DNA of 64,000 bases, from assembly GCF_900177405.1 (NCBI RefSeq), contig NZ_LT840185.1, positions 434,001 through 498,000 of the forward strand. The letters are read 5' to 3'. The first letter of the stretch is position 1, and the number at the start of each line of letters is the position of its first letter. Under the pieces are notes generated by a model. It was not told where the DNA came from. It saw nothing but the letters and a program-made list of their open reading frames with translations, and did no database searches. This stretch comes from Allosphingosinicella indica (GTDB taxonomy: Bacteria; Pseudomonadota; Alphaproteobacteria; Sphingomonadales; Sphingomonadaceae). Shown piece by piece: positions 1-64,000 of the stretch. Made by a program: the position numbers and the translations under genes.

Positions 1-194
1 GAGATGTTGACCACCGCCGGCGCGAGCCGGTCGGCAAGATCGGCGAAGCTCATCGGCGCGCCGGCGCGGGGCGCGGCAGGGGCGATGGCGCCCGGCTCGT
101 TCTGCGCGGTCTGCGCTCCGACGGGACCGATGGTCAGCGTCGCGGCGGCGCCCCCCAGCAGCATCGCAGCAGTGATGCCATAGACGTAACGCAC
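1..194 (-). CDS. Do-family serine endopeptidase (DegP/HtrA-like), N-terminal fragment
   Basis: Only the first 64 codons lie in the window; the gene runs off the left edge. It starts at GTG (192-194), with a strong Shine-Dalgarno AAGGAGG at 204-210. The product opens with a signal peptide (hydrophobic residues 5-20), then a Pro/Ala-rich linker and the segment SFADLADRLAPAVVNIS, typical of the start of Do/DegP periplasmic protease domains. The catalytic triad and PDZ domains lie outside the window. It follows hflK and hflC on the same strand after 113 nt; an hflK-hflC-protease order is common in alphaproteobacteria and fits a role in envelope protein quality control. The family call is inferred from a short segment. 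Confidence 0.72.
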   Translation of the reverse strand, partial: MRYVYGITAAMLLGGAAATLTIGPVGAQTAQNEPGAIAPAAPRAGAPMSFADLADRLAPAVVNI

Positions 195-307
195 GATAAG
201 GATCCTCCTTGCCAATCTTCAGCAACCCCGCCTTTCACGCCAGGTGGCGTGACGGCGCGGAAGCTATGGAGCGCGGCTGAACGGCTGTTGAACGATGACA
301 GACGTAA

Positions 308-1171
308 TCAGTTTGTGCGCCCCTGGAATTCACGCAGATAGCGGTTGTCGGGCGAAAGGATGATGTTCGTCCGCCCCGCATTCTGGCCGTTTTCGTCGAG
401 GAACGTGGTCTGATAGGACTGCATCGCCCGGTAGAAGTCATAGAATTGCGGATCCTTGCCGAACGCCTCGGCATAGACGTTCGCGGCTTCCGCATCGGCT
501 TCGGCGCGGATGATCTGCGCCTGCTTCAGCCCCTGCGCGCGGATCGAGCGCGCTTCCTGCTCACGCGCCGTCCGCATCCGCTGGAACGCGGAATCGAGCG
601 GCGTGCCTTCGGGAAGGTCGGCGCGCTTGATGCGGACGTCGACCACTTCGGCGCCGTACTGCCGCGCGACCCGGTTCAGCGCGGTCTGGATGTTGTCCAT
701 CACCTGCCCGCGCTCGGGGCTGAGCAGCGCCGCGAACGGACGCCGGCCGAGCTCGTTCCTAAGCGCCGAGCCCAGGATCGGCCGGAGCGCATCGCTCACC
801 CGCTCTTCCGTGCCCGCCGCGATATACATGCGCAGCGGATCGACCACGCGGTAGCGCGCGAAGGCATCGACCTGCAGGCGGAGCTGATCGGTCGACAGCA
901 CCTGCTGGCGGTCCATGTCCACGCTCTGGATGCGCTTGTCGATCCAGACCAGCCGGTCGATGAACGGCACGCGTGCGATGAGACCCGCGCCGGAGCGGCC
1001 GAAGGTCTCGCCATCCTTGTAGCGGTTCACGATCGCCTGCGGCTCGCCGAAGCGCACGACAACCGCCTGCTTCGTCTCCGGCACGATCGCGAAGGTCGAG
1101 CCGATGATGACGAGCAGGATGATCGCCAGGAAGGCGAGCGCAATGGGGTTGCGGCCGAGGCGCCCGATCAT
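308..1171 (-). CDS. hflC: HflC, band-7 subunit of the HflKC membrane complex
   Basis: The 287-residue protein has one N-terminal membrane anchor (about residues 11-30) followed by an SPFH/band-7 domain and an Ala/Glu/Gln-rich coiled-coil region around 200-240. HflC pairs with HflK in a large periplasm-facing assembly that surrounds and modulates the FtsH protease. Its ATG overlaps the hflK stop codon (1168-1171), so the two are translationally coupled and probably made in equal amounts. Length and gene order match the family. It is followed by a Do-type protease gene on the same strand. Confidence 0.95.
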   Translation of the reverse strand: MIGRLGRNPIALAFLAIILLVIIGSTFAIVPETKQAVVVRFGEPQAIVNRYKDGETFGRSGAGLIARVPFIDRLVWIDKRIQSVDMDRQQVLSTDQLRLQVDAFARYRVVDPLRMYIAAGTEERVSDALRPILGSALRNELGRRPFAALLSPERGQVMDNIQTALNRVARQYGAEVVDVRIKRADLPEGTPLDSAFQRMRTAREQEARSIRAQGLKQAQIIRAEADAEAANVYAEAFGKDPQFYDFYRAMQSYQTTFLDENGQNAGRTNIILSPDNRYLREFQGRTN

Positions 1172-2280
1172 TGGCCTGCCTCCGGCTGGGCCTGGCGCTG
1201 CTGCTGGCGGCGCTGGACTTCGGGAAGCGCGAGGTAGGGCGTCACGCCCGGCGCCTCGACGATGGTCTTGTCGACGTTCTTCAGGACCTTCTCCATCGTC
1301 TCGTAATACATGCGGCGACGGGTGACTTCGGGCGCGAGGCGATATTCCTCATACACCTTGTCGAACGCCGCCGATTCACCCTGCGCCTGCGCGGTGAGCT
1401 GCAGCGCATAGGCGCGAGCCTGGTTCATATAGGATTGCGCCTCCTGCTGCGCCGCCGACACTTCCTTGAAGGCGTCGTTGACCGCCGCGGGCGGATCGGA
1501 CTGCTTGATCGCGATGCCCTGGATCACGATGCCGGCGCGATATTCGTTGAGCAATTGCTGCGCGACCTGCTCGGCTCGTTGCTCGAGCTCGCCACGGCCA
1601 GAGCCGATCGCATCCTCCAGCGTCGCGCTCGCGACCACCGCGCGCATCGCGCTCTCGGCGACTTCGCGGATCGTATTCTCGGGATTGGCGATCTGGAACA
1701 GGTAAAGCTGCGGATCGCGAATGTTCCAACGAACCGAATAGGCGAGATCAATGATGTTCTGATCGCCGGTCAGGATCAGATTCTCGCTCCCCGACTGGTC
1801 GGGGATATCGATCGTGCGGATTTCCTCGACATCGACCTTCTGCACCGCGTCGATCGGCGCCGGCAGCGTCAGGCCGATACCCGGCCCCAGCGTTCCGGCA
1901 TATTCGCCGAAGCGCGTAATGACGCCGCGTTCCTGCGGTCCGATGCGGTGGACGCTGGTGAAGACCAGCCACATCGCGAGGAAGATGGCGAGTCCGTAGA
2001 GCCAATAGGGCTTGCCGTCGCCCCCGGGAATGCCGCCGCCGAAGCGCTGGCGGCTCTTCTTCAGGAAATCGTCGAGCGAGGTGACGTTGCCGAGGCCGCC
2101 GCCGCCGGGCTTGCGCCGCCGGGGTGGCTGGCTCCACGGATTGCGCGGCCCGCCGCCGCTTCCGCCGCCACCCGATCCGCCGCCGGAACCGCCATCGCCG
2201 CCACCCGGTCCCCATGGTCCGTTACGGTTGTCGTTGAAGAGCGCGCCGATGCGTCCGCCCAACCCAAGGAATCTCGTCAT
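1168..2280 (-). CDS. hflK: HflK, band-7 subunit of the HflKC membrane complex
   Basis: 370 residues from the ATG at 2278-2280. The open frame extends to 2340, but the extra residues are not HflK-like. A Gly/Pro-rich cytoplasmic segment (about 20-65) precedes a single transmembrane helix (92-110), the band-7 domain, and an Ala/Gln-rich coiled coil; the tail is Gln/Arg-rich. This is the classical HflK layout, partner of HflC in the FtsH-associated complex. No Shine-Dalgarno precedes the start. Instead TATAAA sits 6 nt upstream, which would make the transcript nearly leaderless (see the promoter entry). It is divergent from mrp. Confidence 0.95.
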   Translation of the reverse strand: MTRFLGLGGRIGALFNDNRNGPWGPGGGDGGSGGGSGGGGSGGGPRNPWSQPPRRRKPGGGGLGNVTSLDDFLKKSRQRFGGGIPGGDGKPYWLYGLAIFLAMWLVFTSVHRIGPQERGVITRFGEYAGTLGPGIGLTLPAPIDAVQKVDVEEIRTIDIPDQSGSENLILTGDQNIIDLAYSVRWNIRDPQLYLFQIANPENTIREVAESAMRAVVASATLEDAIGSGRGELEQRAEQVAQQLLNEYRAGIVIQGIAIKQSDPPAAVNDAFKEVSAAQQEAQSYMNQARAYALQLTAQAQGESAAFDKVYEEYRLAPEVTRRRMYYETMEKVLKNVDKTIVEAPGVTPYLALPEVQRRQQQRQAQPEAGQ

Positions 2281-2286
2281 AGGCTT

Positions 2287-2292
2287 TTTATA
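2287..2292 (-). promoter_or_regulatory. Candidate -10 box for a leaderless hflK transcript
   Basis: On the minus strand TATAAA ends 6 nt before the hflK ATG, so a start site at the normal distance would fall on the A of the start codon. No Shine-Dalgarno is visible in this gap. No good -35 hexamer is seen at 17 nt, which weakens the call. Confidence 0.35.
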
Positions 2293-2371
2293 GGAAGCGT
2301 TCCGCTGGAAGAGAAGCGCAGCGCCGAAAAAGGCTGGCAACGGGCGCAGAACATCCTATCGACTGCGCGCG

Positions 2372-3364
2372 ATGACAGAGGAAATCCAGCCGCTTCTCGC
2401 CGCGCTCGGCCGCATCCCCGATCCCAAGGGCGGCGACATCGCCTCCTCCGGCCGCGTCCAGGCGCCGCGCGTCAAGGAGGGCGTGGCGAGCCTGATCGTC
2501 GACGTGACCGGGCTTTCCGCCGACACCCGCGCGAGCCTTGAACGGGCGATCCGTGCCGCCGTCGTCGGCGTGCCGGGCGTCCGCGACCTGCGCATCGCGA
2601 TGACTGCCGACAAGGTGCAACGGACGATCGTCGCGATCGGCAGCGGCAAAGGCGGCGTCGGCAAATCCACGCTTTCCGCCAACCTCGCCGTCGCGCTGGC
2701 GCGGAGCGGGAAGAAGGTCGGGCTGCTCGACGCCGACATCTATGGCCCTTCGCAGCCGCGCATCATGGGCAATGAGAGCCGGCCCGAGCTCGCCGACAAG
2801 CAGATCGTGCCGGTCGAAGCCTATGGTGTGAAGATGCTGTCGATCGGATCACTGGTCGAGGCGGGCAGTGCGCTTGCCTGGCGCGGGCCGATGGCGGCGA
2901 CCGCGCTCGGCCAATTGGCGGACGGCGATTGGGGCGAGACCGAGCTGCTCGTGGTCGATCTGCCGCCCGGCACCGGCGATATCCAGATGTCGCTGATCCA
3001 GAAGTGGAAGCCCGCGGGCGCGGTGATCGTCTCCACCCCGCAGGATCTGGCGCTGATCGACGCCACCCGTGCGATCGATCTGTTTCGCAAGATGGACGTG
3101 CCGGTGCTCGGCCTCGTCGAGAATATGGCGGGCTATGTCTGCCCGCATTGCGGCGAGGAATCCGATCCGTTCGGCCAAGGCGGCGCGGAGGCGGCGGCGC
3201 GGGTGATGCAGATACCCTTCCTCGGCCGCGTTCCCCTCACCCTCTCGATCCGCCAGCAATCGGACGCGGGACGTCCGCCGGCTTCTGGGGAAGGTGCCGA
3301 ATCTGAGATTTTCGCGCGGATCGCCGCCCGGCTCGTCGAGGAATTGAACCGGGAGACGGGTTGA
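2372..3364 (+). CDS. mrp: Mrp/ApbC-type iron-sulfur cluster carrier ATPase
   Basis: 330 residues. A short N-terminal MIP18-like (DUF59) segment (about 1-75) is followed by a MinD/ParA-type P-loop ATPase domain with the deviant Walker A GSGKGGVGKST at 90-100. A CPHC pair near residues 256-259 is the cluster-bridging CxxC of the Mrp/Nbp35 family. The family binds and transfers Fe-S clusters to apo-proteins in the cytosol. It is divergent from hflK across a gap of about 90 nt and is followed by a palindromic repeat that may end the transcript. Confidence 0.95.
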   Translation: MTEEIQPLLAALGRIPDPKGGDIASSGRVQAPRVKEGVASLIVDVTGLSADTRASLERAIRAAVVGVPGVRDLRIAMTADKVQRTIVAIGSGKGGVGKSTLSANLAVALARSGKKVGLLDADIYGPSQPRIMGNESRPELADKQIVPVEAYGVKMLSIGSLVEAGSALAWRGPMAATALGQLADGDWGETELLVVDLPPGTGDIQMSLIQKWKPAGAVIVSTPQDLALIDATRAIDLFRKMDVPVLGLVENMAGYVCPHCGEESDPFGQGGAEAAARVMQIPFLGRVPLTLSIRQQSDAGRPPASGEGAESEIFARIAARLVEELNRETG

Positions 3365-3392
3365 ACATTCTTCCCTTCGAGCCCGCGTCATA

Positions 3393-3458
3393 GTCATTCC
3401 CGCGAAAGCGGGAACCCAGTCGCGCCGCCGTTTGGATCCCCGCTTTCGCGGGGATGAC
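3393..3458. repeat. Pair of REP-like palindromes, possible terminator after mrp
   Basis: Two GC-rich hairpins lie close together: TTCCCGCGAAAGCGGGAA at 3397-3414 and CCCCGCTTTCGCGGGG at 3438-3453. They sit in inverted orientation (GTCATTCC near 3393, GGGATGAC at 3451-3458), so the whole element can also fold on itself. This is the layout of dispersed intergenic repeats common in proteobacteria. It lies between mrp and the next gene. There is no T-run, so any terminator role is inference. Confidence 0.8.
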
Positions 3459-3492
3459 ATAAGTGGGACCGCAGCTAGAACGGGAGACCGAC

Positions 3493-3921
3493 GTGCCCCT
3501 CACCAGCGACGACGACATCCGCGACCTGCTCGCGAACACCCGCACCATCGCGCTGATCGGCGCGTCCGACCGCCCCGACCGTCCGAGCTACGGCGTGATG
3601 CGCTTCCTGCAAGGCCACGGCTATCGCGTGATCCCGGTCAACCCGCAGATCACCGGCGAGCATGTCCATGGCGAGTATGTCTGGCGCGACCTATCCCAGA
3701 TCGGCGAACCGATCGACATGGTAGACATCTTCCGCCGCCCGCAGGCGGCCGGCGAAGCGGTCGACGAAGCGATCGCCGCCGGCGCCAAATCGGTGTGGAT
3801 GCAGATCGGCGTCGTCAACGAGGAAGCCGCAGCGCGCGCCGAAGCGGCCGGGCTGAGGGTCGTGATGGACCGTTGCCCGAAGCTCGAAATCCCCCGCCTC
3901 AGCGTGCCGCGCATTTCCTGA
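3493..3921 (+). CDS. CoA-binding domain protein (YccU-like)
   Basis: 142 residues from GTG at 3493, preceded by GGGAG at a usable distance. A longer frame from GTG 3463 would begin right at the edge of the upstream repeat and is less likely. The whole protein is one Rossmann-like CoA-binding domain, with the glycine-rich start [17 protein letters not shown] and the IPVNP strand end. It resembles the stand-alone CoA-binding proteins related to the N-terminus of succinyl-CoA synthetase alpha. Its cellular role is not established. It ends about 50 nt before adhC. Confidence 0.85.
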
Positions 3922-3970
3922 TCGGATCATTGCCGCTAGGGACCGTCTTCACAAAGGAGACTGCCCCGCC

Positions 3971-5082
<1,112 letters not shown>

Positions 5083-5083
<1 letters not shown>

Positions 5084-5436
5084 TGGACAAGGTTAACCTT
5101 GCCGAAAAGCTCGATAGCTTTGCCGAGCATTGGTCGCCGCGCACGGTCGCGCAATATAACGGCAACGACATCATGGTCGTCCGCGTCCAGGGCGAGTTTC
5201 ACTGGCACAACCACCCTGATACCGATGATTTCTTTCTAGTGCTGGACGGCGAACTGGACATCGAACTCCGCGACCGCGTTGTCACACTTGGCCCGGGCGA
5301 ACTGTTCGTCGTACCCTCGGGAACCGAGCACCGCCCGGTCGCGCGACGGGGCGAGGTTAAGATGCTGCTGATCGAGCCGAGCGGCACACCAAATACCGGC
5401 GATCCGGCAACTGCGGCGCCGCATATCTGCATCTGA
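5083..5436 (+). CDS. Small cupin-domain protein
   Basis: 117 residues, starting in a TGATG overlap with adhC and so probably coupled to it. It is a single cupin_2 barrel: the metal-binding run FHWHNHPDTDDFFLVLDG gives His ligands and an acidic residue, and the second half has LGPGELFVVPSGTEHRPVA with the last His. Small cupins with this outline bind a metal or a small metabolite. The reaction is unknown. Its place inside the formaldehyde cluster suggests a linked role, but this is inference from position. Confidence 0.85.
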
Positions 5437-5460
5437 AAACAGTAGTAAGGGAGGAAGCCC

Positions 5461-5859
5461 ATGTATTCGCACATGATGATCGGCAGCAACGATCTCGACC
5501 GGTCCCGCCGCTTCTACGACGCGCTGTTCGGCGCGATGGGCGCCAAGCCCGTGATGACCGACGAGAAGGGCCGGCTGATGTATCTCCACAACCGCAGCAC
5601 CTTCATGGTCGCGAAGCCGCTCGACGGGAAGGACGCGACCGTCTCCAACGGCGCCACGATCGGCTTCACGATGGACAGCCCGGAGGCGGTGCATCGCTGG
5701 CATGACGCCGGCGTCGCGGCGGGCGGCACATCGATCGAGGATCCGCCCGGCGTCCGTTCGGGCAGCTTCGGCCAACTCTATCTCGCCTATCTGCGCGATC
5801 CCGACGGCAACAAGTTGTGCGCGCTCCATCGCGTGCCGAAGGACAAGCCGGCCGAATAG
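5461..5859 (+). CDS. VOC (glyoxalase/dioxygenase superfamily) protein
   Basis: 132 residues, with the N-terminal MYSHMMIGSNDLDRSRRFYD signature and two VOC beta-alpha-beta-beta-beta modules. The C-terminal YLRDPDGNKLCALH is the usual end of the second module. An AGGGAGG Shine-Dalgarno precedes the ATG. It lies 24 nt after the cupin gene on the same strand, between adhC and fghA. Such proteins in formaldehyde clusters are often labelled glyoxalase-like, but the substrate cannot be read from sequence. Confidence 0.88.
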   Translation: MYSHMMIGSNDLDRSRRFYDALFGAMGAKPVMTDEKGRLMYLHNRSTFMVAKPLDGKDATVSNGATIGFTMDSPEAVHRWHDAGVAAGGTSIEDPPGVRSGSFGQLYLAYLRDPDGNKLCALHRVPKDKPAE

Positions 5860-5948
5860 AAGGCCTCTTCCCCGGAACCCGGTGCCGCGCGTTCCGTTGA
5901 CCGCGGCAATGGCGCAGTTCGCGCATACGGCTATTGGAAGTGACACGC

Positions 5949-6026
5949 ATGAAAGGCATTTTGCTTTGGCTGATCGGCATCCCGATCCCCATCATCATCC
6001 TGTTGTATCTCTTCGTATTCCGTTGA
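5949..6026 (+). CDS. 25-residue single-span membrane peptide
   Basis: The ORF runs from ATG 5949 to TGA 6024-6026. The product is MKGILLWLIG followed by IPIPIIILLYLFVFR: one short hydrophobic helix with a Pro pair and positive residues at each end. It sits between the VOC gene and fghA on the same strand, 30 nt before fghA, so it is likely part of that transcript. I recall very similar tiny IPIPIIIL-type peptides in other sphingomonads, which favours it being real, but I cannot check this here. No function is known. Confidence 0.6.
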   Translation: MKGILLWLIGIPIPIIILLYLFVFR

Positions 6027-6056
6027 CGCGCGGCCGGCACCGCGCCGGGAGCCATC

Positions 6057-6899
6057 ATGACCATCGAGACGATTTCCGAAGCCAGGGCGCACGGCGGCAC
6101 GCAGGGCGTCTATCGCCACAATTCCGCGGCGACCGGGACGCCGATGACCTTCTCGCTCTATCTGCCGCCGCAGGCCGAGCATGGACCGGTGCCTTTGGTC
6201 TGGTATCTCTCCGGCCTCACCTGCACTCACGCCAACGTGACGGATAAAGGCGAGTATCGCGCCGCCTGTGCCGAACTTGGCCTCGCCTTCATCGCCCCCG
6301 ACACCAGCCCGCGCGGCGATGATGTGCCGGATGATCCGGACGGCGCGTGGGATTTCGGCTTGGGCGCGGGCTTCTACGTCGATGCCACGCAGGCCCCGTT
6401 CGATCGCAATTACCGCATGTGGAGCTACGTCACCGAGGAGCTGCCGGCGCTGATCGCCAAGCGCTTCCCGGTCGATATGGCGCGGCAAGCGATCACCGGC
6501 CATTCGATGGGCGGACATGGTGCGCTGACCGTGGCGCTTCGTCATCCCGATCGCTTCAAGTCAGTCTCCGCCTTCGCCCCCATCGTCGCGCCGGGGCAGG
6601 TGCCGTGGGGCGAGAAGGCGCTGGGCGGCTATCTCGGCACCGACCGCGCCGCTTGGCGCCGCCACGATGCGGCGGCGCTCATCGAGGATGGCGCGCGGCT
6701 GCCCGAACTGCTCGTCGATCAGGGCGATGCCGACAATTTCCTGAAGGAACAGCTTCGGCCCGAACTGCTGAGAGCGGCGTGCGATGCAGCGGGCATTCCG
6801 CTCACGCTCAGGATGCAGCCGGGCTACGACCACAGCTATTATTTCATCGCGACCTTCATGGCCGATCACCTGCGCTGGCACGCCGAGCGGCTGCGCTGA
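6057..6899 (+). CDS. fghA: S-formylglutathione hydrolase
   Basis: 280 residues, the normal length for the esterase-D family. The nucleophile Ser150 lies in GHSMGGHGAL, the acidic residue in LLVDQGDADNF (about 219-229), and the catalytic His is in GYDHSYYF (259). The N-terminal SLYLPPQA and WYLSGLTC motifs are typical. The enzyme cleaves S-formylglutathione to formate and glutathione, completing the pathway begun by AdhC in the same cluster. The ATG follows GGGAGCC. A tRNA gene lies downstream on the other strand. Confidence 0.96.
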   Translation: MTIETISEARAHGGTQGVYRHNSAATGTPMTFSLYLPPQAEHGPVPLVWYLSGLTCTHANVTDKGEYRAACAELGLAFIAPDTSPRGDDVPDDPDGAWDFGLGAGFYVDATQAPFDRNYRMWSYVTEELPALIAKRFPVDMARQAITGHSMGGHGALTVALRHPDRFKSVSAFAPIVAPGQVPWGEKALGGYLGTDRAAWRRHDAAALIEDGARLPELLVDQGDADNFLKEQLRPELLRAACDAAGIPLTLRMQPGYDHSYYFIATFMADHLRWHAERLR

Positions 6900-6976
6900 T
6901 CTGAGGGGCTATCGGACGGGTCACCCGCCGAGCGCGCGGAAACGGGTCCGTTGCAACCCATTATCGGGGTGGAAAA

Positions 6977-7051
6977 TGGTGGGCGTGGCAAGGATTGAAC
7001 TTGCGACCCCTGCGATGTCAACACAGTGCTCTACCACTGAGCTACACGCCC
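6977..7051 (-). tRNA. tRNA-Val (anticodon GAC)
   Basis: Read on the minus strand, the 75-nt sequence folds as a full cloverleaf. The acceptor stem GGGCGTG (7045-7051) pairs with the mirror strand at 6981-6987. The D-arm is GCTCAGTGGTAGAGC and the anticodon loop is TTGACAT (7015-7021), giving anticodon GAC at 7017-7019. The T-arm contains GTTCAATCC. The 3' CCA is encoded (6977-6979) after discriminator A. It reads GUC/GUU valine codons. It lies 55 nt downstream of cpdR on the same strand and could be co-transcribed with it. Confidence 0.96.
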
Positions 7052-7106
7052 ACTCGGGCGGCTCTCTAGCCGGGGCGGCTGGCGCGCGCAACCGGCTTTT
7101 GGCGCC

Positions 7107-7484
7107 TTAAAGACGGCTGTGTTGATCCTCGGTCTGGAACAGCCGGTCGACCTCGCCAACGAGATCCTTAAGGTGGAAGGGCTTGGACAGCACCTTGGCG
7201 TTGGGCGCCGCCGCGCCCGCCCGCAACGCCACGGCGGCGAAGCCGGTGATGAACATCACGCGGATCGCCGGCTGGATCACCGCCGCCTTCTGGGCAAGCT
7301 CGATCCCGTCCATCTCCGGCATCACGATATCGGTGAGCAGCAGATCGAACGCCTCACGCTCCAGAAGTGGCAGCGCGGCGGTGCCGCGATCGACGATGGT
7401 GATATGATAGCCGGACCGTTCCAGCGCCCGCGCCAGATAGGCGCGCATCGATTCGTCGTCTTCGGCCAGCAGGATCTTTATCAT
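7107..7484 (-). CDS. cpdR: CpdR, single-domain response regulator of the CtrA proteolysis pathway
   Basis: 125 residues, a receiver domain with no output domain. The phospho-acceptor is Asp52 in LLLTDIVMPEMDG, with acidic residues at 9-10, Thr80 in MFITGFAA and Lys101 in LSKPFHL. The run MFITGFAAVAL and the LSKPFHLKDLV end are hallmarks of alphaproteobacterial CpdR. In Caulobacter, unphosphorylated CpdR primes ClpXP for degradation of CtrA and other substrates, and CckA-ChpT controls its phosphorylation. The same role is inferred here. DivK and MipZ genes occur elsewhere in this window. Confidence 0.9.
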   Translation of the reverse strand: MIKILLAEDDESMRAYLARALERSGYHITIVDRGTAALPLLEREAFDLLLTDIVMPEMDGIELAQKAAVIQPAIRVMFITGFAAVALRAGAAAPNAKVLSKPFHLKDLVGEVDRLFQTEDQHSRL

Positions 7485-7633
7485 CGTTTCTCAACGCTCT
7501 CGAAGGCGTCCGGTGCCTCGTCCGCCGCGCCTTTCGATATGAACCAGCCGCCCGCCATTTGCCAGCGGCGGTTCGCCGCCGCCCCGCTTCGGCACGATTG
7601 CGCGGCGATGATGACCGGCATAGGAAAGACGCC

Positions 7634-8506
7634 GTGACGGCCGATCCCGACGACGCCCTGCCCTTCCACCGCATCGGCCCTGATCGGCCGGTTTCTCCCG
7701 TCGTTCTCTCGGTCCCCCACGCAGGCCGCAACTATTCCGAAGCGCTGCTCGCCAGCGCGCGCGTGCCGCTCGCGACGCTGGCTGCGCTCGAGGATCCGCT
7801 GGTCGACCGGCTGGCCTGGCGGGCGCAGGCTGACGGCGCGGTGGCGATCGTCGCCCGCGCGCCCCGTGCCGAGATCGATCTCAACCGCGACGAGCGCGAG
7901 GTCGATCCGGCGATGATCGTGCCGCCGCCGCCCGGTCACACATTGCTCGCCTCGGCACGCATCCGCGGCGGGCTTGGCCTCGTTCCCGCGCGGCTCGGCG
8001 GCGCGACGCTCTGGAACGCGCGCTTGTCTGCCAGTGAACTCGTCCGCCGGATCGAGACGATCCACCGCCCCTATCACGCCGCTATCGCCGGTGCGCTAGA
8101 GGCGGCGCGGCGTCGTTTCGGCGTCGCGGTGCTGATCGACTGCCATTCGATGCCGCCGCGCCGCCGCGACGATCCCGACCGCGCCGATATCGTATTGGGT
8201 GATCGCCACGGCACGAGCAGCGGCCCTGCCTATGTCGCGGCAGCCTCCGCCCAAGTGCGGCGCGCGGGCTACAGCGTCTCGCGCAATGCGCCTTATGCCG
8301 GCGGGCATATCACCGGCCGCCACGGGCGCCCGTCCGCGGATATCCACGCCTTCCAGGTCGAGATTGATCGCAGCCTCTATCTCGATGCGGCATCGCGCGA
8401 GCCGGGGCCGGGTTTCGACCGCATCGCGCAATTGCTGGGCGACATCGCGGCGGCTGTGGTCGCTCAGGCCATCGCCGACGGCGCGCTGCCGGAAGCCGCC
8501 GAATAA
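7634..8506 (+). CDS. N-formylglutamate amidohydrolase family protein
   Basis: 290 residues from GTG 7634, preceded by AGGAAAG; the upstream part of the open frame is Arg-rich and not family-like. Conserved features appear in order: VPHAGRNY near the start, EIDLNRDEREVDP, IDCHSMPP, and GHITGRHGRPSADIHAFQVEIDRSLY. These match the FGase (Pfam N-formylglutamate amidohydrolase) fold, with His, Asp and Glu metal and catalytic positions. HutG-type members release formate from N-formylglutamate in histidine breakdown. No other hut gene is nearby, so the real substrate may differ. It is divergent from cpdR. Confidence 0.87.
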   Translation: MTADPDDALPFHRIGPDRPVSPVVLSVPHAGRNYSEALLASARVPLATLAALEDPLVDRLAWRAQADGAVAIVARAPRAEIDLNRDEREVDPAMIVPPPPGHTLLASARIRGGLGLVPARLGGATLWNARLSASELVRRIETIHRPYHAAIAGALEAARRRFGVAVLIDCHSMPPRRRDDPDRADIVLGDRHGTSSGPAYVAAASAQVRRAGYSVSRNAPYAGGHITGRHGRPSADIHAFQVEIDRSLYLDAASREPGPGFDRIAQLLGDIAAAVVAQAIADGALPEAAE

Positions 8507-8510
8507 GCCC

Positions 8511-8546
8511 AAAAAGAAGCCGCCCCGTGGATATCCACGGAGCGGC
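8511..8546 (-). terminator. Intrinsic terminator downstream of sapC
   Basis: On the minus strand, arms GCCGC-(A/C mismatch)-CCGTGGAT and ATCCACGG-GCGGC (8519-8546) form a 13-bp hairpin with one mismatch. It is followed by TTCTTTTT (8518-8511). It is placed to end the sapC transcript about 95 nt after its stop codon. Confidence 0.8.
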
Positions 8547-8640
8547 CAAGGTTCAGGGAGGAACGCCCTCGAAGGGACGTAACGCGCCGAGTAAAGGGGG
8601 GAACCCGGCGGCGTCATCCTCAAGATAGGAAGGGCTTTTC

Positions 8641-9432
8641 TCAGTTCAAGACGGTCTCGGCCTCGTCGTTGATGACCGGGCGGACGACCTTTTCGAGACC
8701 CATCTGCTTGCCGAAAATCTCGCGGATCTGGCCGAGCGAGAAGAGGTGCGCCATCACCAGCGGCAGCAGGCCCTTCTGGTTCATCTTGCGCAGCTCGTCG
8801 CCGCGCAGATCGCGGACCTTTTCTTCCGAGACCATCTGGAAACCACGGTAAATGAACGGCTCCGGGGATCCGGTGGGCTGGATAGTTACCTCGCCATCGA
8901 TCAGCAGGCCCGATTCGACCAGATCTTCCATGAAGGCGTTGGTGCGCTGCGCGGAGGTTTCGAACTCCTCGCAGAACTTCAGCACCGTATCGGTCGCCAT
9001 GCTCGGCTTGCCGTCCTCGAACAGCGGCAGCCCCTCGTCATACGGGCCGACCAGGCCGCTTTCCGGATCGAAGCAGAGCGACAGCTCGTCGACGTCCGGG
9101 CGGAGCTTGGCGAGCATGAACGGATAGCGGCGGACATAGGCCGGAACGTAAATGTCCTGCTGCTTGAGGCGGCCGTCCTCGTCGACGAACACGTTGACGC
9201 CGTCGTTGAGACCCATCAGCACGATCGGCACAGGATTCTCACCGGCCGAAAAGACGATCGGGTAGAAGCGCTGCGCGGTGACGAACTCGTCGACCGTGAT
9301 CGGAATGGCATGCGCATTCGTCAGGAACGGCGCCGTATCCGCAGCGCGGGTGCGGTAGTTCGCGTGGACCTGGCTGGAAAGGGGCTCGAGGCCCTTGTAG
9401 AAAAGCGGCAGTCTCGGCGGTTCGCTCGCCAT
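8641..9432 (-). CDS. SapC family protein
   Basis: 263 residues from ATG 9430-9432, which has GGAG at ideal distance; an upstream in-frame ATG at 9444 lacks one. The protein matches the SapC family over its length: PLFYKGLEPLSSQVHANYR near the start, AHAIPITVDEFVTAQRFYPIVF, and the FCFDPESG-like centre. It ends with the MAHLFSLGQIREIF region. The name comes from a proposed S-layer secretion role in Campylobacter; in alphaproteobacteria the function is unknown and no S-layer genes are near. An intrinsic terminator follows. Confidence 0.88.
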   Translation of the reverse strand: MASEPPRLPLFYKGLEPLSSQVHANYRTRAADTAPFLTNAHAIPITVDEFVTAQRFYPIVFSAGENPVPIVLMGLNDGVNVFVDEDGRLKQQDIYVPAYVRRYPFMLAKLRPDVDELSLCFDPESGLVGPYDEGLPLFEDGKPSMATDTVLKFCEEFETSAQRTNAFMEDLVESGLLIDGEVTIQPTGSPEPFIYRGFQMVSEEKVRDLRGDELRKMNQKGLLPLVMAHLFSLGQIREIFGKQMGLEKVVRPVINDEAETVLN

Positions 9433-9512
9433 GATCGTCTCCATGAGGAAGTGAGATAAGGCCCGGCGCGGGCCGAATTTCGTGCCTTGCTCCTCTATGG
9501 GTGAAGGCCGCT

Positions 9513-10961
9513 TTAGGCAAGGCTCCCTGCGCCGGGCGCCGGCGCGGGCGGGACGAGCTTGCCCGGGTTCATGATGCCGTGCGGATCGAGCGCCGCCTTG
9601 ATCGCGCGCTGCGCCGCCAGCCGCGCCGGATCGGTAAGCCGCGCAAGCTCCGCCAGGCGCATCTGGCCGATGCCATGCTCGGCCGAGATCGATCCGCCCG
9701 CCGCTACTACGAGGTCATGGGCGTAGGAGGTGACGCGGGTGCCCTCGCTTTCTTGCCATTCCGGCCCCGCGCCCAAGGGCGCGCCGACGTTGAAATGGAC
9801 GTTACCGTCGCCAAGATGTCCGAAGGCGATGACCCGCGTGCCGGGGAAGGCGCTTTCGACCGCGGCGCTGCCTTCACGCATGAAGCGCGGCATCGCCGCG
9901 ACCTCGACCGAGATATCGTGCTTGGCTGCGGGACCGGCCTGCTTTTCCGCCTCGGAAATGCTGTCGCGCAACCGCCAGAAATTCTCAGCCTGCCGCTCGT
10001 TCGCCGCGATCACCGCGTCCGCGGCCAGCCCAGTGCCCAGCGCGCTGTGCAGCGCCTCATACAGCGCCTTTTCGGGCGACGGCGCGGCCATCGGCGACAC
10101 CGCCTCGATCAGCACGTTCCATGCATGCGGTTCGGCGAGCGGCGCGCGGGTGCCGGGCACATGCGCCAGCACCAGATCGAGCGCGACCCGCGGCACGAGC
10201 TCGAAACTCTCCACCGCATCGCCCATCGCCGCTTCGAGCATCCGCAGCAGATCGAGCGCGGCATCCGGCGTGTCGAGCCCGATCCACGCGACACTGCGCG
10301 CACCGACCGCCGGAACCAGCCGCAGATTGGCGGCGGTGATGACGCCCAGCGTGCCCTCCCCGCCGACCAGCAGATGCTTCAGATCGTAGCCGCGATTGTC
10401 CTTCTTGAGCGCGGTGAGTCCGTTCCACACCGATCCGTCGGGCAGCACCGCTTCGATCCCCTGGATGAGGGTGCGCATCGTCCCGAACCGCAGCACCTGC
10501 GTCCCGCCGGCATTGGTCGAGGCGAGCCCGCCGATCGTCGCCGAGCCCTTGGCGCCCAGGGTGAGCGGAAACCGCCGCCCGACCTCCGCGGTCGCTGTAT
10601 GGAGATCGGCGAGGATCACCCCTGCCTCGCACACCGCACTATCGGTATCGGCGTCGAGCGCGCGGATCCGGTTCATGCGGCGGAGCGACAGGATCATCGC
10701 ATCGCCGCTGGCGTCCGGTGTCGCGCCCGCCGCCATCGAAGTATTGCCCCCCTGCGGCACCAGAGGCACGCGTGCTTCGGCGCAGAGCCGCACGACATCG
10801 GCCACCTCTTCGGTCGAAGCCGGCGATAGCAGCGCCGCCGCCGCGCCCTTCCAGCGCCCGCGCCAATCCTCCGCCCACGGCGCTATCGCGACAGGATCGG
10901 CGGTGAAACCCTTGGGGCCTAGGCGGGCGGAGAGGCGTTCGAGCAACGGGCTGCTGGTCAT
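9513..10961 (-). CDS. FAD-linked oxidase, D-2-hydroxyacid dehydrogenase type (GlcD/D-lactate dehydrogenase family)
   Basis: 482 residues. The N-terminal FAD_binding_4 domain shows PLVPQGGNTSMAAGATPD and ATIGGLASTNAGGTQVLRFG. The C-terminal FAD-oxidase domain shows FGHLGDGNVHFNV and SAEHGIGQMRLAEL, where the His residues bind metal and substrate carboxylate. Such enzymes oxidise D-2-hydroxyacids (D-lactate, glycolate, D-2-hydroxyglutarate) and pass electrons to quinone or another carrier. Which acid is used cannot be told from sequence alone. No glcE or glcF partners are adjacent, which argues against glycolate oxidase. It lies 80 nt upstream of sapC on the same strand. Confidence 0.9.
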   Translation of the reverse strand: MTSSPLLERLSARLGPKGFTADPVAIAPWAEDWRGRWKGAAAALLSPASTEEVADVVRLCAEARVPLVPQGGNTSMAAGATPDASGDAMILSLRRMNRIRALDADTDSAVCEAGVILADLHTATAEVGRRFPLTLGAKGSATIGGLASTNAGGTQVLRFGTMRTLIQGIEAVLPDGSVWNGLTALKKDNRGYDLKHLLVGGEGTLGVITAANLRLVPAVGARSVAWIGLDTPDAALDLLRMLEAAMGDAVESFELVPRVALDLVLAHVPGTRAPLAEPHAWNVLIEAVSPMAAPSPEKALYEALHSALGTGLAADAVIAANERQAENFWRLRDSISEAEKQAGPAAKHDISVEVAAMPRFMREGSAAVESAFPGTRVIAFGHLGDGNVHFNVGAPLGAGPEWQESEGTRVTSYAHDLVVAAGGSISAEHGIGQMRLAELARLTDPARLAAQRAIKAALDPHGIMNPGKLVPPAPAPGAGSLA

Positions 10962-11047
10962 CGCATCCGCTTAGCGCAGCCGCGCCATAGAATTAATCCC
11001 CTGTTCAACCGCCCAAGCCATACACCCGCCGCGATGGAGACACGCTT

Positions 11048-11506
11048 GTGATCCAATGGACCGCGGCGTGGCTGCTGCTCGCGAGTGCCGCCGGTGCTCA
11101 GGACGGCGCCGCGCCCGACGATCCCCTCCGCTTCGCCCAACTGATCGTGCGCGAGCAGATCATGGTGCGCGTCCCCGTGCGTGCCCGCCCCGATCGTGCG
11201 CCGCCCAACATTGAGTGGAAGGAGAAGCGCGGCCCCAAATGCATCGCCGCGCGCGACGTCCGCGCCGCCGCGATGATGGGCCCCAACAGCGTCGATCTGG
11301 TGCTGCGCGACAACAGCCGCATCCGCGCGAAGCTGGAACGGAGCTGCCCCGCGCTCGATTATTATCACGGCTTCTACATCCGCCCCAGCGAGGACGGAAA
11401 AGTCTGCGCGGACCGCGACGCGATCCGCTCCCGCGTCGGCGGGGAATGTTCGATCGACACGTTCCGCTCCCTGAAGCCGGTGCCCCGCGACGCGACAGAC
11501 GACTGA
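11048..11506 (+). CDS. Secreted protein of unknown function with four cysteines
   Basis: 152 residues from GTG 11048, divergent from the FAD oxidase. Residues 1-17 form a short signal peptide (WTAAWLLLASAAGAQ). The mature part has four Cys in KCIAARD, SCPALDYY, KVCADR and GECSID contexts, suggesting two disulfides in the periplasm. The centre (ARDVRAAAMMGPNSVDLVLRD) is ordered and not low-complexity, which supports a real gene. I do not recognise a named domain. It ends 84 nt before the DEAD-box helicase gene. Confidence 0.72.
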   Translation: MIQWTAAWLLLASAAGAQDGAAPDDPLRFAQLIVREQIMVRVPVRARPDRAPPNIEWKEKRGPKCIAARDVRAAAMMGPNSVDLVLRDNSRIRAKLERSCPALDYYHGFYIRPSEDGKVCADRDAIRSRVGGECSIDTFRSLKPVPRDATDD

Positions 11507-11513
11507 GCTTGGC

Positions 11514-11519
11514 TTGACA
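11514..11519 (+). promoter_or_regulatory. Candidate -35 box (TTGACA) upstream of the DEAD-box helicase gene
   Basis: TTGACA within GGCTTGACAT matches the alphaproteobacterial housekeeping -35 element. No convincing -10 hexamer is seen at 16-18 nt, as is often the case in GC-rich alphaproteobacteria. The region 11520-11590 would then be a leader of roughly 45 nt. Confidence 0.3.
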
Positions 11520-11590
11520 TTCCCTCTCTGGCGCGCACAAGCCGGAGAGGCATTCTCGCATTTCCTTCAGCATGAGTTTTTAGCGCGCCC

Positions 11591-12967
11591 ATGAGCTTCG
11601 CCGACCTCGGCCTTTCAGACGAACTGCTCCGCGCCGTCGGCGAGTCGGGCTACGACACCCCCACGCCGATCCAGCGCCAGGCGATCCCGTCGGTGCTGAT
11701 GGGCCGGGATCTCATCGGCATCGCCCAGACCGGCACCGGCAAGACCGCGAGCTTCGTGCTGCCGATGATCGACATCTTGGCGCAGGGCCGCAGCCGCGCG
11801 CGGATGCCGCGATCGCTGATCCTGGAGCCGACCCGCGAGCTTGCCGCGCAGGTGGCCGAGAATTTCGAGAAATACGGCAAGCACCACAAGCTCTCGATGG
11901 CGCTGCTCATCGGCGGCGTGTCGATGGGCGATCAGCAGAAGGCGCTGGAAAAAGGCGTCGACGTGCTGATCGCGACGCCGGGGCGGCTCATGGACCTGTT
12001 CGGCCGCGGCAAGATTTTGCTGACCGGCTGCGGTCTGCTCGTCATCGACGAGGCGGACCGGATGCTCGATATGGGCTTCATCCCCGACATCGAGGAAATC
12101 TGCACCAAGCTGCCAGCGACGCGGCAGACCCTGCTGTTCTCCGCGACCATGCCGCCGCCGATCAAGAAGCTGGCGGACAAGTTCCTTTCCAACCCGAAGG
12201 CGATCGAGGTGTCGCGCCCGGCGACCGCCAACACGTCGATCGACCAGCGGCTGGTGCGGACCGACTCGCGCAAGAAGAAGGATGCGATCGTCGATCTGCT
12301 CCGCGCCGGTGACGTGAAGACCGCGATCATCTTCTCCAACCGCAAGACGACGGTGCGCGAGCTCGCGACCAGCCTCAAGCGCCGCGGCTTCGCGTCCGGC
12401 CAGATCCACGGCGACATGGAGCAGCCCGAGCGGCTGAAGGAGCTCGACCGGTTCAAGACCGGCGAGATCAATATCCTCGTCGCCTCCGACGTCGCCGCGC
12501 GTGGGCTCGACATCAAGGGCGTCAGCCACGTCTTCAACTATGACGTGCCGTGGCATCCCGACGATTACGTCCACCGCATCGGCCGCACCGGCCGTGCGGG
12601 TGCCACCGGCGTCGCGATCACGCTCGCGACTTCGGAGGACGCCGAGCATCTCGACGCGATCGAGAAACTGACCGGCATGAAGATTCCGGCGATGGAAGGC
12701 GCCGCCGCGAAGGCGGCGCCCGAGCCGAAGGGCGGACGCGCCGAGCGCAAGGAGAAAGCGGAGCCGAAGCGTCGCGGCGGCAAGCGCGCCCAAAGCGAGG
12801 ATGCGCCCGCCGCAGCCCGCGAAGAGCCGCGTCGCGAGGAGTCGCGCCGCAGCCGCGAAGAACCGCGCCGCGCCCGCGAGGACCGCGATAGCCGTGAGCC
12901 CGCGTTGGTCGATGAAGGTTGGAACGGCCCGGTGCCGAGCTTCCTGGGCACGGGCTTCGGCCACTAA
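11591..12967 (+). CDS. DEAD-box ATP-dependent RNA helicase (RhlE type)
   Basis: 458 residues. The Q motif TPIQRQAIP (about 25-33), motif I AQTGTGKT (45-52), motif II DEAD (about 154), motif III SAT (near 185) and motif VI HRIGRTGRAG (near 325) are all intact. The last 90 residues are a basic, disordered tail rich in Arg/Glu repeats (EEPRREESRRSREEPRRA), a usual RNA-binding extension in RhlE-like helicases. The protein unwinds structured RNA in ribosome assembly and mRNA turnover, often at low temperature. A double cold-shock protein is encoded at 34.6 kb. The DUF1289 gene starts 5 nt after its stop codon. Confidence 0.93.
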   Translation: MSFADLGLSDELLRAVGESGYDTPTPIQRQAIPSVLMGRDLIGIAQTGTGKTASFVLPMIDILAQGRSRARMPRSLILEPTRELAAQVAENFEKYGKHHKLSMALLIGGVSMGDQQKALEKGVDVLIATPGRLMDLFGRGKILLTGCGLLVIDEADRMLDMGFIPDIEEICTKLPATRQTLLFSATMPPPIKKLADKFLSNPKAIEVSRPATANTSIDQRLVRTDSRKKKDAIVDLLRAGDVKTAIIFSNRKTTVRELATSLKRRGFASGQIHGDMEQPERLKELDRFKTGEINILVASDVAARGLDIKGVSHVFNYDVPWHPDDYVHRIGRTGRAGATGVAITLATSEDAEHLDAIEKLTGMKIPAMEGAAAKAAPEPKGGRAERKEKAEPKRRGGKRAQSEDAPAAAREEPRREESRRSREEPRRAREDRDSREPALVDEGWNGPVPSFLGTGFGH

Positions 12968-12971
12968 GCCA

Positions 12972-13163
12972 ATGTCCGCGGAGGCGGTGCCCTCCCCCTG
13001 CATCCTGGTCTGCACGCTGGAGGCGGATGTCTGCCTCGGCTGCGGCCGCACGCTCGGCGAGATCGGCGAGTGGAGCAGCGCCTCCCCCGCCCGCCAGCGC
13101 GCGATCGTCGCGGCGGCGGCGGCACGGCGCGAAGCGCGCCGCCCGCCGCCTCCCGTCCGCTAG
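12972..13163 (+). CDS. DUF1289 domain protein
   Basis: 63 residues from ATG 12972, 5 nt after the helicase stop, so almost certainly in the same transcript. The pattern PCILVCTLEADVCLGCGRT gives four Cys typical of DUF1289, a short Fe-S or zinc-like module with unknown function, followed by GEIGEW and an Ala/Arg-rich helix. Its stop codon overlaps that of phoX on the opposite strand within the tetranucleotide CTAG (13160-13163). Confidence 0.85.
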   Translation: MSAEAVPSPCILVCTLEADVCLGCGRTLGEIGEWSSASPARQRAIVAAAAARREARRPPPPVR

Positions 13164-15619
13164 AGAGCGACCACCCCGCCGTCGTCCTTGGTGATGACGA
13201 TCGTCGCCGAGCGCGGCCGCGCGGTCGAGCTGCCGCCGTTCTGGCTGTCCGGCCATGCGCTCGCGCCGGTCAGCCCCTCGCCCGGATGCTGGATATTGAC
13301 GAACAGCGAGCGCCCGTCCGGCGTCGAATCGACGCCGGTGATCTCGCATTCTTTCGGCCCGACGAGGAAGCGGCGGAGGTTGGCGCCCGGCGCCTTGCCG
13401 ACGATCGTCGACTGATTTCGCAGCGTTCCGTCCGCGCCCTGGTTGGTGATCGTCGCCGCGCCGCCGTCGCCGACCGCACCCGGCATCGCCGCGAGCATCA
13501 TGCAATTGCTCTGATCGGTGAAGGCGCCGTCGTCGGTCTGGATCCAGACCACCGGTGAATTCTGCCCCGCCGGATTGGTCGCGCGCGAGAACCAGAGGCC
13601 GTCAGGGCTGGAGAAATCGTTGCTGGCGTCGAGCCCGGAGACGTTGACCTGCGAGGGCAGGTCCGCGCCCGCGCCAAACGCATAAATGTCCCAGGTGAAG
13701 CTCGTAGCCTCGCCATTGTCGCCGTTCTCGCGGAACCGGAGGATGTGGCCGTTGGGGTTGCCATACTGGTTGGTCGCGCCTTTGAGATCGTTGTAATGGC
13801 GCGGGTTGGCCGCATCGGTGCCGCCAAGCGGGCGACCCGACGCATTGTTGTTGGTCAGCGTGAAATAGATCTCGCCATTCTTCGGGTTCACTGCGCCCCA
13901 TTCCGGCCGGTCCATCTTGGTCGCGCCGAGCAGATCGGCTGCAAGCCGCGCGTGGATCAGCACGTCGGCCTGGTCGGCGAAGGCGTAGGTGGCGTTGGCG
14001 GGGGTCAGCGGCCCCTGGCCGAACACCAGAGGCAGCCATTCGCCGCCGCCGTCGGCGTTGAACTTCGCGACGTAGAGCGTCCCGGCATCGAGATATTTGT
14101 CGCCGATCGCCAGCCGGTCCGCAGCCTGCGCATCGCCCGCGGCCCAAGGCGTCGCCGAAACGAACTTGAAGATATATTCGCCGCGCCCGTCGTCGCCGGT
14201 GTAGAAAGCCGGCTTGCGCCCGGCCGTGAACAGACCCGGCCAGCAGCCCTCATGCGCGATACGCCCGAGCGCGGTGCGCTTGCGCGGCGCTTTCGTCGGA
14301 TCATAGGGGTCGATCTCGACCACCCAGCCGAACTGGTTGGGCTCGTTGCGGAAATCGCCGGTGCCGTCAGCCGGCGCAGCGGGATCGACGGTCGCGTTCC
14401 AGCGCCGGTAAACGGTGCTCGACGCATCCGACGGGCTGACGCTGGTCCAGGCGTAATTGCCCGAATTCCCCTGGTTGATGCCATAGCGGCCGAGCGCGCG
14501 GACTTCGGCCGGAGTGCGGACATTGTTGTCGCCCGCGTCGCGGCGGAAATAGAAAGCCCAATTCTCCTCGCACGTCAGGTTCGTGCCCCAGGCGGTATAG
14601 CCGTTGGCGCAATTGTTGATCGTGCCGCGGCCCTTGGTGCCGTCGGGCGAGAAGAGCGTCCTCAATTTGGCATTGCCTTTCGCGGGGCCGTGGAAGTCCA
14701 TCGGCGTCAGCGGCGTGATGCGGCGGTTGAGCGCGCCGCCCTGCACATAGGACCAGGCGCCCGACGCAGCGCGTGTCACCTCGACGACGCTGACGCCGTG
14801 GCATTCCATTTCCTTCAGCGCCTCACGCTCGGGCCTCGGCGCTGGGCTCGGCGCGCCGGCGTGGAGATACTCCTGGGTGATATTCTCGTGATTCATCACC
14901 AGCAGACCACGCGTATTGTTCGCGGCATCTGGCCCGTTGCCGCTCGCGGCGAGCGGGAAATATTGCAGCGCGTCGTGATGATCGCCGGCGCGGCCGTCGA
15001 AGTCCGCATCGCTGCCGTTGTTGGCGTAGGCGCCGACGTTCGAGCGGATCGGATCGCCGAGCCGGTAAAGCACGGTGACGTTATAGCCCGCGGGCACGAC
15101 CACCTTGTCGGCCAGACTCTTGGCGACCGCATCGAAGCCGAGCCGCGCAGGGGTCACGGTGATGACCGTCTCATCGCTCGCGGTGCGGCCGTCGGCCGAC
15201 GTCGCGGTGAAGCGGAAGGTGAGCGCGGCCTGCTCGGCGACGCCCGGCGCGATGAAGCTCACCGCGCGCGTGTCGGCATTGGCGAGCGTCACGGTCGGGC
15301 CGGAAACCTGCTCCCACTTCACACTCTGCGTTTCCGCATCCACCGTGCCGGTGATCGTCACCGGCCGGCCCGCGCTCGTCTGCCCGTCCTGCCCGGCGGA
15401 GACCTGGAGCGGCGCATCGGGCGCATCGCTGTCCGAGCAGGCCGCGAGCAGGCTGGTCGAGAGCGTCGCGACGGTGAGCGCCGCAACGCCGCTGAACATC
15501 GTCTGGCGGCGCGAATAGCGCGCGGCGGCGATGCTGGAGAAGGTCGGGTTGTCGGACGTGTTGGTGTCCACGTCGCCGTCGGAATAGCCGGTCGCGTAGA
15601 AAGTGATGTCGCTGCTCAT
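13160..15619 (-). CDS. phoX: PhoX-family phosphatase, Tat-exported probable lipoprotein
   Basis: 819 residues. The N-terminus has a long leader with twin arginines (YSRRQTMF, R37-R38), then a hydrophobic stretch ending in lipobox LLAAC (C61). That points to Tat export followed by lipid anchoring. Residues 70-155 form an Ig/PKD-like fold (QVSAGQDGQTSAGRPVTITG). The rest matches the DUF839/PhoX domain, a beta-propeller alkaline phosphatase using Fe and Ca; LLVMNHENITQEY, TCEENWAFYF and AHEGCWPG are typical. It would release phosphate from organic esters outside the cytoplasm. Other DUF839 proteins have unknown activity, so the exact reaction is inferred. Confidence 0.87.
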   Translation of the reverse strand: MSSDITFYATGYSDGDVDTNTSDNPTFSSIAAARYSRRQTMFSGVAALTVATLSTSLLAACSDSDAPDAPLQVSAGQDGQTSAGRPVTITGTVDAETQSVKWEQVSGPTVTLANADTRAVSFIAPGVAEQAALTFRFTATSADGRTASDETVITVTPARLGFDAVAKSLADKVVVPAGYNVTVLYRLGDPIRSNVGAYANNGSDADFDGRAGDHHDALQYFPLAASGNGPDAANNTRGLLVMNHENITQEYLHAGAPSPAPRPEREALKEMECHGVSVVEVTRAASGAWSYVQGGALNRRITPLTPMDFHGPAKGNAKLRTLFSPDGTKGRGTINNCANGYTAWGTNLTCEENWAFYFRRDAGDNNVRTPAEVRALGRYGINQGNSGNYAWTSVSPSDASSTVYRRWNATVDPAAPADGTGDFRNEPNQFGWVVEIDPYDPTKAPRKRTALGRIAHEGCWPGLFTAGRKPAFYTGDDGRGEYIFKFVSATPWAAGDAQAADRLAIGDKYLDAGTLYVAKFNADGGGEWLPLVFGQGPLTPANATYAFADQADVLIHARLAADLLGATKMDRPEWGAVNPKNGEIYFTLTNNNASGRPLGGTDAANPRHYNDLKGATNQYGNPNGHILRFRENGDNGEATSFTWDIYAFGAGADLPSQVNVSGLDASNDFSSPDGLWFSRATNPAGQNSPVVWIQTDDGAFTDQSNCMMLAAMPGAVGDGGAATITNQGADGTLRNQSTIVGKAPGANLRRFLVGPKECEITGVDSTPDGRSLFVNIQHPGEGLTGASAWPDSQNGGSSTARPRSATIVITKDDGGVVAL

Positions 15620-15736
15620 GATGGCCCCGCTTGCGTTGATCCGCGGGTGCTATGGGCCTGGCCTGTGGCAGCGCGCCGACGCCGCGATGGCAGATGCAAG
15701 TCGCGGCCGTGACGGCAATATTGCAGCGGGAACGCG

Positions 15737-16138
15737 CTACATGCGGACGATCGGCGCCCCCGTGTCGATGGTGATCCACGGCCGTCCCTGATCCTCGTAG
15801 ACGGTGACGTCGGGCCGCGGGAAATCACTCTCGCCGAACGCGCCGGCGGCGATCGAGATCATGCCGGGGCGCCGCTCTATCTCCCAGAACAGCGTGGTGC
15901 CGCAGGTTGGGCAGAAGCTGCTGCGCGACCAGAAACCTTCGTCGCTGGATCGCGTCCAGTCGCGGCTCTCGCCGGCGATCGTCACCGCCTCGCGCAGGTA
16001 GGTCGCGTTGAGGCTGAAGGCGCTGCCCGTCCGCCGCTGGCAGGCGAAGCAGAAGCACACCGACTTGCGCTCCGGCTCGCCCCGGCATGTCGCCGTCAGC
16101 GCGCCGCAACTGCAGGTGGCGATATGCGTGTCACTCAT
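15737..16138 (-). CDS. GFA-family zinc protein (CENP-V/GFA domain)
   Basis: 133 residues. The Cys pattern CSCGAL (about 9-14), CFCFACQRRTGSAF and FCPTCGTTLFW provides the two zinc sites of the GFA/CENP-V fold. The name 'glutathione-dependent formaldehyde-activating' comes from one Paracoccus enzyme whose role is disputed, so I do not link this gene to the adhC-fghA cluster 9 kb away. Its start overlaps the stop of the Lrp-family gene by 4 nt, so the two are probably co-transcribed. Confidence 0.87.
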   Translation of the reverse strand: MSDTHIATCSCGALTATCRGEPERKSVCFCFACQRRTGSAFSLNATYLREAVTIAGESRDWTRSSDEGFWSRSSFCPTCGTTLFWEIERRPGMISIAAGAFGESDFPRPDVTVYEDQGRPWITIDTGAPIVRM

Positions 16139-16572
16139 CCGACATGCCTTTCCAGAACGATGTGGGTCAGCACTTCGCCGATCCCGGGAACCGCTGCAAT
16201 GGCGGCGCGCGCGCGCTCGATGTCGGCGACGCTTTCGCCGTCGATGCGGACGAGCAAATCGTTCGGCCCGGCGATCGCGTGGGCGAGCGCGACGGATGGG
16301 ATCGACCGCAAGCGCGGCACGACATCGGCGCAGCGCTTTCCCGGCACGAAGCGGACCATCAGATAGGCCGATTGCGCCGCGGCGGCATTACCCTCGATCG
16401 TCGTGTAACCGGTGATTGCGCCCGATGCGGAGAGCTTGGCGATGCGATCCTGCGTGGCGCTCCGCGACAGGCCGAGGTCGCGGGCGAGCGCCACCACCGA
16501 ACGCCGCGCGTCGCGGCGCAGCAGCGTCATCAGCAGCCTGTCCTTGTCGTCCACGCGCGCTCCCACCGGCAT
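16135..16572 (-). CDS. Lrp/AsnC-family transcriptional regulator
   Basis: 145 residues. The N-terminal winged helix-turn-helix covers about 8-60 (DDKDRLLMTLLRRDARRSVVALARDLGLSR region) and the C-terminal RAM ligand-binding domain covers about 70-143. GGAAGGA precedes the ATG. It is divergent from the isochorismatase-like gene across only 77 nt, an arrangement in which Lrp-type regulators usually control the neighbour and themselves. It is joined to the GFA gene by a 4-nt overlap. The effector is unknown; Lrp-family members often sense amino acids. Confidence 0.92.
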   Translation of the reverse strand: MPVGARVDDKDRLLMTLLRRDARRSVVALARDLGLSRSATQDRIAKLSASGAITGYTTIEGNAAAAQSAYLMVRFVPGKRCADVVPRLRSIPSVALAHAIAGPNDLLVRIDGESVADIERARAAIAAVPGIGEVLTHIVLERHVG

Positions 16573-16575
16573 TTT

Positions 16576-16590
16576 GCCGGTCCTTCCGGC
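16576..16590. promoter_or_regulatory. Candidate operator in the lrp/isochorismatase divergent region
   Basis: A 15-bp inverted repeat, GCCGG-TCCTT-CCGGC, lies 3 nt from the Lrp start codon in the 77-nt divergent intergenic region. A related CCGGCAGAAGGAACGG follows at about 16607-16622. The position fits autoregulation, but the arms are GC-rich and could occur by chance. Confidence 0.35.
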
Positions 16591-16649
16591 ATCATGCCCA
16601 ATGAAACCGGCAGAAGGAACGGGATAAGTCGCGCCCAGGGAGATTTGCC

Positions 16650-18407
<1,758 letters not shown>

Positions 18408-19250
18408 TCAATCCGGGCAGCGCTTCCACCCATCACGCGGCGAGGCCGGCAAGTAAGCCAGGGTCTCGGCCACCGCAAACGTGCCCGCCTCACGGGCCTG
18501 TTGATCGAGCAGATATCCGTGCCCGGCGCCGTAAATCGCGATCACCCGCGCTTCCGGATCTTGGGCCAGCGCAGTGAGATTATTGAGGATGCGCAGGTTG
18601 CGCGCATACCAGCCGCCGACCCAATTCGCGCCGGGGTTGGCCGCATTGTCCCCCATTGTCGCAATCTCATAATAGGGACGCTGCATCTTCGCGCGCGCAT
18701 CGGGCGTGTTGAGCTGCCGGACCCATGCCGAAATCGGCGTGCACGCCATCAGCCTCGCCCGATCATCGGCCTCGGCCTGTTGCTCACGGACGCGCCTGTC
18801 CCAATCCGCACCGCGGCCATGCGATTTCGCCCATGCGACGAAATCATAGTCGGCATCCGGGCCGGGGAATTCGTCGTTCCAGTCTACCGCGTCGACGCGC
18901 GACAGGCCGAGCTTGGCGGCTAGGCGAAGGCCGATCTGATCGACTTCGTCCGGCCTGAGCTTGTAGCGGCCGGCCCGATAATCGGCGTAGCGTTGGTCCA
19001 GCTTTTCCTGCGCGCCGACGGGCCACTCCACCGCAACCCGCGTCGGACGGAAGGCGGCGAGCCGCGCGACCAGCTCCTCGATTTCGCGCTGGCGATCCGG
19101 TGTCGTCACATCCTCGACCCGAATATTGACGATGTCCTGCCCCGGATTGCCGAAATGCGGCATGCCGACGACCAGCAGCGCCGGGCTGGCCTGCGCACTG
19201 GCGGATGCCGCGATGGTCAGCGCCAGTCCGATGACAGCCATATGTTGCAT
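18408..19250 (-). CDS. Secreted DUF5694-type protein
   Basis: 280 residues from ATG 19248-19250, with GGAGG directly upstream; the longer open frame crosses the promoter and is not coding. Residues 1-19 are a signal peptide. The mature protein has LLVVGMPHFGNPGQDI near the start, ILNNLTALA and VIAIYGAGHGYLLDQ near the end, as in DUF5694 (TraB/PrgY-like) proteins. The function is unknown; the conserved His and Glu residues (GMPHF, VAVEWP, GAGHG) suggest a metal or catalytic site. It has its own promoter with an overlapping palindrome. Confidence 0.8.
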   Translation of the reverse strand: MQHMAVIGLALTIAASASAQASPALLVVGMPHFGNPGQDIVNIRVEDVTTPDRQREIEELVARLAAFRPTRVAVEWPVGAQEKLDQRYADYRAGRYKLRPDEVDQIGLRLAAKLGLSRVDAVDWNDEFPGPDADYDFVAWAKSHGRGADWDRRVREQQAEADDRARLMACTPISAWVRQLNTPDARAKMQRPYYEIATMGDNAANPGANWVGGWYARNLRILNNLTALAQDPEARVIAIYGAGHGYLLDQQAREAGTFAVAETLAYLPASPRDGWKRCPD

Positions 19251-19262
19251 CCAAACCTCCCT

Positions 19263-19301
19263 GTGTATTATTGTTATAATACACCGTTCGGTGGACGTCA
19301 A
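19263..19301 (-). promoter_or_regulatory. Sigma70-type promoter with overlapping 22-bp palindromic operator
   Basis: On the minus strand TTGACG (19296-19301) and TATAAC (19273-19278) are separated by exactly 17 nt, upstream of the DUF5694 gene. A perfect inverted repeat covers the -10: arm GTGTATTAT (19263-19271), 4-nt spacer, arm ATAATACAC (19276-19284). A second small palindrome, ACCGTTCGGT, follows in the spacer. AT-rich symmetry of this kind in a GC-rich genome is a typical repressor site. The MarR-GNAT gene just upstream on the same strand is one candidate source of the regulator. Confidence 0.7.
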
Positions 19302-19317
19302 ACGCTGTCTTGCAGGG

Positions 19318-20220
19318 CTAAAGCACCATCTCCCAGATTTCGCCCTGTTCGGGCTTGCCGAACGTGTCGTGCGTCTCGACCTTGACGATCTCCATGCCCG
19401 CCGCCGCATAAAGCCGCCGCGCGCTTTCCAGCACCGAATGGGTCCAGAGGCTGAGCCGAGCATAGCCGGCCGCCCGCGCGAATTTCACGCATTCGTCGAC
19501 CAGCGCGGCGCCGATGCCGAGCCCGCGCGTCCACGGCTCGACATAGAGCAGCCGGAGCTTCGCGACATCGCCGCCGCCATCGACCACGAACACCGATCCC
19601 GCCATCACGCTGCCGCGCTCGGCCACCCAGCATTGCTCGCGACCCGGCTTGAAATTGCGCAGGAAACCGGTGGTGATCTCGCCCTCCAGCACCTCCATGC
19701 CGCGGCCCCAGCCCCAGCCTTCGGCATAGAGGATCGACTGGCGCGCCGCGATCATGCCCATATCACCGACGCGGAAGGTGCGGATCGACCAGTCGGGCGC
19801 GCTGCCGCCGAGCAAAGCTTCCACCGTCTTCAGCGCGCCGACCAGCGCCGCCCGGTCGGTCTCGCCGAGATGCGCGATCCGCTGCTCGACTTCGCCGCGC
19901 GTCGTCCGGTCGAGTGCGTCGAACGCCGCGCGGCCCTCCGCCGTGATCGCGATGGGCCGCGCCCGCCCGTCCGCGCCGCGCCGCCGCGCGATCCAGCCGC
20001 GCGTTTCGAACCGGCGCAACATGCGGCTGACATAGCCCGCATCGAGCCCCAATTCGTCCTGCAACGTCCGCGCCAGCACCGCGTCGCGATGCGCGATCTC
20101 GTAGAGCAGCCGCGCTTCCGCCAGCGACAGCTCACTGTGCATGTAATGCGCATCGAGCGCGCCGGAGAAGCGCGTGTGGAAGCGGTTGAAAGCGCGCAGC
20201 GCGACGACGGCATCGGTCAT
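19318..20220 (-). CDS. MarR-type HTH regulator fused to GNAT acetyltransferase
   Basis: 300 residues. Residues 1-140 form a MarR winged-helix domain (LSLAEARLLYEIAHRD, DAGYVSRMLRRFETRGWI, then the wing). Residues 145-300 form a GNAT N-acetyltransferase with the acetyl-CoA loop VEPWTRGLGIGAALVDECV and the ending YAAAGMEIVKVETHDTFG. This two-domain arrangement is a known family: DNA binding is presumably coupled to acetylation or to acetyl-CoA sensing. It lies 67 nt upstream of the DUF5694 gene, which has a palindromic operator. Substrate and regulated genes are unknown. Confidence 0.92.
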   Translation of the reverse strand: MTDAVVALRAFNRFHTRFSGALDAHYMHSELSLAEARLLYEIAHRDAVLARTLQDELGLDAGYVSRMLRRFETRGWIARRRGADGRARPIAITAEGRAAFDALDRTTRGEVEQRIAHLGETDRAALVGALKTVEALLGGSAPDWSIRTFRVGDMGMIAARQSILYAEGWGWGRGMEVLEGEITTGFLRNFKPGREQCWVAERGSVMAGSVFVVDGGGDVAKLRLLYVEPWTRGLGIGAALVDECVKFARAAGYARLSLWTHSVLESARRLYAAAGMEIVKVETHDTFGKPEQGEIWEMVL

Positions 20221-20254
20221 GCCGAGAAGATGCCATAACGGTTGCCGTCGTCAA

Positions 20255-21220
20255 CTAGTTTGCTGACGGGCTTTTCGCCGCGCGCGCCAATAGCGCTTCG
20301 ACCGTTTCCGGTGTTTCGGCGAACGCGTGGCGTTGCCAGCCGGGAACGAGCCGATCGATCACTAGAAATGCAGCCAGGCCTTCGTCCTGCGTCCAGAAGC
20401 GGCCGCCCCTGCGGACTTCGGGCAGCAATAGATCCTCAGGCACCGCCCCGCCCTCAGGATCGGCGAGCCACGCATAGCTCACCCACTGGCCGATCCCTTC
20501 CATCGTCAGGAATATTTCGTCGAGCGGCGCCCATTTCGCCTGGTCTCCGGTGAAGAAGCGGGCGCGCCGCGCGCGCATCTTAGCCAAGGCCTCACCGGCC
20601 AGGTGCCGCGCTTGCCCATCGTCGGGTGCCCGCGCCGCCGCAAACAGCAAATCGCGCTCTTCCTCATAGGCCGCGACATAGTTGGCATTGTCCTTGAACG
20701 CCTCCTGCAGCGAATCGTCGCTCAGATCATCGGGCAAGCCGTAGGTCTCGGTGAGTTCCGCGAGCCGCGGGGTAACGAAGTAAAATTGATAGGTGTGCAT
20801 CATCTCGTGAAGCAGCACGCCGTCCATCAACCGCTCGAGGCCGAGCTTGCTCTTCACGCCTTGGGCGCGCCACACGCTGGGCAGCGCCATCACGAAATAG
20901 CCCGGCGACGTTGTCGTCTCGGGCGCCGCGAAAGAGATCGTTCCAACCGGAACCTCACCGCCGTCGGGCAGCGTCACCGTGCCGCCATGTCTCTTGGCGC
21001 TGAAACGCAGCGCGGTGCGGCCCGGCGGGGCGACGTAACTGCACGCCGCATCGAACATCACCACGGTCGGCAGCGCCCGGTCGGCAAGCTGCAATTTCTC
21101 GCCTGACACCTTGCCGAAATTGTCCAGCGCTCGCTCGGCCCATAGCCGGTCCACCGGGTTCATGACGCATTGCGGCGCCGGCGATGCCAGCGCCAAAGCG
21201 GCCGCAATCATCATGCTCAT
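20255..21220 (-). CDS. Secreted putative zinc metallopeptidase (HEMMH motif)
   Basis: 321 residues. A weak signal peptide (1-13) is followed by a mature protein with HExxH at 138-142 (VLLHEMMHTYQFYF). A conserved-looking acidic helix (NYVAAYEEERDLLFAAA, about 176-192) could supply the third zinc ligand in gluzincin fashion. The C-terminus has EIFLTMEGIGQWVSYAWL. I do not recognise a named family, so peptidase activity is inferred from the motif alone. It lies 34 nt upstream of the MarR-GNAT gene on the same strand and may be co-transcribed with it. Confidence 0.72.
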   Translation of the reverse strand: MSMMIAAALALASPAPQCVMNPVDRLWAERALDNFGKVSGEKLQLADRALPTVVMFDAACSYVAPPGRTALRFSAKRHGGTVTLPDGGEVPVGTISFAAPETTTSPGYFVMALPSVWRAQGVKSKLGLERLMDGVLLHEMMHTYQFYFVTPRLAELTETYGLPDDLSDDSLQEAFKDNANYVAAYEEERDLLFAAARAPDDGQARHLAGEALAKMRARRARFFTGDQAKWAPLDEIFLTMEGIGQWVSYAWLADPEGGAVPEDLLLPEVRRGGRFWTQDEGLAAFLVIDRLVPGWQRHAFAETPETVEALLARAAKSPSAN

Positions 21221-21352
21221 CGATTGCCTCCCGTGCCGCGCCTTTGCCCGCCGCCCCGCGGTTCGCGAGTCCGTTGCGGCGAGGGCAACCTAGCGCACGT
21301 CGAAAGTGCAGCGCGATTGACGGCGGCGCGGCTTCGCCGCAGGACGCCCGCC

Positions 21353-21826
21353 ATGTATCCCGCCGACATCGACGCGATCGTGCGTATCATCCAGCTTGCC
21401 ATCGCCCCGGTGTTCCTGCTGGTTGGCACCGCGAGCTTGCTCAACGTGATGGTCGCGCGGCTGGCACGGATCGTCGATCGTGTGCGGTCGCTCGAGCGCC
21501 ATCTCTCCGAGGGATGCAGCGACGAGGAGCGTCGGCGGGAGCTCGGTGAGCTGGCGATCCTTTCACGCCGCATGACCATCTGCCAGAACGCCATCGCAGC
21601 CTGTACTCTTTCCGCGGTGCTGGTGTGCGTCACGGTGATCGTCCTGTTCCTCGCCAGCATCATGACGCTGAATTTCACCGTGCCGGTCGCGCTGCTGTTC
21701 ATTGCGGTGATGATCGCGCTTACCGTCGGGCTGCTGCTGTTCTTCGTCGAAGTGTCGATCTCCGCCCGCGCCGTCCGCGTCCGCGAGGATTATATCCGCG
21801 AAGGCCGCGCACCTCATGCGCGCTGA
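21353..21826 (+). CDS. DUF2721 membrane protein
   Basis: 157 residues from ATG 21353 (AGGA upstream); the open frame begins earlier at 21170, but that part is Arg-rich and antisense to the HEMMH gene. There is one N-terminal helix (about 7-31), a charged cytoplasmic helix with VARLARIVDRVRSLER, and two C-terminal spans (about 78-105 and 109-130). This is the DUF2721 pattern; the function is unknown. It overlaps the next gene by 11 nt. Confidence 0.87.
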   Translation: MYPADIDAIVRIIQLAIAPVFLLVGTASLLNVMVARLARIVDRVRSLERHLSEGCSDEERRRELGELAILSRRMTICQNAIAACTLSAVLVCVTVIVLFLASIMTLNFTVPVALLFIAVMIALTVGLLLFFVEVSISARAVRVREDYIREGRAPHAR

Positions 21827-22220
21827 CAGCGAAAAGCGCCTCCTCCAGATCACTGTCGCAGCCGCGTGCCTGGTGCCGCTGCTGGCCGGCGGCGCAGGCA
21901 TCCTCCGCAGCGCGGAGATCCTCCCTGGCGTCGCCGCGCCGCTGCCGATCGATCTCGACAGCCACTTTCGCTACCTCTCCGGCTTGTTGTTCGGCATCGG
22001 TATCGCCTTCGCGTTCGCGATCCCGAGGATCGAGCGCAACGGCGCATTGGTGCGGGCACTCGGCCTCATCGTCGTCGCCGGCGGCCTCGCCCGCCTCGTT
22101 TCGCTGATCCAGCACGGCCCGCCGGGCAGCGGCCATATATTCGGACTGGTGATGGAGCTGGGCGTGGTGCCTGCGATCATGCTCTGGCAGGCGCGCGTCG
22201 CGCGGCGGTTCGGCCGCTAG
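21816..22220 (+). CDS. DUF4345-type membrane protein
   Basis: 134 residues, overlapping the DUF2721 gene by 11 nt and therefore coupled to it. Four hydrophobic spans (about 10-28, 54-71, 79-97, 108-125) surround the soluble loop PLPIDLDSHFRYLSG, a signature of DUF4345 proteins. The role is unknown. It is the last gene on this strand before a 285-nt gap containing a likely small transcript on the opposite strand. Confidence 0.82.
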   Translation: MRADSEKRLLQITVAAACLVPLLAGGAGILRSAEILPGVAAPLPIDLDSHFRYLSGLLFGIGIAFAFAIPRIERNGALVRALGLIVVAGGLARLVSLIQHGPPGSGHIFGLVMELGVVPAIMLWQARVARRFGR

Positions 22221-22233
22221 AACCCAAGTACCC

Positions 22234-22274
22234 AAATGTGTTGAAGGGCCGCCGGGCGGGATGCCCGACGACCC
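22234..22274 (-). terminator. Hairpin ending the candidate small transcript
   Basis: On the minus strand, arms GGGTCGTCGGGC and GCCCGGCGGCCC (22246-22274) pair over 12 bp, including two G-T pairs, around a 5-nt loop. TTCAACACATTT follows. The stem is very strong but the T-tract is broken, so efficiency is uncertain. In the other direction it could also end the DUF4345 transcript. Confidence 0.5.
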
Positions 22275-22328
22275 TCCTAACATGGTCAGCGGCCGGAAGC
22301 TCCAGCCCGGAAGACCTGACGCGAAGGC

Positions 22329-22385
22329 CTAGGCCTTCATCTCCCGAACGAGCAGAACCGACCTCTTAGCTGAACCATGAGACAT
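22329..22385 (-). CDS. Candidate 18-residue peptide with a full-length Shine-Dalgarno
   Basis: Minus-strand ORF from ATG 22383-22385 to TAG 22329-22331, coding for MSHGSAKRSVLLVREMKA. The 14 bases AAAGGAGGTGATCC (22387-22400) just upstream are a perfect complement of the alphaproteobacterial 16S rRNA 3' end, far more than a normal gene needs. The stop codon lies in a 16-bp palindrome (GAAGGCC-TA-GGCCTTC, 22323-22338). A plausible promoter and a strong hairpin flank it, giving a transcript of about 180 nt. It may be a small protein, a leader peptide or a ribosome-sequestering RNA; no function is known to me. Confidence 0.45.
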   Translation of the reverse strand: MSHGSAKRSVLLVREMKA

Positions 22386-22419
22386 CGGATCACCTCCTTT
22401 CGCTGTTGAACAGAACCCG

Positions 22420-22448
22420 ACTATGAGTCGTGCGGACTCGCCAAACAA
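22420..22448 (-). promoter_or_regulatory. Candidate promoter for the 18-residue ORF
   Basis: On the minus strand TTGTTT (22443-22448) and CATAGT (22420-22425) are spaced by 17 nt. Initiation would fall near 22413, giving a leader of about 28 nt before the ATG at 22385. The hexamers each differ from consensus by two or three bases. Confidence 0.35.
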
Positions 22449-22505
22449 GACTTGAACTCAATTATTTTGCGGCTAGGATTCCATGCTTCGCGCCGAGGTG
22501 GGGCT

Positions 22506-23063
22506 GTGCGACTTTCCATCCTTGCGACGCTCTTCCTTCTAACGGCTTGTGCCGGGACGACCGACGAAGTCCTCCCGGTCGCGCGCGACATCCGCGGCGT
22601 CTCCTACGTCCAGTCGGCATCGATTACCGTCACCGACATGGCGCGGCCTTCGGTCGCCAGGCTCGATGCCATTGCGAGCGGCAAAGCCACGGGCCCGGCA
22701 TCGTCCAACTTCCGTGCGCTGCTCCACGACATGATCCTACGCGAAGTTGGTCAGGAGCGGGGCCGCCCCATCGCTCTGACGGTCGAGATCGACGACTTGA
22801 AGGTCACGAACTTTGGCGGCGCGCTCCTTGGCAGCAGCGATCGCATGGCCGGAACCGTCTTCCTGTACGATCCCGCGACCGGAGCCTCGCTGGGGCAGCT
22901 TTATATCGACGTCACCAGCCGCAGCCCGGGTCTGCTCGGGGCGGCGCTGCGCGGCAGCGGGGTACGAGAGCAGATGGTTTCCCGCTTCGTACGGCGGCTG
23001 AGCGACGCGCTCAGCCCCGGCAATCCTCGATCACCCGGTCAGGCTCCGGCCAGGCGGGAATGA
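22506..23063 (+). CDS. Putative lipoprotein of unknown function
   Basis: 185 residues from GTG 22506 (GAGGTGGGG upstream). The N-terminus RLSILATLFLLTACAG carries a lipobox (LTAC, C15). The body contains SYVQSASITVTDM, LTVEIDDLKVTNFGGAL and AGTVFLYDPATGASLGQLYIDV, an alternating beta-strand pattern like the small envelope lipoproteins of the DUF4410/DUF3313 type, though I cannot assign a family. Its 3' end overlaps the next, convergent gene by 53 nt, beneath the Ser/Pro/Arg-rich tail. Confidence 0.7.
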   Translation: MRLSILATLFLLTACAGTTDEVLPVARDIRGVSYVQSASITVTDMARPSVARLDAIASGKATGPASSNFRALLHDMILREVGQERGRPIALTVEIDDLKVTNFGGALLGSSDRMAGTVFLYDPATGASLGQLYIDVTSRSPGLLGAALRGSGVREQMVSRFVRRLSDALSPGNPRSPGQAPARRE

Positions 23064-23556
23064 CGAGCATCGGACGGCCCGGCACCTCCACCGTGTAGCG
23101 TCCGCGGCTGAACGCCATTTCGTCGAGCAAGCGATCGCGCGGCTGCACCGTGGTGCCGACTTCCGGGAGCGGCCCCGGAACCGGCGACAACGCCAGGTTG
23201 CGCGCGCCGAAGGATGTGCGGACGGTCATCACATTGCCGGTGGTCTCACCGGCGCGCGACAGGACGACCTGCCGGCGCTGGAGATCACAGCGCACTGCGA
23301 ATTGCGCTTCGCTCGCCGAGGGGCCGAACAGCGCGATGCTGCTCCCGCCTTCGTTGCGATAGGTCCAGGCACCCGGCGTCAGCGGCATGTCGCGCCAGTC
23401 GGTCGCTGCAGGCGGCGGCTCTGGCAAAGGCGGCGGGGGCGGCGGCGGTTCCTGCGTGGGCGGCGGGGGCGGCGCGGGCTCGCGCGACGGCACGCAGCCC
23501 ACCACCACCGTCAGCGCGGCGAGCAAGCCGTAAAAGCCGATCCTGCGCATGATCAT
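23011..23556 (-). CDS. Lipoprotein with Pro-rich linker
   Basis: 181 residues from ATG 23554-23556; a second ATG at 23550 is equally possible. The lipobox VVGC puts the lipidated Cys at 21, followed by a Pro-rich linker (about 26-50), then a compact domain with PLTPGAWTYRNEGGSSIALFG, two Cys, and a C-terminal VIEDCRG. This domain layout recurs in sphingomonad genomes without a known role. The linker would hold the domain away from the membrane. It overlaps the upstream convergent lipoprotein gene by 53 nt. Confidence 0.75.
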   Translation of the reverse strand: MIMRRIGFYGLLAALTVVVGCVPSREPAPPPPPTQEPPPPPPPLPEPPPAATDWRDMPLTPGAWTYRNEGGSSIALFGPSASEAQFAVRCDLQRRQVVLSRAGETTGNVMTVRTSFGARNLALSPVPGPLPEVGTTVQPRDRLLDEMAFSRGRYTVEVPGRPMLVIPAWPEPDRVIEDCRG

Positions 23557-23671
23557 ATGTTGACGCCTTTCTCCTGTCGCACAGCCCATGCCCGCTCGAC
23601 AGGCGCGAGGGCAACCCCTCCACAGCGACGATCCGCTGGACGGAATGCAGCACACGGCTAAGGATGGCCGG

Positions 23672-23983
23672 ATGCGCACGATGCTTTTCCTCGCCCCATT
23701 TGTGCTGATCGCCGGCTGCGCCAAGCCGCTCGAGGGGCGCGTTGCCGAACAATTGGTCGCCGGCGGCCTGTCCGAGCCGGTCGCCCGCTGCATGGCGCAG
23801 CGCTGGACCGATCGCCTCAGCGTCCTTCAGCTCCGCCGCATCGCCGCCACCGCCGATGCCATGAAGAATGCCGAAGGGCGCATCACCCTCGCCCGCTTCG
23901 TCACCGCCATCCAGCAAATGGACGATCCCGAGATCAAGGTCGTCGTCACACGATCCGCCGCGATCTGCGCGTTGACCGCCTGA
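23672..23983 (+). CDS. Small lipoprotein of unknown function
   Basis: 103 residues from ATG 23672, with AAGGA 9 nt upstream. The lipobox LIAGC gives C16. The mature part is helical (VAEQLVAGGLSEPVARCMAQRWTDRL; then SVLQLRRIAATADAM) with two further Cys. It is divergent from the Pro-rich lipoprotein. No recognised domain. Confidence 0.72.
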   Translation: MRTMLFLAPFVLIAGCAKPLEGRVAEQLVAGGLSEPVARCMAQRWTDRLSVLQLRRIAATADAMKNAEGRITLARFVTAIQQMDDPEIKVVVTRSAAICALTA

Positions 23984-23987
23984 CGGC

Positions 23988-24674
23988 TCAGGCCGCGTCG
24001 TGGAATATTATACCGAGCGTGAAGCGCAGCCCGCTCCGCAGCCGGCTGACGCCGTGCCGCATCTGGCGGCGGTGCCAGCCGCGGCTGCCCTGCACCGGCC
24101 GCTCGCGCACCGGGAACACCACCGCATCACCTAGCCCGAGCGGCACCACCTCGGCGCGAGACTGCATCCGCGGCCGCTGCTCGGTCAGCACGAACTCGCC
24201 GCCGGTGAAATCCGCGCCCGGCTCTGAAAGGAGCACCGCGACCTGCAGCGGGAAGACATGGGCGCCGTAGACATCCTGGTGCAGCGCATTCCAGTCCCCC
24301 GCCTCGTAGCGCAGAATCAGCGGCGTCGGACGCACCTGCCCCGCCGCATGGCAGCGCGCGAGAAAATCCGCATGCGCTTCGGGATAGCGCGCATCGCTGC
24401 CCAGTAGCTCCGCCCAGCGATTGGCGATCGCGGCCAGCGGCGGATAGAGGCCTGCCCGCAATGCCGCGACCAGATCGGGCAACGGGTAAGTGAAGTAACG
24501 GTAGGTGCCACGCCCATAGCCGTACCGCCCCATCACTACCTCGCTGCGATAATCGCTGGTCGCCCAGCCCTCGCGTAGCACCGTGCATTCGCCAGCGCTC
24601 AAGAGGCCGGGAAGAATCGCGCAGCCGTGCGCGTCGAGGTCGGCTTCAGCTTTGGCCCAATCGATGTCTTCCAT
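23988..24674 (-). CDS. 2-oxoglutarate/Fe(II)-dependent oxygenase
   Basis: 228 residues from ATG 24672-24674 (AGGG upstream); an in-frame TTG lies 6 nt earlier. The double-stranded beta-helix iron site is visible: HxD in LHQDVYG (about 135-137), the distal His in RQMRHGVSR, and the 2-oxoglutarate Arg in LRFTLGIIFH. GGEFVLTEQRP and GDAVVFPVRERP form the intermediate strands. The family hydroxylates or demethylates diverse substrates; none can be named here. It lies 56 nt after uvrB on the same strand, but nothing ties it to repair. Confidence 0.88.
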   Translation of the reverse strand: MEDIDWAKAEADLDAHGCAILPGLLSAGECTVLREGWATSDYRSEVVMGRYGYGRGTYRYFTYPLPDLVAALRAGLYPPLAAIANRWAELLGSDARYPEAHADFLARCHAAGQVRPTPLILRYEAGDWNALHQDVYGAHVFPLQVAVLLSEPGADFTGGEFVLTEQRPRMQSRAEVVPLGLGDAVVFPVRERPVQGSRGWHRRQMRHGVSRLRSGLRFTLGIIFHDAA

Positions 24675-24730
24675 CAGCAAGCCCTAGCCGTCACCAGCCT
24701 CCCTGCCTTCCCGAAAGCTGCGGCCGAACT

Positions 24731-26917
24731 TCAGCGTCCGAACTTCGTGCGCTTCTGCTTCCCAAACCGTGTCTTGCGGGTGCCCGGTCTGCCTTCGTTG
24801 GAATGGCCGACCACCGGAGCCTTGCGCTCGTGCTCTGGCAGGCCGAGCTCGTCCGCCTCCAGGCGGCGGATCTCGTCGCGAAGGCGTCCGGCCTCCTCGA
24901 ACTCAAGGTCCGCGGCGGCTTTGCGCATCCGCTTTTCGAGATCCTCGATATAGGCGCGGAGGTTGTGGCCGACGAGATGCGGCCGCTCGTCGTCGCCGGC
25001 GTCGACCAGCACGCCGTCGCGGGTCGAGACATGCGCGATGATGTCGGCGATGTTGCGCTTGATCGTCTGCGGCGTAATGCCGTGCGCGGCATTGTAGGCG
25101 CGCTGCTTCTCGCGGCGGCGATCGGTCTCCGCCATCGCGCGCTCCATCGATCCGGTGATCCGGTCGGCATAGAGGATCACGCGCCCGTCGACGTTGCGCG
25201 CCGCGCGGCCGATCGTCTGGATGAGCGACGTCTCCGAGCGAAGGAAGCCTTCCTTGTCCGCATCGAGGATCGCGACCAGACCGCATTCGGGAATGTCGAG
25301 CCCCTCGCGCAGGAGGTTGATGCCGACGAGCACGTCGTAGACGCCGAGCCTCAGGTCGCGGATCAGTTCGATACGCTCCAGCGTCTCGACGTCCGAGTGC
25401 ATGTAGCGGACCTTGAGCCCCGCCTCGTGCAGATATTCGGTCAGATCCTCGGCCATCCGCTTGGTGAGCGTGGTGACGAGCGTGCGATAGCCCTGCTTGG
25501 CGGTCTCGCGCGCCTCGAACACCAGATCGTCGACCTGATCCTCAACTGGGCGGATGAGGACCGGGGGATCGATGAGGCCGGTGGGGCGGATCACCTGTTC
25601 CGAGAATACGCCGCCGGTCTGTTCCATCTCCCAGCCGCCGGGCGTCGCCGAGACGCTGACCGTCTGCGGGCGCATCGCGTCCCATTCGTTGAATCGCAGC
25701 GGGCGGTTGTCGATGCAGCTCGGCAGGCGGAAGCCGTATTCGGCGAGCGTGATCTTGCGCCGGTGATCGCCGCGCGCCATCGCGCCGATCTGCGGCACCG
25801 TCTGGTGGCTCTCGTCGACGAACAGCAACGCATTCTCTGGCAGATATTCGAACAGAGTCGGCGGCGGCTCGCCGGGCAGGCGGCCGGTGAGAAAGCGGCT
25901 GTAATTCTCGATTCCCGCGCAGCTTCCCGTCGCGGCGATCATCTCGAGATCGAAATTGGTGCGCTGCTCCAGTCGCTGCGCTTCCAGCAGCTTTCCTTCG
26001 GCCACAAGCTCCTTCAGCCGCTCGGAAAGCTCGTGGCGGATCGCTTCCATCGCTTGCTTCAGCGTCGGCCCCGGCGTCACATAATGGCTGTTGGCATAGA
26101 CGCGGACATGATCGAGCGCGGCGGACTTCTTGCCGGTCAGCGGGTCGAACTCGACGATCTCCTCGATCTCGTCGCCGAAGAAGGCGATCCGCCACGCACT
26201 GTCCTCATAGTGCGACGGGAAGATTTCGAGACTGTCGCCGCGGACACGGAAATTGCCGCGCGCGAACGCCTGGTCGTTGCGCTTGTACTGCAGCGCGACG
26301 AGCTTGCGGATGATCTCGCGCTGATCGACCGTCTGGCCCTTCTTCAGATCGAAGATCATCGCCGAATAGGTCTCGACCGATCCGATACCGTAGAGGCACG
26401 ACACCGAGGCGACGATGATCACGTCGTCGCGTTCGAGCAGCGACCGGGTGGCGCTGTGCCGCATCCGGTCGATCGCCTCGTTCACCGAGCTTTCCTTCTC
26501 GATGTAGGTGTCGCTGCGCGGGACGTACGCCTCGGGCTGGTAATAATCGTAATAGCTGACGAAATATTCGACCGCATTCTCCGGGAAGAAGCTCTTAAAC
26601 TCGCCATAGAGCTGCGCGGCGAGGATCTTGTTGGGCGCGAGCACAAGCGCGGGGCGCTGCACCGCCTCGATCACTTTCGCCATCGTGAAGGTCTTGCCCG
26701 ATCCGGTGACGCCGAGCAGCACCTGGTCCTTCTCGCCGCCGCGCATCTGGTCGACAATCTCCGCAATCGCGGTCGGCTGGTCGCCCGCCGGCTCATAGTC
26801 CGAGACGATGCGGAACGGCCTGCCGCCCTCGCCCTTTTCCGGGCGCTGCGGGCGGTGGGGAATGAAATTCTGTCCGGTGTCCGGCTCTTCGAGCCCGGTG
26901 CGAATCTGGATGGCCAT
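24731..26917 (-). CDS. uvrB: Excinuclease ABC subunit B
   Basis: 728 residues from ATG 26915-26917; the open frame reaches 26971, but the extra residues are not UvrB-like. It shows Walker A GVTGSGKT (69-76), the damage-clamping beta-hairpin [12 protein letters not shown], the DESHQT Walker B, helicase motifs V/VI ([18 protein letters not shown]), and the C-terminal UVR motif ([20 protein letters not shown]) that binds UvrC. UvrB verifies DNA lesions and loads UvrC in nucleotide excision repair. I see no GTTC-N7-GTTC SOS box in the 70-nt divergent gap. Confidence 0.98.
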
Positions 26918-26987
26918 GGGCCCTATATGGTCACGCGCCGCCCGCGCCGCTACCATCCCCTTCGACAGCAAAAATCAGGGGGATTCG

Positions 26988-28331
26988 ATGCGCTTTCCAG
27001 TCTTGTTCGCACTTGCCGCAGGTCTCGCCGCTCCGGCCTATGCCGCGCCCGACTACGCACCGGCGATCAAGGCGGATTACGACAAGCGCCTCGGCGCATT
27101 GTTCGACTGGTTTCACCGCAACCCGGAGCTTTCGTTCAAGGAAACTAAAACCGCGGCGCGCATGGCGAAGGAGCTGAAGGCTATTCCGGGCATGCAGGTG
27201 ACGGAAGGCGTCGGCGGCACCGGCGTCGTCGGCGTGCTCAAGAACGGCGCCGGCCCCACGGTGCTGGTCCGCGCCGACATGGACGGGCTGCCGGTGGAGG
27301 AGAAGAGCGGCCTCGCCAACGCCTCCAAGGTGCGGCAGGTCGGCATCGACGGCGTCGAAAATCCGGTGATGCACGCCTGCGGGCATGACGTGCACATCAC
27401 CTCGCTGGTCGGCACCGCGACCCAGCTCGCGGCGATGAAGGACCGCTGGAAGGGCACGATCGTCTTCATCGTCCAGCCCGCGGAAGAGCGCGTCGCCGGC
27501 GCCAAGGCGATGCTCGACGACGGGCTCTACACGCGCTTCCCCAAGCCCGATTATGCGCTCGCCTTCCACGTCGCCTCGAACCTCGAGACCGGCAAGATCA
27601 GCGCGTCCGAGGGCATCCAGTACAGCTCGGCCGACAGCGTCGACATCACCGTCCACGGCGTCGGCGCGCATGGCGCCTCGCCCCATACCGGCAAGGATCC
27701 GGTCTACATCGGCTCGCAGATCGTCATGGCGCTGCAGGGCATCATCAGCCGCGAGCGCCAGCCGCTCGATCCGGGCGTCATCACCGTCGGCGCCTTCCAT
27801 GCGGGATCGAAGCACAACATCATCTCCGACCGCGCCGACCTGCAGCTCACCGTGCGCGCCAATAACGAGGAGACGCGCGCCTATCTGCTGAAGGCGATCG
27901 CGCGCGTCGCCGAGGGCGTCGGTCGCACCAACGGCCTGCCCGAAGACAAGCTGCCGACCGTCAAGGTCTCGGAAGGCACGCCGACGACGATCAACGACAC
28001 CGCGCTCGCCCAGCGGCTCAACGCCGCGCTGATCCGCGATCTCGGTGCGGACAGCTTCAAGCCGTTCGAGCAGACCGGCATGGGTGCGGAGGATTTCTCC
28101 TATCTGGTCGCGCGCGATCAGGGCGTGCCCGGCTATTATTTCGCTGTGGGCGGCACCCCCAAGGCGGCGTTCGACGCGGCCGAGGCGGGCGGGCCGCCGG
28201 TGCCCTCGCACCACTCGCCGCTGTTCAAGATCGATCCGGAACCGTCGGTGATCCTCGGCACCAAGGCGATGACCGCTGCCGTGCTCGATCTGATGAAGCC
28301 AGGCGCAACGGCGTCCGGTGCCGGCAACTGA
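26988..28331 (+). CDS. Secreted M20D-family amidohydrolase (hippurate hydrolase-like)
   Basis: 447 residues from ATG 26988 (AGGGGGAT upstream). Residues 1-19 are a signal peptide. Metal and catalytic features are HACGHDVHITSL, QPAEERVAGA and the dimerisation-domain segment GAHGASPHTGKDP; GMGAEDFSYL lies near the C-terminus. M20D enzymes hydrolyse N-acyl amino acids such as hippurate, indole-acetyl amino acids or acetylated diaminopimelate. A signal peptide implies periplasmic action, unlike most cytosolic relatives. The DUF3617 lipoprotein gene follows after 20 nt. Confidence 0.92.
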   Translation: MRFPVLFALAAGLAAPAYAAPDYAPAIKADYDKRLGALFDWFHRNPELSFKETKTAARMAKELKAIPGMQVTEGVGGTGVVGVLKNGAGPTVLVRADMDGLPVEEKSGLANASKVRQVGIDGVENPVMHACGHDVHITSLVGTATQLAAMKDRWKGTIVFIVQPAEERVAGAKAMLDDGLYTRFPKPDYALAFHVASNLETGKISASEGIQYSSADSVDITVHGVGAHGASPHTGKDPVYIGSQIVMALQGIISRERQPLDPGVITVGAFHAGSKHNIISDRADLQLTVRANNEETRAYLLKAIARVAEGVGRTNGLPEDKLPTVKVSEGTPTTINDTALAQRLNAALIRDLGADSFKPFEQTGMGAEDFSYLVARDQGVPGYYFAVGGTPKAAFDAAEAGGPPVPSHHSPLFKIDPEPSVILGTKAMTAAVLDLMKPGATASGAGN

Positions 28332-28351
28332 TAATCCAAAGGGGGAGAGCG

Positions 28352-28906
28352 ATGATGAAACTGCATTGGATGGGCGCCGCGACGGCGCTGGCGTTGCTGA
28401 CGAGCTGCGGCGACAAGGCCGCCGATGCGCCGAAGGGCGAAATGACCGCCAAGGAGGTCGCCGCCGAAATGAGTTCGATCGAGCTCGAGCCCGGGCAGTG
28501 GGAGATGACGCAGGAGATTGTCGAGGCGAGTGCGCCGGGCATGCCGGAAGCGGCGCTCGCCCAGATGCGCGGTCAGAAGACCACCGTGCAGAGCTGCATC
28601 ACGCCCGAGCAGGCGAAGAAACCCGACGCCGATTTCTTCGCCGGCCAGCAGAACAAGGGCTGCAAGTATGAGGATTTCTCGATGGCGGGCGGCAAGGTGC
28701 GCGGCAAGGTCACCTGCACCGGCGGCGACATGCCCGGCACGATGACCATGGCGATGGCCGGCACCTATGGCGCATCCGCCTATGACATGACGATGGACAT
28801 GCAGATGGTGCCCGCCGCGGGCGCCGATGCCCCGGGCGCGATGGCCTTCAAGTCGCACACCACCGGCCGCCGCGTCGGCCAGTGTGCGCCGGGGGGCCAG
28901 GGCTAA
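28352..28906 (+). CDS. DUF3617 family lipoprotein
   Basis: 184 residues. The lipobox LLTSC gives C19. The body has ELEPGQWEMTQEI, SCITPEQAKKPDADFF, GCKYEDFSMAGGKV and the Met-rich strand TMTMAMAGTYGASAYDMTMDM. That is the DUF3617 pattern of 'W-rich start, CITPEQA, beta-sandwich'. The function is unknown. It directly follows the M20 amidohydrolase gene on the same strand. Confidence 0.87.
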   Translation: MMKLHWMGAATALALLTSCGDKAADAPKGEMTAKEVAAEMSSIELEPGQWEMTQEIVEASAPGMPEAALAQMRGQKTTVQSCITPEQAKKPDADFFAGQQNKGCKYEDFSMAGGKVRGKVTCTGGDMPGTMTMAMAGTYGASAYDMTMDMQMVPAAGADAPGAMAFKSHTTGRRVGQCAPGGQG

Positions 28907-28924
28907 ACGCGCGCTGAGCGCGGC

Positions 28925-29365
28925 CTAGCGTGGGCTGAGCGTCAGCCCCGCCGGGGCGCGGGTTTCGTCATGTTCCTCATGGTACATGTCCATGATGACG
29001 GCTTGCGGAGCCGCGCCCGGGCAGGTCACCGCAAAGGACGCGACGACGCTGCCGAAGCCGCCTGCGCCGGCCTCGCTGCGCGCACCGATCTGCGGCGCCT
29101 TGCCGTCGGCGCAGCGCAGCCGCGCGAGATACGCGCGCTCGCCCTCCGGCCCGCCGACGCGCACCGGATTTTCCTTGCTGCCGAGCGGATTGGCGGCTGC
29201 GACGGCAGCGAGCGCATCGCTCTCCGCGTCGGGCGATTGGGCGTCGACCGCATTGATCAGATCGCGCGGCACCGGCGATTCCTCGCGGGGCGGCGCAGCG
29301 TGGAGGAGGGCCGATCCGGCGAGCAGCGCGGACGGCAGGGCGAAGCGTAGGAAGAGGCGCGACAT
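28925..29365 (-). CDS. Secreted protein of unknown function
   Basis: 146 residues. A signal peptide spans about 1-23 (LFLRFALPSALLAGSALLHAAPP). The mature protein contains NPLGSKENPVRVGGPEGERAYLARLRC, AGGFGSVVASFAVTCPG and VIMDMYHEEH: a small periplasmic domain with two Cys and a His/Glu-rich motif. I do not recognise it. It is convergent with the DUF3617 gene, leaving 18 nt between stops. Confidence 0.7.
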   Translation of the reverse strand: MSRLFLRFALPSALLAGSALLHAAPPREESPVPRDLINAVDAQSPDAESDALAAVAAANPLGSKENPVRVGGPEGERAYLARLRCADGKAPQIGARSEAGAGGFGSVVASFAVTCPGAAPQAVIMDMYHEEHDETRAPAGLTLSPR

Positions 29366-29407
29366 GGCCCGAGTTGTAGCGGTTCGGCCCGCGATGGAAA
29401 GCGGCGA

Positions 29408-30400
29408 CTAGCCTACCGGGGCCTCGGCCGCGCCCGGCGCATCCGCGCGCCAGCGGCCGCTGTTGGCGAATTCGGGACGCACACGGCTCTGCGGCAGATG
29501 ATCGTCGACCTGCACCTGGGGCGGAGCCGCCGCAGCCACTGGGAGCATCGCCCCTGCTGCGTCGGCACGCGCGATCAGCGCCGCCGCGCCGCGCGGCATC
29601 TCAGTCCGCGCCGGCAGCAGATAGCCCTGCGGTACCGGCGGCGGTTCGAACCCGGCATAACGCTGGCTAAAGGCACCCGGCGTCCCCGCCGCGCCGTTCC
29701 ACTTGTAGAAAATGTGCGCGCCCACCGCCGCGATCTTCGCGAGGCGCGGCGCCCAGTCGGGCAGCACGTAATCGGCGTGATAATGGGTGGCGAGGCCGAC
29801 CGGCGCATAAACCGATCCCGCCAGCGCCGCCGCGGCGATCCGCCGCGCTGCGCGCCAGCCCTCCGCTGAAGGACGGCGCGCCAGAGATCCGTCGCAGGTA
29901 AAGGTGAACTGGCAGCCAGGCCCGCTCCGCATGGCGCCCTGATAGACGACGCCGCACACCGTTGCTGGATAGGCCGGGTGCCGCACGCGATTGAGCACCA
30001 CCTGCGCCACCGCGCGCTGGCCCGCCTCGCCCTCGGACGCCGCTTCATAATAAATGGCGTTCGTCAGGCATTCGAGCGAGCGGATCTCGTCGGCAGCCGA
30101 GGCGCGCAGCAGGAACGGCCGGGCGGCCGGGTTCGGGCCGCTGTCGAAGGGCAGCGCCGCATTGCCGGCGATCGCGACCGGCGGCGGCGGACCGGGCATC
30201 GCGAAAGAGGGTGCGGGCGGAAGCGTGGGCGCCACCGCGATCGGCCGCGCCGCCACCGGACCCTCGACGAACGCCGCGGGGAGCAGCGCCGAGACGCAGC
30301 CAAGCAGCGCCGCCGCGCCGACTCCGGCGCGCAGCATGACGCCGGGATCGCGCCTCAGGCGCCGCCGCTGGCGTCCTCTCTTGATGACGATCTTGCGCAT
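29408..30400 (-). CDS. SleB-type cell wall hydrolase
   Basis: 330 residues. An Arg-rich N-terminus precedes one membrane span (about 25-45), then a Pro-rich stretch. The Hydrolase_2 (SleB) domain covers about 105-235: CLTNAIYYEAASEGEAGQRA with the catalytic Glu, QVVLNRVRHPAYP, CQFTFTCDGS and ATHYHADYV. Members are lytic transglycosylases or amidases acting on peptidoglycan; here the enzyme would be anchored in the inner membrane facing the periplasm. Pro/Ala-rich tail after 240. Confidence 0.9.
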   Translation of the reverse strand: MRKIVIKRGRQRRRLRRDPGVMLRAGVGAAALLGCVSALLPAAFVEGPVAARPIAVAPTLPPAPSFAMPGPPPPVAIAGNAALPFDSGPNPAARPFLLRASAADEIRSLECLTNAIYYEAASEGEAGQRAVAQVVLNRVRHPAYPATVCGVVYQGAMRSGPGCQFTFTCDGSLARRPSAEGWRAARRIAAAALAGSVYAPVGLATHYHADYVLPDWAPRLAKIAAVGAHIFYKWNGAAGTPGAFSQRYAGFEPPPVPQGYLLPARTEMPRGAAALIARADAAGAMLPVAAAAPPQVQVDDHLPQSRVRPEFANSGRWRADAPGAAEAPVG

Positions 30401-30479
30401 GCCGCGGCAGCCTTGCCGCGTCCGCAGCCGCCCCGCATCCCCCCTTCGCGGGCTGTCCCGCGCCGGGACGCGGGCGGGC

Positions 30480-31397
30480 TCAATCCTTGGCGTCGACCTG
30501 CTGGAGCAATTTCATCGTCGCGCGATACCAGCCTTCCATCGCCCTCGCCGCATCGTCGGACAATTCGATGAAGACGCGGCGCCCGTCGGCAGGGTCGGCC
30601 TGGCGGACGAAGAGGCCGTGGTCGGTCAGCGTCTTGATCCAGCGCAGCGCCGTCGTCGGCGGAACCGCGGCGGCGATGCAGAGGCTGGAGACCGCCACCT
30701 TGGTGCCCTCCAGCCGCGACGCCATCAGATCGAGCAGCATGTCCCAGGCGGGATCGGCGAACAGCGCCGGATGGAAGAAGCGCTCGCGCATCCGCCGCAC
30801 GCGGATGAAATGGCGCAGCGCCTCGGGATCGATTGCCGCGCCGCCCTCTTCCACCGCCGCACGCGCGAGCGCGGCATCTTCGCCCTGCTCGGACAGTTCG
30901 GCCAGCATCGATGCGATGCGGCCGACCTCGGCGCTCAATTGCTGGAGATTGGGCGACACGCCCGATTTGACGACATCGTGCAGCCGCGCCTGCGTGCGCC
31001 CCGCGGCGGCTGCGGTCGCCAGCGCCCGCTCCTCCTCGCTCGGATCGCAGAGATGCTCGATCCGCCCCTCGCCGCGCGCCGCGATCGCATCGATCAGCGC
31101 CGGCGGTGCGACGATCACCGCGCCGTAGCGCGACGCGGCGGTGTCGGCCGCCAGCCGCTCGAGCAGCCGGTCGAGCATCGGGCCGGGATCGTGCTCGATC
31201 TCGACCAGGACCGCGTCCATCGCCGCCTGCCGCTCGATCCGCCCGATCGCATCGGCGATCCGGTCGCTTCCGCAAATGCGCAGGTTCGCGCGCTCGGCCA
31301 TCTGCCGCACGCGCGCCGCCGCCGCATCCCCGTCCGTCAGCAGCAGCGCCGAGGGTTGATGCCCGTAAGATGTCATCGCAAATCCGTCCGCGGCCAT
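30480..31397 (-). CDS. MarR-type winged-helix protein with receiver-like N-terminal domain
   Basis: 305 residues; start ATG 31395-31397 follows AAGGGGAGAG. The N-terminal 120 residues (SALLLTDGDAAAARVRQMAE; AAMDAVLVEIEHDPG) fold like a receiver: the strand normally holding the phospho-Asp reads AVLVEIEH, so phosphorylation is doubtful. A helical linker (150-190) leads to a C-terminal MarR-like winged helix (about 210-300), including RLEGTKVAVSSLCIAAAVPPTTALRWIKTL and GRRVFIELSDDA. It is likely a DNA-binding regulator; ligand and targets are unknown. A 277-nt region lies between it and pntB. Confidence 0.78.
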   Translation of the reverse strand: MAADGFAMTSYGHQPSALLLTDGDAAAARVRQMAERANLRICGSDRIADAIGRIERQAAMDAVLVEIEHDPGPMLDRLLERLAADTAASRYGAVIVAPPALIDAIAARGEGRIEHLCDPSEEERALATAAAAGRTQARLHDVVKSGVSPNLQQLSAEVGRIASMLAELSEQGEDAALARAAVEEGGAAIDPEALRHFIRVRRMRERFFHPALFADPAWDMLLDLMASRLEGTKVAVSSLCIAAAVPPTTALRWIKTLTDHGLFVRQADPADGRRVFIELSDDAARAMEGWYRATMKLLQQVDAKD

Positions 31398-31485
31398 CGC
31401 CCTCTCCCCTTGTCCGCGCCCGGTCGAACGGGCCTTATCGGACGAGGATAGGCTGCAAAGCGGAGCGAAGCGGGAGCCGGTTTAC

Positions 31486-31518
31486 GTCCGTTTCGGACCG
31501 GACTTTCGACAGAAAGTC
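31486..31518. repeat. Two adjacent hairpins in the pntB - MarR-like gene gap
   Basis: Two perfect stems lie side by side: GTCCG-TTT-CGGAC (31486-31498) and GACTTTC-GACA-GAAAGTC (31501-31518). They sit in the 277-nt gap 31398-31674, downstream of pntB and about 90 nt upstream of the MarR-like gene. No T-run follows on either strand. They may be an operator or a processing/termination structure. I see nothing else clear in this gap. Confidence 0.5.
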
Positions 31519-31674
31519 GCCGAGGAACCAGTCGTCCGACCCGAAACCGATCGACGCCTGCCGGCGATGCAAAGGGCGGAAAAGCGCAAGAAAAGATCGA
31601 CACGAAGTAGGGTAGTCCCCGCTCCATCGAAAATCTGCCGCAGGGTTACATCCGATACGGATCAATCCGCTGCG

Positions 31675-33093
31675 TCAGTCGATCGACTTGACGATCTCCT
31701 CGACCATCTTCTTGGCGTCGGCGAGCAGCATCATCGTGTTGTCGCGATAGAAGACGTCATTGTCGACGCCCGCATAACCGACGCCGCCCATCGATCGCTT
31801 CACGAACAGCACGGTCTTGGCCTTCTCCACGTCGAGCACCGGCATGCCGTAGATCGGCGAGCTCTTGTCGGTCTTCGCCGCCGGGTTGGTGACATCGTTG
31901 GCGCCGATCACGAAGGCGACGTCGGACTGGCTGAATTCGCTGTTGATGTCCTCCAGCTCGAACACTTCGTCATAGGGCACGTTCGCTTCGGCGAGCAGCA
32001 CGTTCATGTGCCCCGGCATGCGCCCCGCGACCGGGTGGATGGCGTATTTCACGCGGACGCCATGCTCCTTCAGCTTGTCGCCCATCTCGCGCAGCACGTG
32101 CTGCGCCTGCGCCACCGCCATGCCGTAGCCTGGCACGATGATGACCTGCTCGGCCTGGCCCATGAGGAAGGCGGCGTCCTCGGCGCTGCCGCGCTTCCAC
32201 GGCCGGTCGATCTTCTCGGCATCGCCGCCGGCATCCGCGACCGCGCCGAACCCGCCCGAAATGACGCTGATGAAGCTGCGGTTCATCGCCCGGCACATGA
32301 TGTAGCTCAGGATCGCGCCCGACGAGCCGACCAGCGCGCCGGTGATGATCATGGCACTGTTGCCGAGCGTGAAGCCCATCGCCGCCGCCGCCCAGCCCGA
32401 ATAGGAATTGAGCATCGAGACGACGACCGGCATGTCCGCGCCGCCGATCGGGATGATGAGCAGGAAGCCGATCGCGAATGCGAGTACGGTGACCGTCCAG
32501 AACATCCACGGCTCGGGCGTCGCCGCGGCGGTCCAGAGGCCAATGAGGATCAGGATCGCGGCGAGCGTGCCGAGGTTGATGAGGTGGCGCGCCGGCACGA
32601 GGATCGGCTTGCCCGACATGTTGCCGTTCAATTTCAGGAAGGCGATCACCGATCCTGAGAAGGTGATCGCGCCGATCGCGATGCCCAGCCCCATCTCGAT
32701 CCGGCTGACCGGGAAGATGACGCCCGCGGCATCGGCGATGCCGAAGGCCTGCGGATTGAGAAAGGCGGCGGCGGCGACGAGCACAGCGGCCATGCCCACG
32801 AGGCTGTGGAACGCGGCGACGAGCTGCGGCATCGCCGTCATCGCGATGCGCCGCGCGATGACGAAGCCGATCACGCCGCCGATCGCGATCGCCGCGATGA
32901 TTTCGGGCAGGCTCGCGATGTCGTGGATCCCTAGCGTGGTGCCCACCGCAATCGCCATGCCGGCCATGCCGTATCGGTTGCCGCGGCGGCTCGACTCCGG
33001 GCTGGAGAGCCCGCGCAGCGCGATGATGAAGCAGATGCCGGCGATCAGATAGGCGAGCGGCACCCAGGCCGGCACGTCCAAGGCTTCATGCAT
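31675..33093 (-). CDS. pntB: NAD(P) transhydrogenase subunit beta
   Basis: 472 residues. Eight or nine N-terminal hydrophobic spans form domain II; from about residue 290 the soluble NADP(H)-binding domain III follows, with IIVPGYGMAVAQAQ, GRMPGHMNVLLAEANVPYDEV, FVIGANDVTNPAA and the C-terminal KRSMGGVGYAGVDNDVFY. It transfers hydride from NADH to NADP+ using the proton gradient, as part of the PntAA-PntAB-PntB complex. The membrane subunit gene pntAB lies 32 nt upstream. pntAA, normally next to them, is absent here. Confidence 0.96.
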   Translation of the reverse strand: MHEALDVPAWVPLAYLIAGICFIIALRGLSSPESSRRGNRYGMAGMAIAVGTTLGIHDIASLPEIIAAIAIGGVIGFVIARRIAMTAMPQLVAAFHSLVGMAAVLVAAAAFLNPQAFGIADAAGVIFPVSRIEMGLGIAIGAITFSGSVIAFLKLNGNMSGKPILVPARHLINLGTLAAILILIGLWTAAATPEPWMFWTVTVLAFAIGFLLIIPIGGADMPVVVSMLNSYSGWAAAAMGFTLGNSAMIITGALVGSSGAILSYIMCRAMNRSFISVISGGFGAVADAGGDAEKIDRPWKRGSAEDAAFLMGQAEQVIIVPGYGMAVAQAQHVLREMGDKLKEHGVRVKYAIHPVAGRMPGHMNVLLAEANVPYDEVFELEDINSEFSQSDVAFVIGANDVTNPAAKTDKSSPIYGMPVLDVEKAKTVLFVKRSMGGVGYAGVDNDVFYRDNTMMLLADAKKMVEEIVKSID

Positions 33094-33125
33094 GACGATT
33101 TACCCCCTGGTTCCCCGTGCGCCTC

Positions 33126-33407
33126 TCAGCGCTCTTTCTTCTTGTACATCGCGAGCATCCGCTCGGTGACCGCGAAGCCGCCGAAGATGTTGATGCTCGC
33201 CATCACCACCGCGGCGAGACCAAGCCATTTGGCCGCGACCGATCCGGCTTCCGCCGATGCGATCAGCGCGCCGACGATGATGACCGAGGAAATCGCGTTG
33301 GTGACCGCCATCAGCGGCGTGTGCAGCGCCGGCGTCACCGACCAGACGACGTAATAGCCGACGAAGCAGGCGAGCACGAAGATCGACAGGATCGAAATGA
33401 AGTCCAT
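33126..33407 (-). CDS. pntAB: NAD(P) transhydrogenase alpha subunit, membrane part
   Basis: 93 residues with three hydrophobic spans and the conserved signature YYVVWSVTPALHTPLMAVTNAISS, matching the C-terminal membrane half of PntA, encoded separately in many alphaproteobacteria. The C-terminus is MYKKKER. It needs the soluble NAD(H)-binding PntAA for activity. The gene upstream on this strand is a TerC homologue, not pntAA. Confidence 0.92.
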   Translation of the reverse strand: MDFISILSIFVLACFVGYYVVWSVTPALHTPLMAVTNAISSVIIVGALIASAEAGSVAAKWLGLAAVVMASINIFGGFAVTERMLAMYKKKER

Positions 33408-33543
33408 GCGTCAGCCCCCTTGCCCCACGCCAAGGCACGCACTCTGCCCCCGCGCACGGCGGCTGTCGAGTGGCTTTTCGGAAGCGATTGCGCGAGACCG
33501 GCCGCGCGCCCGCCGGAAGGCCGGCGCGCGGCTCGGATCAGCC

Positions 33544-34332
33544 TTATTCCTTCGGTGCCGCGCGGCTCTGCTGGCGGCGGCGCGACATCATGTTGAGCCC
33601 CTCGACCATCGCCGAGAAGGCCATCGCCGCGTAGATGTAGCCCTTGGGCACATGGACGCCGAAGCCGTCGGCGATCAGCACCACGCCGATCATCAGCAGG
33701 AAGCCGAGCGCCAGCATGACGACGGTCGGGTTGCGCTTGATGAAATTGGCGAGCGGATCGGCGGCGAGCAGCATCACGATCACCGCGGTGATGACCGCGA
33801 CCACCATGATGGGCAGATGCTCGGTCATGCCGACCGCGGTCAGGATCGAATCGATCGAGAACACCATGTCGAGCAGGATGATCTGGAAGATCGCGCTGCC
33901 GAAGCTGAGCGTGGCCTTCGAAGTGTCGAACACATCCTCCGTCGGCGTCGGATCGACAGTGTGGTGGATCTCCTTGGTCGCCTTCCACACTAGGAACAGG
34001 CCACCTGCGATGAGGATCAGATCGCGCCACGAGAAGGCCGTCTCGAACGCGGGCTGGCCATGTTCGTTGACCGGCCCGGTAAGCCCAAGATCGAACACCA
34101 CCTGGGTCAGGCCGACGATCCATGCGATGATCGAGAGCAGCGCGAGCCGCATGACGAGCGCGAGGCCGATGCCGATGCGCCGCGCCTTCTGCTGCTGATG
34201 CTCGGGCAGCTTGTTGGAGAGGATCGAGATGAAGATGAGGTTGTCGATGCCGAGCACGACTTCCAGCACGACGAGCGTAATCAGAGCCGCCCATGCCGCC
34301 GGATCGGCGAGCAGCACCATGATCGAATCCAT
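33544..34332 (-). CDS. TerC-family integral membrane protein
   Basis: 262 residues from ATG 34330-34332, preceded by AGAGGGGG; the longer open frame is not TerC-like. Seven or so spans carry the family hallmarks: [23 protein letters not shown] with its acidic pair, and [16 protein letters not shown] in the second half. TerC/Alx-type proteins are linked to tellurite resistance and, more recently, to manganese export and metallation of secreted proteins. The family call is firm; the ion is inferred. The TMEM165-type gene at 41.3 kb is a second possible Mn/cation handler. Confidence 0.92.
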
Positions 34333-34532
34333 GTCGAAAACCCCCTCTGGCCGCCAATTGCGGCGAGCGCGATAACTCGCCCGATAATGCCGGAGTTCCA
34401 CACCGGCGGAAAGAGGCTGAAAGCGTGCCGCCGCGGCCTTGCGGTTTGTCTCAGGGTTGCGCTGCTAAAGCCTCTCGCTAGGCGCATTTTTTTCCGCTAT
34501 ACGAATCGGCGGTGCGCCATTCTTTCGCGCCG

Positions 34533-34566
34533 GAACCGTTGTGCCCTTGGCCCCAGCGCACGGTTC
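34533..34566 (+). promoter_or_regulatory. Leader hairpin of the cold-shock protein gene
   Basis: In the 274-nt leader region before the cold-shock gene, GAACCG-T-TGTGC (34533-34544) pairs with GCGCA-CGGTTC (34556-34566), an 11-bp stem with one bulged T and an 11-nt loop, followed by TTTG. It lies 40 nt upstream of the ATG. Long structured leaders are typical of cold-shock mRNAs, where they act as temperature-sensing or attenuation elements. Any such role here is inference. The rest of 34333-34532 shows only a T7 run and a weak TATACG at 34498-34503. Confidence 0.45.
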
Positions 34567-34606
34567 TTTGAAACAGGGTACGGGTCCCAAGGATGCAATC
34601 AAGGTC

Positions 34607-35407
34607 ATGAGTTTCGACAAGGGACGCCGGGGCGACCGCGGCGGGCGCGGCAAAGACAAGCGCGACGGTTTCGGGGACGAAAATTACGGTGGCTACAGCG
34701 ACCGCGGCGGTGGCGGCGGCGGTTACGGCGCACCCCGTAGCGGTGGTGGCGGCTATGGCGATCGCGGCGGCTTCGGCGGCGGTGGTGGCGGCGGCTACGG
34801 CGATCGTGGCGGCGGTGGCTACGGCGGCGGCGGTGGCTTCCGCGGCGGCGGTGGCGGCGGCGGATTTGGTGGCGGCGGCGGCGGTGGCCGCGGCATGCCC
34901 CCGCAGGTCGTCGGCGAAGGCAAAGGCGTCGTGAAGTTCTTCAACAGCCAGAAGGGCTTCGGCTTCGTCGTTCGTGACGATGGCGGCGAGGACGTGTTCG
35001 TGCACATCAGCGCGGTCGAGCAGGCGGGCCTCACCGGCCTCGCCGAAGGCCAGCCGCTCGAGTTCACGCTCGTCGATCGCGGCGGCCGCGTGTCCGCGAC
35101 CAACCTCAAGATCGAGGGCGATCCGCTTCCGGTCGAGGACCGCGGCGGTGGCGATCGCGGCGGCGCCGGCGGCCCGCAGCGTCAGCTCACCGGCGAGAAG
35201 GCGCAGGGCACCGTCAAGTTCTTCAACGCGATGAAGGGTTTCGGCTTCATCAGCCGCGATGACGGCCAGCCCGACACCTTCGTGCACATCTCGGCGGTCG
35301 AACGCGCCGGCATGGTCAACCTCAACGAGGGCGACCGGCTGGAGTTCGAGCTCGAGGTCGACCGCCGCGGCAAGACCGCAGCGGTGAACCTGCAGCCGAT
35401 CCAGTAA
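34607..35407 (+). CDS. Double cold-shock-domain protein with Gly-rich RGG-like N-terminus
   Basis: 266 residues from ATG 34607. Residues 1-25 are basic (FDKGRRGDRGGRGKDKRD). Residues 27-97 are almost pure Gly with Tyr/Asp/Arg in repeats of the form GGYGDRGG. Two complete cold-shock domains follow: 104-169 with KGFGFV and VFVHIS RNA-binding motifs, and 199-263 with KGFGFI and TFVHIS, joined by an Asp/Arg/Gly linker. It should bind single-stranded RNA/DNA and act as an RNA chaperone. The RGG/YG-type tract resembles eukaryotic low-complexity RNA-binding segments that promote condensation. An intrinsic terminator follows. Confidence 0.93.
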   Translation: MSFDKGRRGDRGGRGKDKRDGFGDENYGGYSDRGGGGGGYGAPRSGGGGYGDRGGFGGGGGGGYGDRGGGGYGGGGGFRGGGGGGGFGGGGGGGRGMPPQVVGEGKGVVKFFNSQKGFGFVVRDDGGEDVFVHISAVEQAGLTGLAEGQPLEFTLVDRGGRVSATNLKIEGDPLPVEDRGGGDRGGAGGPQRQLTGEKAQGTVKFFNAMKGFGFISRDDGQPDTFVHISAVERAGMVNLNEGDRLEFELEVDRRGKTAAVNLQPIQ

Positions 35408-35414
35408 ATCCCTT

Positions 35415-35449
35415 CCCCTCCCCATGAGGGAGGGATCGAGGGGTGGGTT
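35415..35449 (+). repeat. REP-like element, left copy of an inverted pair
   Basis: CCCCTCCCC-ATGA-GGGAGGG hairpin followed by the tail AGGGGTGGGT. A second copy in opposite orientation lies at 35531-35565. The same hairpin-plus-tail design occurs as another inverted pair at 44.03-44.13 kb. Confidence 0.8.
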
Positions 35450-35450
35450 C

Positions 35451-35487
35451 AAGCGCCGGCGCGGCTCGATGCCGCACCGGCGCTTTT
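35451..35487 (+). terminator. Intrinsic terminator of the cold-shock protein gene
   Basis: AAGCGCCGG-C-GCGGC, loop TCGAT, GCCGC-A-CCGGCGCTTTT: a 13-bp GC stem with one mismatch, directly followed by TTTT (35484-35487). It lies 44 nt after the stop codon, between the two REP-like copies. Confidence 0.85.
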
Positions 35488-35530
35488 GATTCCACCGATG
35501 TCAGGAGTCTTCCGGCGCGCAGACGCGCGC

Positions 35531-35565
35531 ACCCACCCCAATCCCCTCCCTGTGAGGGAGGGGTT
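35531..35565 (-). repeat. REP-like element, right copy of an inverted pair
   Basis: Read on the minus strand: CCCCTCCC-TCAC-GGGAGGGG hairpin followed by ATTGGGGTGGGT. It is the mirror partner of 35415-35449. It ends just before the stop codon of the zinc-ribbon gene at 35569. Confidence 0.8.
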
Positions 35566-35568
35566 GTT

Positions 35569-35820
35569 TCAAGCCGCGTCCAACGCCCAGCTATGGCCGC
35601 GCAGCGCCGGTCGCGCCCAGCTCGCCGCGCCGCGCGCAGTGGCTTCGGCGAGCGGCAGCGCCGTGCCGCAGAAGCCGCATTCGGCGGACACGCGGCCCAC
35701 GAACCAGTGGCTGCGCCCGCAGCCGGGGCAGTGGTTCACCTCATTTTCGCGATAGACCACCAGATAGCCGCGCGTTGCCGGATCGTGTGCGAAACCGCCG
35801 CTCTTGCCCGCTGTCATCAT
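35569..35820 (-). CDS. Small zinc-ribbon protein
   Basis: 83 residues from the double ATG at 35815-35820. Two Cys pairs, CPGCG (about 31-35) and CGFCG (about 48-52), 17 residues apart, form a C4 zinc ribbon. The N-terminal half contains RGYLVVYRENEVNHCPGCGRSHWFVGR. The arrangement resembles small conserved sphingomonad proteins of unknown role; DNA, RNA or protein binding is possible. The REP-like element starts immediately after its stop. Confidence 0.72.
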   Translation of the reverse strand: MMTAGKSGGFAHDPATRGYLVVYRENEVNHCPGCGRSHWFVGRVSAECGFCGTALPLAEATARGAASWARPALRGHSWALDAA

Positions 35821-35945
35821 CGTCACGCCTCTTGTGCCGGGACTGGCCCGCACCCCGCCTGACGCAAAGCCAAACCGCTGTCACTCCGCGCTTTTCCGCC
35901 GTCCCGCCGAGGGATCATCAGCGCCGAATCCTTAACGGCGCAGCG

Positions 35946-37544
35946 TCAGGTCGCCATCCGCTCCAGGGTTGCAATCAAGTCCGCTTCCGTCGCCGGCTTG
36001 TCCTGGCGAATGCGGCTGATCCGCGGGAAGCGCATCGCGAGGCCGGACTTGTGTCGCTTCGAGGCGTGGATCGAGTCGAACGCGACTTCAAGCACCAGTT
36101 TCTTCTCCACCTCGCGCACCGGCCCGAACCGCTCGACGGTGTGGTTGCGCACGAAGCGGTCGAGCCATTTCAGCTCCTCGTCGGTGAAGCCGAAATAGGC
36201 CTTGCCGACCGGCAGCAGCCCGCCGTCCTCGGCCCAGCAGCCGAAGGTGAAGTCCGAATAGAAGCTCGATCGCTTGCCGCTACCGCGCTGCGCATACATC
36301 AGCACGCAATCGGCGGTCAGCGGGTCGCGCTTCCATTTGTACCAGAGGCCCGTCCGCCGCCCCGCGACGTACGGGCTGTCGCGGCGCTTGAGCATCACCC
36401 CTTCGATCGCGGCGTCGCGCGCCCCGGCGCGAATGCTCTCCAGCGCGTCGAAGTCCGCCGCCTCGATCGTTGGCGAGAGATCGAACCGGTCCGCTTCGAG
36501 CGCGGCAACGAACGCGTCGAGCCGCTCGCGCCGTTCGGTCCAGGCCAACTCGCGCAGATCCTCCGGCCCGTCGAACAATATGTCGTAGAGCCGGACGAAG
36601 GCGGGATATTCGCGCAGCATCTTTGGCGAGACCACCTTCCGCCCCAGCCGCTGCTGCAACGCGTTGAAGCTGCCCGCCGCGCCGCCGGCATCATCGCTCC
36701 CCTGCCCCTCGCCGCGGACCAGCAGCTCGCCGTCCACCGCGCCATCGCGATCGAAGGCTTCCGCGACCTCCGGGAAACTGCCCGATATGTCGTCGCCCGC
36801 GCGGCTGTAGAGCCGCGTCTCGCCGCCGGTGCGGACGATCTGGACGCGGATGCCGTCCCACTTCCACTCGGCAGCATAATCGGCGAGGTCGAGCCGAAGC
36901 TCCTCCAGCGGATGCGCGAGCATGAACGGTCGGAATACCGGCACGTTGGCCGGCGTCGGCTGCGTCCCGCGCCCCTCCGCCCAATCGAACAGCGCCGTGT
37001 AGGGCGGCGGGATGCCGTGCCACACCTCCTCCACCGCATCGACATCGAGCCCGAACGCCTGCGCCAGCGCGGTCTTGGCGAGCCGCGCGGAAACGCCGAT
37101 GCGCAGCGATCCGGTGGCCAGCTTCAGCAGCGCGAACCGGCCGCTGGCATCGAGATGATCGAGCATCGCCGCGAGCGCGCCGGGCGCGTCCGCCCTCCCG
37201 AGCGACTGAAGCCGCTCGACCGCGGCCGACAGCCGGATCGTGCCGTCGTCCAGATCGTCGGGCTGGTCGATCGCCTTGGGCCAGAGCAACGACACCGTCT
37301 CGGCCATGTCGCCGACATAGTCGCGGCTCATCCGGTAGAGCAGAGGATCGATCCGCTCCTCGATCAGCCCGCGGATCGCGGCGGGTTTCACGCCTGGCAG
37401 GTCGAGCTCGCCGGTCAGCGCCGCGAGCGCGAAGCCGCGGTCTGGATCAGGCGTGCGGCGGAGATAATCACCGATCAGCTTCAGCTTCGCATTGCGCGAT
37501 CGCGTGTAGACGAGCCCGTCCAGCAGCTCGGAAAAGTCACGCAT
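35946..37544 (-). CDS. ATP-dependent DNA ligase of the ligase-associated DNA damage response system
   Basis: 532 residues from ATG 37542-37544; the longer frame to 37646 would run over the start of the opposite diguanylate cyclase gene. An N-terminal helical DNA-binding domain (1-200) precedes the adenylation domain with nucleophile Lys228 in EWKWDGIRVQ. VDGELLVR, EGVMLKRRDSPY and WYKWKRDP are motifs III-V, and an OB domain ends the protein. This matches the family named 'cisplatin damage response ATP-dependent DNA ligase' (TIGR04120). Its usual partners, an MBL exonuclease and a DEXH helicase, are encoded at 53.3-57.1 kb in this window instead of next to it. Confidence 0.92.
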   Translation of the reverse strand: MRDFSELLDGLVYTRSRNAKLKLIGDYLRRTPDPDRGFALAALTGELDLPGVKPAAIRGLIEERIDPLLYRMSRDYVGDMAETVSLLWPKAIDQPDDLDDGTIRLSAAVERLQSLGRADAPGALAAMLDHLDASGRFALLKLATGSLRIGVSARLAKTALAQAFGLDVDAVEEVWHGIPPPYTALFDWAEGRGTQPTPANVPVFRPFMLAHPLEELRLDLADYAAEWKWDGIRVQIVRTGGETRLYSRAGDDISGSFPEVAEAFDRDGAVDGELLVRGEGQGSDDAGGAAGSFNALQQRLGRKVVSPKMLREYPAFVRLYDILFDGPEDLRELAWTERRERLDAFVAALEADRFDLSPTIEAADFDALESIRAGARDAAIEGVMLKRRDSPYVAGRRTGLWYKWKRDPLTADCVLMYAQRGSGKRSSFYSDFTFGCWAEDGGLLPVGKAYFGFTDEELKWLDRFVRNHTVERFGPVREVEKKLVLEVAFDSIHASKRHKSGLAMRFPRISRIRQDKPATEADLIATLERMAT

Positions 37545-37645
37545 CGGCCGTTCGTCCCATCTCAGCGAAATGCGCAGGCGCGTCGCGAGTTGCAATGCGG
37601 CGAAAGGCGCGGCAATCAGGGCGCTTACCGGGTTTGGGGAGCCCA

Positions 37646-38644
37646 ATGTCGGACGATAGCGTGCACGAGAAGGCGCAGCGCCGCGCCTACAAGGATATCG
37701 GCGCGTTTCTCGAGCAGCACCGGCTCGACATCAATCCGGCCAATTACGCACTCGTCTATTGGGTCGTCACGCAGAGCAATCCGGACGCGGTCGAGCATGT
37801 CACGCGCCTCACCGGGGATGGTCTGCGGCTGACCCAGGCGGAGGCCGATCGCATCATGGCGCTGGTCGGCGAGGATGCGCCGCGCTCAGGCGCGCCGGCG
37901 ATCCAGATCGAGGCCATCCAGGCACAGGTCGCCCGTTTCGCCGAACTCGTCGATCAGACGCGGGCGAGCACCGAATCCTACGGCCGCGACCTGGAAGCAC
38001 AGGCCGACGAGCTGGCCGGCGCGCGGCCCGACACCGCGCTCGCCGATCTCGTGCGCCTCACCAGCGCGATGATCGCGCGCACCCGCGATGCCGAGCGCGC
38101 GCTCGACGAAGCGACCGGCGAGGCCGCGGCGCTCCGCGACAAGCTGGAAGAGGCGCGCGAGGAAGCCAGCCATGACGTGCTGACCGGCCTTCCCAACCGC
38201 CGCGCCTTCGAAGCGCGATATGAGGTGCTGGCGGCGACGGGCGAGCCGATCTCGGTCGCGATCTGCGACATCGATCTGTTCAAGTCGATCAACGACAGCC
38301 ACGGCCATGCGGTCGGTGATCGCGTGCTGAAGGCGGTGGCCGGCGACATGCGCGACACTTGCGAGGGGCATTTCGTCGGGCGGCTCGGCGGCGAGGAATT
38401 CGTCATCCTGATCGCGGGAATGAAGCACGAGGCGGCGTGCGCGCTCGTCGATGCCGCTCGACTTGCCGTCGCCGATCGCAAGTTCCGCGTGCGCGAGACC
38501 GACCGGCCGATCGGCACCGTCACCTTTTCCGCCGGCGTCGCGCGCCGCGGCATGGACGAGCCGCGCGAAACCGCGCTCGGCCGCGCCGACGCGCTTCTCT
38601 ACCGCGCCAAGGAAAACGGCCGCAACCGCATCGAGTGCGACTAG
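37646..38644 (+). CDS. Diguanylate cyclase (GGDEF domain)
   Basis: 332 residues from ATG 37646. The N-terminal 160 residues are soluble and helical (INPANYALVYWVVTQSNPDA; QAEADRIMALVGEDA) and lack a known sensor fold. A coiled coil (145-172) joins the GGDEF domain, with HDVLTGLPNRRAF and the active-site GGEEF at 248-252 intact. It should make cyclic di-GMP. The position 5 residues before GGEEF reads CEGH instead of RxxD, so product inhibition through an I-site is not expected. Its stop overlaps that of the TPR-sulfotransferase gene (CTAG, 38641-38644). Confidence 0.92.
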   Translation: MSDDSVHEKAQRRAYKDIGAFLEQHRLDINPANYALVYWVVTQSNPDAVEHVTRLTGDGLRLTQAEADRIMALVGEDAPRSGAPAIQIEAIQAQVARFAELVDQTRASTESYGRDLEAQADELAGARPDTALADLVRLTSAMIARTRDAERALDEATGEAAALRDKLEEAREEASHDVLTGLPNRRAFEARYEVLAATGEPISVAICDIDLFKSINDSHGHAVGDRVLKAVAGDMRDTCEGHFVGRLGGEEFVILIAGMKHEAACALVDAARLAVADRKFRVRETDRPIGTVTFSAGVARRGMDEPRETALGRADALLYRAKENGRNRIECD

Positions 38645-40626
38645 AGGTCGTAGCCGAACTTTCCGGCCCAGGGCGCCAGCACCGGCAGCACGTCCGCCAG
38701 CCGGTCGCGATGCAGCGCCCAGCGGCCCGCCGCGTCCGCATAGATGCGCTCGGTGACCTGGTCGTAGCTCGGCGTCAGGATCGCGCCCCGCGCCTTTGCG
38801 GTGCGCTGGTTGTCGAGCAGCCGGTCGTCCCACTCCAGCCCCAAGAAGGCGATCAGTGGCCGCATTGTCCGCTCAGTGTCGGCGACCACATCCTCGTAGC
38901 GCGTCTCATGGACCGCGAGCGGCAACAGCGCCCGGCTCCGCTCCCAGAAGGTCATCACCCGGTTGTAAAGCGTCGCGGCGTCGCCCAGGTCGAGGAAGTT
39001 GGCCATCGCGGGGTTGAGCTCGAAATTCTGCATGAAACAGCTCAGCACCACGTCGCACGGATGGCGGAGCGCGAAGATGAAGCGCGCGTCGGGGAAAATG
39101 CGGCGTATGAGCGGCGCGCCGAGGATGTTGAGCGGCAGCTTGTCGATCACCAGCTTGCCCGCCGTCCGCTCCGCGGGGATGAGCGCGTCGAGCGCCTCGA
39201 AATAAATGCCCCGCAGCCGGGTCGCCCCGGCGTCGTCGAGATCGGCGAGCCGCGAAAGATCGCCCAGCGCATCCTTGGATTGCTGCAGCAGCGCCTCTTC
39301 CTCCAGCACGACCGTATCTGGATGCCCCATCAGCAGCGTGTCTAGCAGCGTCGTCCCAGAGCGCGGGAAGGCGACGAGAAAAGTCGGCGCGGGCCGCTCG
39401 GTGTCGGGCGTCGCGGTACGCCAGCTATCGACCCAGGCCCGCGTCATCAGCGCCGTATCGGCCGCGATCTGGTCGCGATACGCCGTTGCCGCCGCACGCA
39501 TCTCGGGCTGGTCCGCCGCCGCGATGCGGTTCATCTCGGCAAAGGCGTCGAACGCCTCCCTGCTGCGGCCGAGTTTGTCGGCGAGCTTGCCGATCAAACG
39601 CGCACGGCGCTCGGGCTGGAAATCCGCCGGCGACTGCCGTGCGGCCGCCAGCGCTTCCTCCAGCTTTCCCTCGCGGCGCAGCAGCAGCGCCCGAAGATAG
39701 GCAATCGCGTCTTCGGGCAACCTCAGTTCCTCGCCCCGCGCGATCAGGCCAGGCAGCGCATCGAGACGGCTGGTCCGCTCTAACAAAAACGCCAGTTCGA
39801 GAAACGCCTCCGGCCCCGGCTCCGGCAAGGCCAGCACGCGCTCATAAGCCTCCTCGGCCTCGGCGAAGCGCTGCACGCTGACCAGCGTTCGCGCGCGCTC
39901 CAGCAGCGGCGTTGCGCTGGCGGGCGCCAATGTGGCGGCACGGTCGAGCGCGCGCAGCGCCTCGTCATGCCGCGCGAGATGGCGCAGCACCCGCCCCGCC
40001 TCTAGCACCGGCTCCGGCGCGACCGGATCCAGCCGCGCGGCCTCCGCATAGGCCGTCAGCGCGCCGTCCAGATCGCCATTGTCGGCGAGCGCGGCGCCGA
40101 GATTGAAGTGGATCGCGCCGACGCTCGGCCGGATCGCCAGCGCGCGACGCAGCGCCTCGACCGCGCCGGCGCCATCGCCCTGCAGGCGCAGCGCATTGCC
40201 GAGGTTGTTCCAGCTTTCCCAGTCGCCGGGTTCGCGCGCGACGACCGCGCGATAGGCTTCGATCGCCCCCGCACCGTCGCCCCGCGCCTGCGCCGCATAT
40301 CCGGCGATGCGCTTGAGCTCGATCTCGGCCGGCCCTGCTGCGCCCTTATAGGCGGCCACTTCGGAGGCCGCGCCGATCTGCCCGATATCGATCAGCGCCC
40401 GCGCCAGCATGACCCGCGCCGCGTCGTTTGCGGGCTCCGCGGCCAGCGCGCCGCGCAGATGCGTTACTCCCGCCGGCAAGTCCCCTGCGCGGCAGGCCAT
40501 CACACCCAGAAAATGAAGGATGGCCGCGTCCGCCGGACTCGCCGCCAGCGCAGCCTCCGCCGCGCGCCGCGCACCGTCCTCATCGCCGCGCCGGGCGAGA
40601 TCGATGGCCTGTGCAAGCGATGTCAC
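38641..40626 (-). CDS. TPR-repeat sulfotransferase
   Basis: 661 residues. Roughly residues 1-370 are tandem TPR units (for example WNNLGNALRLQGDGAGAVEALRRALAI). The C-terminal 250 residues form a Sulfotransfer_3-type domain: FLVAFPRSGTTLLDTLL is the 5'-phosphosulfate loop and FALRHPCDVVLSCFMQNF the 3'-phosphate-binding region of PAPS. Such fusions are common in alphaproteobacteria and are thought to sulfate exopolysaccharides, sphingolipids or peptides, with TPRs recruiting the substrate. No substrate-specific neighbour is present. Confidence 0.9.
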   Translation of the reverse strand: MTSLAQAIDLARRGDEDGARRAAEAALAASPADAAILHFLGVMACRAGDLPAGVTHLRGALAAEPANDAARVMLARALIDIGQIGAASEVAAYKGAAGPAEIELKRIAGYAAQARGDGAGAIEAYRAVVAREPGDWESWNNLGNALRLQGDGAGAVEALRRALAIRPSVGAIHFNLGAALADNGDLDGALTAYAEAARLDPVAPEPVLEAGRVLRHLARHDEALRALDRAATLAPASATPLLERARTLVSVQRFAEAEEAYERVLALPEPGPEAFLELAFLLERTSRLDALPGLIARGEELRLPEDAIAYLRALLLRREGKLEEALAAARQSPADFQPERRARLIGKLADKLGRSREAFDAFAEMNRIAAADQPEMRAAATAYRDQIAADTALMTRAWVDSWRTATPDTERPAPTFLVAFPRSGTTLLDTLLMGHPDTVVLEEEALLQQSKDALGDLSRLADLDDAGATRLRGIYFEALDALIPAERTAGKLVIDKLPLNILGAPLIRRIFPDARFIFALRHPCDVVLSCFMQNFELNPAMANFLDLGDAATLYNRVMTFWERSRALLPLAVHETRYEDVVADTERTMRPLIAFLGLEWDDRLLDNQRTAKARGAILTPSYDQVTERIYADAAGRWALHRDRLADVLPVLAPWAGKFGYDL

Positions 40627-40705
40627 CGGAACGTCCGCGCCCTTCCCGCCCCATGCGGGTCCGGCGCGTCATGGCCGAGACTTGCGCCCCGCGGCAAGCG
40701 CTCCG

Positions 40706-41203
40706 TCAGGCGCCCCGGCTCGTCTCGAACAGGAACCAGGCGCGCTCCTCGGCAAGGTCGGTCCATTCGTCGACCACGCCGGAGGTGGCGTTGTCGCCGG
40801 CGTCCTCGGCCAGCTCCTTCACTTCGCGAAAGCCCTCGACCAGCTTCAGATTGTCCTTGTGCAGCTCCAGCAGCATGTCCTTCGCCGAGACAAAATCGGC
40901 GTCATTGTCCTCCACCCGCTGCAGCCGGCCGATATGGCCGATCGAGCGCAATGTCGTGCCGCCGGTCTTGCGCACCCGCTCGGCGATCGCATCGGTGGTG
41001 CCGAGGATCTGGGTCGCTTGATCGTCGAGCAGCAGATGATAGTCGCGGAAATGCGGGCCGGAGACGTGCCAGTGGAAATTCTTGGTCTTGAGATAGACCG
41101 CATAGCTGTCCGCCAGCGACGCATTGAGCGCTTCGGCGACGCTGCGCACGGCGTTGGTCTCGAGATCGGTGGGCGTATCGAGCTTCTTGGGCGTGTCGGC
41201 CAT
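40706..41203 (-). CDS. dps: Dps-family ferritin-like DNA-protection protein
   Basis: 165 residues; GAGGAG lies 7 nt before the ATG. The ferroxidase-site residues are in KNFHWHVSGPHFRDYHLLLDDQ (two His, Asp, and a Glu nearby), as in Dps dodecamers. The N-terminus has two Lys (KKLDTPTDLETNAV), which may aid DNA contact. It oxidises and stores iron using peroxide and shields DNA in stationary phase or oxidative stress. It stands alone on its strand between the TMEM165-type gene and the TPR-sulfotransferase gene. Confidence 0.94.
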   Translation of the reverse strand: MADTPKKLDTPTDLETNAVRSVAEALNASLADSYAVYLKTKNFHWHVSGPHFRDYHLLLDDQATQILGTTDAIAERVRKTGGTTLRSIGHIGRLQRVEDNDADFVSAKDMLLELHKDNLKLVEGFREVKELAEDAGDNATSGVVDEWTDLAEERAWFLFETSRGA

Positions 41204-41290
41204 GATCGGGCTCCTCGAATGGGTGCGCCGTCATAACCCGAAACGCCGCTTCCAGCTTCGCGGATTCTGTCGAAGACTGTGATCGCCCGC

Positions 41291-41857
41291 CTAGATCAGC
41301 CGCAACGCCTGGACCGCAACAACCAGACCGGCGAGCAGGAAGAGGCAAGCGACACCCGTTTTGATTCCGCGCATCGGCACCGCCTTGGCGAGCTGCTTGC
41401 CGAGCAGCGTGGCCGGCACGCTCGCCGCAATAAGCCCCGCGGTGGCGCCAAGCGCAGCGAGCAGGGCCGAATCGTAGCGCGCGGCGATCGCGAAGGTCAG
41501 GAACTGGCTGCGATCGCCGAACTCGACGACGAAGAAGCCGATCGCGGCGGCAAGGAAGGGCGCCTGCGTCCACTTCAGCGCTCGCTCCGGCGCCCGCTCG
41601 CCGATCAGTCCGGCGATGCCGGCAAACAGCAAGGCGACGGCCACCAGCAAGGTCAGCGCGCGGATGGTGATGAGGCCGGCGAGCAAAGATCCCGCGACCG
41701 CAGCGATCGCGCTGCCCGCCAGCGCCGCCAGCGCGACGCCCGCCAATATCTGCCCCGGCCGGCCGAAGCGTGCGGCCAGCGCCATCACCAGAAAATGCGT
41801 CTTGTCGCCCCACTCGGCGAGCGCGGCGCCGACGAAGGCGGTAAGGAGAGCTTCCAA
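41291..41857 (-). CDS. TMEM165/GDT1-family cation transporter
   Basis: 188 residues from TTG 41855-41857; no ATG or GTG lies in frame before the upstream gene's stop, 13 nt away, so start by coupling is likely. The two family signatures ExGD(K/R)(T/S) are present: AEWGDKTHF (about 14-22) and VEFGDRSQF (about 110-118), each in a three-helix half. Family members export Mn2+ or exchange Ca2+/Mn2+ for H+ across the membrane. The specific ion is inferred. Confidence 0.9.
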   Translation of the reverse strand: MEALLTAFVGAALAEWGDKTHFLVMALAARFGRPGQILAGVALAALAGSAIAAVAGSLLAGLITIRALTLLVAVALLFAGIAGLIGERAPERALKWTQAPFLAAAIGFFVVEFGDRSQFLTFAIAARYDSALLAALGATAGLIAASVPATLLGKQLAKAVPMRGIKTGVACLFLLAGLVVAVQALRLI

Positions 41858-41870
41858 CGGCTGTGCGGCG

Positions 41871-42194
41871 TCAGGCGCCGAGGCGGACCGAGATCGACGC
41901 CAGCATCGCTTCGCTTGCCGATTCGTCGATCGTCCGGCAGCCGATCGCGTCGTAGAGGCGGTCGAGATAGAGATCGGCCGATTTGCGGCAGCCGCCGGTG
42001 ATCGGCGCGCGCTCCAGCGCTTCGGCGATCCGAACGACCGGGGTCAGCCCGTAGGCGGCGGCGGTGCGGCGGATGGCGGTGACGGTGGAGAGGAAATCGC
42101 GGGCAGCAGTGCGCGGCGACATGCTCCTCAGTGCCGCGAGCCGATCGCATAGCTCGGCGCGCACCAGCAGCATCGCATCGGGTTCCTCACGCAT
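41871..42194 (-). CDS. Small helical protein, possibly HPt-like
   Basis: 107 residues, all helical by composition: [29 protein letters not shown] and [23 protein letters not shown]. The second stretch resembles the helical repeat of histidine phosphotransfer or two-component accessory proteins but has no clear phospho-His, so this is only a likeness. Two Cys near the C-terminus ([21 protein letters not shown]). It lies 13 nt before the TMEM165-type gene and is probably co-transcribed with it. Confidence 0.68.
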
Positions 42195-42269
42195 GCCCGC
42201 CCCTTTCCAGGTCTTCGGATGCGATCATGCGCCAACATGGTTACAGGCCGGTTAAACGCCCGCTTTGGC

Positions 42270-42275
42270 TTGACA
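42270..42275 (+). promoter_or_regulatory. Candidate -35 box (TTGACA) upstream of rpmG
   Basis: TTGACA in GGCTTGACATCG matches the alphaproteobacterial housekeeping -35 and shares its context with the box before the DEAD-box gene at 11514. No clear -10 hexamer is seen. It lies 94 nt before the rpmG ATG. Confidence 0.35.
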
Positions 42276-42368
42276 TCGACCCCCCGACCGGCCAGAGGCG
42301 TGCCCGAGAGCGGTGGCCTTTGCCGCCGCTTTTGCTTTTCGCATCCACAGATTTCGAAAGAGGCTGTC

Positions 42369-42536
42369 ATGGCCAAGCCGACCACGGTCAAGATCAAGCT
42401 CGTCAGCTCCGCCGACACCGGCTTCTTCTACGTGACCAAGAAGAACCCGCGGAACATCACCGAGAAGATGACCTTCCGGAAGTATGATCCCGTCGTGCGC
42501 AAGCACGTCGAGTTCAAGGAAGCCAAGATCAAGTGA
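42369..42536 (+). CDS. rpmG: 50S ribosomal protein L33
   Basis: 55 residues from ATG 42369, the typical length. The sequence [40 protein letters not shown] and [14 protein letters not shown] is standard alphaproteobacterial L33. It is the Cys-free type, lacking the zinc-binding CxxC pairs, so it does not need zinc. It binds near the E site of the large subunit. A strong hairpin begins at its stop codon. Confidence 0.97.
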
Positions 42537-42568
42537 CGATCGGCGCGCATCCGCGCGCCTGATCGTCA
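42534..42568 (+). terminator. Strong hairpin starting at the rpmG stop codon
   Basis: TGACGATC-GGCGCGC (42534-42548), loop ATCC, GCGCGCC-(bulged T)-GATCGTCA (42553-42568): 15 paired bases with one bulge, the stop codon being part of the stem. No T-run follows, so it may act through mRNA protection or factor-assisted termination. Confidence 0.6.
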
Positions 42569-42687
42569 TCCCGGACCTGATCCGGGATCCAGCTTCCCCG
42601 CTAGGTCTCCGTCATCCCGGACCCGATCCGGGATCCAGCTCCGCCGCTGGGTTCGCCCTCATCCCGGATTCGATCCGGGCTCCAGGC
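42565..42687. repeat. Three direct copies of a palindromic REP-like unit
   Basis: Units start at 42565, 42611 and 42657/8 (period about 46 nt). Each reads GTCATCCCGGA-N2-5-TCCGGGATCCAGC with small changes, so each has 8-bp arms (ATCCCGGA/TCCGGGAT). The spacers differ (TTCCCCGCTAGGTCTCC and TCCGCCGCTGGGTTC), so only the units are conserved. They fill the gap between rpmG and the convergent divK gene. Confidence 0.88.
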
Positions 42688-43086
42688 TTATTCCTCTTCC
42701 TCGCCGCTTTGCCCTGCGCCGTTCGGCAGCAGCGCGCGCACCGCGCCGACGAACCCCACCACCGATATCGGCTTCGACACATAGCCTTCCGCGCCCGCCG
42801 CGCGGATACGCTCCTCGTCGCCCTTGGCCGCATAAGCGGTCACCGCCATGATCGGGATGGCGCGCAGCGCCTCGTCGGCCTTCAACTGCTCGATCAGCTC
42901 CAGTCCGCTGATCCACGGCATCTGGATGTCCATCACGATCAGCGACGGCCCGAAGGCGCGCGCGCGATCCAGCGCCTCGCGCCCGTCGCGCACCGGCTCC
43001 GCGCTGTAATCGTGCGCGCGCAGCAGATCGCAGAACAGTTTCAGATTGAGTTCGTTGTCCTCGACAACGAGGATTTTTTGTCCCAA
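42688..43086 (-). CDS. divK: DivK, single-domain response regulator of cell-cycle control
   Basis: 132 residues from TTG 43084-43086, with AGGGG upstream; no ATG lies in a family-like position, and the longer frame is not DivK. The receiver is complete: VVEDNELNLKLFCDLL, phospho-Asp53 in LIVMDIQMPWISGLEL, AVTAYAAKGDEERIRAAG, and Lys105 in YVSKPISV. These are DivK hallmarks. In Caulobacter, phosphorylated DivK changes DivL-CckA signalling and lowers CtrA activity. An acidic tail (GQSGEEEE) ends it. The DUF3572 gene is divergent from it, a pairing common in alphaproteobacteria. Confidence 0.92.
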   Translation of the reverse strand: MGQKILVVEDNELNLKLFCDLLRAHDYSAEPVRDGREALDRARAFGPSLIVMDIQMPWISGLELIEQLKADEALRAIPIMAVTAYAAKGDEERIRAAGAEGYVSKPISVVGFVGAVRALLPNGAGQSGEEEE

Positions 43087-43123
43087 CGCGCAGCCCCTGA
43101 CGCTTACCAATCCCCAATAGGCC

Positions 43124-43390
43124 ATGACCGGACAGGAAACAAATGAGGCCGAGACGGTCGCGCTCGGCGCGCTCGGCTGGACGCTCGCCGACGATGCCCG
43201 TGCCGAGCGGCTGCTCGCGCTGACCGGTCTCGATGCCGGGGAGCTGCGCGCGCGCATCGGCGAGCCGGCGCTGCTCGCCGCAGTGCTCGCCTTCCTCGAG
43301 GCGCACGAGCCCGATCTAATCGCCTGCGCCGACGCCATCGGCCGAAGCCCCGCCGATCTCGCCGCTGCCCGCCGGGTACTGGAGGCATGA
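43124..43390 (+). CDS. DUF3572 family protein
   Basis: 88 residues: ETVALGALGWTLADDARAERLLALTGLDAGELRAR followed by a helical region ending in RRVLEA. This is the DUF3572 pattern, a small alphaproteobacterial helical protein often found beside divK; the function is unknown. Its stop overlaps the start of the HAD gene (ATGA, 43387-43390), so they are translationally coupled. Confidence 0.88.
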   Translation: MTGQETNEAETVALGALGWTLADDARAERLLALTGLDAGELRARIGEPALLAAVLAFLEAHEPDLIACADAIGRSPADLAAARRVLEA

Positions 43391-44010
43391 GCCGCCCCTT
43401 GCTCATCACCGATTGCGACGAGGTGCTGCTGCACATGGTGTCGCACTTCGGCGCCTGGCTAGACGAGGCGCACGAAATCGACTTCGCGTTCGATGGCGGC
43501 GATTTCACCAATGCGATGACGCGGCGCAACGGAGCCGCGGCGCCGACCCGCGACGAGATGTGGGCGCTGCTCGACGGCTTCTTCGCCACCGAAATGCACC
43601 GCCAGACGCTGGTCCCGCACGCCGCCGATGCATTGGAAACGATCGGCGCGCGTGCCGACATCGTCATCCTCACCAATCTCGGCGATCATTGCCACGCCGG
43701 CCGCGTCGCGCAGCTCGAGGCGCACGGCATCCGCCACCGCGTCGTCTGCAACCAGGGCGGCAAGGGCGCCCCCGTGGCCCGGCTGATCGAAGAGTTCGCG
43801 CCTTCCGCCACGGTGTTCGTCGACGATCTTCCGGTCCACCACGAATCGGTTGCCAAGCACGCGCCCCAGGTCTGGCGCCTCCACATGATCAGCGAACCCC
43901 GCATGGCCCCCGCCGTCCCCCCCGCCCCCCACGCCCACGCCCGCATCGACGACTGGCGCGAAGCGGAAAGCTGGATCGCGGAACGGTTTGAAGAAGGTGC
44001 GGCGAGCTAA
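43387..44010 (+). CDS. HAD-superfamily hydrolase
   Basis: 207 residues. Motif I, usually DxDxT/V, reads ITDCDEVLLH near the start; motif II is VILTNLGDH; a Lys in GGKGAPV and VFVDDLPVHHES give motifs III and IV. The enzyme is probably a small phosphatase; the substrate is unknown. It is coupled to the DUF3572 gene by a 4-nt overlap. A Pro/Ala-rich stretch (PAVPPAPHAHARI) precedes the C-terminal helix. Confidence 0.85.
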   Translation: MSRPLLITDCDEVLLHMVSHFGAWLDEAHEIDFAFDGGDFTNAMTRRNGAAAPTRDEMWALLDGFFATEMHRQTLVPHAADALETIGARADIVILTNLGDHCHAGRVAQLEAHGIRHRVVCNQGGKGAPVARLIEEFAPSATVFVDDLPVHHESVAKHAPQVWRLHMISEPRMAPAVPPAPHAHARIDDWREAESWIAERFEEGAAS

Positions 44011-44026
44011 GCCACTTCCTTCTTAG

Positions 44027-44061
44027 CCCCTCCCCTCGACGGGGAGGGGTTGGGGTGGGGT
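44027..44061 (+). repeat. REP-like element, left copy of second inverted pair
   Basis: CCCCTCCCC-TCGAC-GGGGAGGGG hairpin (44027-44049) followed by TTGGGGTGGGGT. It has the same design as the copies at 35.4-35.6 kb. It lies 17 nt after the HAD stop codon and could also end that transcript. Confidence 0.8.
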
Positions 44062-44098
44062 GGCGTCTCCAGAAAATGCGCCAAGATATCCACCGCCA

Positions 44099-44128
44099 CC
44101 CCCACCCAACCCTCCCCCATCAAGGGGG
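44099..44128 (-). repeat. REP-like element, right copy of second inverted pair
   Basis: On the minus strand: CCCCC-TTGAT-GGGGG, then AGGGTTGGGTGGG. The facing tails of the two copies (TGGGGTGGGGTGG and CCACCGCCACC) can pair across about 25 nt, forming a larger cruciform. Confidence 0.75.
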
Positions 44129-44328
44129 ATGGCTTCTCGACCCCAATGTCCTACACCGCGACTTTCTGCGATGCTCACCGCATTCGGCTCTTTCGCATCA
44201 TCCGCAGCAAAACCCTTCGCCTCCGACCCCCATGGCCAGTGCGAACATTGGGAACATTCGCGCATCGCGGGGCGGCTGTCCGCCTCGGCTCTTGACCCCG
44301 CCGCCCCCGCGATGCTTACGCATCGGGC

Positions 44329-44796
44329 ATGACCGACAGCATCAAAGCCCGCATCGACCAGCTCGGCCTCGTCCTGCCGCAGCCTGCCGCGCCCGTCGCA
44401 TCCTATGTTCCGGCGGTCGAGGCCGCGGGGCTGCTCCACATCTCGGGCCAGCTTCCGTTCGACAACGGCAATCTGATGATCGGCCGTCTCGGCGAGGATC
44501 GCGACACCGATTACGGACAGCGCGCCGCCAAGGCCTGCGGCCTGATGCTCATCGCGCAGATCGACAAGGCGCTGGGCGGGCTCGACCGCGTCGAGCGGAT
44601 CGTGAAGCTCGGCGTGTTCGTGAACAGCGATCCCCGCTTCACCGATCAGCCGAAAGTCGCCAATGGCGCGTCCGACCTGATGGAGCAGGTGTTCGGCGAT
44701 GCCGGCAAGCATGCGCGCAGCGCCGTCGGCGTGCCGGTGCTGCCGCTCGGCGCCGTGGTCGAGATCGATGCCATCGTCGCCGTCAAGGCAGGCTGA
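44329..44796 (+). CDS. RidA-family enamine/imine deaminase
   Basis: 155 residues, the longer YjgF/RidA subgroup. Family signatures: AAGLLHISGQLPFDNGNL, the RVERIVKLGVFVNSDPRFTDQPKVANGASD region and RSAVGVPVLPLGAVVEIDAIV, with the Arg that binds the substrate carboxylate. RidA proteins hydrolyse reactive enamines/imines from PLP enzymes, protecting the cell from 2-aminoacrylate. The GDPD and GNAT/FemAB genes follow with overlaps, so the three form one operon. Confidence 0.92.
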   Translation: MTDSIKARIDQLGLVLPQPAAPVASYVPAVEAAGLLHISGQLPFDNGNLMIGRLGEDRDTDYGQRAAKACGLMLIAQIDKALGGLDRVERIVKLGVFVNSDPRFTDQPKVANGASDLMEQVFGDAGKHARSAVGVPVLPLGAVVEIDAIVAVKAG

Positions 44797-45499
44797 GCTT
44801 CAAAGGCTTGCCGCGCGCCCCTTCGCCCACCGCGGGCTGCACGGGGCCGGGCGGATCGAGAACAGCCGCGCCGCCTTCCAGGCTGCGCTGGACTGCGGGC
44901 ACGGCATCGAGCTCGACGTCCAGGCGAGCCGCGACGGCGAGGCCTTCGTCTTTCACGATTATGATCTGAGGCGGCTGACGGGACGTGAGGGTGGGGTCGC
45001 CGATCTCCCCTCCGCATCGCTCGCCGCCATCACCCTGACCGGCACCGACGAGACCATTCCTCCGCTGCCCGAAATCCTCGCGCTGGTCGCGGGCCGGGGC
45101 GGCCTGCTCATCGAGGTGAAGGCGAAGGGCGCGAGTGTCTATCACCTCTGCGCATCGGTCGCCGCCGCGCTTGAAGGCTATGACGGCCCGGTCGGCGTCA
45201 TGTCGTTCAATCCGCACGTCGGCCACTGGTTCGCGCGGCACCGGCCAGCAATCCTGCGCGGAATGGTCGTGACCGAGGAAAACAAGCGCGGCCTGCGCGG
45301 CGCGATCGAGCGGCGGCTTGCGCTCTGGCGCGCGCGTCCCGATTTCCTGGGCTATGACGTCCGCGATCTCCCCTCTCGCTTCGCCGCCGCCTGCCGCAAC
45401 CGCGGGATGCCGGTGATGACATGGACGGTGCGCACCGCCGCACAGCGCGCCACCGCCGCCGCGCACGCCGATCAGATCATCTACGAGGACCGCGAATGA
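44768..45499 (+). CDS. Glycerophosphodiester phosphodiesterase family protein
   Basis: About 243 residues from ATG 44768, overlapping ridA by 29 nt; no in-frame ATG/GTG/TTG lies closer to the domain, so the exact start is uncertain. The TIM-barrel motifs are ARPFAHRGLHGAGRIENS, with catalytic His and Arg, the metal pair GIELDVQASRDGEAFVFHD, and LIEVKAKG. GDPDs cleave glycerophosphodiesters such as glycerophosphocholine to glycerol-3-phosphate and an alcohol. No signal peptide, so probably cytosolic. The stop overlaps the next start (ATGA, 45496-45499). Confidence 0.9.
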   Translation: MPSSPSRQAELQRLAARPFAHRGLHGAGRIENSRAAFQAALDCGHGIELDVQASRDGEAFVFHDYDLRRLTGREGGVADLPSASLAAITLTGTDETIPPLPEILALVAGRGGLLIEVKAKGASVYHLCASVAAALEGYDGPVGVMSFNPHVGHWFARHRPAILRGMVVTEENKRGLRGAIERRLALWRARPDFLGYDVRDLPSRFAAACRNRGMPVMTWTVRTAAQRATAAAHADQIIYEDRE

Positions 45500-46635
45500 A
45501 CGATACGCCGGTCCGCGCGCGGGTCGGGGGCGGAGTCGCGGAGGTGGATGCGGCCGCCTGGGACGTCTGCGCCGGCGGCGGCAACCCGTTCGTGTCGCAC
45601 GCCTTCCTCTCCGCACTGGAGGATTCGGGCAGCGTCGATGCCCGCGCCGGCTGGCAGCCGGCGCCGATTGCGATCGACGGCGACAACGGCCAGCCCGCGG
45701 CGCTGACGCCCGCTTATGTGAAGAGCCACAGCCAGGGCGAATATGTCTTCGATCATGCCTGGGCCGATGCCTTCGCGCGCGCCGGCGGTGCTTATTATCC
45801 CAAACTCCAGATCGCCGTGCCGTTCACGCCCGTCCCCGGCCCGCGCCTGCTGACCCGCGACGCATCGCTAAAGCCCGCGCTGATTGGCGCGGCCGAGGCG
45901 CTGGTCGATCAGAACGGGCTTTCCTCGGCGCACTGCACCTTTCCCGATGCGGAGGATGCGGCCTTGTTCGAGGCGGCGGGCTGGCTGATCCGCATCGACA
46001 GCCAGTTCCATTGGCACAATGACGGCCATGAGGATTTCGACGGCTTCCTCGCCACCCTCGCGTCGCGCAAGCGCAAGACGATCCGCAAGGAGCGCGCCGC
46101 CGCGCAGGCGGGCCTCGAGATCGTCCATCTCGAAGGCGGTGCGATCACCGAGGCGCATTGGGACGCCTTCTGGGAATTCTACCAGGACACCGGCGCGCGG
46201 AAGTGGGGCCGCCCCTATCTCACTCGCGCCTTCTTCTCGCTGCTCGGCGCGCGGATGGCGGAGGACCTGCTGCTCATCCTGGCGCTGCGCGACGGACGGC
46301 CGATCGCCGGCGCGCTCAACCTGATCGGCGCCGACGCGCTCTACGGCCGCTATTGGGGCTGCGTGGAGGATGTGCCCTTCCTCCATTTCGAGCTGGCTTA
46401 TTATCAGGCGATCGACGCCGCGATCGCGCGCGGCCTTGCCCGTGTCGAGGCGGGCGCGCAGGGCGGGCACAAGCTCGCGCGCGGCTACCGCCCGGTGCCG
46501 ACCTTCTCGGCGCATTACATCGCCGATCCGCGGCTGCGCTCGGCAATCGCCGATTATCTGGAGCGCGAGCGGCCCGCGGTCGCCGCCGAGATCGCCGAGC
46601 TCGATGCGATGGCACCTTTCCGGAAGGAGGAATAA
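45496..46635 (+). CDS. GNAT/FemAB-like peptidoglycan-biosynthesis family protein (COG3146)
   Basis: 379 residues from ATG 45496, in a 4-nt overlap with the GDPD gene. It matches the COG3146 group: AGGGNPFVSHAFLSALEDSGSV at the start, a central LASRKRKTIRKERAAAQAG, then FFSLLGARMAEDLLLILALRDGRPIAGALN and GRYWGCVEDVPFLHFELAYYQAIDAAIARG. It has two GNAT-like halves, as in FemABX aminoacyl transferases. Proposed roles in cell-wall or lipid modification are unproven. Confidence 0.88.
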   Translation: MNDTPVRARVGGGVAEVDAAAWDVCAGGGNPFVSHAFLSALEDSGSVDARAGWQPAPIAIDGDNGQPAALTPAYVKSHSQGEYVFDHAWADAFARAGGAYYPKLQIAVPFTPVPGPRLLTRDASLKPALIGAAEALVDQNGLSSAHCTFPDAEDAALFEAAGWLIRIDSQFHWHNDGHEDFDGFLATLASRKRKTIRKERAAAQAGLEIVHLEGGAITEAHWDAFWEFYQDTGARKWGRPYLTRAFFSLLGARMAEDLLLILALRDGRPIAGALNLIGADALYGRYWGCVEDVPFLHFELAYYQAIDAAIARGLARVEAGAQGGHKLARGYRPVPTFSAHYIADPRLRSAIADYLERERPAVAAEIAELDAMAPFRKEE

Positions 46636-46699
46636 GCGGCTGGCCGCATATTGCCTCCCGCGCCGCGCCCGCTAGGCTCACCGGCAAAAGGGGATCGCC

Positions 46700-48772
46700 A
46701 TGACTCGTTCGCTTCTCGCCGCGCTGCTGCTCGCCACCGCCACGCCGGCGCTCGCCGATCCGCCGCAGACCGCCAATCCTCTGTTCACGATGCAGGATCT
46801 GTTCGCGCTCGAAGTCGCGGCCGATCCGCAGATCAGCCCCGACGGCCGCTGGGTCGCCTACACGCGCCGCGCCAACGACATCATGGTCGATCGCGCGGTG
46901 AGCAGCGTCTGGCTGGTCGATACCCAGACGCGCGAACAGCGGCCGATCGCCGCCGGCCAGGGATCGCACATGCGCCCGCGCTGGTCGCCCGACGGCAAGC
47001 GCCTCGCTTATGTCTCGACCGCGGAGGGCGACAAGCCGCAGCTCTTCGTGCGCTGGATGGACAGCGGCCAGACGGTGCGGATCACCGGCCTGCCGCAGGC
47101 GCCCGGCAGCATGGCCTGGTCCCCGGATGGCCGCCGCATCGCTTATTCGATGTTCGTCGCGGATGACGGTCCCAAGCTCGGCAAGCGCGCCGAGAAGCCC
47201 GACGGCGCGAAATGGGCCGAGCCGCTGGAGGTGATCGACGCGCTCTCCTACCGCGCCGACGGCGAGGGCTATCTCGACACCGGGTTCGAGAAGCTGTTCC
47301 TCGTCCCCGCCGACGGCGGCAGCCCGCGCCAGCTCACCTTCGGCGACTATCACGACGGCGGCCCGCTCTCCTGGTCGCCCGATGGGCGCACGCTCTACTT
47401 CTCCGCCAATCGCCAGCCGGACTGGGATCGCAACCCGATGAACAGCGAGGTCTGGGCGCTGGACGTCGACAGCGGCGGCCTCACTGCACTCACCGATCGC
47501 AACGGGCCGGACGGCGCGCCGGTCGTCTCGCCCGACGGCAGCCGCATCGCCTATATCGGCTTCGACGATCAGGGCCTCGGCTACCACAATTCGCGGCTCT
47601 ACGTGATGGACCGGCAGGGCGGCGGACGCCGCGTGCTGACCGAGGGGCTCGATAGGAGCGTCGAGAACCCTCTGTGGAGCGCCGATGGCCGCGCAATCTA
47701 CGTCTCCTACGACGATCATGGCGAGACCAAGGTCGCGCGCGTCGGCCTCGACGGCTCGATCCGCACCGTCGCGCAAGGCCTTTCCGGTTCGTCGCTCGAC
47801 CGGCCCTATACCGGCGGTGACTTTTCGGTGTCGCGCGACGGCAGCGTTGCTTTCTCCGGCGGCACCGGCACCCGCCCGGCAGACGTGATGCTGGCGCGCG
47901 GTGGTAAGGCGGTGCGGCTCACCAGCCTCAACCAGACGCTGTCCGCGACCAAGCGGTTCGGCGAGGTGCGCAAGATCACCGTCGCGTCGAGCGCCGACCA
48001 GCGTGCAGTCGAGGCGTGGCTGACGCTGCCGCCCAATTACAGCGAAGGCGCGCGCGTGCCGCTCATCCTCGAGATTCACGGCGGCCCCTTCTCCGCCTAC
48101 GGCCCGCATTTCTCGACCGACAATCAGCTTTACGCCGCCGCGGGTTATGCGGTGTTGTCGGTCAACCCGCGCGGATCGACGTCCTACGGCGCGGAGTTCG
48201 CCAACCTCATCCACCACGCCTATCCCGGCCAGGATTACGACGATCTGATGAGCGCGGTGGACGGCGTGATCGCGCAAGGCATCGCCGATCCTGACCGGCT
48301 CTACGTCACCGGCGGCTCGGGCGGCGGCGTGCTGACGAGCTGGATCATCGGCAAGACCGACCGCTTCAAGGCGGCGGCGACGCAGAAGCCGGTGATCGAC
48401 TGGTCGAGCTTCGCGCTGACCGCCGACAACCCCGCCTTCTTCGCGCGCTACTGGTTCGGCAAATATCCGTGGGAGGACTATCAGGCTTACTGGTCGCGCT
48501 CGCCGCTGTCGCTGGTCGGCAACGTCAAGACGCCGACCCTCGTTGTCGTCGGCAGCGAGGATTACCGGACGCCGGTGAGCGAGGCCGAACAATATTATAC
48601 AGCGCTAAGGCTGCGCGGCGTACCGACTGCATTCGTGAAGGTGCCGGGAGCAAGCCACGGCGGGCTGGCGGCAAGGCCTTCGCAAAGCGGCGCGAAGGCG
48701 AGCGCGATCCTCGAATGGTTCGCGCGCTACCGGAACGGCGCTCCGGTTGCGGGGACGGCCGCGGCGGACTGA
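46700..48772 (+). CDS. Secreted S9-family peptidase (dipeptidyl/acylaminoacyl peptidase)
   Basis: 690 residues. Signal peptide 1-19. A WD40-like beta-propeller (about 30-420; repeats of the form SPDGRRIAY) is followed by the alpha/beta-hydrolase domain. The nucleophile is near Ser540 in TGGSGGGVLTSW; the Asp is in VGSEDYRTPVSEAEQYY and the His in VPGASHGGL. S9 peptidases cut short peptides from the N-terminus or remove acylated residues, here in the periplasm. The nucleophile elbow GGSGGG lacks the usual Tyr of GGSYGG, but the triad is intact. Confidence 0.93.
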   Translation: MTRSLLAALLLATATPALADPPQTANPLFTMQDLFALEVAADPQISPDGRWVAYTRRANDIMVDRAVSSVWLVDTQTREQRPIAAGQGSHMRPRWSPDGKRLAYVSTAEGDKPQLFVRWMDSGQTVRITGLPQAPGSMAWSPDGRRIAYSMFVADDGPKLGKRAEKPDGAKWAEPLEVIDALSYRADGEGYLDTGFEKLFLVPADGGSPRQLTFGDYHDGGPLSWSPDGRTLYFSANRQPDWDRNPMNSEVWALDVDSGGLTALTDRNGPDGAPVVSPDGSRIAYIGFDDQGLGYHNSRLYVMDRQGGGRRVLTEGLDRSVENPLWSADGRAIYVSYDDHGETKVARVGLDGSIRTVAQGLSGSSLDRPYTGGDFSVSRDGSVAFSGGTGTRPADVMLARGGKAVRLTSLNQTLSATKRFGEVRKITVASSADQRAVEAWLTLPPNYSEGARVPLILEIHGGPFSAYGPHFSTDNQLYAAAGYAVLSVNPRGSTSYGAEFANLIHHAYPGQDYDDLMSAVDGVIAQGIADPDRLYVTGGSGGGVLTSWIIGKTDRFKAAATQKPVIDWSSFALTADNPAFFARYWFGKYPWEDYQAYWSRSPLSLVGNVKTPTLVVVGSEDYRTPVSEAEQYYTALRLRGVPTAFVKVPGASHGGLAARPSQSGAKASAILEWFARYRNGAPVAGTAAAD

Positions 48773-48785
48773 TCCGCCTGCGAAA

Positions 48786-49082
48786 TCAGGCCGCGCGGCG
48801 GGCGGTGGTGCCGGAGAGCCAGGATCGCGCCTGGCGCTGCGCCTCGGCGATCTCGCGCGCGGTCATCTCGCCGGAAATCTCCGCGCGGCTCTGCTGCGCG
48901 AGCAGGCTGCCGTTGAGCGCCGCGAGGTTGAACCATTTGTGCGCTTCGATGAGATCCATGTCGACGCCGCTCCCCGTCGAATAGGCGACGCCGAGCTGAT
49001 ACAGCGCCTCCGCATCGCCATCGGCGGCGAGCGCGAGACGCCCTTCCATCATGAAAGCCGCATTACCAAGACTGGTGCCCAT
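48786..49082 (-). CDS. Small Sel1-repeat protein
   Basis: 98 residues. One clear Sel1-like TPR unit (DAEALYQLGVAYSTGSGVDMDLIEAHKWFNLAALNGS) and a partial helix pair follow. Single-unit Sel1 proteins are common in alphaproteobacteria; they mediate protein contacts, and the partner is unknown. It is convergent with the S9 peptidase gene. A CtrA-like sequence lies about 45 nt upstream. Confidence 0.82.
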   Translation of the reverse strand: MGTSLGNAAFMMEGRLALAADGDAEALYQLGVAYSTGSGVDMDLIEAHKWFNLAALNGSLLAQQSRAEISGEMTAREIAEAQRQARSWLSGTTARRAA

Positions 49083-49127
49083 AAGATGCCCCCACTTGCT
49101 TTGGGGGAGAGTTGCGTCGGGCGGGTT

Positions 49128-49141
49128 TTAAAATTGGTTAA
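49128..49141 (-). promoter_or_regulatory. CtrA-like site upstream of the Sel1 gene
   Basis: On the minus strand TTAACCAATTTTAA has two TTAA half-sites, the first extended to TTAACCA. The spacing is 6 nt rather than the canonical 7, so binding is uncertain. It lies 46-59 nt upstream of the Sel1 gene start. Confidence 0.3.
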
Positions 49142-49158
49142 TGCGAAAAATACCGCGA

Positions 49159-50007
49159 TCAGGACTGTGGCATCACCGCAACATTATCGATCAGCCGCGT
49201 CGTCCCCATCCGCGCGGCCGCGAGCAGCCGGGCGGGACGATCGAGCCTGTCCATCGCCGACAGCGTCGCGGCATCGGCGAGCGTGATATAGTCGATCGGC
49301 CCGAACCCCGCGTCCGTCAGCCGCTCGGTCGCCGCCGCCAAAGTCGCTGCCACTTCCGCCCCGCCCTCGATGGCGCGCGCCGCATCGCCCAGCGCGCGCG
49401 GCAGCGCCCGTGCGGCGCGGCGCTCGTCGGCGCTGAGATAGGCGTTGCGCGAGGAGAGCGCGAGGCCGTCGGCATCGCGCTGGGTCGGGACGCCGGAGAT
49501 CTCCACCGGCAGATCGAGATCCGCGGCCATGCGGCGGATGACGGCGAGTTGCTGCCAGTCTTTCTCGCCGAACAGAGCGATGTCGGGTGCGACCTGGGTG
49601 AAGAGCTTGGCCACCACCGTCGCAACGCCGTCGAAATGGCCGGGTCGTGACGCGCCTTCCAGCGTCTCGCTGACGCCCGAGACCGACACGGTGGTCGCAT
49701 TGCCCTGCGGGTACATGACGTCCACCGGCGGCGCCCAGAGCAGCGCACAGCCGCCCTCCTCCAGCATCCGCGCATCCGCCGCCTCGCGGCGCGGATAGGT
49801 CGAAAGATCCTCACTCGCGCCGAACTGCCGCGGGTTGACGAAGATCGATGCGACGACGTGGTCTGCGCGCGTCCGCGCTTCGGCGATCAGCGCCAGGTGG
49901 CCGGCGTGGAGCGCGCCCATCGTCGGCACCAGCGCCACCTTTCCGCCGGCCGCGCGGAGGCCTGCGACCGCCTCTCGCAGCGCCTTGATCTCACGGATGA
50001 TTTGCAC
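49159..50007 (-). CDS. panC: Pantoate-beta-alanine ligase (pantothenate synthetase)
   Basis: 282 residues from GTG 50005-50007. Nucleotidyltransferase motifs: LVPTMGALHAGHLALI with HxGH at 34-37, VASIFVNPRQFGASEDLSTYPR, the ATP site LFGEKDWQQLAVIRR, and ALSSRNAYLSADERRAA near the middle. It joins pantoate and beta-alanine with ATP to form pantothenate for CoA synthesis. panB is not beside it. It is divergent from mipZ. Confidence 0.96.
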   Translation of the reverse strand: MQIIREIKALREAVAGLRAAGGKVALVPTMGALHAGHLALIAEARTRADHVVASIFVNPRQFGASEDLSTYPRREAADARMLEEGGCALLWAPPVDVMYPQGNATTVSVSGVSETLEGASRPGHFDGVATVVAKLFTQVAPDIALFGEKDWQQLAVIRRMAADLDLPVEISGVPTQRDADGLALSSRNAYLSADERRAARALPRALGDAARAIEGGAEVAATLAAATERLTDAGFGPIDYITLADAATLSAMDRLDRPARLLAAARMGTTRLIDNVAVMPQS

Positions 50008-50100
50008 GCCCCTACGGCCTCCGATAAGGCTTTGCCCGACTGGTGCGGCGTCTCTAATGGGACGCCGTCGCCACGATCAAGAGGGGCATCGGGGATTCGC

Positions 50101-50907
50101 ATGGCTGGCGCAACGCCGCATTTCATCGTGTTCGCCAATGAGAAGGGCGGAACCGGCAAATCGACGACGGCGGTGCACAGCGCCGTCGCGCTGGCGGCGG
50201 CCGGGCGGCGAGTCGCCGCGATCGACCTCGACACGCGCCAGCGCACGCTCGGCCGCTATCTCGACAATCGCGCGGCGACGATCCGCCGCATCGACATCGC
50301 GCTGCCGATGCCCGCGTTCACGACCTTCGATCCCGCCAAAGACGACGATCTCGACGCCCAACTCGACGCGCTCGCCGCCGATGCCGACGTGGTGGTGGTC
50401 GATACGCCGGGCCGCGACGACCCCTATGCGCGCCAGGCGATGCTGCGCGCCGATACGCTGGTCACGCCGATCAACGACAGTTTCGTCGATCTCGACCTGA
50501 TCGGCGAGGTCGATCCCGAGACCTATCGCGTCCGCCGCCCGAGCTTCTATTCGGAGCTGGTGTGGAACAGCCGCACGCAGCGCGCCAAGACGACCGGCGC
50601 GACGGTGGATTGGGTGCTGCTGCGCAACCGCCTTCAGCACATCGAGGCGCGCAACATGCGCCGCGTCGCCGAAGCGCTGGGCGATCTTTCCAAGCGCGTC
50701 GGCTTTCGCGTCATTCCGGGCCTCGGCGAGCGCGTGATCTACCGCGAACTCTTCCCCAAGGGCCTCACCCTGCTCGATCTCCAGCAGATCGGCGAAGTGG
50801 GTCTCAGCCACATCGCCGCGCGGCAGGAATTGCGCGAGATGATCGCCGGCTTCGGCCTGCCCGAGGCGCAAGCCGAAGCGCCGCGCCGCGCGGCGATGGC
50901 GGGCTGA
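50101..50907 (+). CDS. mipZ: MipZ, ParA-like ATPase that positions the division site
   Basis: 268 residues from ATG 50101; the longer upstream frame is antisense to panC. The deviant Walker A EKGGTGKST is at 14-22, followed by the switch VAAIDLDTRQRTLGRYLDNR, where MipZ has the catalytic Asp of its ATPase, and VDTPGRDDPYARQAMLRADTLVTPINDSFVDLDLIG. These segments are MipZ-specific rather than general ParA. In Caulobacter, MipZ forms a gradient from ParB at the poles and blocks FtsZ assembly away from midcell. The next gene starts one nucleotide after its stop. Confidence 0.94.
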   Translation: MAGATPHFIVFANEKGGTGKSTTAVHSAVALAAAGRRVAAIDLDTRQRTLGRYLDNRAATIRRIDIALPMPAFTTFDPAKDDDLDAQLDALAADADVVVVDTPGRDDPYARQAMLRADTLVTPINDSFVDLDLIGEVDPETYRVRRPSFYSELVWNSRTQRAKTTGATVDWVLLRNRLQHIEARNMRRVAEALGDLSKRVGFRVIPGLGERVIYRELFPKGLTLLDLQQIGEVGLSHIAARQELREMIAGFGLPEAQAEAPRRAAMAG

Positions 50908-50908
50908 G

Positions 50909-51325
50909 ATGCTGCCGCTGCTCCTCGTCATCGGCGGGGCGATGATCTGGGCGTGGGCGACCGGACGGCTGCGCAACTATACCTACGAAGACGGCATCGC
51001 GCTGGCGCTGTTCCTGCTCGGCGTGCGGCTGTTCACCACCGGACGCCTAGTGATGGGCGCGGCGCTGATGGCCGGGACATTGCTGTGGGGCGCCTATCGC
51101 CACAACCAGCACCGCGTCCGTCCATCCATGCCGGTAGAGGATGCGCGCGCCCTGCTCGGCGTCGGCCCCGAGGCGTCGCTTGCCGATATCCGCGCCGCGC
51201 ACCGCCGCCTCATCGCGCGGCTCCACCCCGACGCCGGCGGATCGAGCGAGCTTGCCAACCGCGTCAACGTCGCGCGCGATATTCTCGTCGCAGATCTTTC
51301 GCGGCGCACCCCTTCCGCTTCCTGA
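50909..51325 (+). CDS. Membrane-anchored J-domain protein
   Basis: 138 residues, starting one base after the mipZ stop, hence coupled. Two hydrophobic spans (about 1-17 and 29-62) precede a short J domain (74-130) with the essential HPD at 106-108 (IARLHPDAGG). The layout resembles the Tim14/Pam18-like J proteins of alphaproteobacteria. It would recruit and stimulate DnaK at the membrane. Its tight link to mipZ is notable. Confidence 0.87.
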   Translation: MLPLLLVIGGAMIWAWATGRLRNYTYEDGIALALFLLGVRLFTTGRLVMGAALMAGTLLWGAYRHNQHRVRPSMPVEDARALLGVGPEASLADIRAAHRRLIARLHPDAGGSSELANRVNVARDILVADLSRRTPSAS

Positions 51326-51340
51326 TCGTTACCCGAGGCC

Positions 51341-52726
51341 ATGACCCATAATTTCCACCCCACATCGCTGCGCGAATATGACATCCGCGGCATCGTCGGC
51401 GAGACCCTCGGCGAGGACGATGCCTATGCCATCGGCCGCGGCTTCGCGACGCTGGTCCGGCGCGGCGGCGGCACCCGCGTCGCGGTCGGCCGCGACGGAC
51501 GCGACAGCTCCGAGCGGCTGGAGGACGCACTCGTCCGCGGACTGACCGAAAGTGGCGTCGATGCGGTCCGCGTCGGTCTCGGCCCGACGCCGATGCTTTA
51601 TTATGCCGCCGCGGTGCTCGAGGTCGATGGCGGGGTGATGATTACCGGCAGCCACAATCCGGCCAATTACAACGGCTTCAAGATGGTGCTGCAGGGCCGG
51701 CCCTTCTTCGGCGCCGACATCCAGCAGATGGGCGTGATGGCTGCCGAAGGCGACTGGCTCGACGGCCATGTCGGCAAGGTCAGCGATCACCACATCATCG
51801 ACGATTATGTCGCGCGGCTGGTCGAAGGGTTCGATGGGGGCGCGTTCCGTATCGGCTGGGACGCGGGCAACGGCGCCGCCGGCCCGGCGCTCGAAAAGCT
51901 GGTGAAGCTGCTGCCCGGCGAGCATCACACGATCTACACCGAGGTAGACAGCCGCTTCCCCAACCACCATCCCGATCCGACCGAGGAAAAGAACCTCGCC
52001 GACCTGAAGGCGCTCGTCGTCGACCGCGGCCTCGATTTCGGTATCGCTTTCGACGGCGACGGTGATCGGATCGGCGCGGTGGACGGCCAGGGCCGCGTCA
52101 TCTGGGGCGACCAACTCCTTTCGATCCTTGCCGAGCCGGTGCTCGCGGACCAGCCCGGCGCGACGATCATCGCCGACGTGAAGGCGAGCCAGGCTCTGTA
52201 CGACCGCATCGCCGAGCTCGGCGGCGAACCCCTGATGTGGAAGACCGGGCACAGCCTGATCAAATCGAAGATGAAGGAAACCGGCGCGCCGCTCGCCGGC
52301 GAAATGTCGGGCCACATCTTCTTCGCGCATGATTATTATGGCTTCGACGACGCGCTTTATGCCGCCGTTCGCCTGATCCGCGCAGTGAGCGCGCTCGGCG
52401 GGTCGCTGACCGCGCTGCGCGATGCGATGCCGGCGATGGTCAACACGCCCGAGATGCGCTTCCAGGTCGACGAAAGCCGCAAGTTCCCAGTGGTCGAAGA
52501 AGTGCTGGCGCGGCTGGAAAGCGCAGGCGCGGACGTCGACCGCACCGACGGCGCCCGCGTCAACACCGGAGACGGCTGGTGGCTACTGCGCGCATCGAAC
52601 ACCCAGGACGTTTTGGTCGCGCGCGCCGAAGCCAGGGACGAAGCGGGCTTGGCACGTCTCGTCGCACAGATCGACGATCAGCTTGCGCAGTCGGGGCTCG
52701 AGCGGGGGCCGCAAGCGGGGCACTGA
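51341..52726 (+). CDS. Phosphomannomutase/phosphoglucomutase
   Basis: 461 residues, four-domain alpha-D-phosphohexomutase. Phosphoserine loop: [13 protein letters not shown] with Ser104; metal loop [12 protein letters not shown] (about 235); sugar-binding GEMSGHIFF (about 322-330); phosphate-binding [15 protein letters not shown] near the end. It interconverts mannose- or glucose-6- and 1-phosphate for exopolysaccharide, LPS and sugar-nucleotide synthesis. The signatures match the AlgC-type dual-specificity group. It follows the J-domain gene after 15 nt and is probably in the same transcript. Confidence 0.93.
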
Positions 52727-52746
52727 GCCCCGTCCCGCGAGGACCG

Positions 52747-53367
52747 CTAGCGCGTCGGCTTTGCGATGCAGGCCGGGCGCGGCTCCTGACCCGCGATCGC
52801 GCGAGCCTGCTCGTTCTGCTGCGGTCCCGGCGGCACCTTGCCGATCACGCAGGGCGGTTCGGCCGCGCTGTCGATGGCGAGAAGATAGGAGGTCGGCGTC
52901 CGGCCTTCGGGCGATTCATAGACTTCGTAGCGGACGATCAGCCGGTCCGTGCCGATCCACTCCACCGTCTTCCCGAGCGTGCTGAACGCGCCACCGGCGA
53001 TCGTCGAGGGTAGCTGCATCTGCCGCTTCGCCCCGCCGGGTCCAACCAGCGCGAGATCCTCGCGCGCGTCCGCTTCGATCACCTCGAGCTTCCAATCGCC
53101 GCGGCCGGGACATTCGAACCGGACGTAGCCGCCCTCTTCGCGATTCACTTCGATCTGCTTGCAATTCGTACGGTCGAGGCTGGTGAAGACCGGCTCAGGC
53201 ACCGGCAGCGGCACCGGCGTGGCATCGGCGAGTGGAGATGCTGTCGCGACCGGCGAAGGCGTCGCCGGCGCTGCCGGCTGCTCCTCAGCCTTGCCGCAGG
53301 CGGCGAGCATCGCGAACGCCGCGAAGCTCCAGCGCGGATCAATCGTCTTCATCTTCATAGCCGACAA
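52747..53367 (-). CDS. Putative lipoprotein of unknown function
   Basis: 206 residues from TTG 53365-53367, which has AAGGAG exactly 7 nt upstream; ATGs 9 and 15 nt further in lack this spacing. The lipobox MLAAC gives the lipidated Cys at 24. A Pro/Ala-rich linker (28-62) follows, then a domain with GGYVRFECPGRGDWKLEVIEADA, VEWIGTDRLIVRYEVY and two Cys. It overlaps the 3' end of the exonuclease gene by 29 nt. No known family. Confidence 0.7.
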   Translation of the reverse strand: MSAMKMKTIDPRWSFAAFAMLAACGKAEEQPAAPATPSPVATASPLADATPVPLPVPEPVFTSLDRTNCKQIEVNREEGGYVRFECPGRGDWKLEVIEADAREDLALVGPGGAKRQMQLPSTIAGGAFSTLGKTVEWIGTDRLIVRYEVYESPEGRTPTSYLLAIDSAAEPPCVIGKVPPGPQQNEQARAIAGQEPRPACIAKPTR

Positions 53368-54337
53368 GATTCAACTCCTTGGCCTTGATCTGATGCAGCG
53401 CGCACCAGTGGATCAGCGCATCCTCGCGCCCGTGCGTCACCCAAACCTCGCGCGGGGCGAGCTCGCGGATCGTGCAGGTCAGCTCGTCCCAATCCGCATG
53501 GTCGGAGAGGATCAGCGGCAGCTCGACGTTGCGCTGGCGCGCGCGCTGGCGGACGCGCATCCAGCCCGAGGCCATCGCAGTGATCGGATCGGGCAGCCGC
53601 CGCGACCAGCGATCGTTGAGCGCGCCCGGCGGGCTCAGCACGATATGCCCCTTGAGCGCGTCCTTCGAAACCCCCGTCGCCGGGCGCAGTTCGCCGAGAT
53701 CGATGCCGTGGCTCTGGTAGAGCGCACACAGCCGCTCCAGCGCGCCATGAATGTAGATCGGATCGGAATGTCCGCGCCCGCGCAGCTCCGCGATCACCCG
53801 CTGCGCCTTGCCAAGCGCATAGGCGCCGACCAGCACGCAGCGATCGGGATTGGCGTGGAGCCGCGCGAGCAGGCGGTCCATCTCAGCGCCGGTATCGGGA
53901 TGCCGGAAGACGGGAAGACCGAAGGTTGCCTCTGTAATGAAGATGTCGCACGGCACGGGCTCGAACGGCGCGCAGGTCGGATCCGGCCGGCGCTTGTAAT
54001 CGCCCGACACCACCACCCGCTCGCCGCCATATTCCAGCACGATCTGCGCCGAGCCAAGGACGTGGCCCGCAGGCACGAAGCGTATATCGACCTCGCCGAG
54101 CCGGACGCTGCCTCCATAGGGCACAGGCTCGCCAGTCTGCGCACCATAGCGACAATCCATGATCGCAAGCGTTTCCGGAGTCGCCCAGACACGACCGTGG
54201 CCGCCGCGCGCATGATCGGCGTGGCCGTGGGTCACCAGCGCCCGCGCCTTCGGCTCGCTCGGGTCGATCCAGACGTCGGCAGGCTTGACGTAAATGCCGC
54301 GCGGATGCGGCGCGATCCAGGAACCGAGGCGGGGCAT
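53339..54337 (-). CDS. Ligase-associated DNA exonuclease (metallo-beta-lactamase/beta-CASP)
   Basis: 332 residues from ATG 54335-54337. The metallo-beta-lactamase HxHxDH is THGHADHARGG (about 48-53); VVVSGDYKR and the later LSDHADWDEL supply the other metal ligands. The beta-CASP region is between. It corresponds to the family 'ligase-associated DNA damage response exonuclease' (TIGR04122), a 3'-processing or 5'-3' nuclease that works with the matching ligase and DEXH helicase. The helicase gene lies 300 nt away in the opposite direction; the ligase gene is 16 kb away. Confidence 0.92.
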   Translation of the reverse strand: MPRLGSWIAPHPRGIYVKPADVWIDPSEPKARALVTHGHADHARGGHGRVWATPETLAIMDCRYGAQTGEPVPYGGSVRLGEVDIRFVPAGHVLGSAQIVLEYGGERVVVSGDYKRRPDPTCAPFEPVPCDIFITEATFGLPVFRHPDTGAEMDRLLARLHANPDRCVLVGAYALGKAQRVIAELRGRGHSDPIYIHGALERLCALYQSHGIDLGELRPATGVSKDALKGHIVLSPPGALNDRWSRRLPDPITAMASGWMRVRQRARQRNVELPLILSDHADWDELTCTIRELAPREVWVTHGREDALIHWCALHQIKAKELNLVGYEDEDD

Positions 54338-54424
54338 AGCCCCTCTGAACGCACGACGCGCCCGAAAGCGCCGACGCAACCGTGCGACCCTTCGATACGT
54401 TGGGCGGCACGAAGGAGAAGCGAC

Positions 54425-54616
54425 ATGGATTCAGGCGGCGCAGGCTGGACACTGATGACGATCATCGGGCCGATCCTGCTCATCGCGGTGATCGCCTGGG
54501 CGGCGCTCCGCAACCGATCTTCCCGGGCGAGCGACGACGAGACCGAGCGCGCCACCCGCGATCTCTATCGCGAGGAGGACAAGGCGCATCGCGGCGAGGA
54601 CGACGACGTTCCCTAA
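54425..54616 (+). CDS. 63-residue membrane protein between the exonuclease and helicase genes
   Basis: From ATG 54425, with a strong AAGGAG Shine-Dalgarno. One transmembrane span (about 8-27, LMTIIGPILLIAVIAWAALR), then a charged cytoplasmic tail ending DKAHRGEDDDVP with many Asp/Glu. Small proteins of this type occur in many sphingomonads; no function is known. It sits exactly between the divergent exonuclease and helicase genes, 27 nt before the latter. Confidence 0.82.
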   Translation: MDSGGAGWTLMTIIGPILLIAVIAWAALRNRSSRASDDETERATRDLYREEDKAHRGEDDDVP

Positions 54617-54643
54617 GCCCAGTTCCACCCCTACATACGCCGC

Positions 54644-57052
54644 ATGAGCCTCCCGCCCGTCATTGCCGAATGGTTCGCGGGGAAAGGCTGGGCGCCGCGG
54701 CCGCATCAGACGGCGATGCTAGCTGCTGCTCAGGCGGGGCAATCGGCGCTGCTGATCGCCCCCACCGGCGCCGGCAAGACGCTCGCCGGCTTCATCGCGA
54801 CGCTCGCCGAACTCGTCGCGCATCCGACCGACCGGCTGCACACGCTCTACATTTCGCCGCTGAAGGCTTTGGCGGTGGATGTGCAGCGTAACCTGCTCAA
54901 CCCGCTTGCTGAGATGGACCTGCCGATCCGGGTAGAGACGCGCACCGGCGACACCCCCGCCGACCGCAAGGCGCGGCAGCGCGTCCGCCCGCCCCAGATT
55001 CTGCTGACCACACCCGAATCGCTCAGCCTGCTGCTCAGCCATGAGGATAGCGCGACCCTGTTCGCCGGGCTGAAGGCGGTCGTCATCGACGAGATCCACG
55101 CCTTTGCGACCGGCAAGCGCGGAGATCTGCTCAGCCTCTCGCTTTCGCGGCTGGAGAAGCTCGCGCCCGGCTATCGCCGCGTCGCGCTCTCTGCCACCGT
55201 TGCCGATCCCGAAGCCTATCAGGGCTGGCTCGCGCCGCATGGCGACATCGGCGCGGTTGCGCTGGTTCAAGGCGATCCCGGCGCTGCGGCCGACATTCGC
55301 ATCATGCTGCCGGACGAGGACCGCGTGCCCTGGTCCGGGCATTCGGGGCGCTGGGCGGCGGCGCACGTCATGCGGCAGATCGAGGCGCACCGCACCACGC
55401 TGGTCTTCTGCAACACGCGCAGCCTCGCCGAGCTGATCTTCCAGGATCTGTGGGCCGAGAATGACGCCAACCTGCCGATCGGCGTCCATCACGGATCGCT
55501 CTCGCTGGAAGCGCGGCGGAAGGTCGAGGCGGCGATGGCGGACGGCCGGTTGCGCGGTCTCGTCTGCACCGCCAGCCTCGATCTCGGCGTCGACTGGGGC
55601 GATGTCGATCTCGTCGTGCAGATGGGCGCGCCCAAGGGCTCGTCGCGGCTGCTCCAGCGCATCGGCCGCGCCAACCACCGGCTCGACGAGCCGAGCCAAG
55701 GCATCCTCGTCCCCGGCAACCGCTTCGAATATCTGGAGGCGCGCGCCGCGCTCGACGCGATCGGCGAGAAGGAGCTTGATCCCGACATCTTCCGTCCCGG
55801 CGCGCTCGACGTTCTCGCGCAGCATGTCATGGCCGTCGCCTGCGCCGGGCCGTTCGACGAGGCGGCGCTGCTCGACGAAGTGCGGAGCGCGGCCCCTTAT
55901 GCGGGGCTGACCGCCGAGCTGTTCTCCGCCGTGCTGGGCTATATCGAGAGCGGCGGCTATGCGCTGCGCGCATATGACCGGTTCAAGCGGCTGACCAAGG
56001 GGCCGGACGGGCTGTGGCGGGTCAGCCACCCGCGCTTCATCCAGCAGCATCGCATGAATGCCGGCATCATCGTCGACGCGCCGCTGCTCGACGTGCGCTT
56101 CCGCAACGGCCGCAAGCTCGGCACCGTCGAGGAATATTTCGCCTCGACGCTGTCGGTCGGTGACACTTTTTTCTTCTCGGGCCTGAGTCTGGAGGTGGAG
56201 CGGATCGACGGCACCGATCTCTTCGTTCGCGCGACCACCCGCCCGGCGCGGGTCCCTACCTATGTCGGCGCGCGCATGGCGATGACCACCAACCTCGCCG
56301 ATCGCGTTCGGCACTTCCTCAACGAACGGGAGCAGTGGCCGCGCTTTCCCGACGACGTGCGCGAGTGGCTGGAGATGCAGGACCGCCGCTCTACCCTGCC
56401 CCGCCCGGACGAGCTGCTGATCGAAACCTTCCCGCTCGAAGGCCGGCACAATATGGTGATTTACAGCTTCGAAGGCTGGAACGCGCACCAGTCGCTCGGC
56501 ATGCTGCTCACCCGGCGGATGGAAAGCGCGGGCCTGAAGCCCACCGGCTTTGTCGCGAACGATTATGCGCTCGCCTGCTACGGGCTGGAGCCGATCGCCG
56601 ATCCCGCCGCGCTACTCTCTCCCGACATCCTCGAACATGAATTCGTCGAATGGGTACAGCAGTCGCACCTATTGAAGCGCGCCTTCCGCGAGGTGGCGGT
56701 GATCGGCGGCCTCGTCGAGCGCAACCATCCGGGCAAGCGGAAGACAGGAAAGCAGGTCACCTTCTCGACCGACCTCATCTACGACGTGCTGCGCCGCTAC
56801 GAGCCCGATCACCTGCTGCTGAAGGCGGCGTGGGAGGATGCGCGGACGCGGATGACCGACGTGGGCCGCCTCGCCCGCCTGCTCGACCGCGCGGCAGAGA
56901 CGATGGTCCACGTCGATCTGCCGCGCATCTCGCCGATGGCCGTTCCCGTCCTCGTCATCATCGGCCGCGAACGCGTCGCCGAAGGCACCGCGGACGACGC
57001 GCTCCTCATCGAAGCGGAAGCGCTGGCGGAACTGGCAATGCGGGAAGATTAA
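54644..57052 (+). CDS. Ligase-associated DEXH-box helicase (Lhr-like)
   Basis: 802 residues. Motif I APTGAGKT (39-46), motif II DEIH (near 150), motif III SAT, motif VI LLQRIGRANH, then the Lhr-core winged-helix and C-terminal domain. It matches the family 'ligase-associated DNA damage response DEXH box helicase' (TIGR04121), a 3'-5' Lhr-core helicase that translocates on ssDNA and unwinds RNA:DNA hybrids. Partners are the exonuclease at 53.3 kb and the ligase at 35.9 kb. The PdeM phosphoesterase gene that often follows is absent; an M20 peptidase gene on the other strand starts after 3 nt. Confidence 0.94.
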   Translation: MSLPPVIAEWFAGKGWAPRPHQTAMLAAAQAGQSALLIAPTGAGKTLAGFIATLAELVAHPTDRLHTLYISPLKALAVDVQRNLLNPLAEMDLPIRVETRTGDTPADRKARQRVRPPQILLTTPESLSLLLSHEDSATLFAGLKAVVIDEIHAFATGKRGDLLSLSLSRLEKLAPGYRRVALSATVADPEAYQGWLAPHGDIGAVALVQGDPGAAADIRIMLPDEDRVPWSGHSGRWAAAHVMRQIEAHRTTLVFCNTRSLAELIFQDLWAENDANLPIGVHHGSLSLEARRKVEAAMADGRLRGLVCTASLDLGVDWGDVDLVVQMGAPKGSSRLLQRIGRANHRLDEPSQGILVPGNRFEYLEARAALDAIGEKELDPDIFRPGALDVLAQHVMAVACAGPFDEAALLDEVRSAAPYAGLTAELFSAVLGYIESGGYALRAYDRFKRLTKGPDGLWRVSHPRFIQQHRMNAGIIVDAPLLDVRFRNGRKLGTVEEYFASTLSVGDTFFFSGLSLEVERIDGTDLFVRATTRPARVPTYVGARMAMTTNLADRVRHFLNEREQWPRFPDDVREWLEMQDRRSTLPRPDELLIETFPLEGRHNMVIYSFEGWNAHQSLGMLLTRRMESAGLKPTGFVANDYALACYGLEPIADPAALLSPDILEHEFVEWVQQSHLLKRAFREVAVIGGLVERNHPGKRKTGKQVTFSTDLIYDVLRRYEPDHLLLKAAWEDARTRMTDVGRLARLLDRAAETMVHVDLPRISPMAVPVLVIIGRERVAEGTADDALLIEAEALAELAMRED

Positions 57053-57055
57053 TCC

Positions 57056-58570
57056 CTATTTCGCCGCCGCCATTTCGTAGAGAAAATCGACATAGGCCAT
57101 CGTCGCGTCGTCGAGACCCGCGACCTTGGGATTGCTGCTTTCGATGACGAAATATTCGTCGGGGGCATGCGCGCCGCCGCCGTGGCCGATGCCGAATTGC
57201 GCAGCGGGGAGCTTGAGCGGCGGGCCGGTGAAGACGACGCCCGGCCACGAGCCGGCCGAGCGTGGCACCAGCGAATAAGTGATGCCGGCGCGTTCCAGCA
57301 CCGCTTTTTCGGCGCGGACGAGCGCGCTTTCCTCGGGCGTCTCGGTCGGGCCGTAACCGCCCGAAACGTTGACCTCGATATCCGGGAAGCCGGCCTTGAC
57401 GAGATGTGCCTTCAGTTTCGTCACCGCCTCGTCCTTCGTCATGTCGGGGACGAGACGGAGATCGATCTTTGCCTCGGCGCGGCCGGGCAGCACGGTCTTG
57501 CCGCCGGGGCCGGTGTAGCCCGACACCAAGCCCTGGATGTTGATCGTCGGCTGCGAGGCGAGCCGTTCCAAGCTGGTTTGGAAATCCTCGTCGCCGATCC
57601 AGCGCTCGACCCCCATCAGCCGCTTGAGGTCCGCCTCGTTCGACTGTCGCGCGCCTTCCGCGATCAGCGCCTTTTGGCGGGCGGAGAGCGGCTGGACATG
57701 CTCGAACCAGCCTTCGACCGCGGGCGTATGACCGTCCTTTGCGATCAGCGTGTCGAGCGCCTGCACCAGCCGCCAGGCAGGGCTGTCCACGCGCGCCATG
57801 TTGCTGGAGTGGATGTCCTTCTTCGGCCCCCGCCCCCATTTCTCACCGCTCGAGATGAGCTGGAGTTCAACCGCACCCTTGGCGCCCAGCGTCAGCGTGA
57901 CGTTGCCGTTCGGCCCCTGGCTCGCGGAGGGAATGATGACGCCCTCGCACTTCTTCATCGCCGCCAGCACTTCGGGATCGGCGATCACCTGATGGAAATG
58001 CGGCGAGGCGATTTCCTCCTCGCCCTCGCAGACCAATGCGATGTTGACGGGCAGCTTTCGCCCCGCTGCGCGGATCGCATGCAGCGCACCGAGGAAGGCG
58101 GCTTCCGGCCCCTTCTGGTTCACTGCGCCGCGCCCCATGATCGCCTTGCCCTCGGGCCGGTCGACGATCCGCGCCTCCAGCGGCGGCGACGACCATTCGG
58201 CGGAATCGAACTGCTTAACGTCATACATGAAATAGATGCCGATCCAGCGCTTGGCGCCCGCGTCCAAGGTCGCGAACACGCCCGGTACGCCGTCGGTCTT
58301 GACGATCCGCGCCTTCTGGAAGCCCGCGTCCTTGGCGAGGCCGACCATATATTCGGCGCCGGTATCGACGTTGAGGCCTTCCGCCGCGATCGTCGGGTGC
58401 TTGATCCAGTCCTGGATGCGCTTGACCGTCGCATCATGCCCGGCCGCCACGGCCTTGCGGATCGCGTCCATGTCGCCGCGCTGCGCGAGCGCCGCGCCCG
58501 GCGTCAGCAGCACGGCCGATGCGGCGGCGCCGGCAAGAATGGAACGGCGGTCGGTGGCGAAATCGGTCAT
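57056..58570 (-). CDS. M20-family peptidase, Tat-signal
   Basis: 504 residues from ATG 58568-58570; the open frame to 58627 is not needed. The N-terminus TDFATDRRSILAGAAASAVLL has adjacent arginines before a hydrophobic stretch ending ALAQ, a Tat-type signal. Metal-site features: the Asp in YFMYDVKQFD, ALVCEGEEEIAS with the catalytic Glu, and IGHGGGAHAPDEYF with the late His. M20 peptidases of the ArgE/DapE/CPG2 type cut small acyl or dipeptide substrates; the exact one is unknown. It is convergent with the helicase gene. Confidence 0.9.
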   Translation of the reverse strand: MTDFATDRRSILAGAAASAVLLTPGAALAQRGDMDAIRKAVAAGHDATVKRIQDWIKHPTIAAEGLNVDTGAEYMVGLAKDAGFQKARIVKTDGVPGVFATLDAGAKRWIGIYFMYDVKQFDSAEWSSPPLEARIVDRPEGKAIMGRGAVNQKGPEAAFLGALHAIRAAGRKLPVNIALVCEGEEEIASPHFHQVIADPEVLAAMKKCEGVIIPSASQGPNGNVTLTLGAKGAVELQLISSGEKWGRGPKKDIHSSNMARVDSPAWRLVQALDTLIAKDGHTPAVEGWFEHVQPLSARQKALIAEGARQSNEADLKRLMGVERWIGDEDFQTSLERLASQPTINIQGLVSGYTGPGGKTVLPGRAEAKIDLRLVPDMTKDEAVTKLKAHLVKAGFPDIEVNVSGGYGPTETPEESALVRAEKAVLERAGITYSLVPRSAGSWPGVVFTGPPLKLPAAQFGIGHGGGAHAPDEYFVIESSNPKVAGLDDATMAYVDFLYEMAAAK

Positions 58571-58647
58571 GCGGCAGGCCCCTCTTTGTCCGCGGCAAAT
58601 AAGGACCAAAGCGGCGGGCACGTCCACCCCCGGCGGACGCGAGGCGT

Positions 58648-59190
58648 TTAGTCGCCGTCGGGGCCGAGCGCGGCATCCAGATCGCGCGGGCGGAGGAAGC
58701 GGCGGAGCGTGCCCTTCCCCTCCGCCGCATCGCGCCAGCGATCGACCGGGAGATGGATCTCGGCGAGCGTGCCGGTGGGATATTTCTCCAGCACCGCCGC
58801 GCGCAATTCGCCGCCGTCCTCCTCGGACGTCAGGTGCAGCGTCAGCAGCTCAAGCCCCGGATTGTGGCCGACGATGAGCAGCGTATCGACCGCATCGTCG
58901 GTCGCCTGGACGATTTCCAGCAGCACTTCGGGCGCGGCGAGATAGGCGCGGCGATCCCAAACCGGATCGAAGGCGGTGCCATAGCCCTCGCCCGCGCCCT
59001 CCAGCGTTTCGGTCACCCGCGCGGCAGGCGACGCGACGACGAGATCGAAGCCGAGCGCGGCATCGCGCATCGCCCGGCCCATAGCGCGCGCGGCGCGGCG
59101 GCCCTTCTCGTTGAGCGGCCTGTCGAAATCCGGGCTGCCGCGCTCGCCCCATCCGGCCTTTGCGTGGCGCAGCAGAGTGAGTGTCTTCAT
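58648..59190 (-). CDS. SixA-like histidine phosphatase
   Basis: 180 residues from ATG 59188-59190. Phospho-His motif LTLLRHAKAG (His9), second His in LLIVGHNPGLE (His109), plus RPLNEKGRRAARAMG, typical of the SixA branch of histidine phosphatases. SixA removes phosphate from His of phosphorelay proteins in E. coli; whether this one acts on a phosphotransfer protein is inference. Its ATG overlaps the DinG-like helicase stop (59187-59190), so they are coupled. Confidence 0.9.
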   Translation of the reverse strand: MKTLTLLRHAKAGWGERGSPDFDRPLNEKGRRAARAMGRAMRDAALGFDLVVASPAARVTETLEGAGEGYGTAFDPVWDRRAYLAAPEVLLEIVQATDDAVDTLLIVGHNPGLELLTLHLTSEEDGGELRAAVLEKYPTGTLAEIHLPVDRWRDAAEGKGTLRRFLRPRDLDAALGPDGD

Positions 59191-61910
59191 GCCGTTCCTT
59201 CGCGGGCCGCAGCGTCCGCGCCGTGATGCCGCAAAGCGGCGGCGGTGGAAAGGCCGCGCACCGCCGCCACCGCATCCGACAGCGCGACGCGCCGGATCGG
59301 GACACCCGCCGGAAAGGCATTGAGCAACCGTGACGGCGTAGCGGCCGAGAGGAGCACGAACTTGCCGCTGTCCCCTTGGCGCCGGATGAGGCGGCCGAAC
59401 GCCTGCGCGAGCCGGGCGCGCACGACGCGATCGTCGTGCCGCGTGCCGCCCCCCGCCACCCGCCGCGCGGCGTGGAGCACTGTGGGGCGCGGCCAAGGCA
59501 CGCCTTCCATCACCACCAGCCGCAGCGACCGGCCCGGCACGTCGACGCCATCGCGCAGCGCGTCGGTGCCGAGCAGCGAGGCGTGCGGATCGTCGCGGAA
59601 GATATCGACCAGCGTGCCCGTATCCATCGGATCGACATGCTGCGCGTAGAGCGGAAGCCCGGCTCGGGCGAGCCGGTCGGCGATGCGGGCATGGACCGCC
59701 TTCAACCGCTGGATCGCGGTGAAGAGGCCGAGCGTGCCGCCCTCCGCCGCCTCGATAAGCCGCGCATAGGCGCCTGCAAGGCTGGCGATGTCGCCGCGCT
59801 TGATGTCGGTGACGATCAGCACTTCGCTCGCATTGGCATAATCGAACGGGCTTTCCGCCTCGAAATGCGCGGCCTGCTGCGGCAGGTGCATCGCGCCGGT
59901 GCGCGCCTCGGCGGCGGGCCAATCCTCGCACCCGCGCAGCGTCGCCGAGGTCACCAGCACGCCGTGCGCGGGCTTGAGCACCGCTTCGGCGAGCGGGCGC
60001 GTCGGATCGAGCCAGCGGCGGTGGAGGCCGATGTCGAACTCGCGCCCGTCGATGCGGTCGACCGCCAGCCAGTCGACGAAATCGGGATCGGCCGGCCCGC
60101 CGATCCGCGCGGCGAGCGCGATCCAGGCGGCGATCGTCTGCGTGCGCCAGGAAAGCCCGCCGATCGCGCCTTCCACCCGCGCCCGCGCCTGCCCGTCGAG
60201 CCAGTCCGGCGCATCTTCCAGCACCGCCTCCAGTCGCCGCCCGAGCGCGACGAGCGGGCGCAGCAGCAGCTCCAGCGCCTCGACCGCGGGCGCCGCCGCA
60301 TCAACGATCGCGCCGTCGAGCTCGGCCATTTCGGTCTCGAGGCCGTAGCCCGCATCCTGCGCCGTAGCGCGCGCATAGACCGCGCCGCGCACCGCCGCGA
60401 GAAGCGCCTCCAACGGACCATAGGGCGAACCCTCGCCGATCCGCCGCAGCCAATCGTCGCCGGGCAGCAGCCGCGCCGCCTCAACCGCCGCGTCAAGCGC
60501 CGCCGCGCCCGCTTCGTCATAGGAAGCGACGTCCATCAGCCGTGCGGAGAGACCCCGCCGTCGGCCGCGCGACTTGCCCTCGGGCCCGACGATCCAGCGC
60601 CGAAGCTCGATCGTCTCCTGCCCGGTCAGCGCCGCGGCGAAGGTGGAATCGGCGGCGTCGAACAGGTGATGCCCCTCGTCGAACACGATCCGCGCGGGCG
60701 CCTGCCCGGCCTCCCGCCCGCGCGCGGTGTTGACCATCACCAGCGCATGATTGGCGATCACGAGATCGGCGCCCTGGCTCGCGCGGCTCGCGCGCTCGAT
60801 GAAGCAGCGGCGATAATGCGGGCAGCCGGCATAAACGCATTCGCCGCGCCGATCGGTGAGCGCGGTTGCGCCCGCGCGGCGGAACAAGGTGGGCAACCAG
60901 CCGGGGAGATCGCCGCCTACCATATCGCCGTCGCGCGTGTAGGCGGCCCAGCGTGCGGCGAGCTGCGCGAGGATCGCGGCGCGGCCCGCGAACCCGCCCT
61001 GCAGCGCATCCTCGAGGTTGAGCAGGCAGAGATAATTCTCGCGCCCCTTGCGGACGACCACCTTCTGCCGCCGGTCGGCCGCATCGGGGTAGATACGCTG
61101 CGTCTCGCGATCGAGCTGGCGCTGCAGCGCCTTGGTGTAGGTCGAAATCCACACCGCCCCGTCCGCCTCGCGCGCCCAAAGGGACGCGGGCGCCAGATAG
61201 CCCAATGTCTTGCCGATCCCGGTGCCCGCCTCGGCAAGCAGCATCTCGGGCGCGCCGTCCGCGCGGCGCGGCGCGAAGGCACGGGTCGCCGCGGCGGCAT
61301 AGGCACGCTGACCCTCGCGCATCTCCGCGCCGCCGCCAGCCAGCTCCGCAAGCCGGTCGATCGCGGCCTCCTCAGCGATGCGGACCGGGCGTGGCTGCGA
61401 GCGCGGCGGTGCCTCCTCCCATTCGGGCAGGCGCGAGAACAGCCAGCGCTCGTCGCGCTCGGGCCGCTGGAGCCGGTCGGCGATCAGCGGCGCCCACGGC
61501 CAGCGCAGCCGGTACAGCGCCTGCGCCGAGGCCCATGCGCCTTCGCGCTCTGGCCAGTTGGTCTCCAGCACGCCGAGCAGTGTCTCGGCCGCGATGCGAA
61601 GGAAGGGCGCGGCAGCGGCATCGTCCGCCGGCGGTTCTAGCTCCAGCGCATCGGCGATGCCCTTGGGCGTCGGCACGGCGAACCGCGCCGGATGGACGAA
61701 CGCGAACAGCTCAAGGAGATCGAGGCCCGAAAGCTCGGGATAGCCGAGCCGCTGACCGACCAGCGGTGCGTTGAGGAGGATCACCGGCGTCTCCGCCGCC
61801 CGCGCGATCGCCGCCCCGCGCCCGATGCCGGCAACGCTACCGTCCGCATCGGCGATCCAGATGCCGCCGTGGGTCGCGTGGAGGGCGGGATGTGGAAGAG
61901 CTCGGTTCAT
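59187..61910 (-). CDS. DinG/XPD-type ATP-dependent DNA helicase
   Basis: 907 residues from ATG 61908-61910. The N-terminal 200 residues are a family-specific region. Walker A is AEAGTGIGKT (near 280), Walker B IVFDEGHHLFD, and the Fe-S Cys pattern is ENYLCLLN plus ECVYAGCPHYRRCF (four Cys), as in XPD/DinG. C-terminal motifs are SATLRGCE, FTAIQRLK and RLAQAFGRLIRRQGD. Such 5'-3' helicases resolve R-loops, forks and G4. It is followed by sixA with a 4-nt overlap. No LexA box is visible. Confidence 0.94.
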   Translation of the reverse strand: MNRALPHPALHATHGGIWIADADGSVAGIGRGAAIARAAETPVILLNAPLVGQRLGYPELSGLDLLELFAFVHPARFAVPTPKGIADALELEPPADDAAAAPFLRIAAETLLGVLETNWPEREGAWASAQALYRLRWPWAPLIADRLQRPERDERWLFSRLPEWEEAPPRSQPRPVRIAEEAAIDRLAELAGGGAEMREGQRAYAAAATRAFAPRRADGAPEMLLAEAGTGIGKTLGYLAPASLWAREADGAVWISTYTKALQRQLDRETQRIYPDAADRRQKVVVRKGRENYLCLLNLEDALQGGFAGRAAILAQLAARWAAYTRDGDMVGGDLPGWLPTLFRRAGATALTDRRGECVYAGCPHYRRCFIERASRASQGADLVIANHALVMVNTARGREAGQAPARIVFDEGHHLFDAADSTFAAALTGQETIELRRWIVGPEGKSRGRRRGLSARLMDVASYDEAGAAALDAAVEAARLLPGDDWLRRIGEGSPYGPLEALLAAVRGAVYARATAQDAGYGLETEMAELDGAIVDAAAPAVEALELLLRPLVALGRRLEAVLEDAPDWLDGQARARVEGAIGGLSWRTQTIAAWIALAARIGGPADPDFVDWLAVDRIDGREFDIGLHRRWLDPTRPLAEAVLKPAHGVLVTSATLRGCEDWPAAEARTGAMHLPQQAAHFEAESPFDYANASEVLIVTDIKRGDIASLAGAYARLIEAAEGGTLGLFTAIQRLKAVHARIADRLARAGLPLYAQHVDPMDTGTLVDIFRDDPHASLLGTDALRDGVDVPGRSLRLVVMEGVPWPRPTVLHAARRVAGGGTRHDDRVVRARLAQAFGRLIRRQGDSGKFVLLSAATPSRLLNAFPAGVPIRRVALSDAVAAVRGLSTAAALRHHGADAAAREGTA

Positions 61911-62010
61911 CGGGGCGCACTCAGGCGGCAGAAATCGCTGGGCATCGGGCGGCGCGGCGTTATCTGCATGGGCCACGCTATACAGATTCAACCCGGACGA
62001 ACCAGAACAA

Positions 62011-63597
62011 ATGAACAACACGGAAGCTCTCCGCGAAGCCGCGCGCGTCTCCAAGGCCTGGCCTTACGAGGAGGCGCGCAAGCTGCTGAAGCGCTTCCCG
62101 GAGGGGCCGCCCGAGGGCCGCGCGATCGTCTTCGAAACGGGCTACGGCCCGTCTGGCCTGCCGCACCTTGGCACCTTTCAGGAAGTTGCGCGTACGCTCT
62201 GGGTGAAGCAGGCACTCGCCGAGCTGGCCGACTGGCCGTCGCGGCTCATCGCCTTTTCGGACGACATGGACGGCATGCGCAAGGTGCCGCCGAACATGCC
62301 CAACCACGATCTCCTCCAGCACAATATCGACAAGCCGCTGTCGGTCGTCCCTGACCCTTACGGTTGTCACGAAAGCTATGCGGCGCACAACAACGGGCTG
62401 CTGCGGCAATTCCTCGACCGGTTCGGCTTCGAATATGAGTTTCTCGCCTCATCCGATTGCTACGGATCGGGCCGGTTCGACGACACGCTGCGCCGGGTGC
62501 TGCGTCACTATGACGACATCATGGGCGTGATGCTGCCGACGCTGGGCGAAGAGCGGCGCAAAACCTATTCGCCGGTGCTGCCGATCAGTCCGGCCAGCGG
62601 CAAGGTGCTGCAGGTGCCGGTCGAAGTGATCGACGCCGATGCGGGCACGATCCGCTACGTCGAGCCGGAGACCGGCGAGACGGTCGAGCAGTCGATCCTT
62701 TCCGGGGGCGCCAAGCTGCAATGGAAGGTCGATTGGGCGATGCGCTGGGTTGCGCTCGGCGTGGATTACGAAATGGCGGGCAAGGATCTGATCGATTCCG
62801 TCGCGCTGAGCGGCAAGATCGCGCGCATCCTAGGCGCCCGTCCGCCCGAGGGGTTCAATTACGAGATGTTCCTCGACGAGGACGGGCAGAAGATCTCCAA
62901 GTCCAAGGGCAATGGCCTCACCATCGACGAGTGGCTGCGTTACGCGCCCGAGGAGAGCCTGAGCTTCTATCTCTATCGCGAGCCCAAGAAGGCGAAGCAG
63001 CTTTCCTTCGGGATCATCCCCAAGGCAGTCGACGAGTATCACCAGTTCCTCGGCAATTATCCGGATCAGGAAGTCGACAAGAGGCTCGGCAATCCGGTGC
63101 ACCACATCCACGACGGCGATCCGCCGCAATCGCGGATGCCGATCACCTTCGCGCTGCTGCTCAACCTCGTTTCGGTCGCCTCGACCGACGACAAGGATCT
63201 GATTTGGGGCTTTGTGAAGCGCCATGCGCCCGACGCCTCGCCCGAAACGCATCCCGAGCTGGACGCGCTGATCGGCTTCGCGCTCACCTATTTCCGCGAC
63301 TTCATCGCCGACAGCCTGTTCCACCGCGCGCCCGACGCGAACGAGGCTGAGGCGCTGCGCCGGCTCGACGCAAAGCTGGTCGAGCTCGGCGAGGACGCGA
63401 GCGCCGAGGCGATCCAGGACGAAGTCTATGAGATCGGCAAGACCGGCGGGTTCGAGAGCCTGCGCGACTGGTTCAAAGCGCTCTACGAGACTTTGCTCGG
63501 CACCAGCCAGGGGCCGCGGATGGGAACGTTCATCGCAATGTATGGCGTTGCCGACACGCGCAAGCTGATCGCCGAAGCGCTCGCCAAGGCAGAATAG
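62011..63597 (+). CDS. lysK: Class I lysyl-tRNA synthetase
   Basis: 528 residues from ATG 62011. Class I signatures: HLGT in GPSGLPHLGTF (the HIGH box, about 47) and KISKSKGNG (KMSKS box). SDDMDGMRKVPPNM and WKVDWAMRWVALGVDYEMAGKDL are LysK-type. It charges tRNA-Lys in the cytosol using the archaeal-like fold that alphaproteobacteria use instead of the class II LysS. It is divergent from the DinG-like helicase. Confidence 0.96.
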   Translation: MNNTEALREAARVSKAWPYEEARKLLKRFPEGPPEGRAIVFETGYGPSGLPHLGTFQEVARTLWVKQALAELADWPSRLIAFSDDMDGMRKVPPNMPNHDLLQHNIDKPLSVVPDPYGCHESYAAHNNGLLRQFLDRFGFEYEFLASSDCYGSGRFDDTLRRVLRHYDDIMGVMLPTLGEERRKTYSPVLPISPASGKVLQVPVEVIDADAGTIRYVEPETGETVEQSILSGGAKLQWKVDWAMRWVALGVDYEMAGKDLIDSVALSGKIARILGARPPEGFNYEMFLDEDGQKISKSKGNGLTIDEWLRYAPEESLSFYLYREPKKAKQLSFGIIPKAVDEYHQFLGNYPDQEVDKRLGNPVHHIHDGDPPQSRMPITFALLLNLVSVASTDDKDLIWGFVKRHAPDASPETHPELDALIGFALTYFRDFIADSLFHRAPDANEAEALRRLDAKLVELGEDASAEAIQDEVYEIGKTGGFESLRDWFKALYETLLGTSQGPRMGTFIAMYGVADTRKLIAEALAKAE

Positions 63598-63685
63598 CGC
63601 CCCCTTGCGCAACCATATCCTTTGTTGTTGATTTCGCTCCCGAGCGCCGCCGGCAGGGCGGCGACCTAAGGGAGGATCAGTGGGC

Positions 63686-64000
63686 ATGCGTATCTATGCC
63701 GCCGCCGTTGCGGCCTGTATCGCCGTTTGTGCGACCCCCGCGGTGGCGCAAAGCCCGCGCGAACTGTTGGCGAGCGCCGCCTTCACCGCGCGGGACAAGG
63801 CGACCGCGCTGGCACGGATCGAGGCCGCGCTCGATGCCGCCGAAGACATCCTCAAGCGCGATCCCGATAATCACGAGGCGCTGCTGCAGCGTGCGGTGGG
63901 CATCGGCTATCGCGGCAAGCTGAAGCGCAACCGCCACGACGTGCAGGCTGCGCGCAAGGGCTTCGAGGCGCTGGTCAAAGCCAATCCGCGCGATGCCGAG
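63686..64000 (+). CDS. Secreted TPR-type protein, N-terminal fragment
   Basis: The gene runs off the right edge; 105 codons are present. Start is ATG 63686 or the in-frame GTG 63680; AGGGAGGATCA just upstream suits either. Residues 1-22 are a signal peptide ending in ATPAVAQ. Then come TPR-like helices (TARDKATALARIEAALDAAEDIL and DNHEALLQRAVGIGYRGKLKRNRHDVQAARKGFEALVKANPRDAE). It is likely a periplasmic TPR protein. It lies 82 nt after lysK. Confidence 0.72.
   Translation, partial: MRIYAAAVAACIAVCATPAVAQSPRELLASAAFTARDKATALARIEAALDAAEDILKRDPDNHEALLQRAVGIGYRGKLKRNRHDVQAARKGFEALVKANPRDAE

Follow-up and report, generated by a model that had tools for sequence, protein, structure and literature searches.

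A gene cluster encoding an Lhr-Core helicase, the phosphoesterase MPE (PdeM), an MBL-fold exonuclease and a LigB-type ligase was reportedly described by Ejaz and Shuman in 2018 and by Ejaz et al. in 2019. It appears as a known system in the parts at hand of four papers (PMC7437997, PMC8301817, PMC10140301, PMC10799422). For 276 of 319 bacterial genomes, the available part of one of these reports an MPE gene close to blhr (PMC8301817), and according to that of another it is not known which damage the set deals with (PMC10140301). In mycobacteria, an Lhr helicase and a DNA-processing partner form a single operon, lhr-nei2, which is induced by DNA damage according to the part of the source at hand (PMC11323726).

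We searched for the four proteins with the NCBIfam profiles TIGR04120, TIGR04121, TIGR04122 and TIGR04123, each with its curated cut-off, in the window, that is, the whole 64-kb stretch of DNA that was analysed. Ligase, exonuclease and helicase are all present above cut-off (Table 1), as an earlier note on this DNA had named and placed them, and the ligase is indeed of the expected family rather than another. The arrangement given there, with the ligase some 16 kb off and the other two genes facing apart, is borne out as well: 15.8 kb lie between the ligase and exonuclease matches, and exonuclease and helicase diverge, with 343 bp between their matches. By sequence, the solved chains closest to the exonuclease are the ribonuclease TTHA0252 and cleavage/polyadenylation-type nucleases. 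The small open frame ahead of the helicase has no match in NCBIfam or Pfam. Relatives of it occur in four other helicase regions (genomes G004, G045, G072 and G075), and we rejected it as a fifth component of the system, given its presence in only 5 of 52 helicase regions.

Table 1. Features of the window at the two sites of the ligase-associated genes
Feature	Position	Strand	Evidence or remark
ATP-dependent DNA ligase, LigB type	35946..37544	-	TIGR04120, 791.5 bits (cut-off 400); Pfam DNA_ligase_A_M + A_C
MBL-fold ligase-associated exonuclease	53339..54337	-	TIGR04122, 465.1 bits (cut-off 325); Pfam Lactamase_B_2
Interval separating the divergent exonuclease from the small frame	54338..54424	.	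without LexA-type box
Small open frame of 63 aa with a single hydrophobic stretch and a charged tail	54425..54616	+	27 bp before helicase
Lhr-Core type DEXH helicase	54644..57052	+	TIGR04121, 1061.7 bits (cut-off 850); Pfam DEAD, Helicase_C, WH_Lhr, DEAD_assoc

No PdeM was found in the window with TIGR04123, and the earlier statement that no metallophosphoesterase gene lies there holds for PdeM, the type that our search covered. PdeM had been supposed to be either elsewhere or lost. A search of the whole genome yields a single match to the profile, at G000:C1:1742259-1742840 on the minus strand (219.4 bits, cut-off 150), in a gene placed at G000:C1:1742190-1742852. This copy is free of internal stops and shares the 2.8-Mb contig with the helicase, at a distance of 1.25 Mb. 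Its closest solved relative is the Pseudomonas putida nuclease MPE (6nvo/6nvp, E about 5e-37). PdeM is thus elsewhere and not lost, and the suggestion that the system may run on a partial set is incorrect here, since all four proteins pass their cut-offs: the set is scattered over three sites and complete. Partial sets do occur among relatives, of another kind (helicase and PdeM alone in 7 of 52 genomes), and PdeM is absent from the 64 kb around the other genes; a helicase above cut-off without PdeM is found in none of 98 genomes of the order, and with the full-length copy on the contig there is next to no chance that a three-gene remnant is what we see. The locus resembles the described cluster in its four protein families and in its divergent exonuclease/helicase pair, as in most compact clusters, and differs in that exonuclease and helicase alone are adjacent and the genes occupy three sites instead of one. 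In contrast to the picture in the available part of the blhr survey (PMC8301817), PdeM here is distant and has a LexA-type box of its own.

We compared gene order across Sphingomonadales, as the earlier note had proposed. The split that it found noteworthy in families usually adjacent is real but common: all four genes are compact in only 1 of 50 Sphingomonadaceae genomes, and of the 43 family genomes that have the full set, 42 show a broken link, with more than 6 kb between exonuclease and ligase or between helicase and exonuclease. Divergence of exonuclease and helicase is the usual state, found for instance in G042 and G047 and in 21 of 22 compact clusters in a survey of the class. In the exception, G271, the two cluster halves face each other. 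The divergent pair is therefore the normal layout, and what is unusual is that the ligase has parted from the exonuclease. The ligase's neighbours (a cold-shock gene, Dps, a response regulator, HAD and RidA) recur as a similar set around the ligase in relatives, leaving no support for an insertion between ligase and exonuclease. Of the 51 helicase stretches that were fetched, 30 have a PMM gene resembling the interval's own close to the helicase, generally accompanied by MipZ/ParA and PanC, and in the majority of these 30 no exonuclease is adjacent; an insertion finds no support here either. The ancestral layout was likely ligase, exonuclease, helicase and PdeM in that order, the first two reading one way and the last two the other; in the lineage of the window the ligase would have come to lie 16 kb and PdeM 1.25 Mb away, the exonuclease/helicase pair staying together. 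Linkage between PdeM and helicase is missing from 28 of 49 genomes of the family.

Scattered genes could reflect neutral drift, with enzymes that no longer act together and co-occur through shared ancestry only. Helicase and PdeM occupy identical sets of genomes, 52 each of 98 in Sphingomonadales; exonuclease and ligase number 45 of 98 each there, and across the genomes surveyed they are nested within the helicase/PdeM set with few exceptions. Within the family, loss of helicase and PdeM is too rare for a test (one change on the rpoB tree), and exonuclease and ligase were lost together several times in lineages whose relatives have both adjacent, so that a single deletion could have removed both. 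Beyond the order, however, the match recurs in the rest of the class, where the same 70 of 189 genomes have helicase and PdeM and 119 have neither. In 19 of these 70 the two genes do not share a contig at a distance of 5 kb or less, although in 16 of the 19 they are on different contigs and the assembly does not give their true distance. Moreover, G060 lacks both modules, whereas its congeners G069 and G096 have them, each module on a contig of its own. We thus consider drift unlikely.

The source cited for the alphaproteobacterial LexA box is said to be da Rocha et al. (2008). In the parts at hand of two papers, this SOS box reads GTTCN7GTTC (PMC9578287, PMC12700426); our literature search did not find pdeM as a member of the alphaproteobacterial LexA regulon. 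In the window genome, codons 2-6 of pdeM form an exact GTTC-N7-GTTC repeat directly after the ATG (matrix score 11.1). The repeat and spacing are those of the regulon and the middle resembles the family's recA boxes, but the box lies within the coding sequence and not upstream of the gene. Of 52 genomes, 37 have the exact motif at pdeM, where shuffled sequences would give 0.3, and in 36 of the 37 it directly follows the ATG; when 80 PdeM loci were chosen for protein similarity only, and not for the box, 77 had it right after the ATG. For a codon count we dropped five loci whose match does not start on ATG (L279, L283, L294, L339 and L340). The first three of these have the ATG-box, located irrespective of reading frame. 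In the other 75, GTT is used in 74, TCG for all 73 serines and TTC in all 75, and codon 4 always ends in T; a top-codon fraction of 0.95 is reached by only 2 of 88 other conserved columns (mean 0.68). In a separate tally, codons 2, 5 and 6 are fixed partly by construction because its genomes were picked by the box.

Such frozen codons might instead be a signal for translation start or for the protein N terminus, for example in leaderless initiation. The box is inside the coding sequence, and F-S-F-A-G also opens the protein in relatives without the box (G086 and G028, for example), so half of it could come from protein conservation. Yet codons 2-6 are frozen at their synonymous positions, unlike the next codons, and GTT, near-invariant in the box, makes up only 7.7% of Val codons in these genes. 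In seven genomes of two genera residues have been added behind the box, which stays next to the ATG and ahead of the conserved protein start, and G088 has a box at -80 in place of one at the start. Together with the likeness to recA, this makes a start signal unlikely, and the first codons of pdeM probably double as a DNA-damage (LexA) control site in most relatives examined. The exact box is absent between -350 and the start in 12 of 49 family pdeM genes, and within 4 to 4.5 kb upstream of them.

At recA the exact motif occurs in 27 of 30 family genomes (0.15 expected), and three of the 30 have none even with one mismatch allowed; the window genome has a one-mismatch box at -141, within the position range of its relatives' boxes. 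With a best score of 17.9, the pdeM boxes reach no more than the low end of the values seen at recA (16.9 to 27.4), and that of the window genome is below every recA box. LexA-type boxes scoring at least 10 are found at 36 of 52 pdeM genes, 2 of 52 helicases, 3 of 45 exonucleases and none of 45 ligases, with no clear excess at the last three. About one is expected by chance at the exonuclease, and two of its three are in the family (G033 and G096). Upstream of exonuclease and helicase in the window genome, the best scores are negative.

Across 113 aligned pdeM starts, promoter-like peaks appear at -35 to -33 (T94, T87, G78) and at -11 (A89), over a background that stays between 0 and 0.15 bit at positions -70 to -41. 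The pattern fits a leaderless sigma-70 type promoter, with -35 and -10 elements placing +1 on the A of the ATG. It thus points to a transcript predicted to begin at the ATG, with a putative operator at +4 to +18.

We consider it likely that the three-site set has PdeM as its SOS-induced part and its other enzymes outside LexA control. LexA would bind codons 2-6 and block PdeM in undamaged cells; upon DNA damage, LexA would be cleaved and PdeM, a Mn-dependent single-strand endonuclease, switched on from its own promoter to work with helicase, exonuclease and ligase, these three being made independently of LexA. Alternatively, PdeM may have left the pathway for a separate SOS function, as the excess of boxes at pdeM alone and its frequent separation from the helicase might suggest. 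This is unlikely, as PdeM never occurs without the helicase in either survey, and the box found between exonuclease and helicase in G123, G219 and G187, from other families, suggests that the whole set has SOS ties; outside the family, the exact box is missing from these genes in 15 of 19 compact clusters. The chances are about even for the wider proposal that Sphingomonadaceae govern the four-enzyme pathway through PdeM alone, by an operator in the first codons of a leaderless mRNA, that control has passed from one part of the pathway to another, given the few other alphaproteobacteria with the box between exonuclease and helicase, and that having its own operator may have let PdeM leave the cluster. 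Among unlinked pdeM genes of the family, 27 of 28 are boxed. An order of events with the operator first and relocation later was tried and dropped: the count is suggestive and lacks phylogenetic support (two supported independent pairs, p 0.5-1).

As in our system, mycobacterial lhr-nei2 in the available description couples an Lhr helicase to a partner that processes DNA, damage induction being deduced here from the box; it differs in that here the box is on the nuclease only, and the nuclease is unlinked from the helicase. Were the endonuclease switched by damage and the rest of the set not, this would point to the nick as the rate-limiting and dangerous step. If this is true, the five codons offer a genetic handle, as recoding them with the protein unchanged should free PdeM from SOS control. 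Sphingomonadaceae are also a natural test of which parts need one another once their genes are unlinked.

We searched the genome of the window, a single contig of 2,807,253 bases (G000:C1) of which the window covers 434001-498000, for a TIGR04123-type phosphoesterase. The earlier note had named a ligase, an exonuclease and a helicase, and these identities were borne out, each gene scoring far above its curated cut-off, as were their coordinates and the split of the set within the window. It had left the fourth member, PdeM (MPE), as either elsewhere or lost. The search returned a single match on the same contig, outside the window; it scores 219 bits, with the cut-off at 150. The protein retains the stretches DLH, GDSFHD, GNHD and GHFHP, which we take to be metal-binding, and the only solved chains matched are those of the P. 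putida nuclease MPE (6nvo and 6nvp). PdeM is thus located elsewhere in the genome and has not been lost. A second ATP-dependent ligase-like match outside the window is perhaps LigD, judging by its length.

Positions of the genes and frames discussed (G000:C1, contig numbering; otherwise window numbering)
Feature	Coordinates	Strand	Remarks
Ligase (LigB)	35946-37544	-	TIGR04120
Exonuclease	53339-54337	-	TIGR04122
Helicase (Lhr-Core)	54644-57052	+	TIGR04121
PdeM model match	G000:C1:1742259-1742840	-	TIGR04123, no internal stops
pdeM gene, start set directly before box	G000:C1:1742190-1742852	-	220 aa, 219.4 bits
Second ligase-like match	G000:C1:2626756-2627598	+	TIGR04120, 73 bits; 869-aa open frame
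Frame adjoining ligase	34541-35407	+	by eye a double cold-shock-domain protein with glycine-rich start
Lipoprotein-like frame (by eye)	52747-53367	-	206 aa; 29-base overlap with exonuclease gene 3' end
Frame between exonuclease and helicase	54425-54616	+	63 aa; one hydrophobic stretch, charged tail

All four models were applied to the same 98 Sphingomonadales genomes (completeness at least 95%). PdeM and the helicase each passed the cut-off in 52, in identical sets, and the exonuclease and the ligase in 45, again in identical sets, with the second pair nested within the first; helicase and PdeM occur without the other two in seven genomes. The window's family accounts for 50 of the 98, 49 with helicase and PdeM and 43 with all four. 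The sole family genome with none of the four over the cut-off is G060, whose congeners G069 and G096 have the two pairs on separate contigs. A class survey of 193 genomes, 189 once four family members already counted are set aside, again gave identical helicase and PdeM sets (70 and 70), with the caveats that the G198 helicase is partial and below the cut-off and that three pass only when combined with neighbouring pieces; we excluded long matches of the Lhr type that fell far short of the cut-off (in G135 and G258, and as a second match in G159 and in G233). The exonuclease was found in 52 and the ligase in 49, three genomes having the former without the latter (G124, G145 and G183). G273 alone has exonuclease and ligase without helicase and PdeM; its 2.2 Mb are spread over about 40 contigs, and the missing pair may thus reflect an assembly gap.

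The comparison of gene order across Sphingomonadales that the earlier note had proposed was made with genes on different contigs scored as apart. In the order, exonuclease and ligase lie within 1 kb in 25 of 45 genomes, helicase and exonuclease within 1 kb in 18 of 45, and helicase and PdeM within 5 kb in 24 of 52. Within the family these links are broken (>6 kb) in 17 of 43, 26 of 43 and 28 of 49 genomes, respectively, counting as linked G073, whose ligase is cut by a contig end. A split set is ordinary for the window's family. Outside it, the class survey found exonuclease and ligase no more than 5 kb apart in 49 of 49 genomes, which makes the window's detached ligase the unusual feature, shared by those 17 family genomes and by G012 of another family. 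In an rpoB tree built by a quick search from 80 rows, G042 branches earliest in the family and retains the compact cluster (ligase<exonuclease / helicase>PdeM), and the fewest changes required are four for exonuclease-ligase, two for helicase-exonuclease and eight for helicase-PdeM. In all 22 compact clusters exonuclease and ligase share one strand and helicase and PdeM the other; the two halves face away in 21 and face each other in G271.

We read the 16 kb between ligase and exonuclease as backbone rather than an inserted element. Of 51 fetched helicase stretches, 30 have close to the helicase a PMM gene resembling the one in the interval, as a rule accompanied by MipZ/ParA and PanC and in most cases with no exonuclease adjacent. 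The genes flanking the ligase (cold-shock gene, Dps, response regulator, HAD, RidA) are found around it again in several genera; these names come mostly from reading the sequences, with Pfam matches for MipZ, DnaJ, sulfotransferase and ferritin-like Dps. A gene similar to the frame adjoining the ligase is found near the ligase in 10 fetched ligase stretches. The lipoprotein-like frame, which has no match in NCBIfam or Pfam, occupies the place of the ligase in compact clusters, and G075 has a frame like it next to its exonuclease. The 63-aa frame can be recognised in 5 of the 52 helicase regions. In two Sphingomonas species the exonuclease and helicase accessions given in PMC9611098 skip one number, which fits an intervening gene there too.

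The LexA-type box at the start of pdeM is the finding that merits following up. We scanned the region around each model start, -350 to +30, for GTTCN7GTTC, the alphaproteobacterial LexA-type direct repeat. Of 52 genomes, 37 have the exact box at pdeM, where shuffles predict 0.3; 1 of 52 has it at the helicase, 1 of 45 at the exonuclease (plus one on the other strand) and none of 45 at the ligase. All but one of the 37 pdeM boxes directly follow the ATG as codons 2-6, mostly GTT CCC CTT/TTT TCG TTC; the exception is that of G088, at -80. In G076 and G086, a single early branch, the post-ATG position holds the box with one mismatch. Of 30 family genomes, 27 have an exact GTTCN7GTTC ahead of recA, at a distance of 124 to 152 bases from the model start (0.15 expected), the other three lacking it even with one mismatch allowed; the recA of the window genome has it with one mismatch. 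A matrix built from recA boxes only gave scores of at least 10 at pdeM in 36 of 52, at the helicase in 2 of 52 (both outside the family), at the exonuclease in 3 of 45 (G012 outside, G033 and G096 inside) and at the ligase in 0 of 45, against 0.6 to 2.2% for shuffles. The column consensus is GTTC-CCCTCTT-GTTC for recA and GTTC-CCCTTTC-GTTC for pdeM, and the published Caulobacter LexA consensus (PMC9578287, PMC12700426) is likewise the GTTCN7GTTC repeat. The best pdeM box scores 17.9 (11.1 in the window genome) against 16.9 to 27.4 for recA boxes, which counts against a perfect fit. Our literature search, with most subscription papers and regulon databases outside its reach and hence no proof of novelty, found no source that names pdeM as a target of LexA or describes such a box within its codons.

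The codons beneath the box are frozen. From at least 596 confirmed PdeM loci in public genomes we took the best 80 by protein similarity, which are therefore near relatives; 77 of these 80 have the box directly after the ATG (L267, L339 and L340 do not). In 75 of these best 80 the match starts at an ATG; within this subset codon 2 is GTT in 74 (later valine columns, 44 of 734), codon 3 CCC in 56 of 59 prolines, codon 4 TTT in 50 and CTT in the other 25, codon 5 TCG in 73 of 73 serines and codon 6 TTC in all 75, and only 2 of the 88 other conserved columns reach a top-codon fraction of 0.95 (mean 0.68). Seven genomes from two genera keep the box despite extra residues between it and the conserved protein start. 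Combining the 36 boxed starts of the survey with the 77 from the best 80 public loci, at least four genomes being in both, we aligned 113 starts on the ATG. Conservation peaks at -35 to -33 (T in 94, T in 87 and G in 78 of the 113) and at -11 (A in 89); positions -70 to -41 carry 0 to 0.15 bit. These peaks form a putative -35/-10 pair whose spacer is 17 bases and which would place +1 at the A of the ATG; the window genome reads TTGCGC, 16 bases, TATAGC, 6 bases, ATG. Leaderless transcripts occur in alphaproteobacteria, and the pdeM transcript is predicted to be one, with the putative LexA site at +4 to +18.

Nineteen of the 22 compact clusters were scanned for boxes. G123, G219 and G187 have exact boxes between exonuclease and helicase, G139 has one at -79 of pdeM, and the other 15 have no exact box at these genes. 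In two order genomes of other families a box precedes the helicase (exact in G013, one mismatch in G012). Judging from this small sample, SOS control may thus have moved from one part of the set to another. Ejaz et al. (2019) reportedly identified MPE as a Mn-dependent single-strand DNA endonuclease. In this cluster LigB is a repair ligase (PMC10140301), and Lhr-Core translocates along single strands (PMC7437997). The present analysis establishes the gene identities and positions, their co-occurrence, the frozen codons and the promoter-like pattern. In the mechanism proposed from these for the window's family, LexA would bind pdeM and repress it, damage would free the gene from LexA, and the PdeM nuclease would then work alongside enzymes produced without LexA control.
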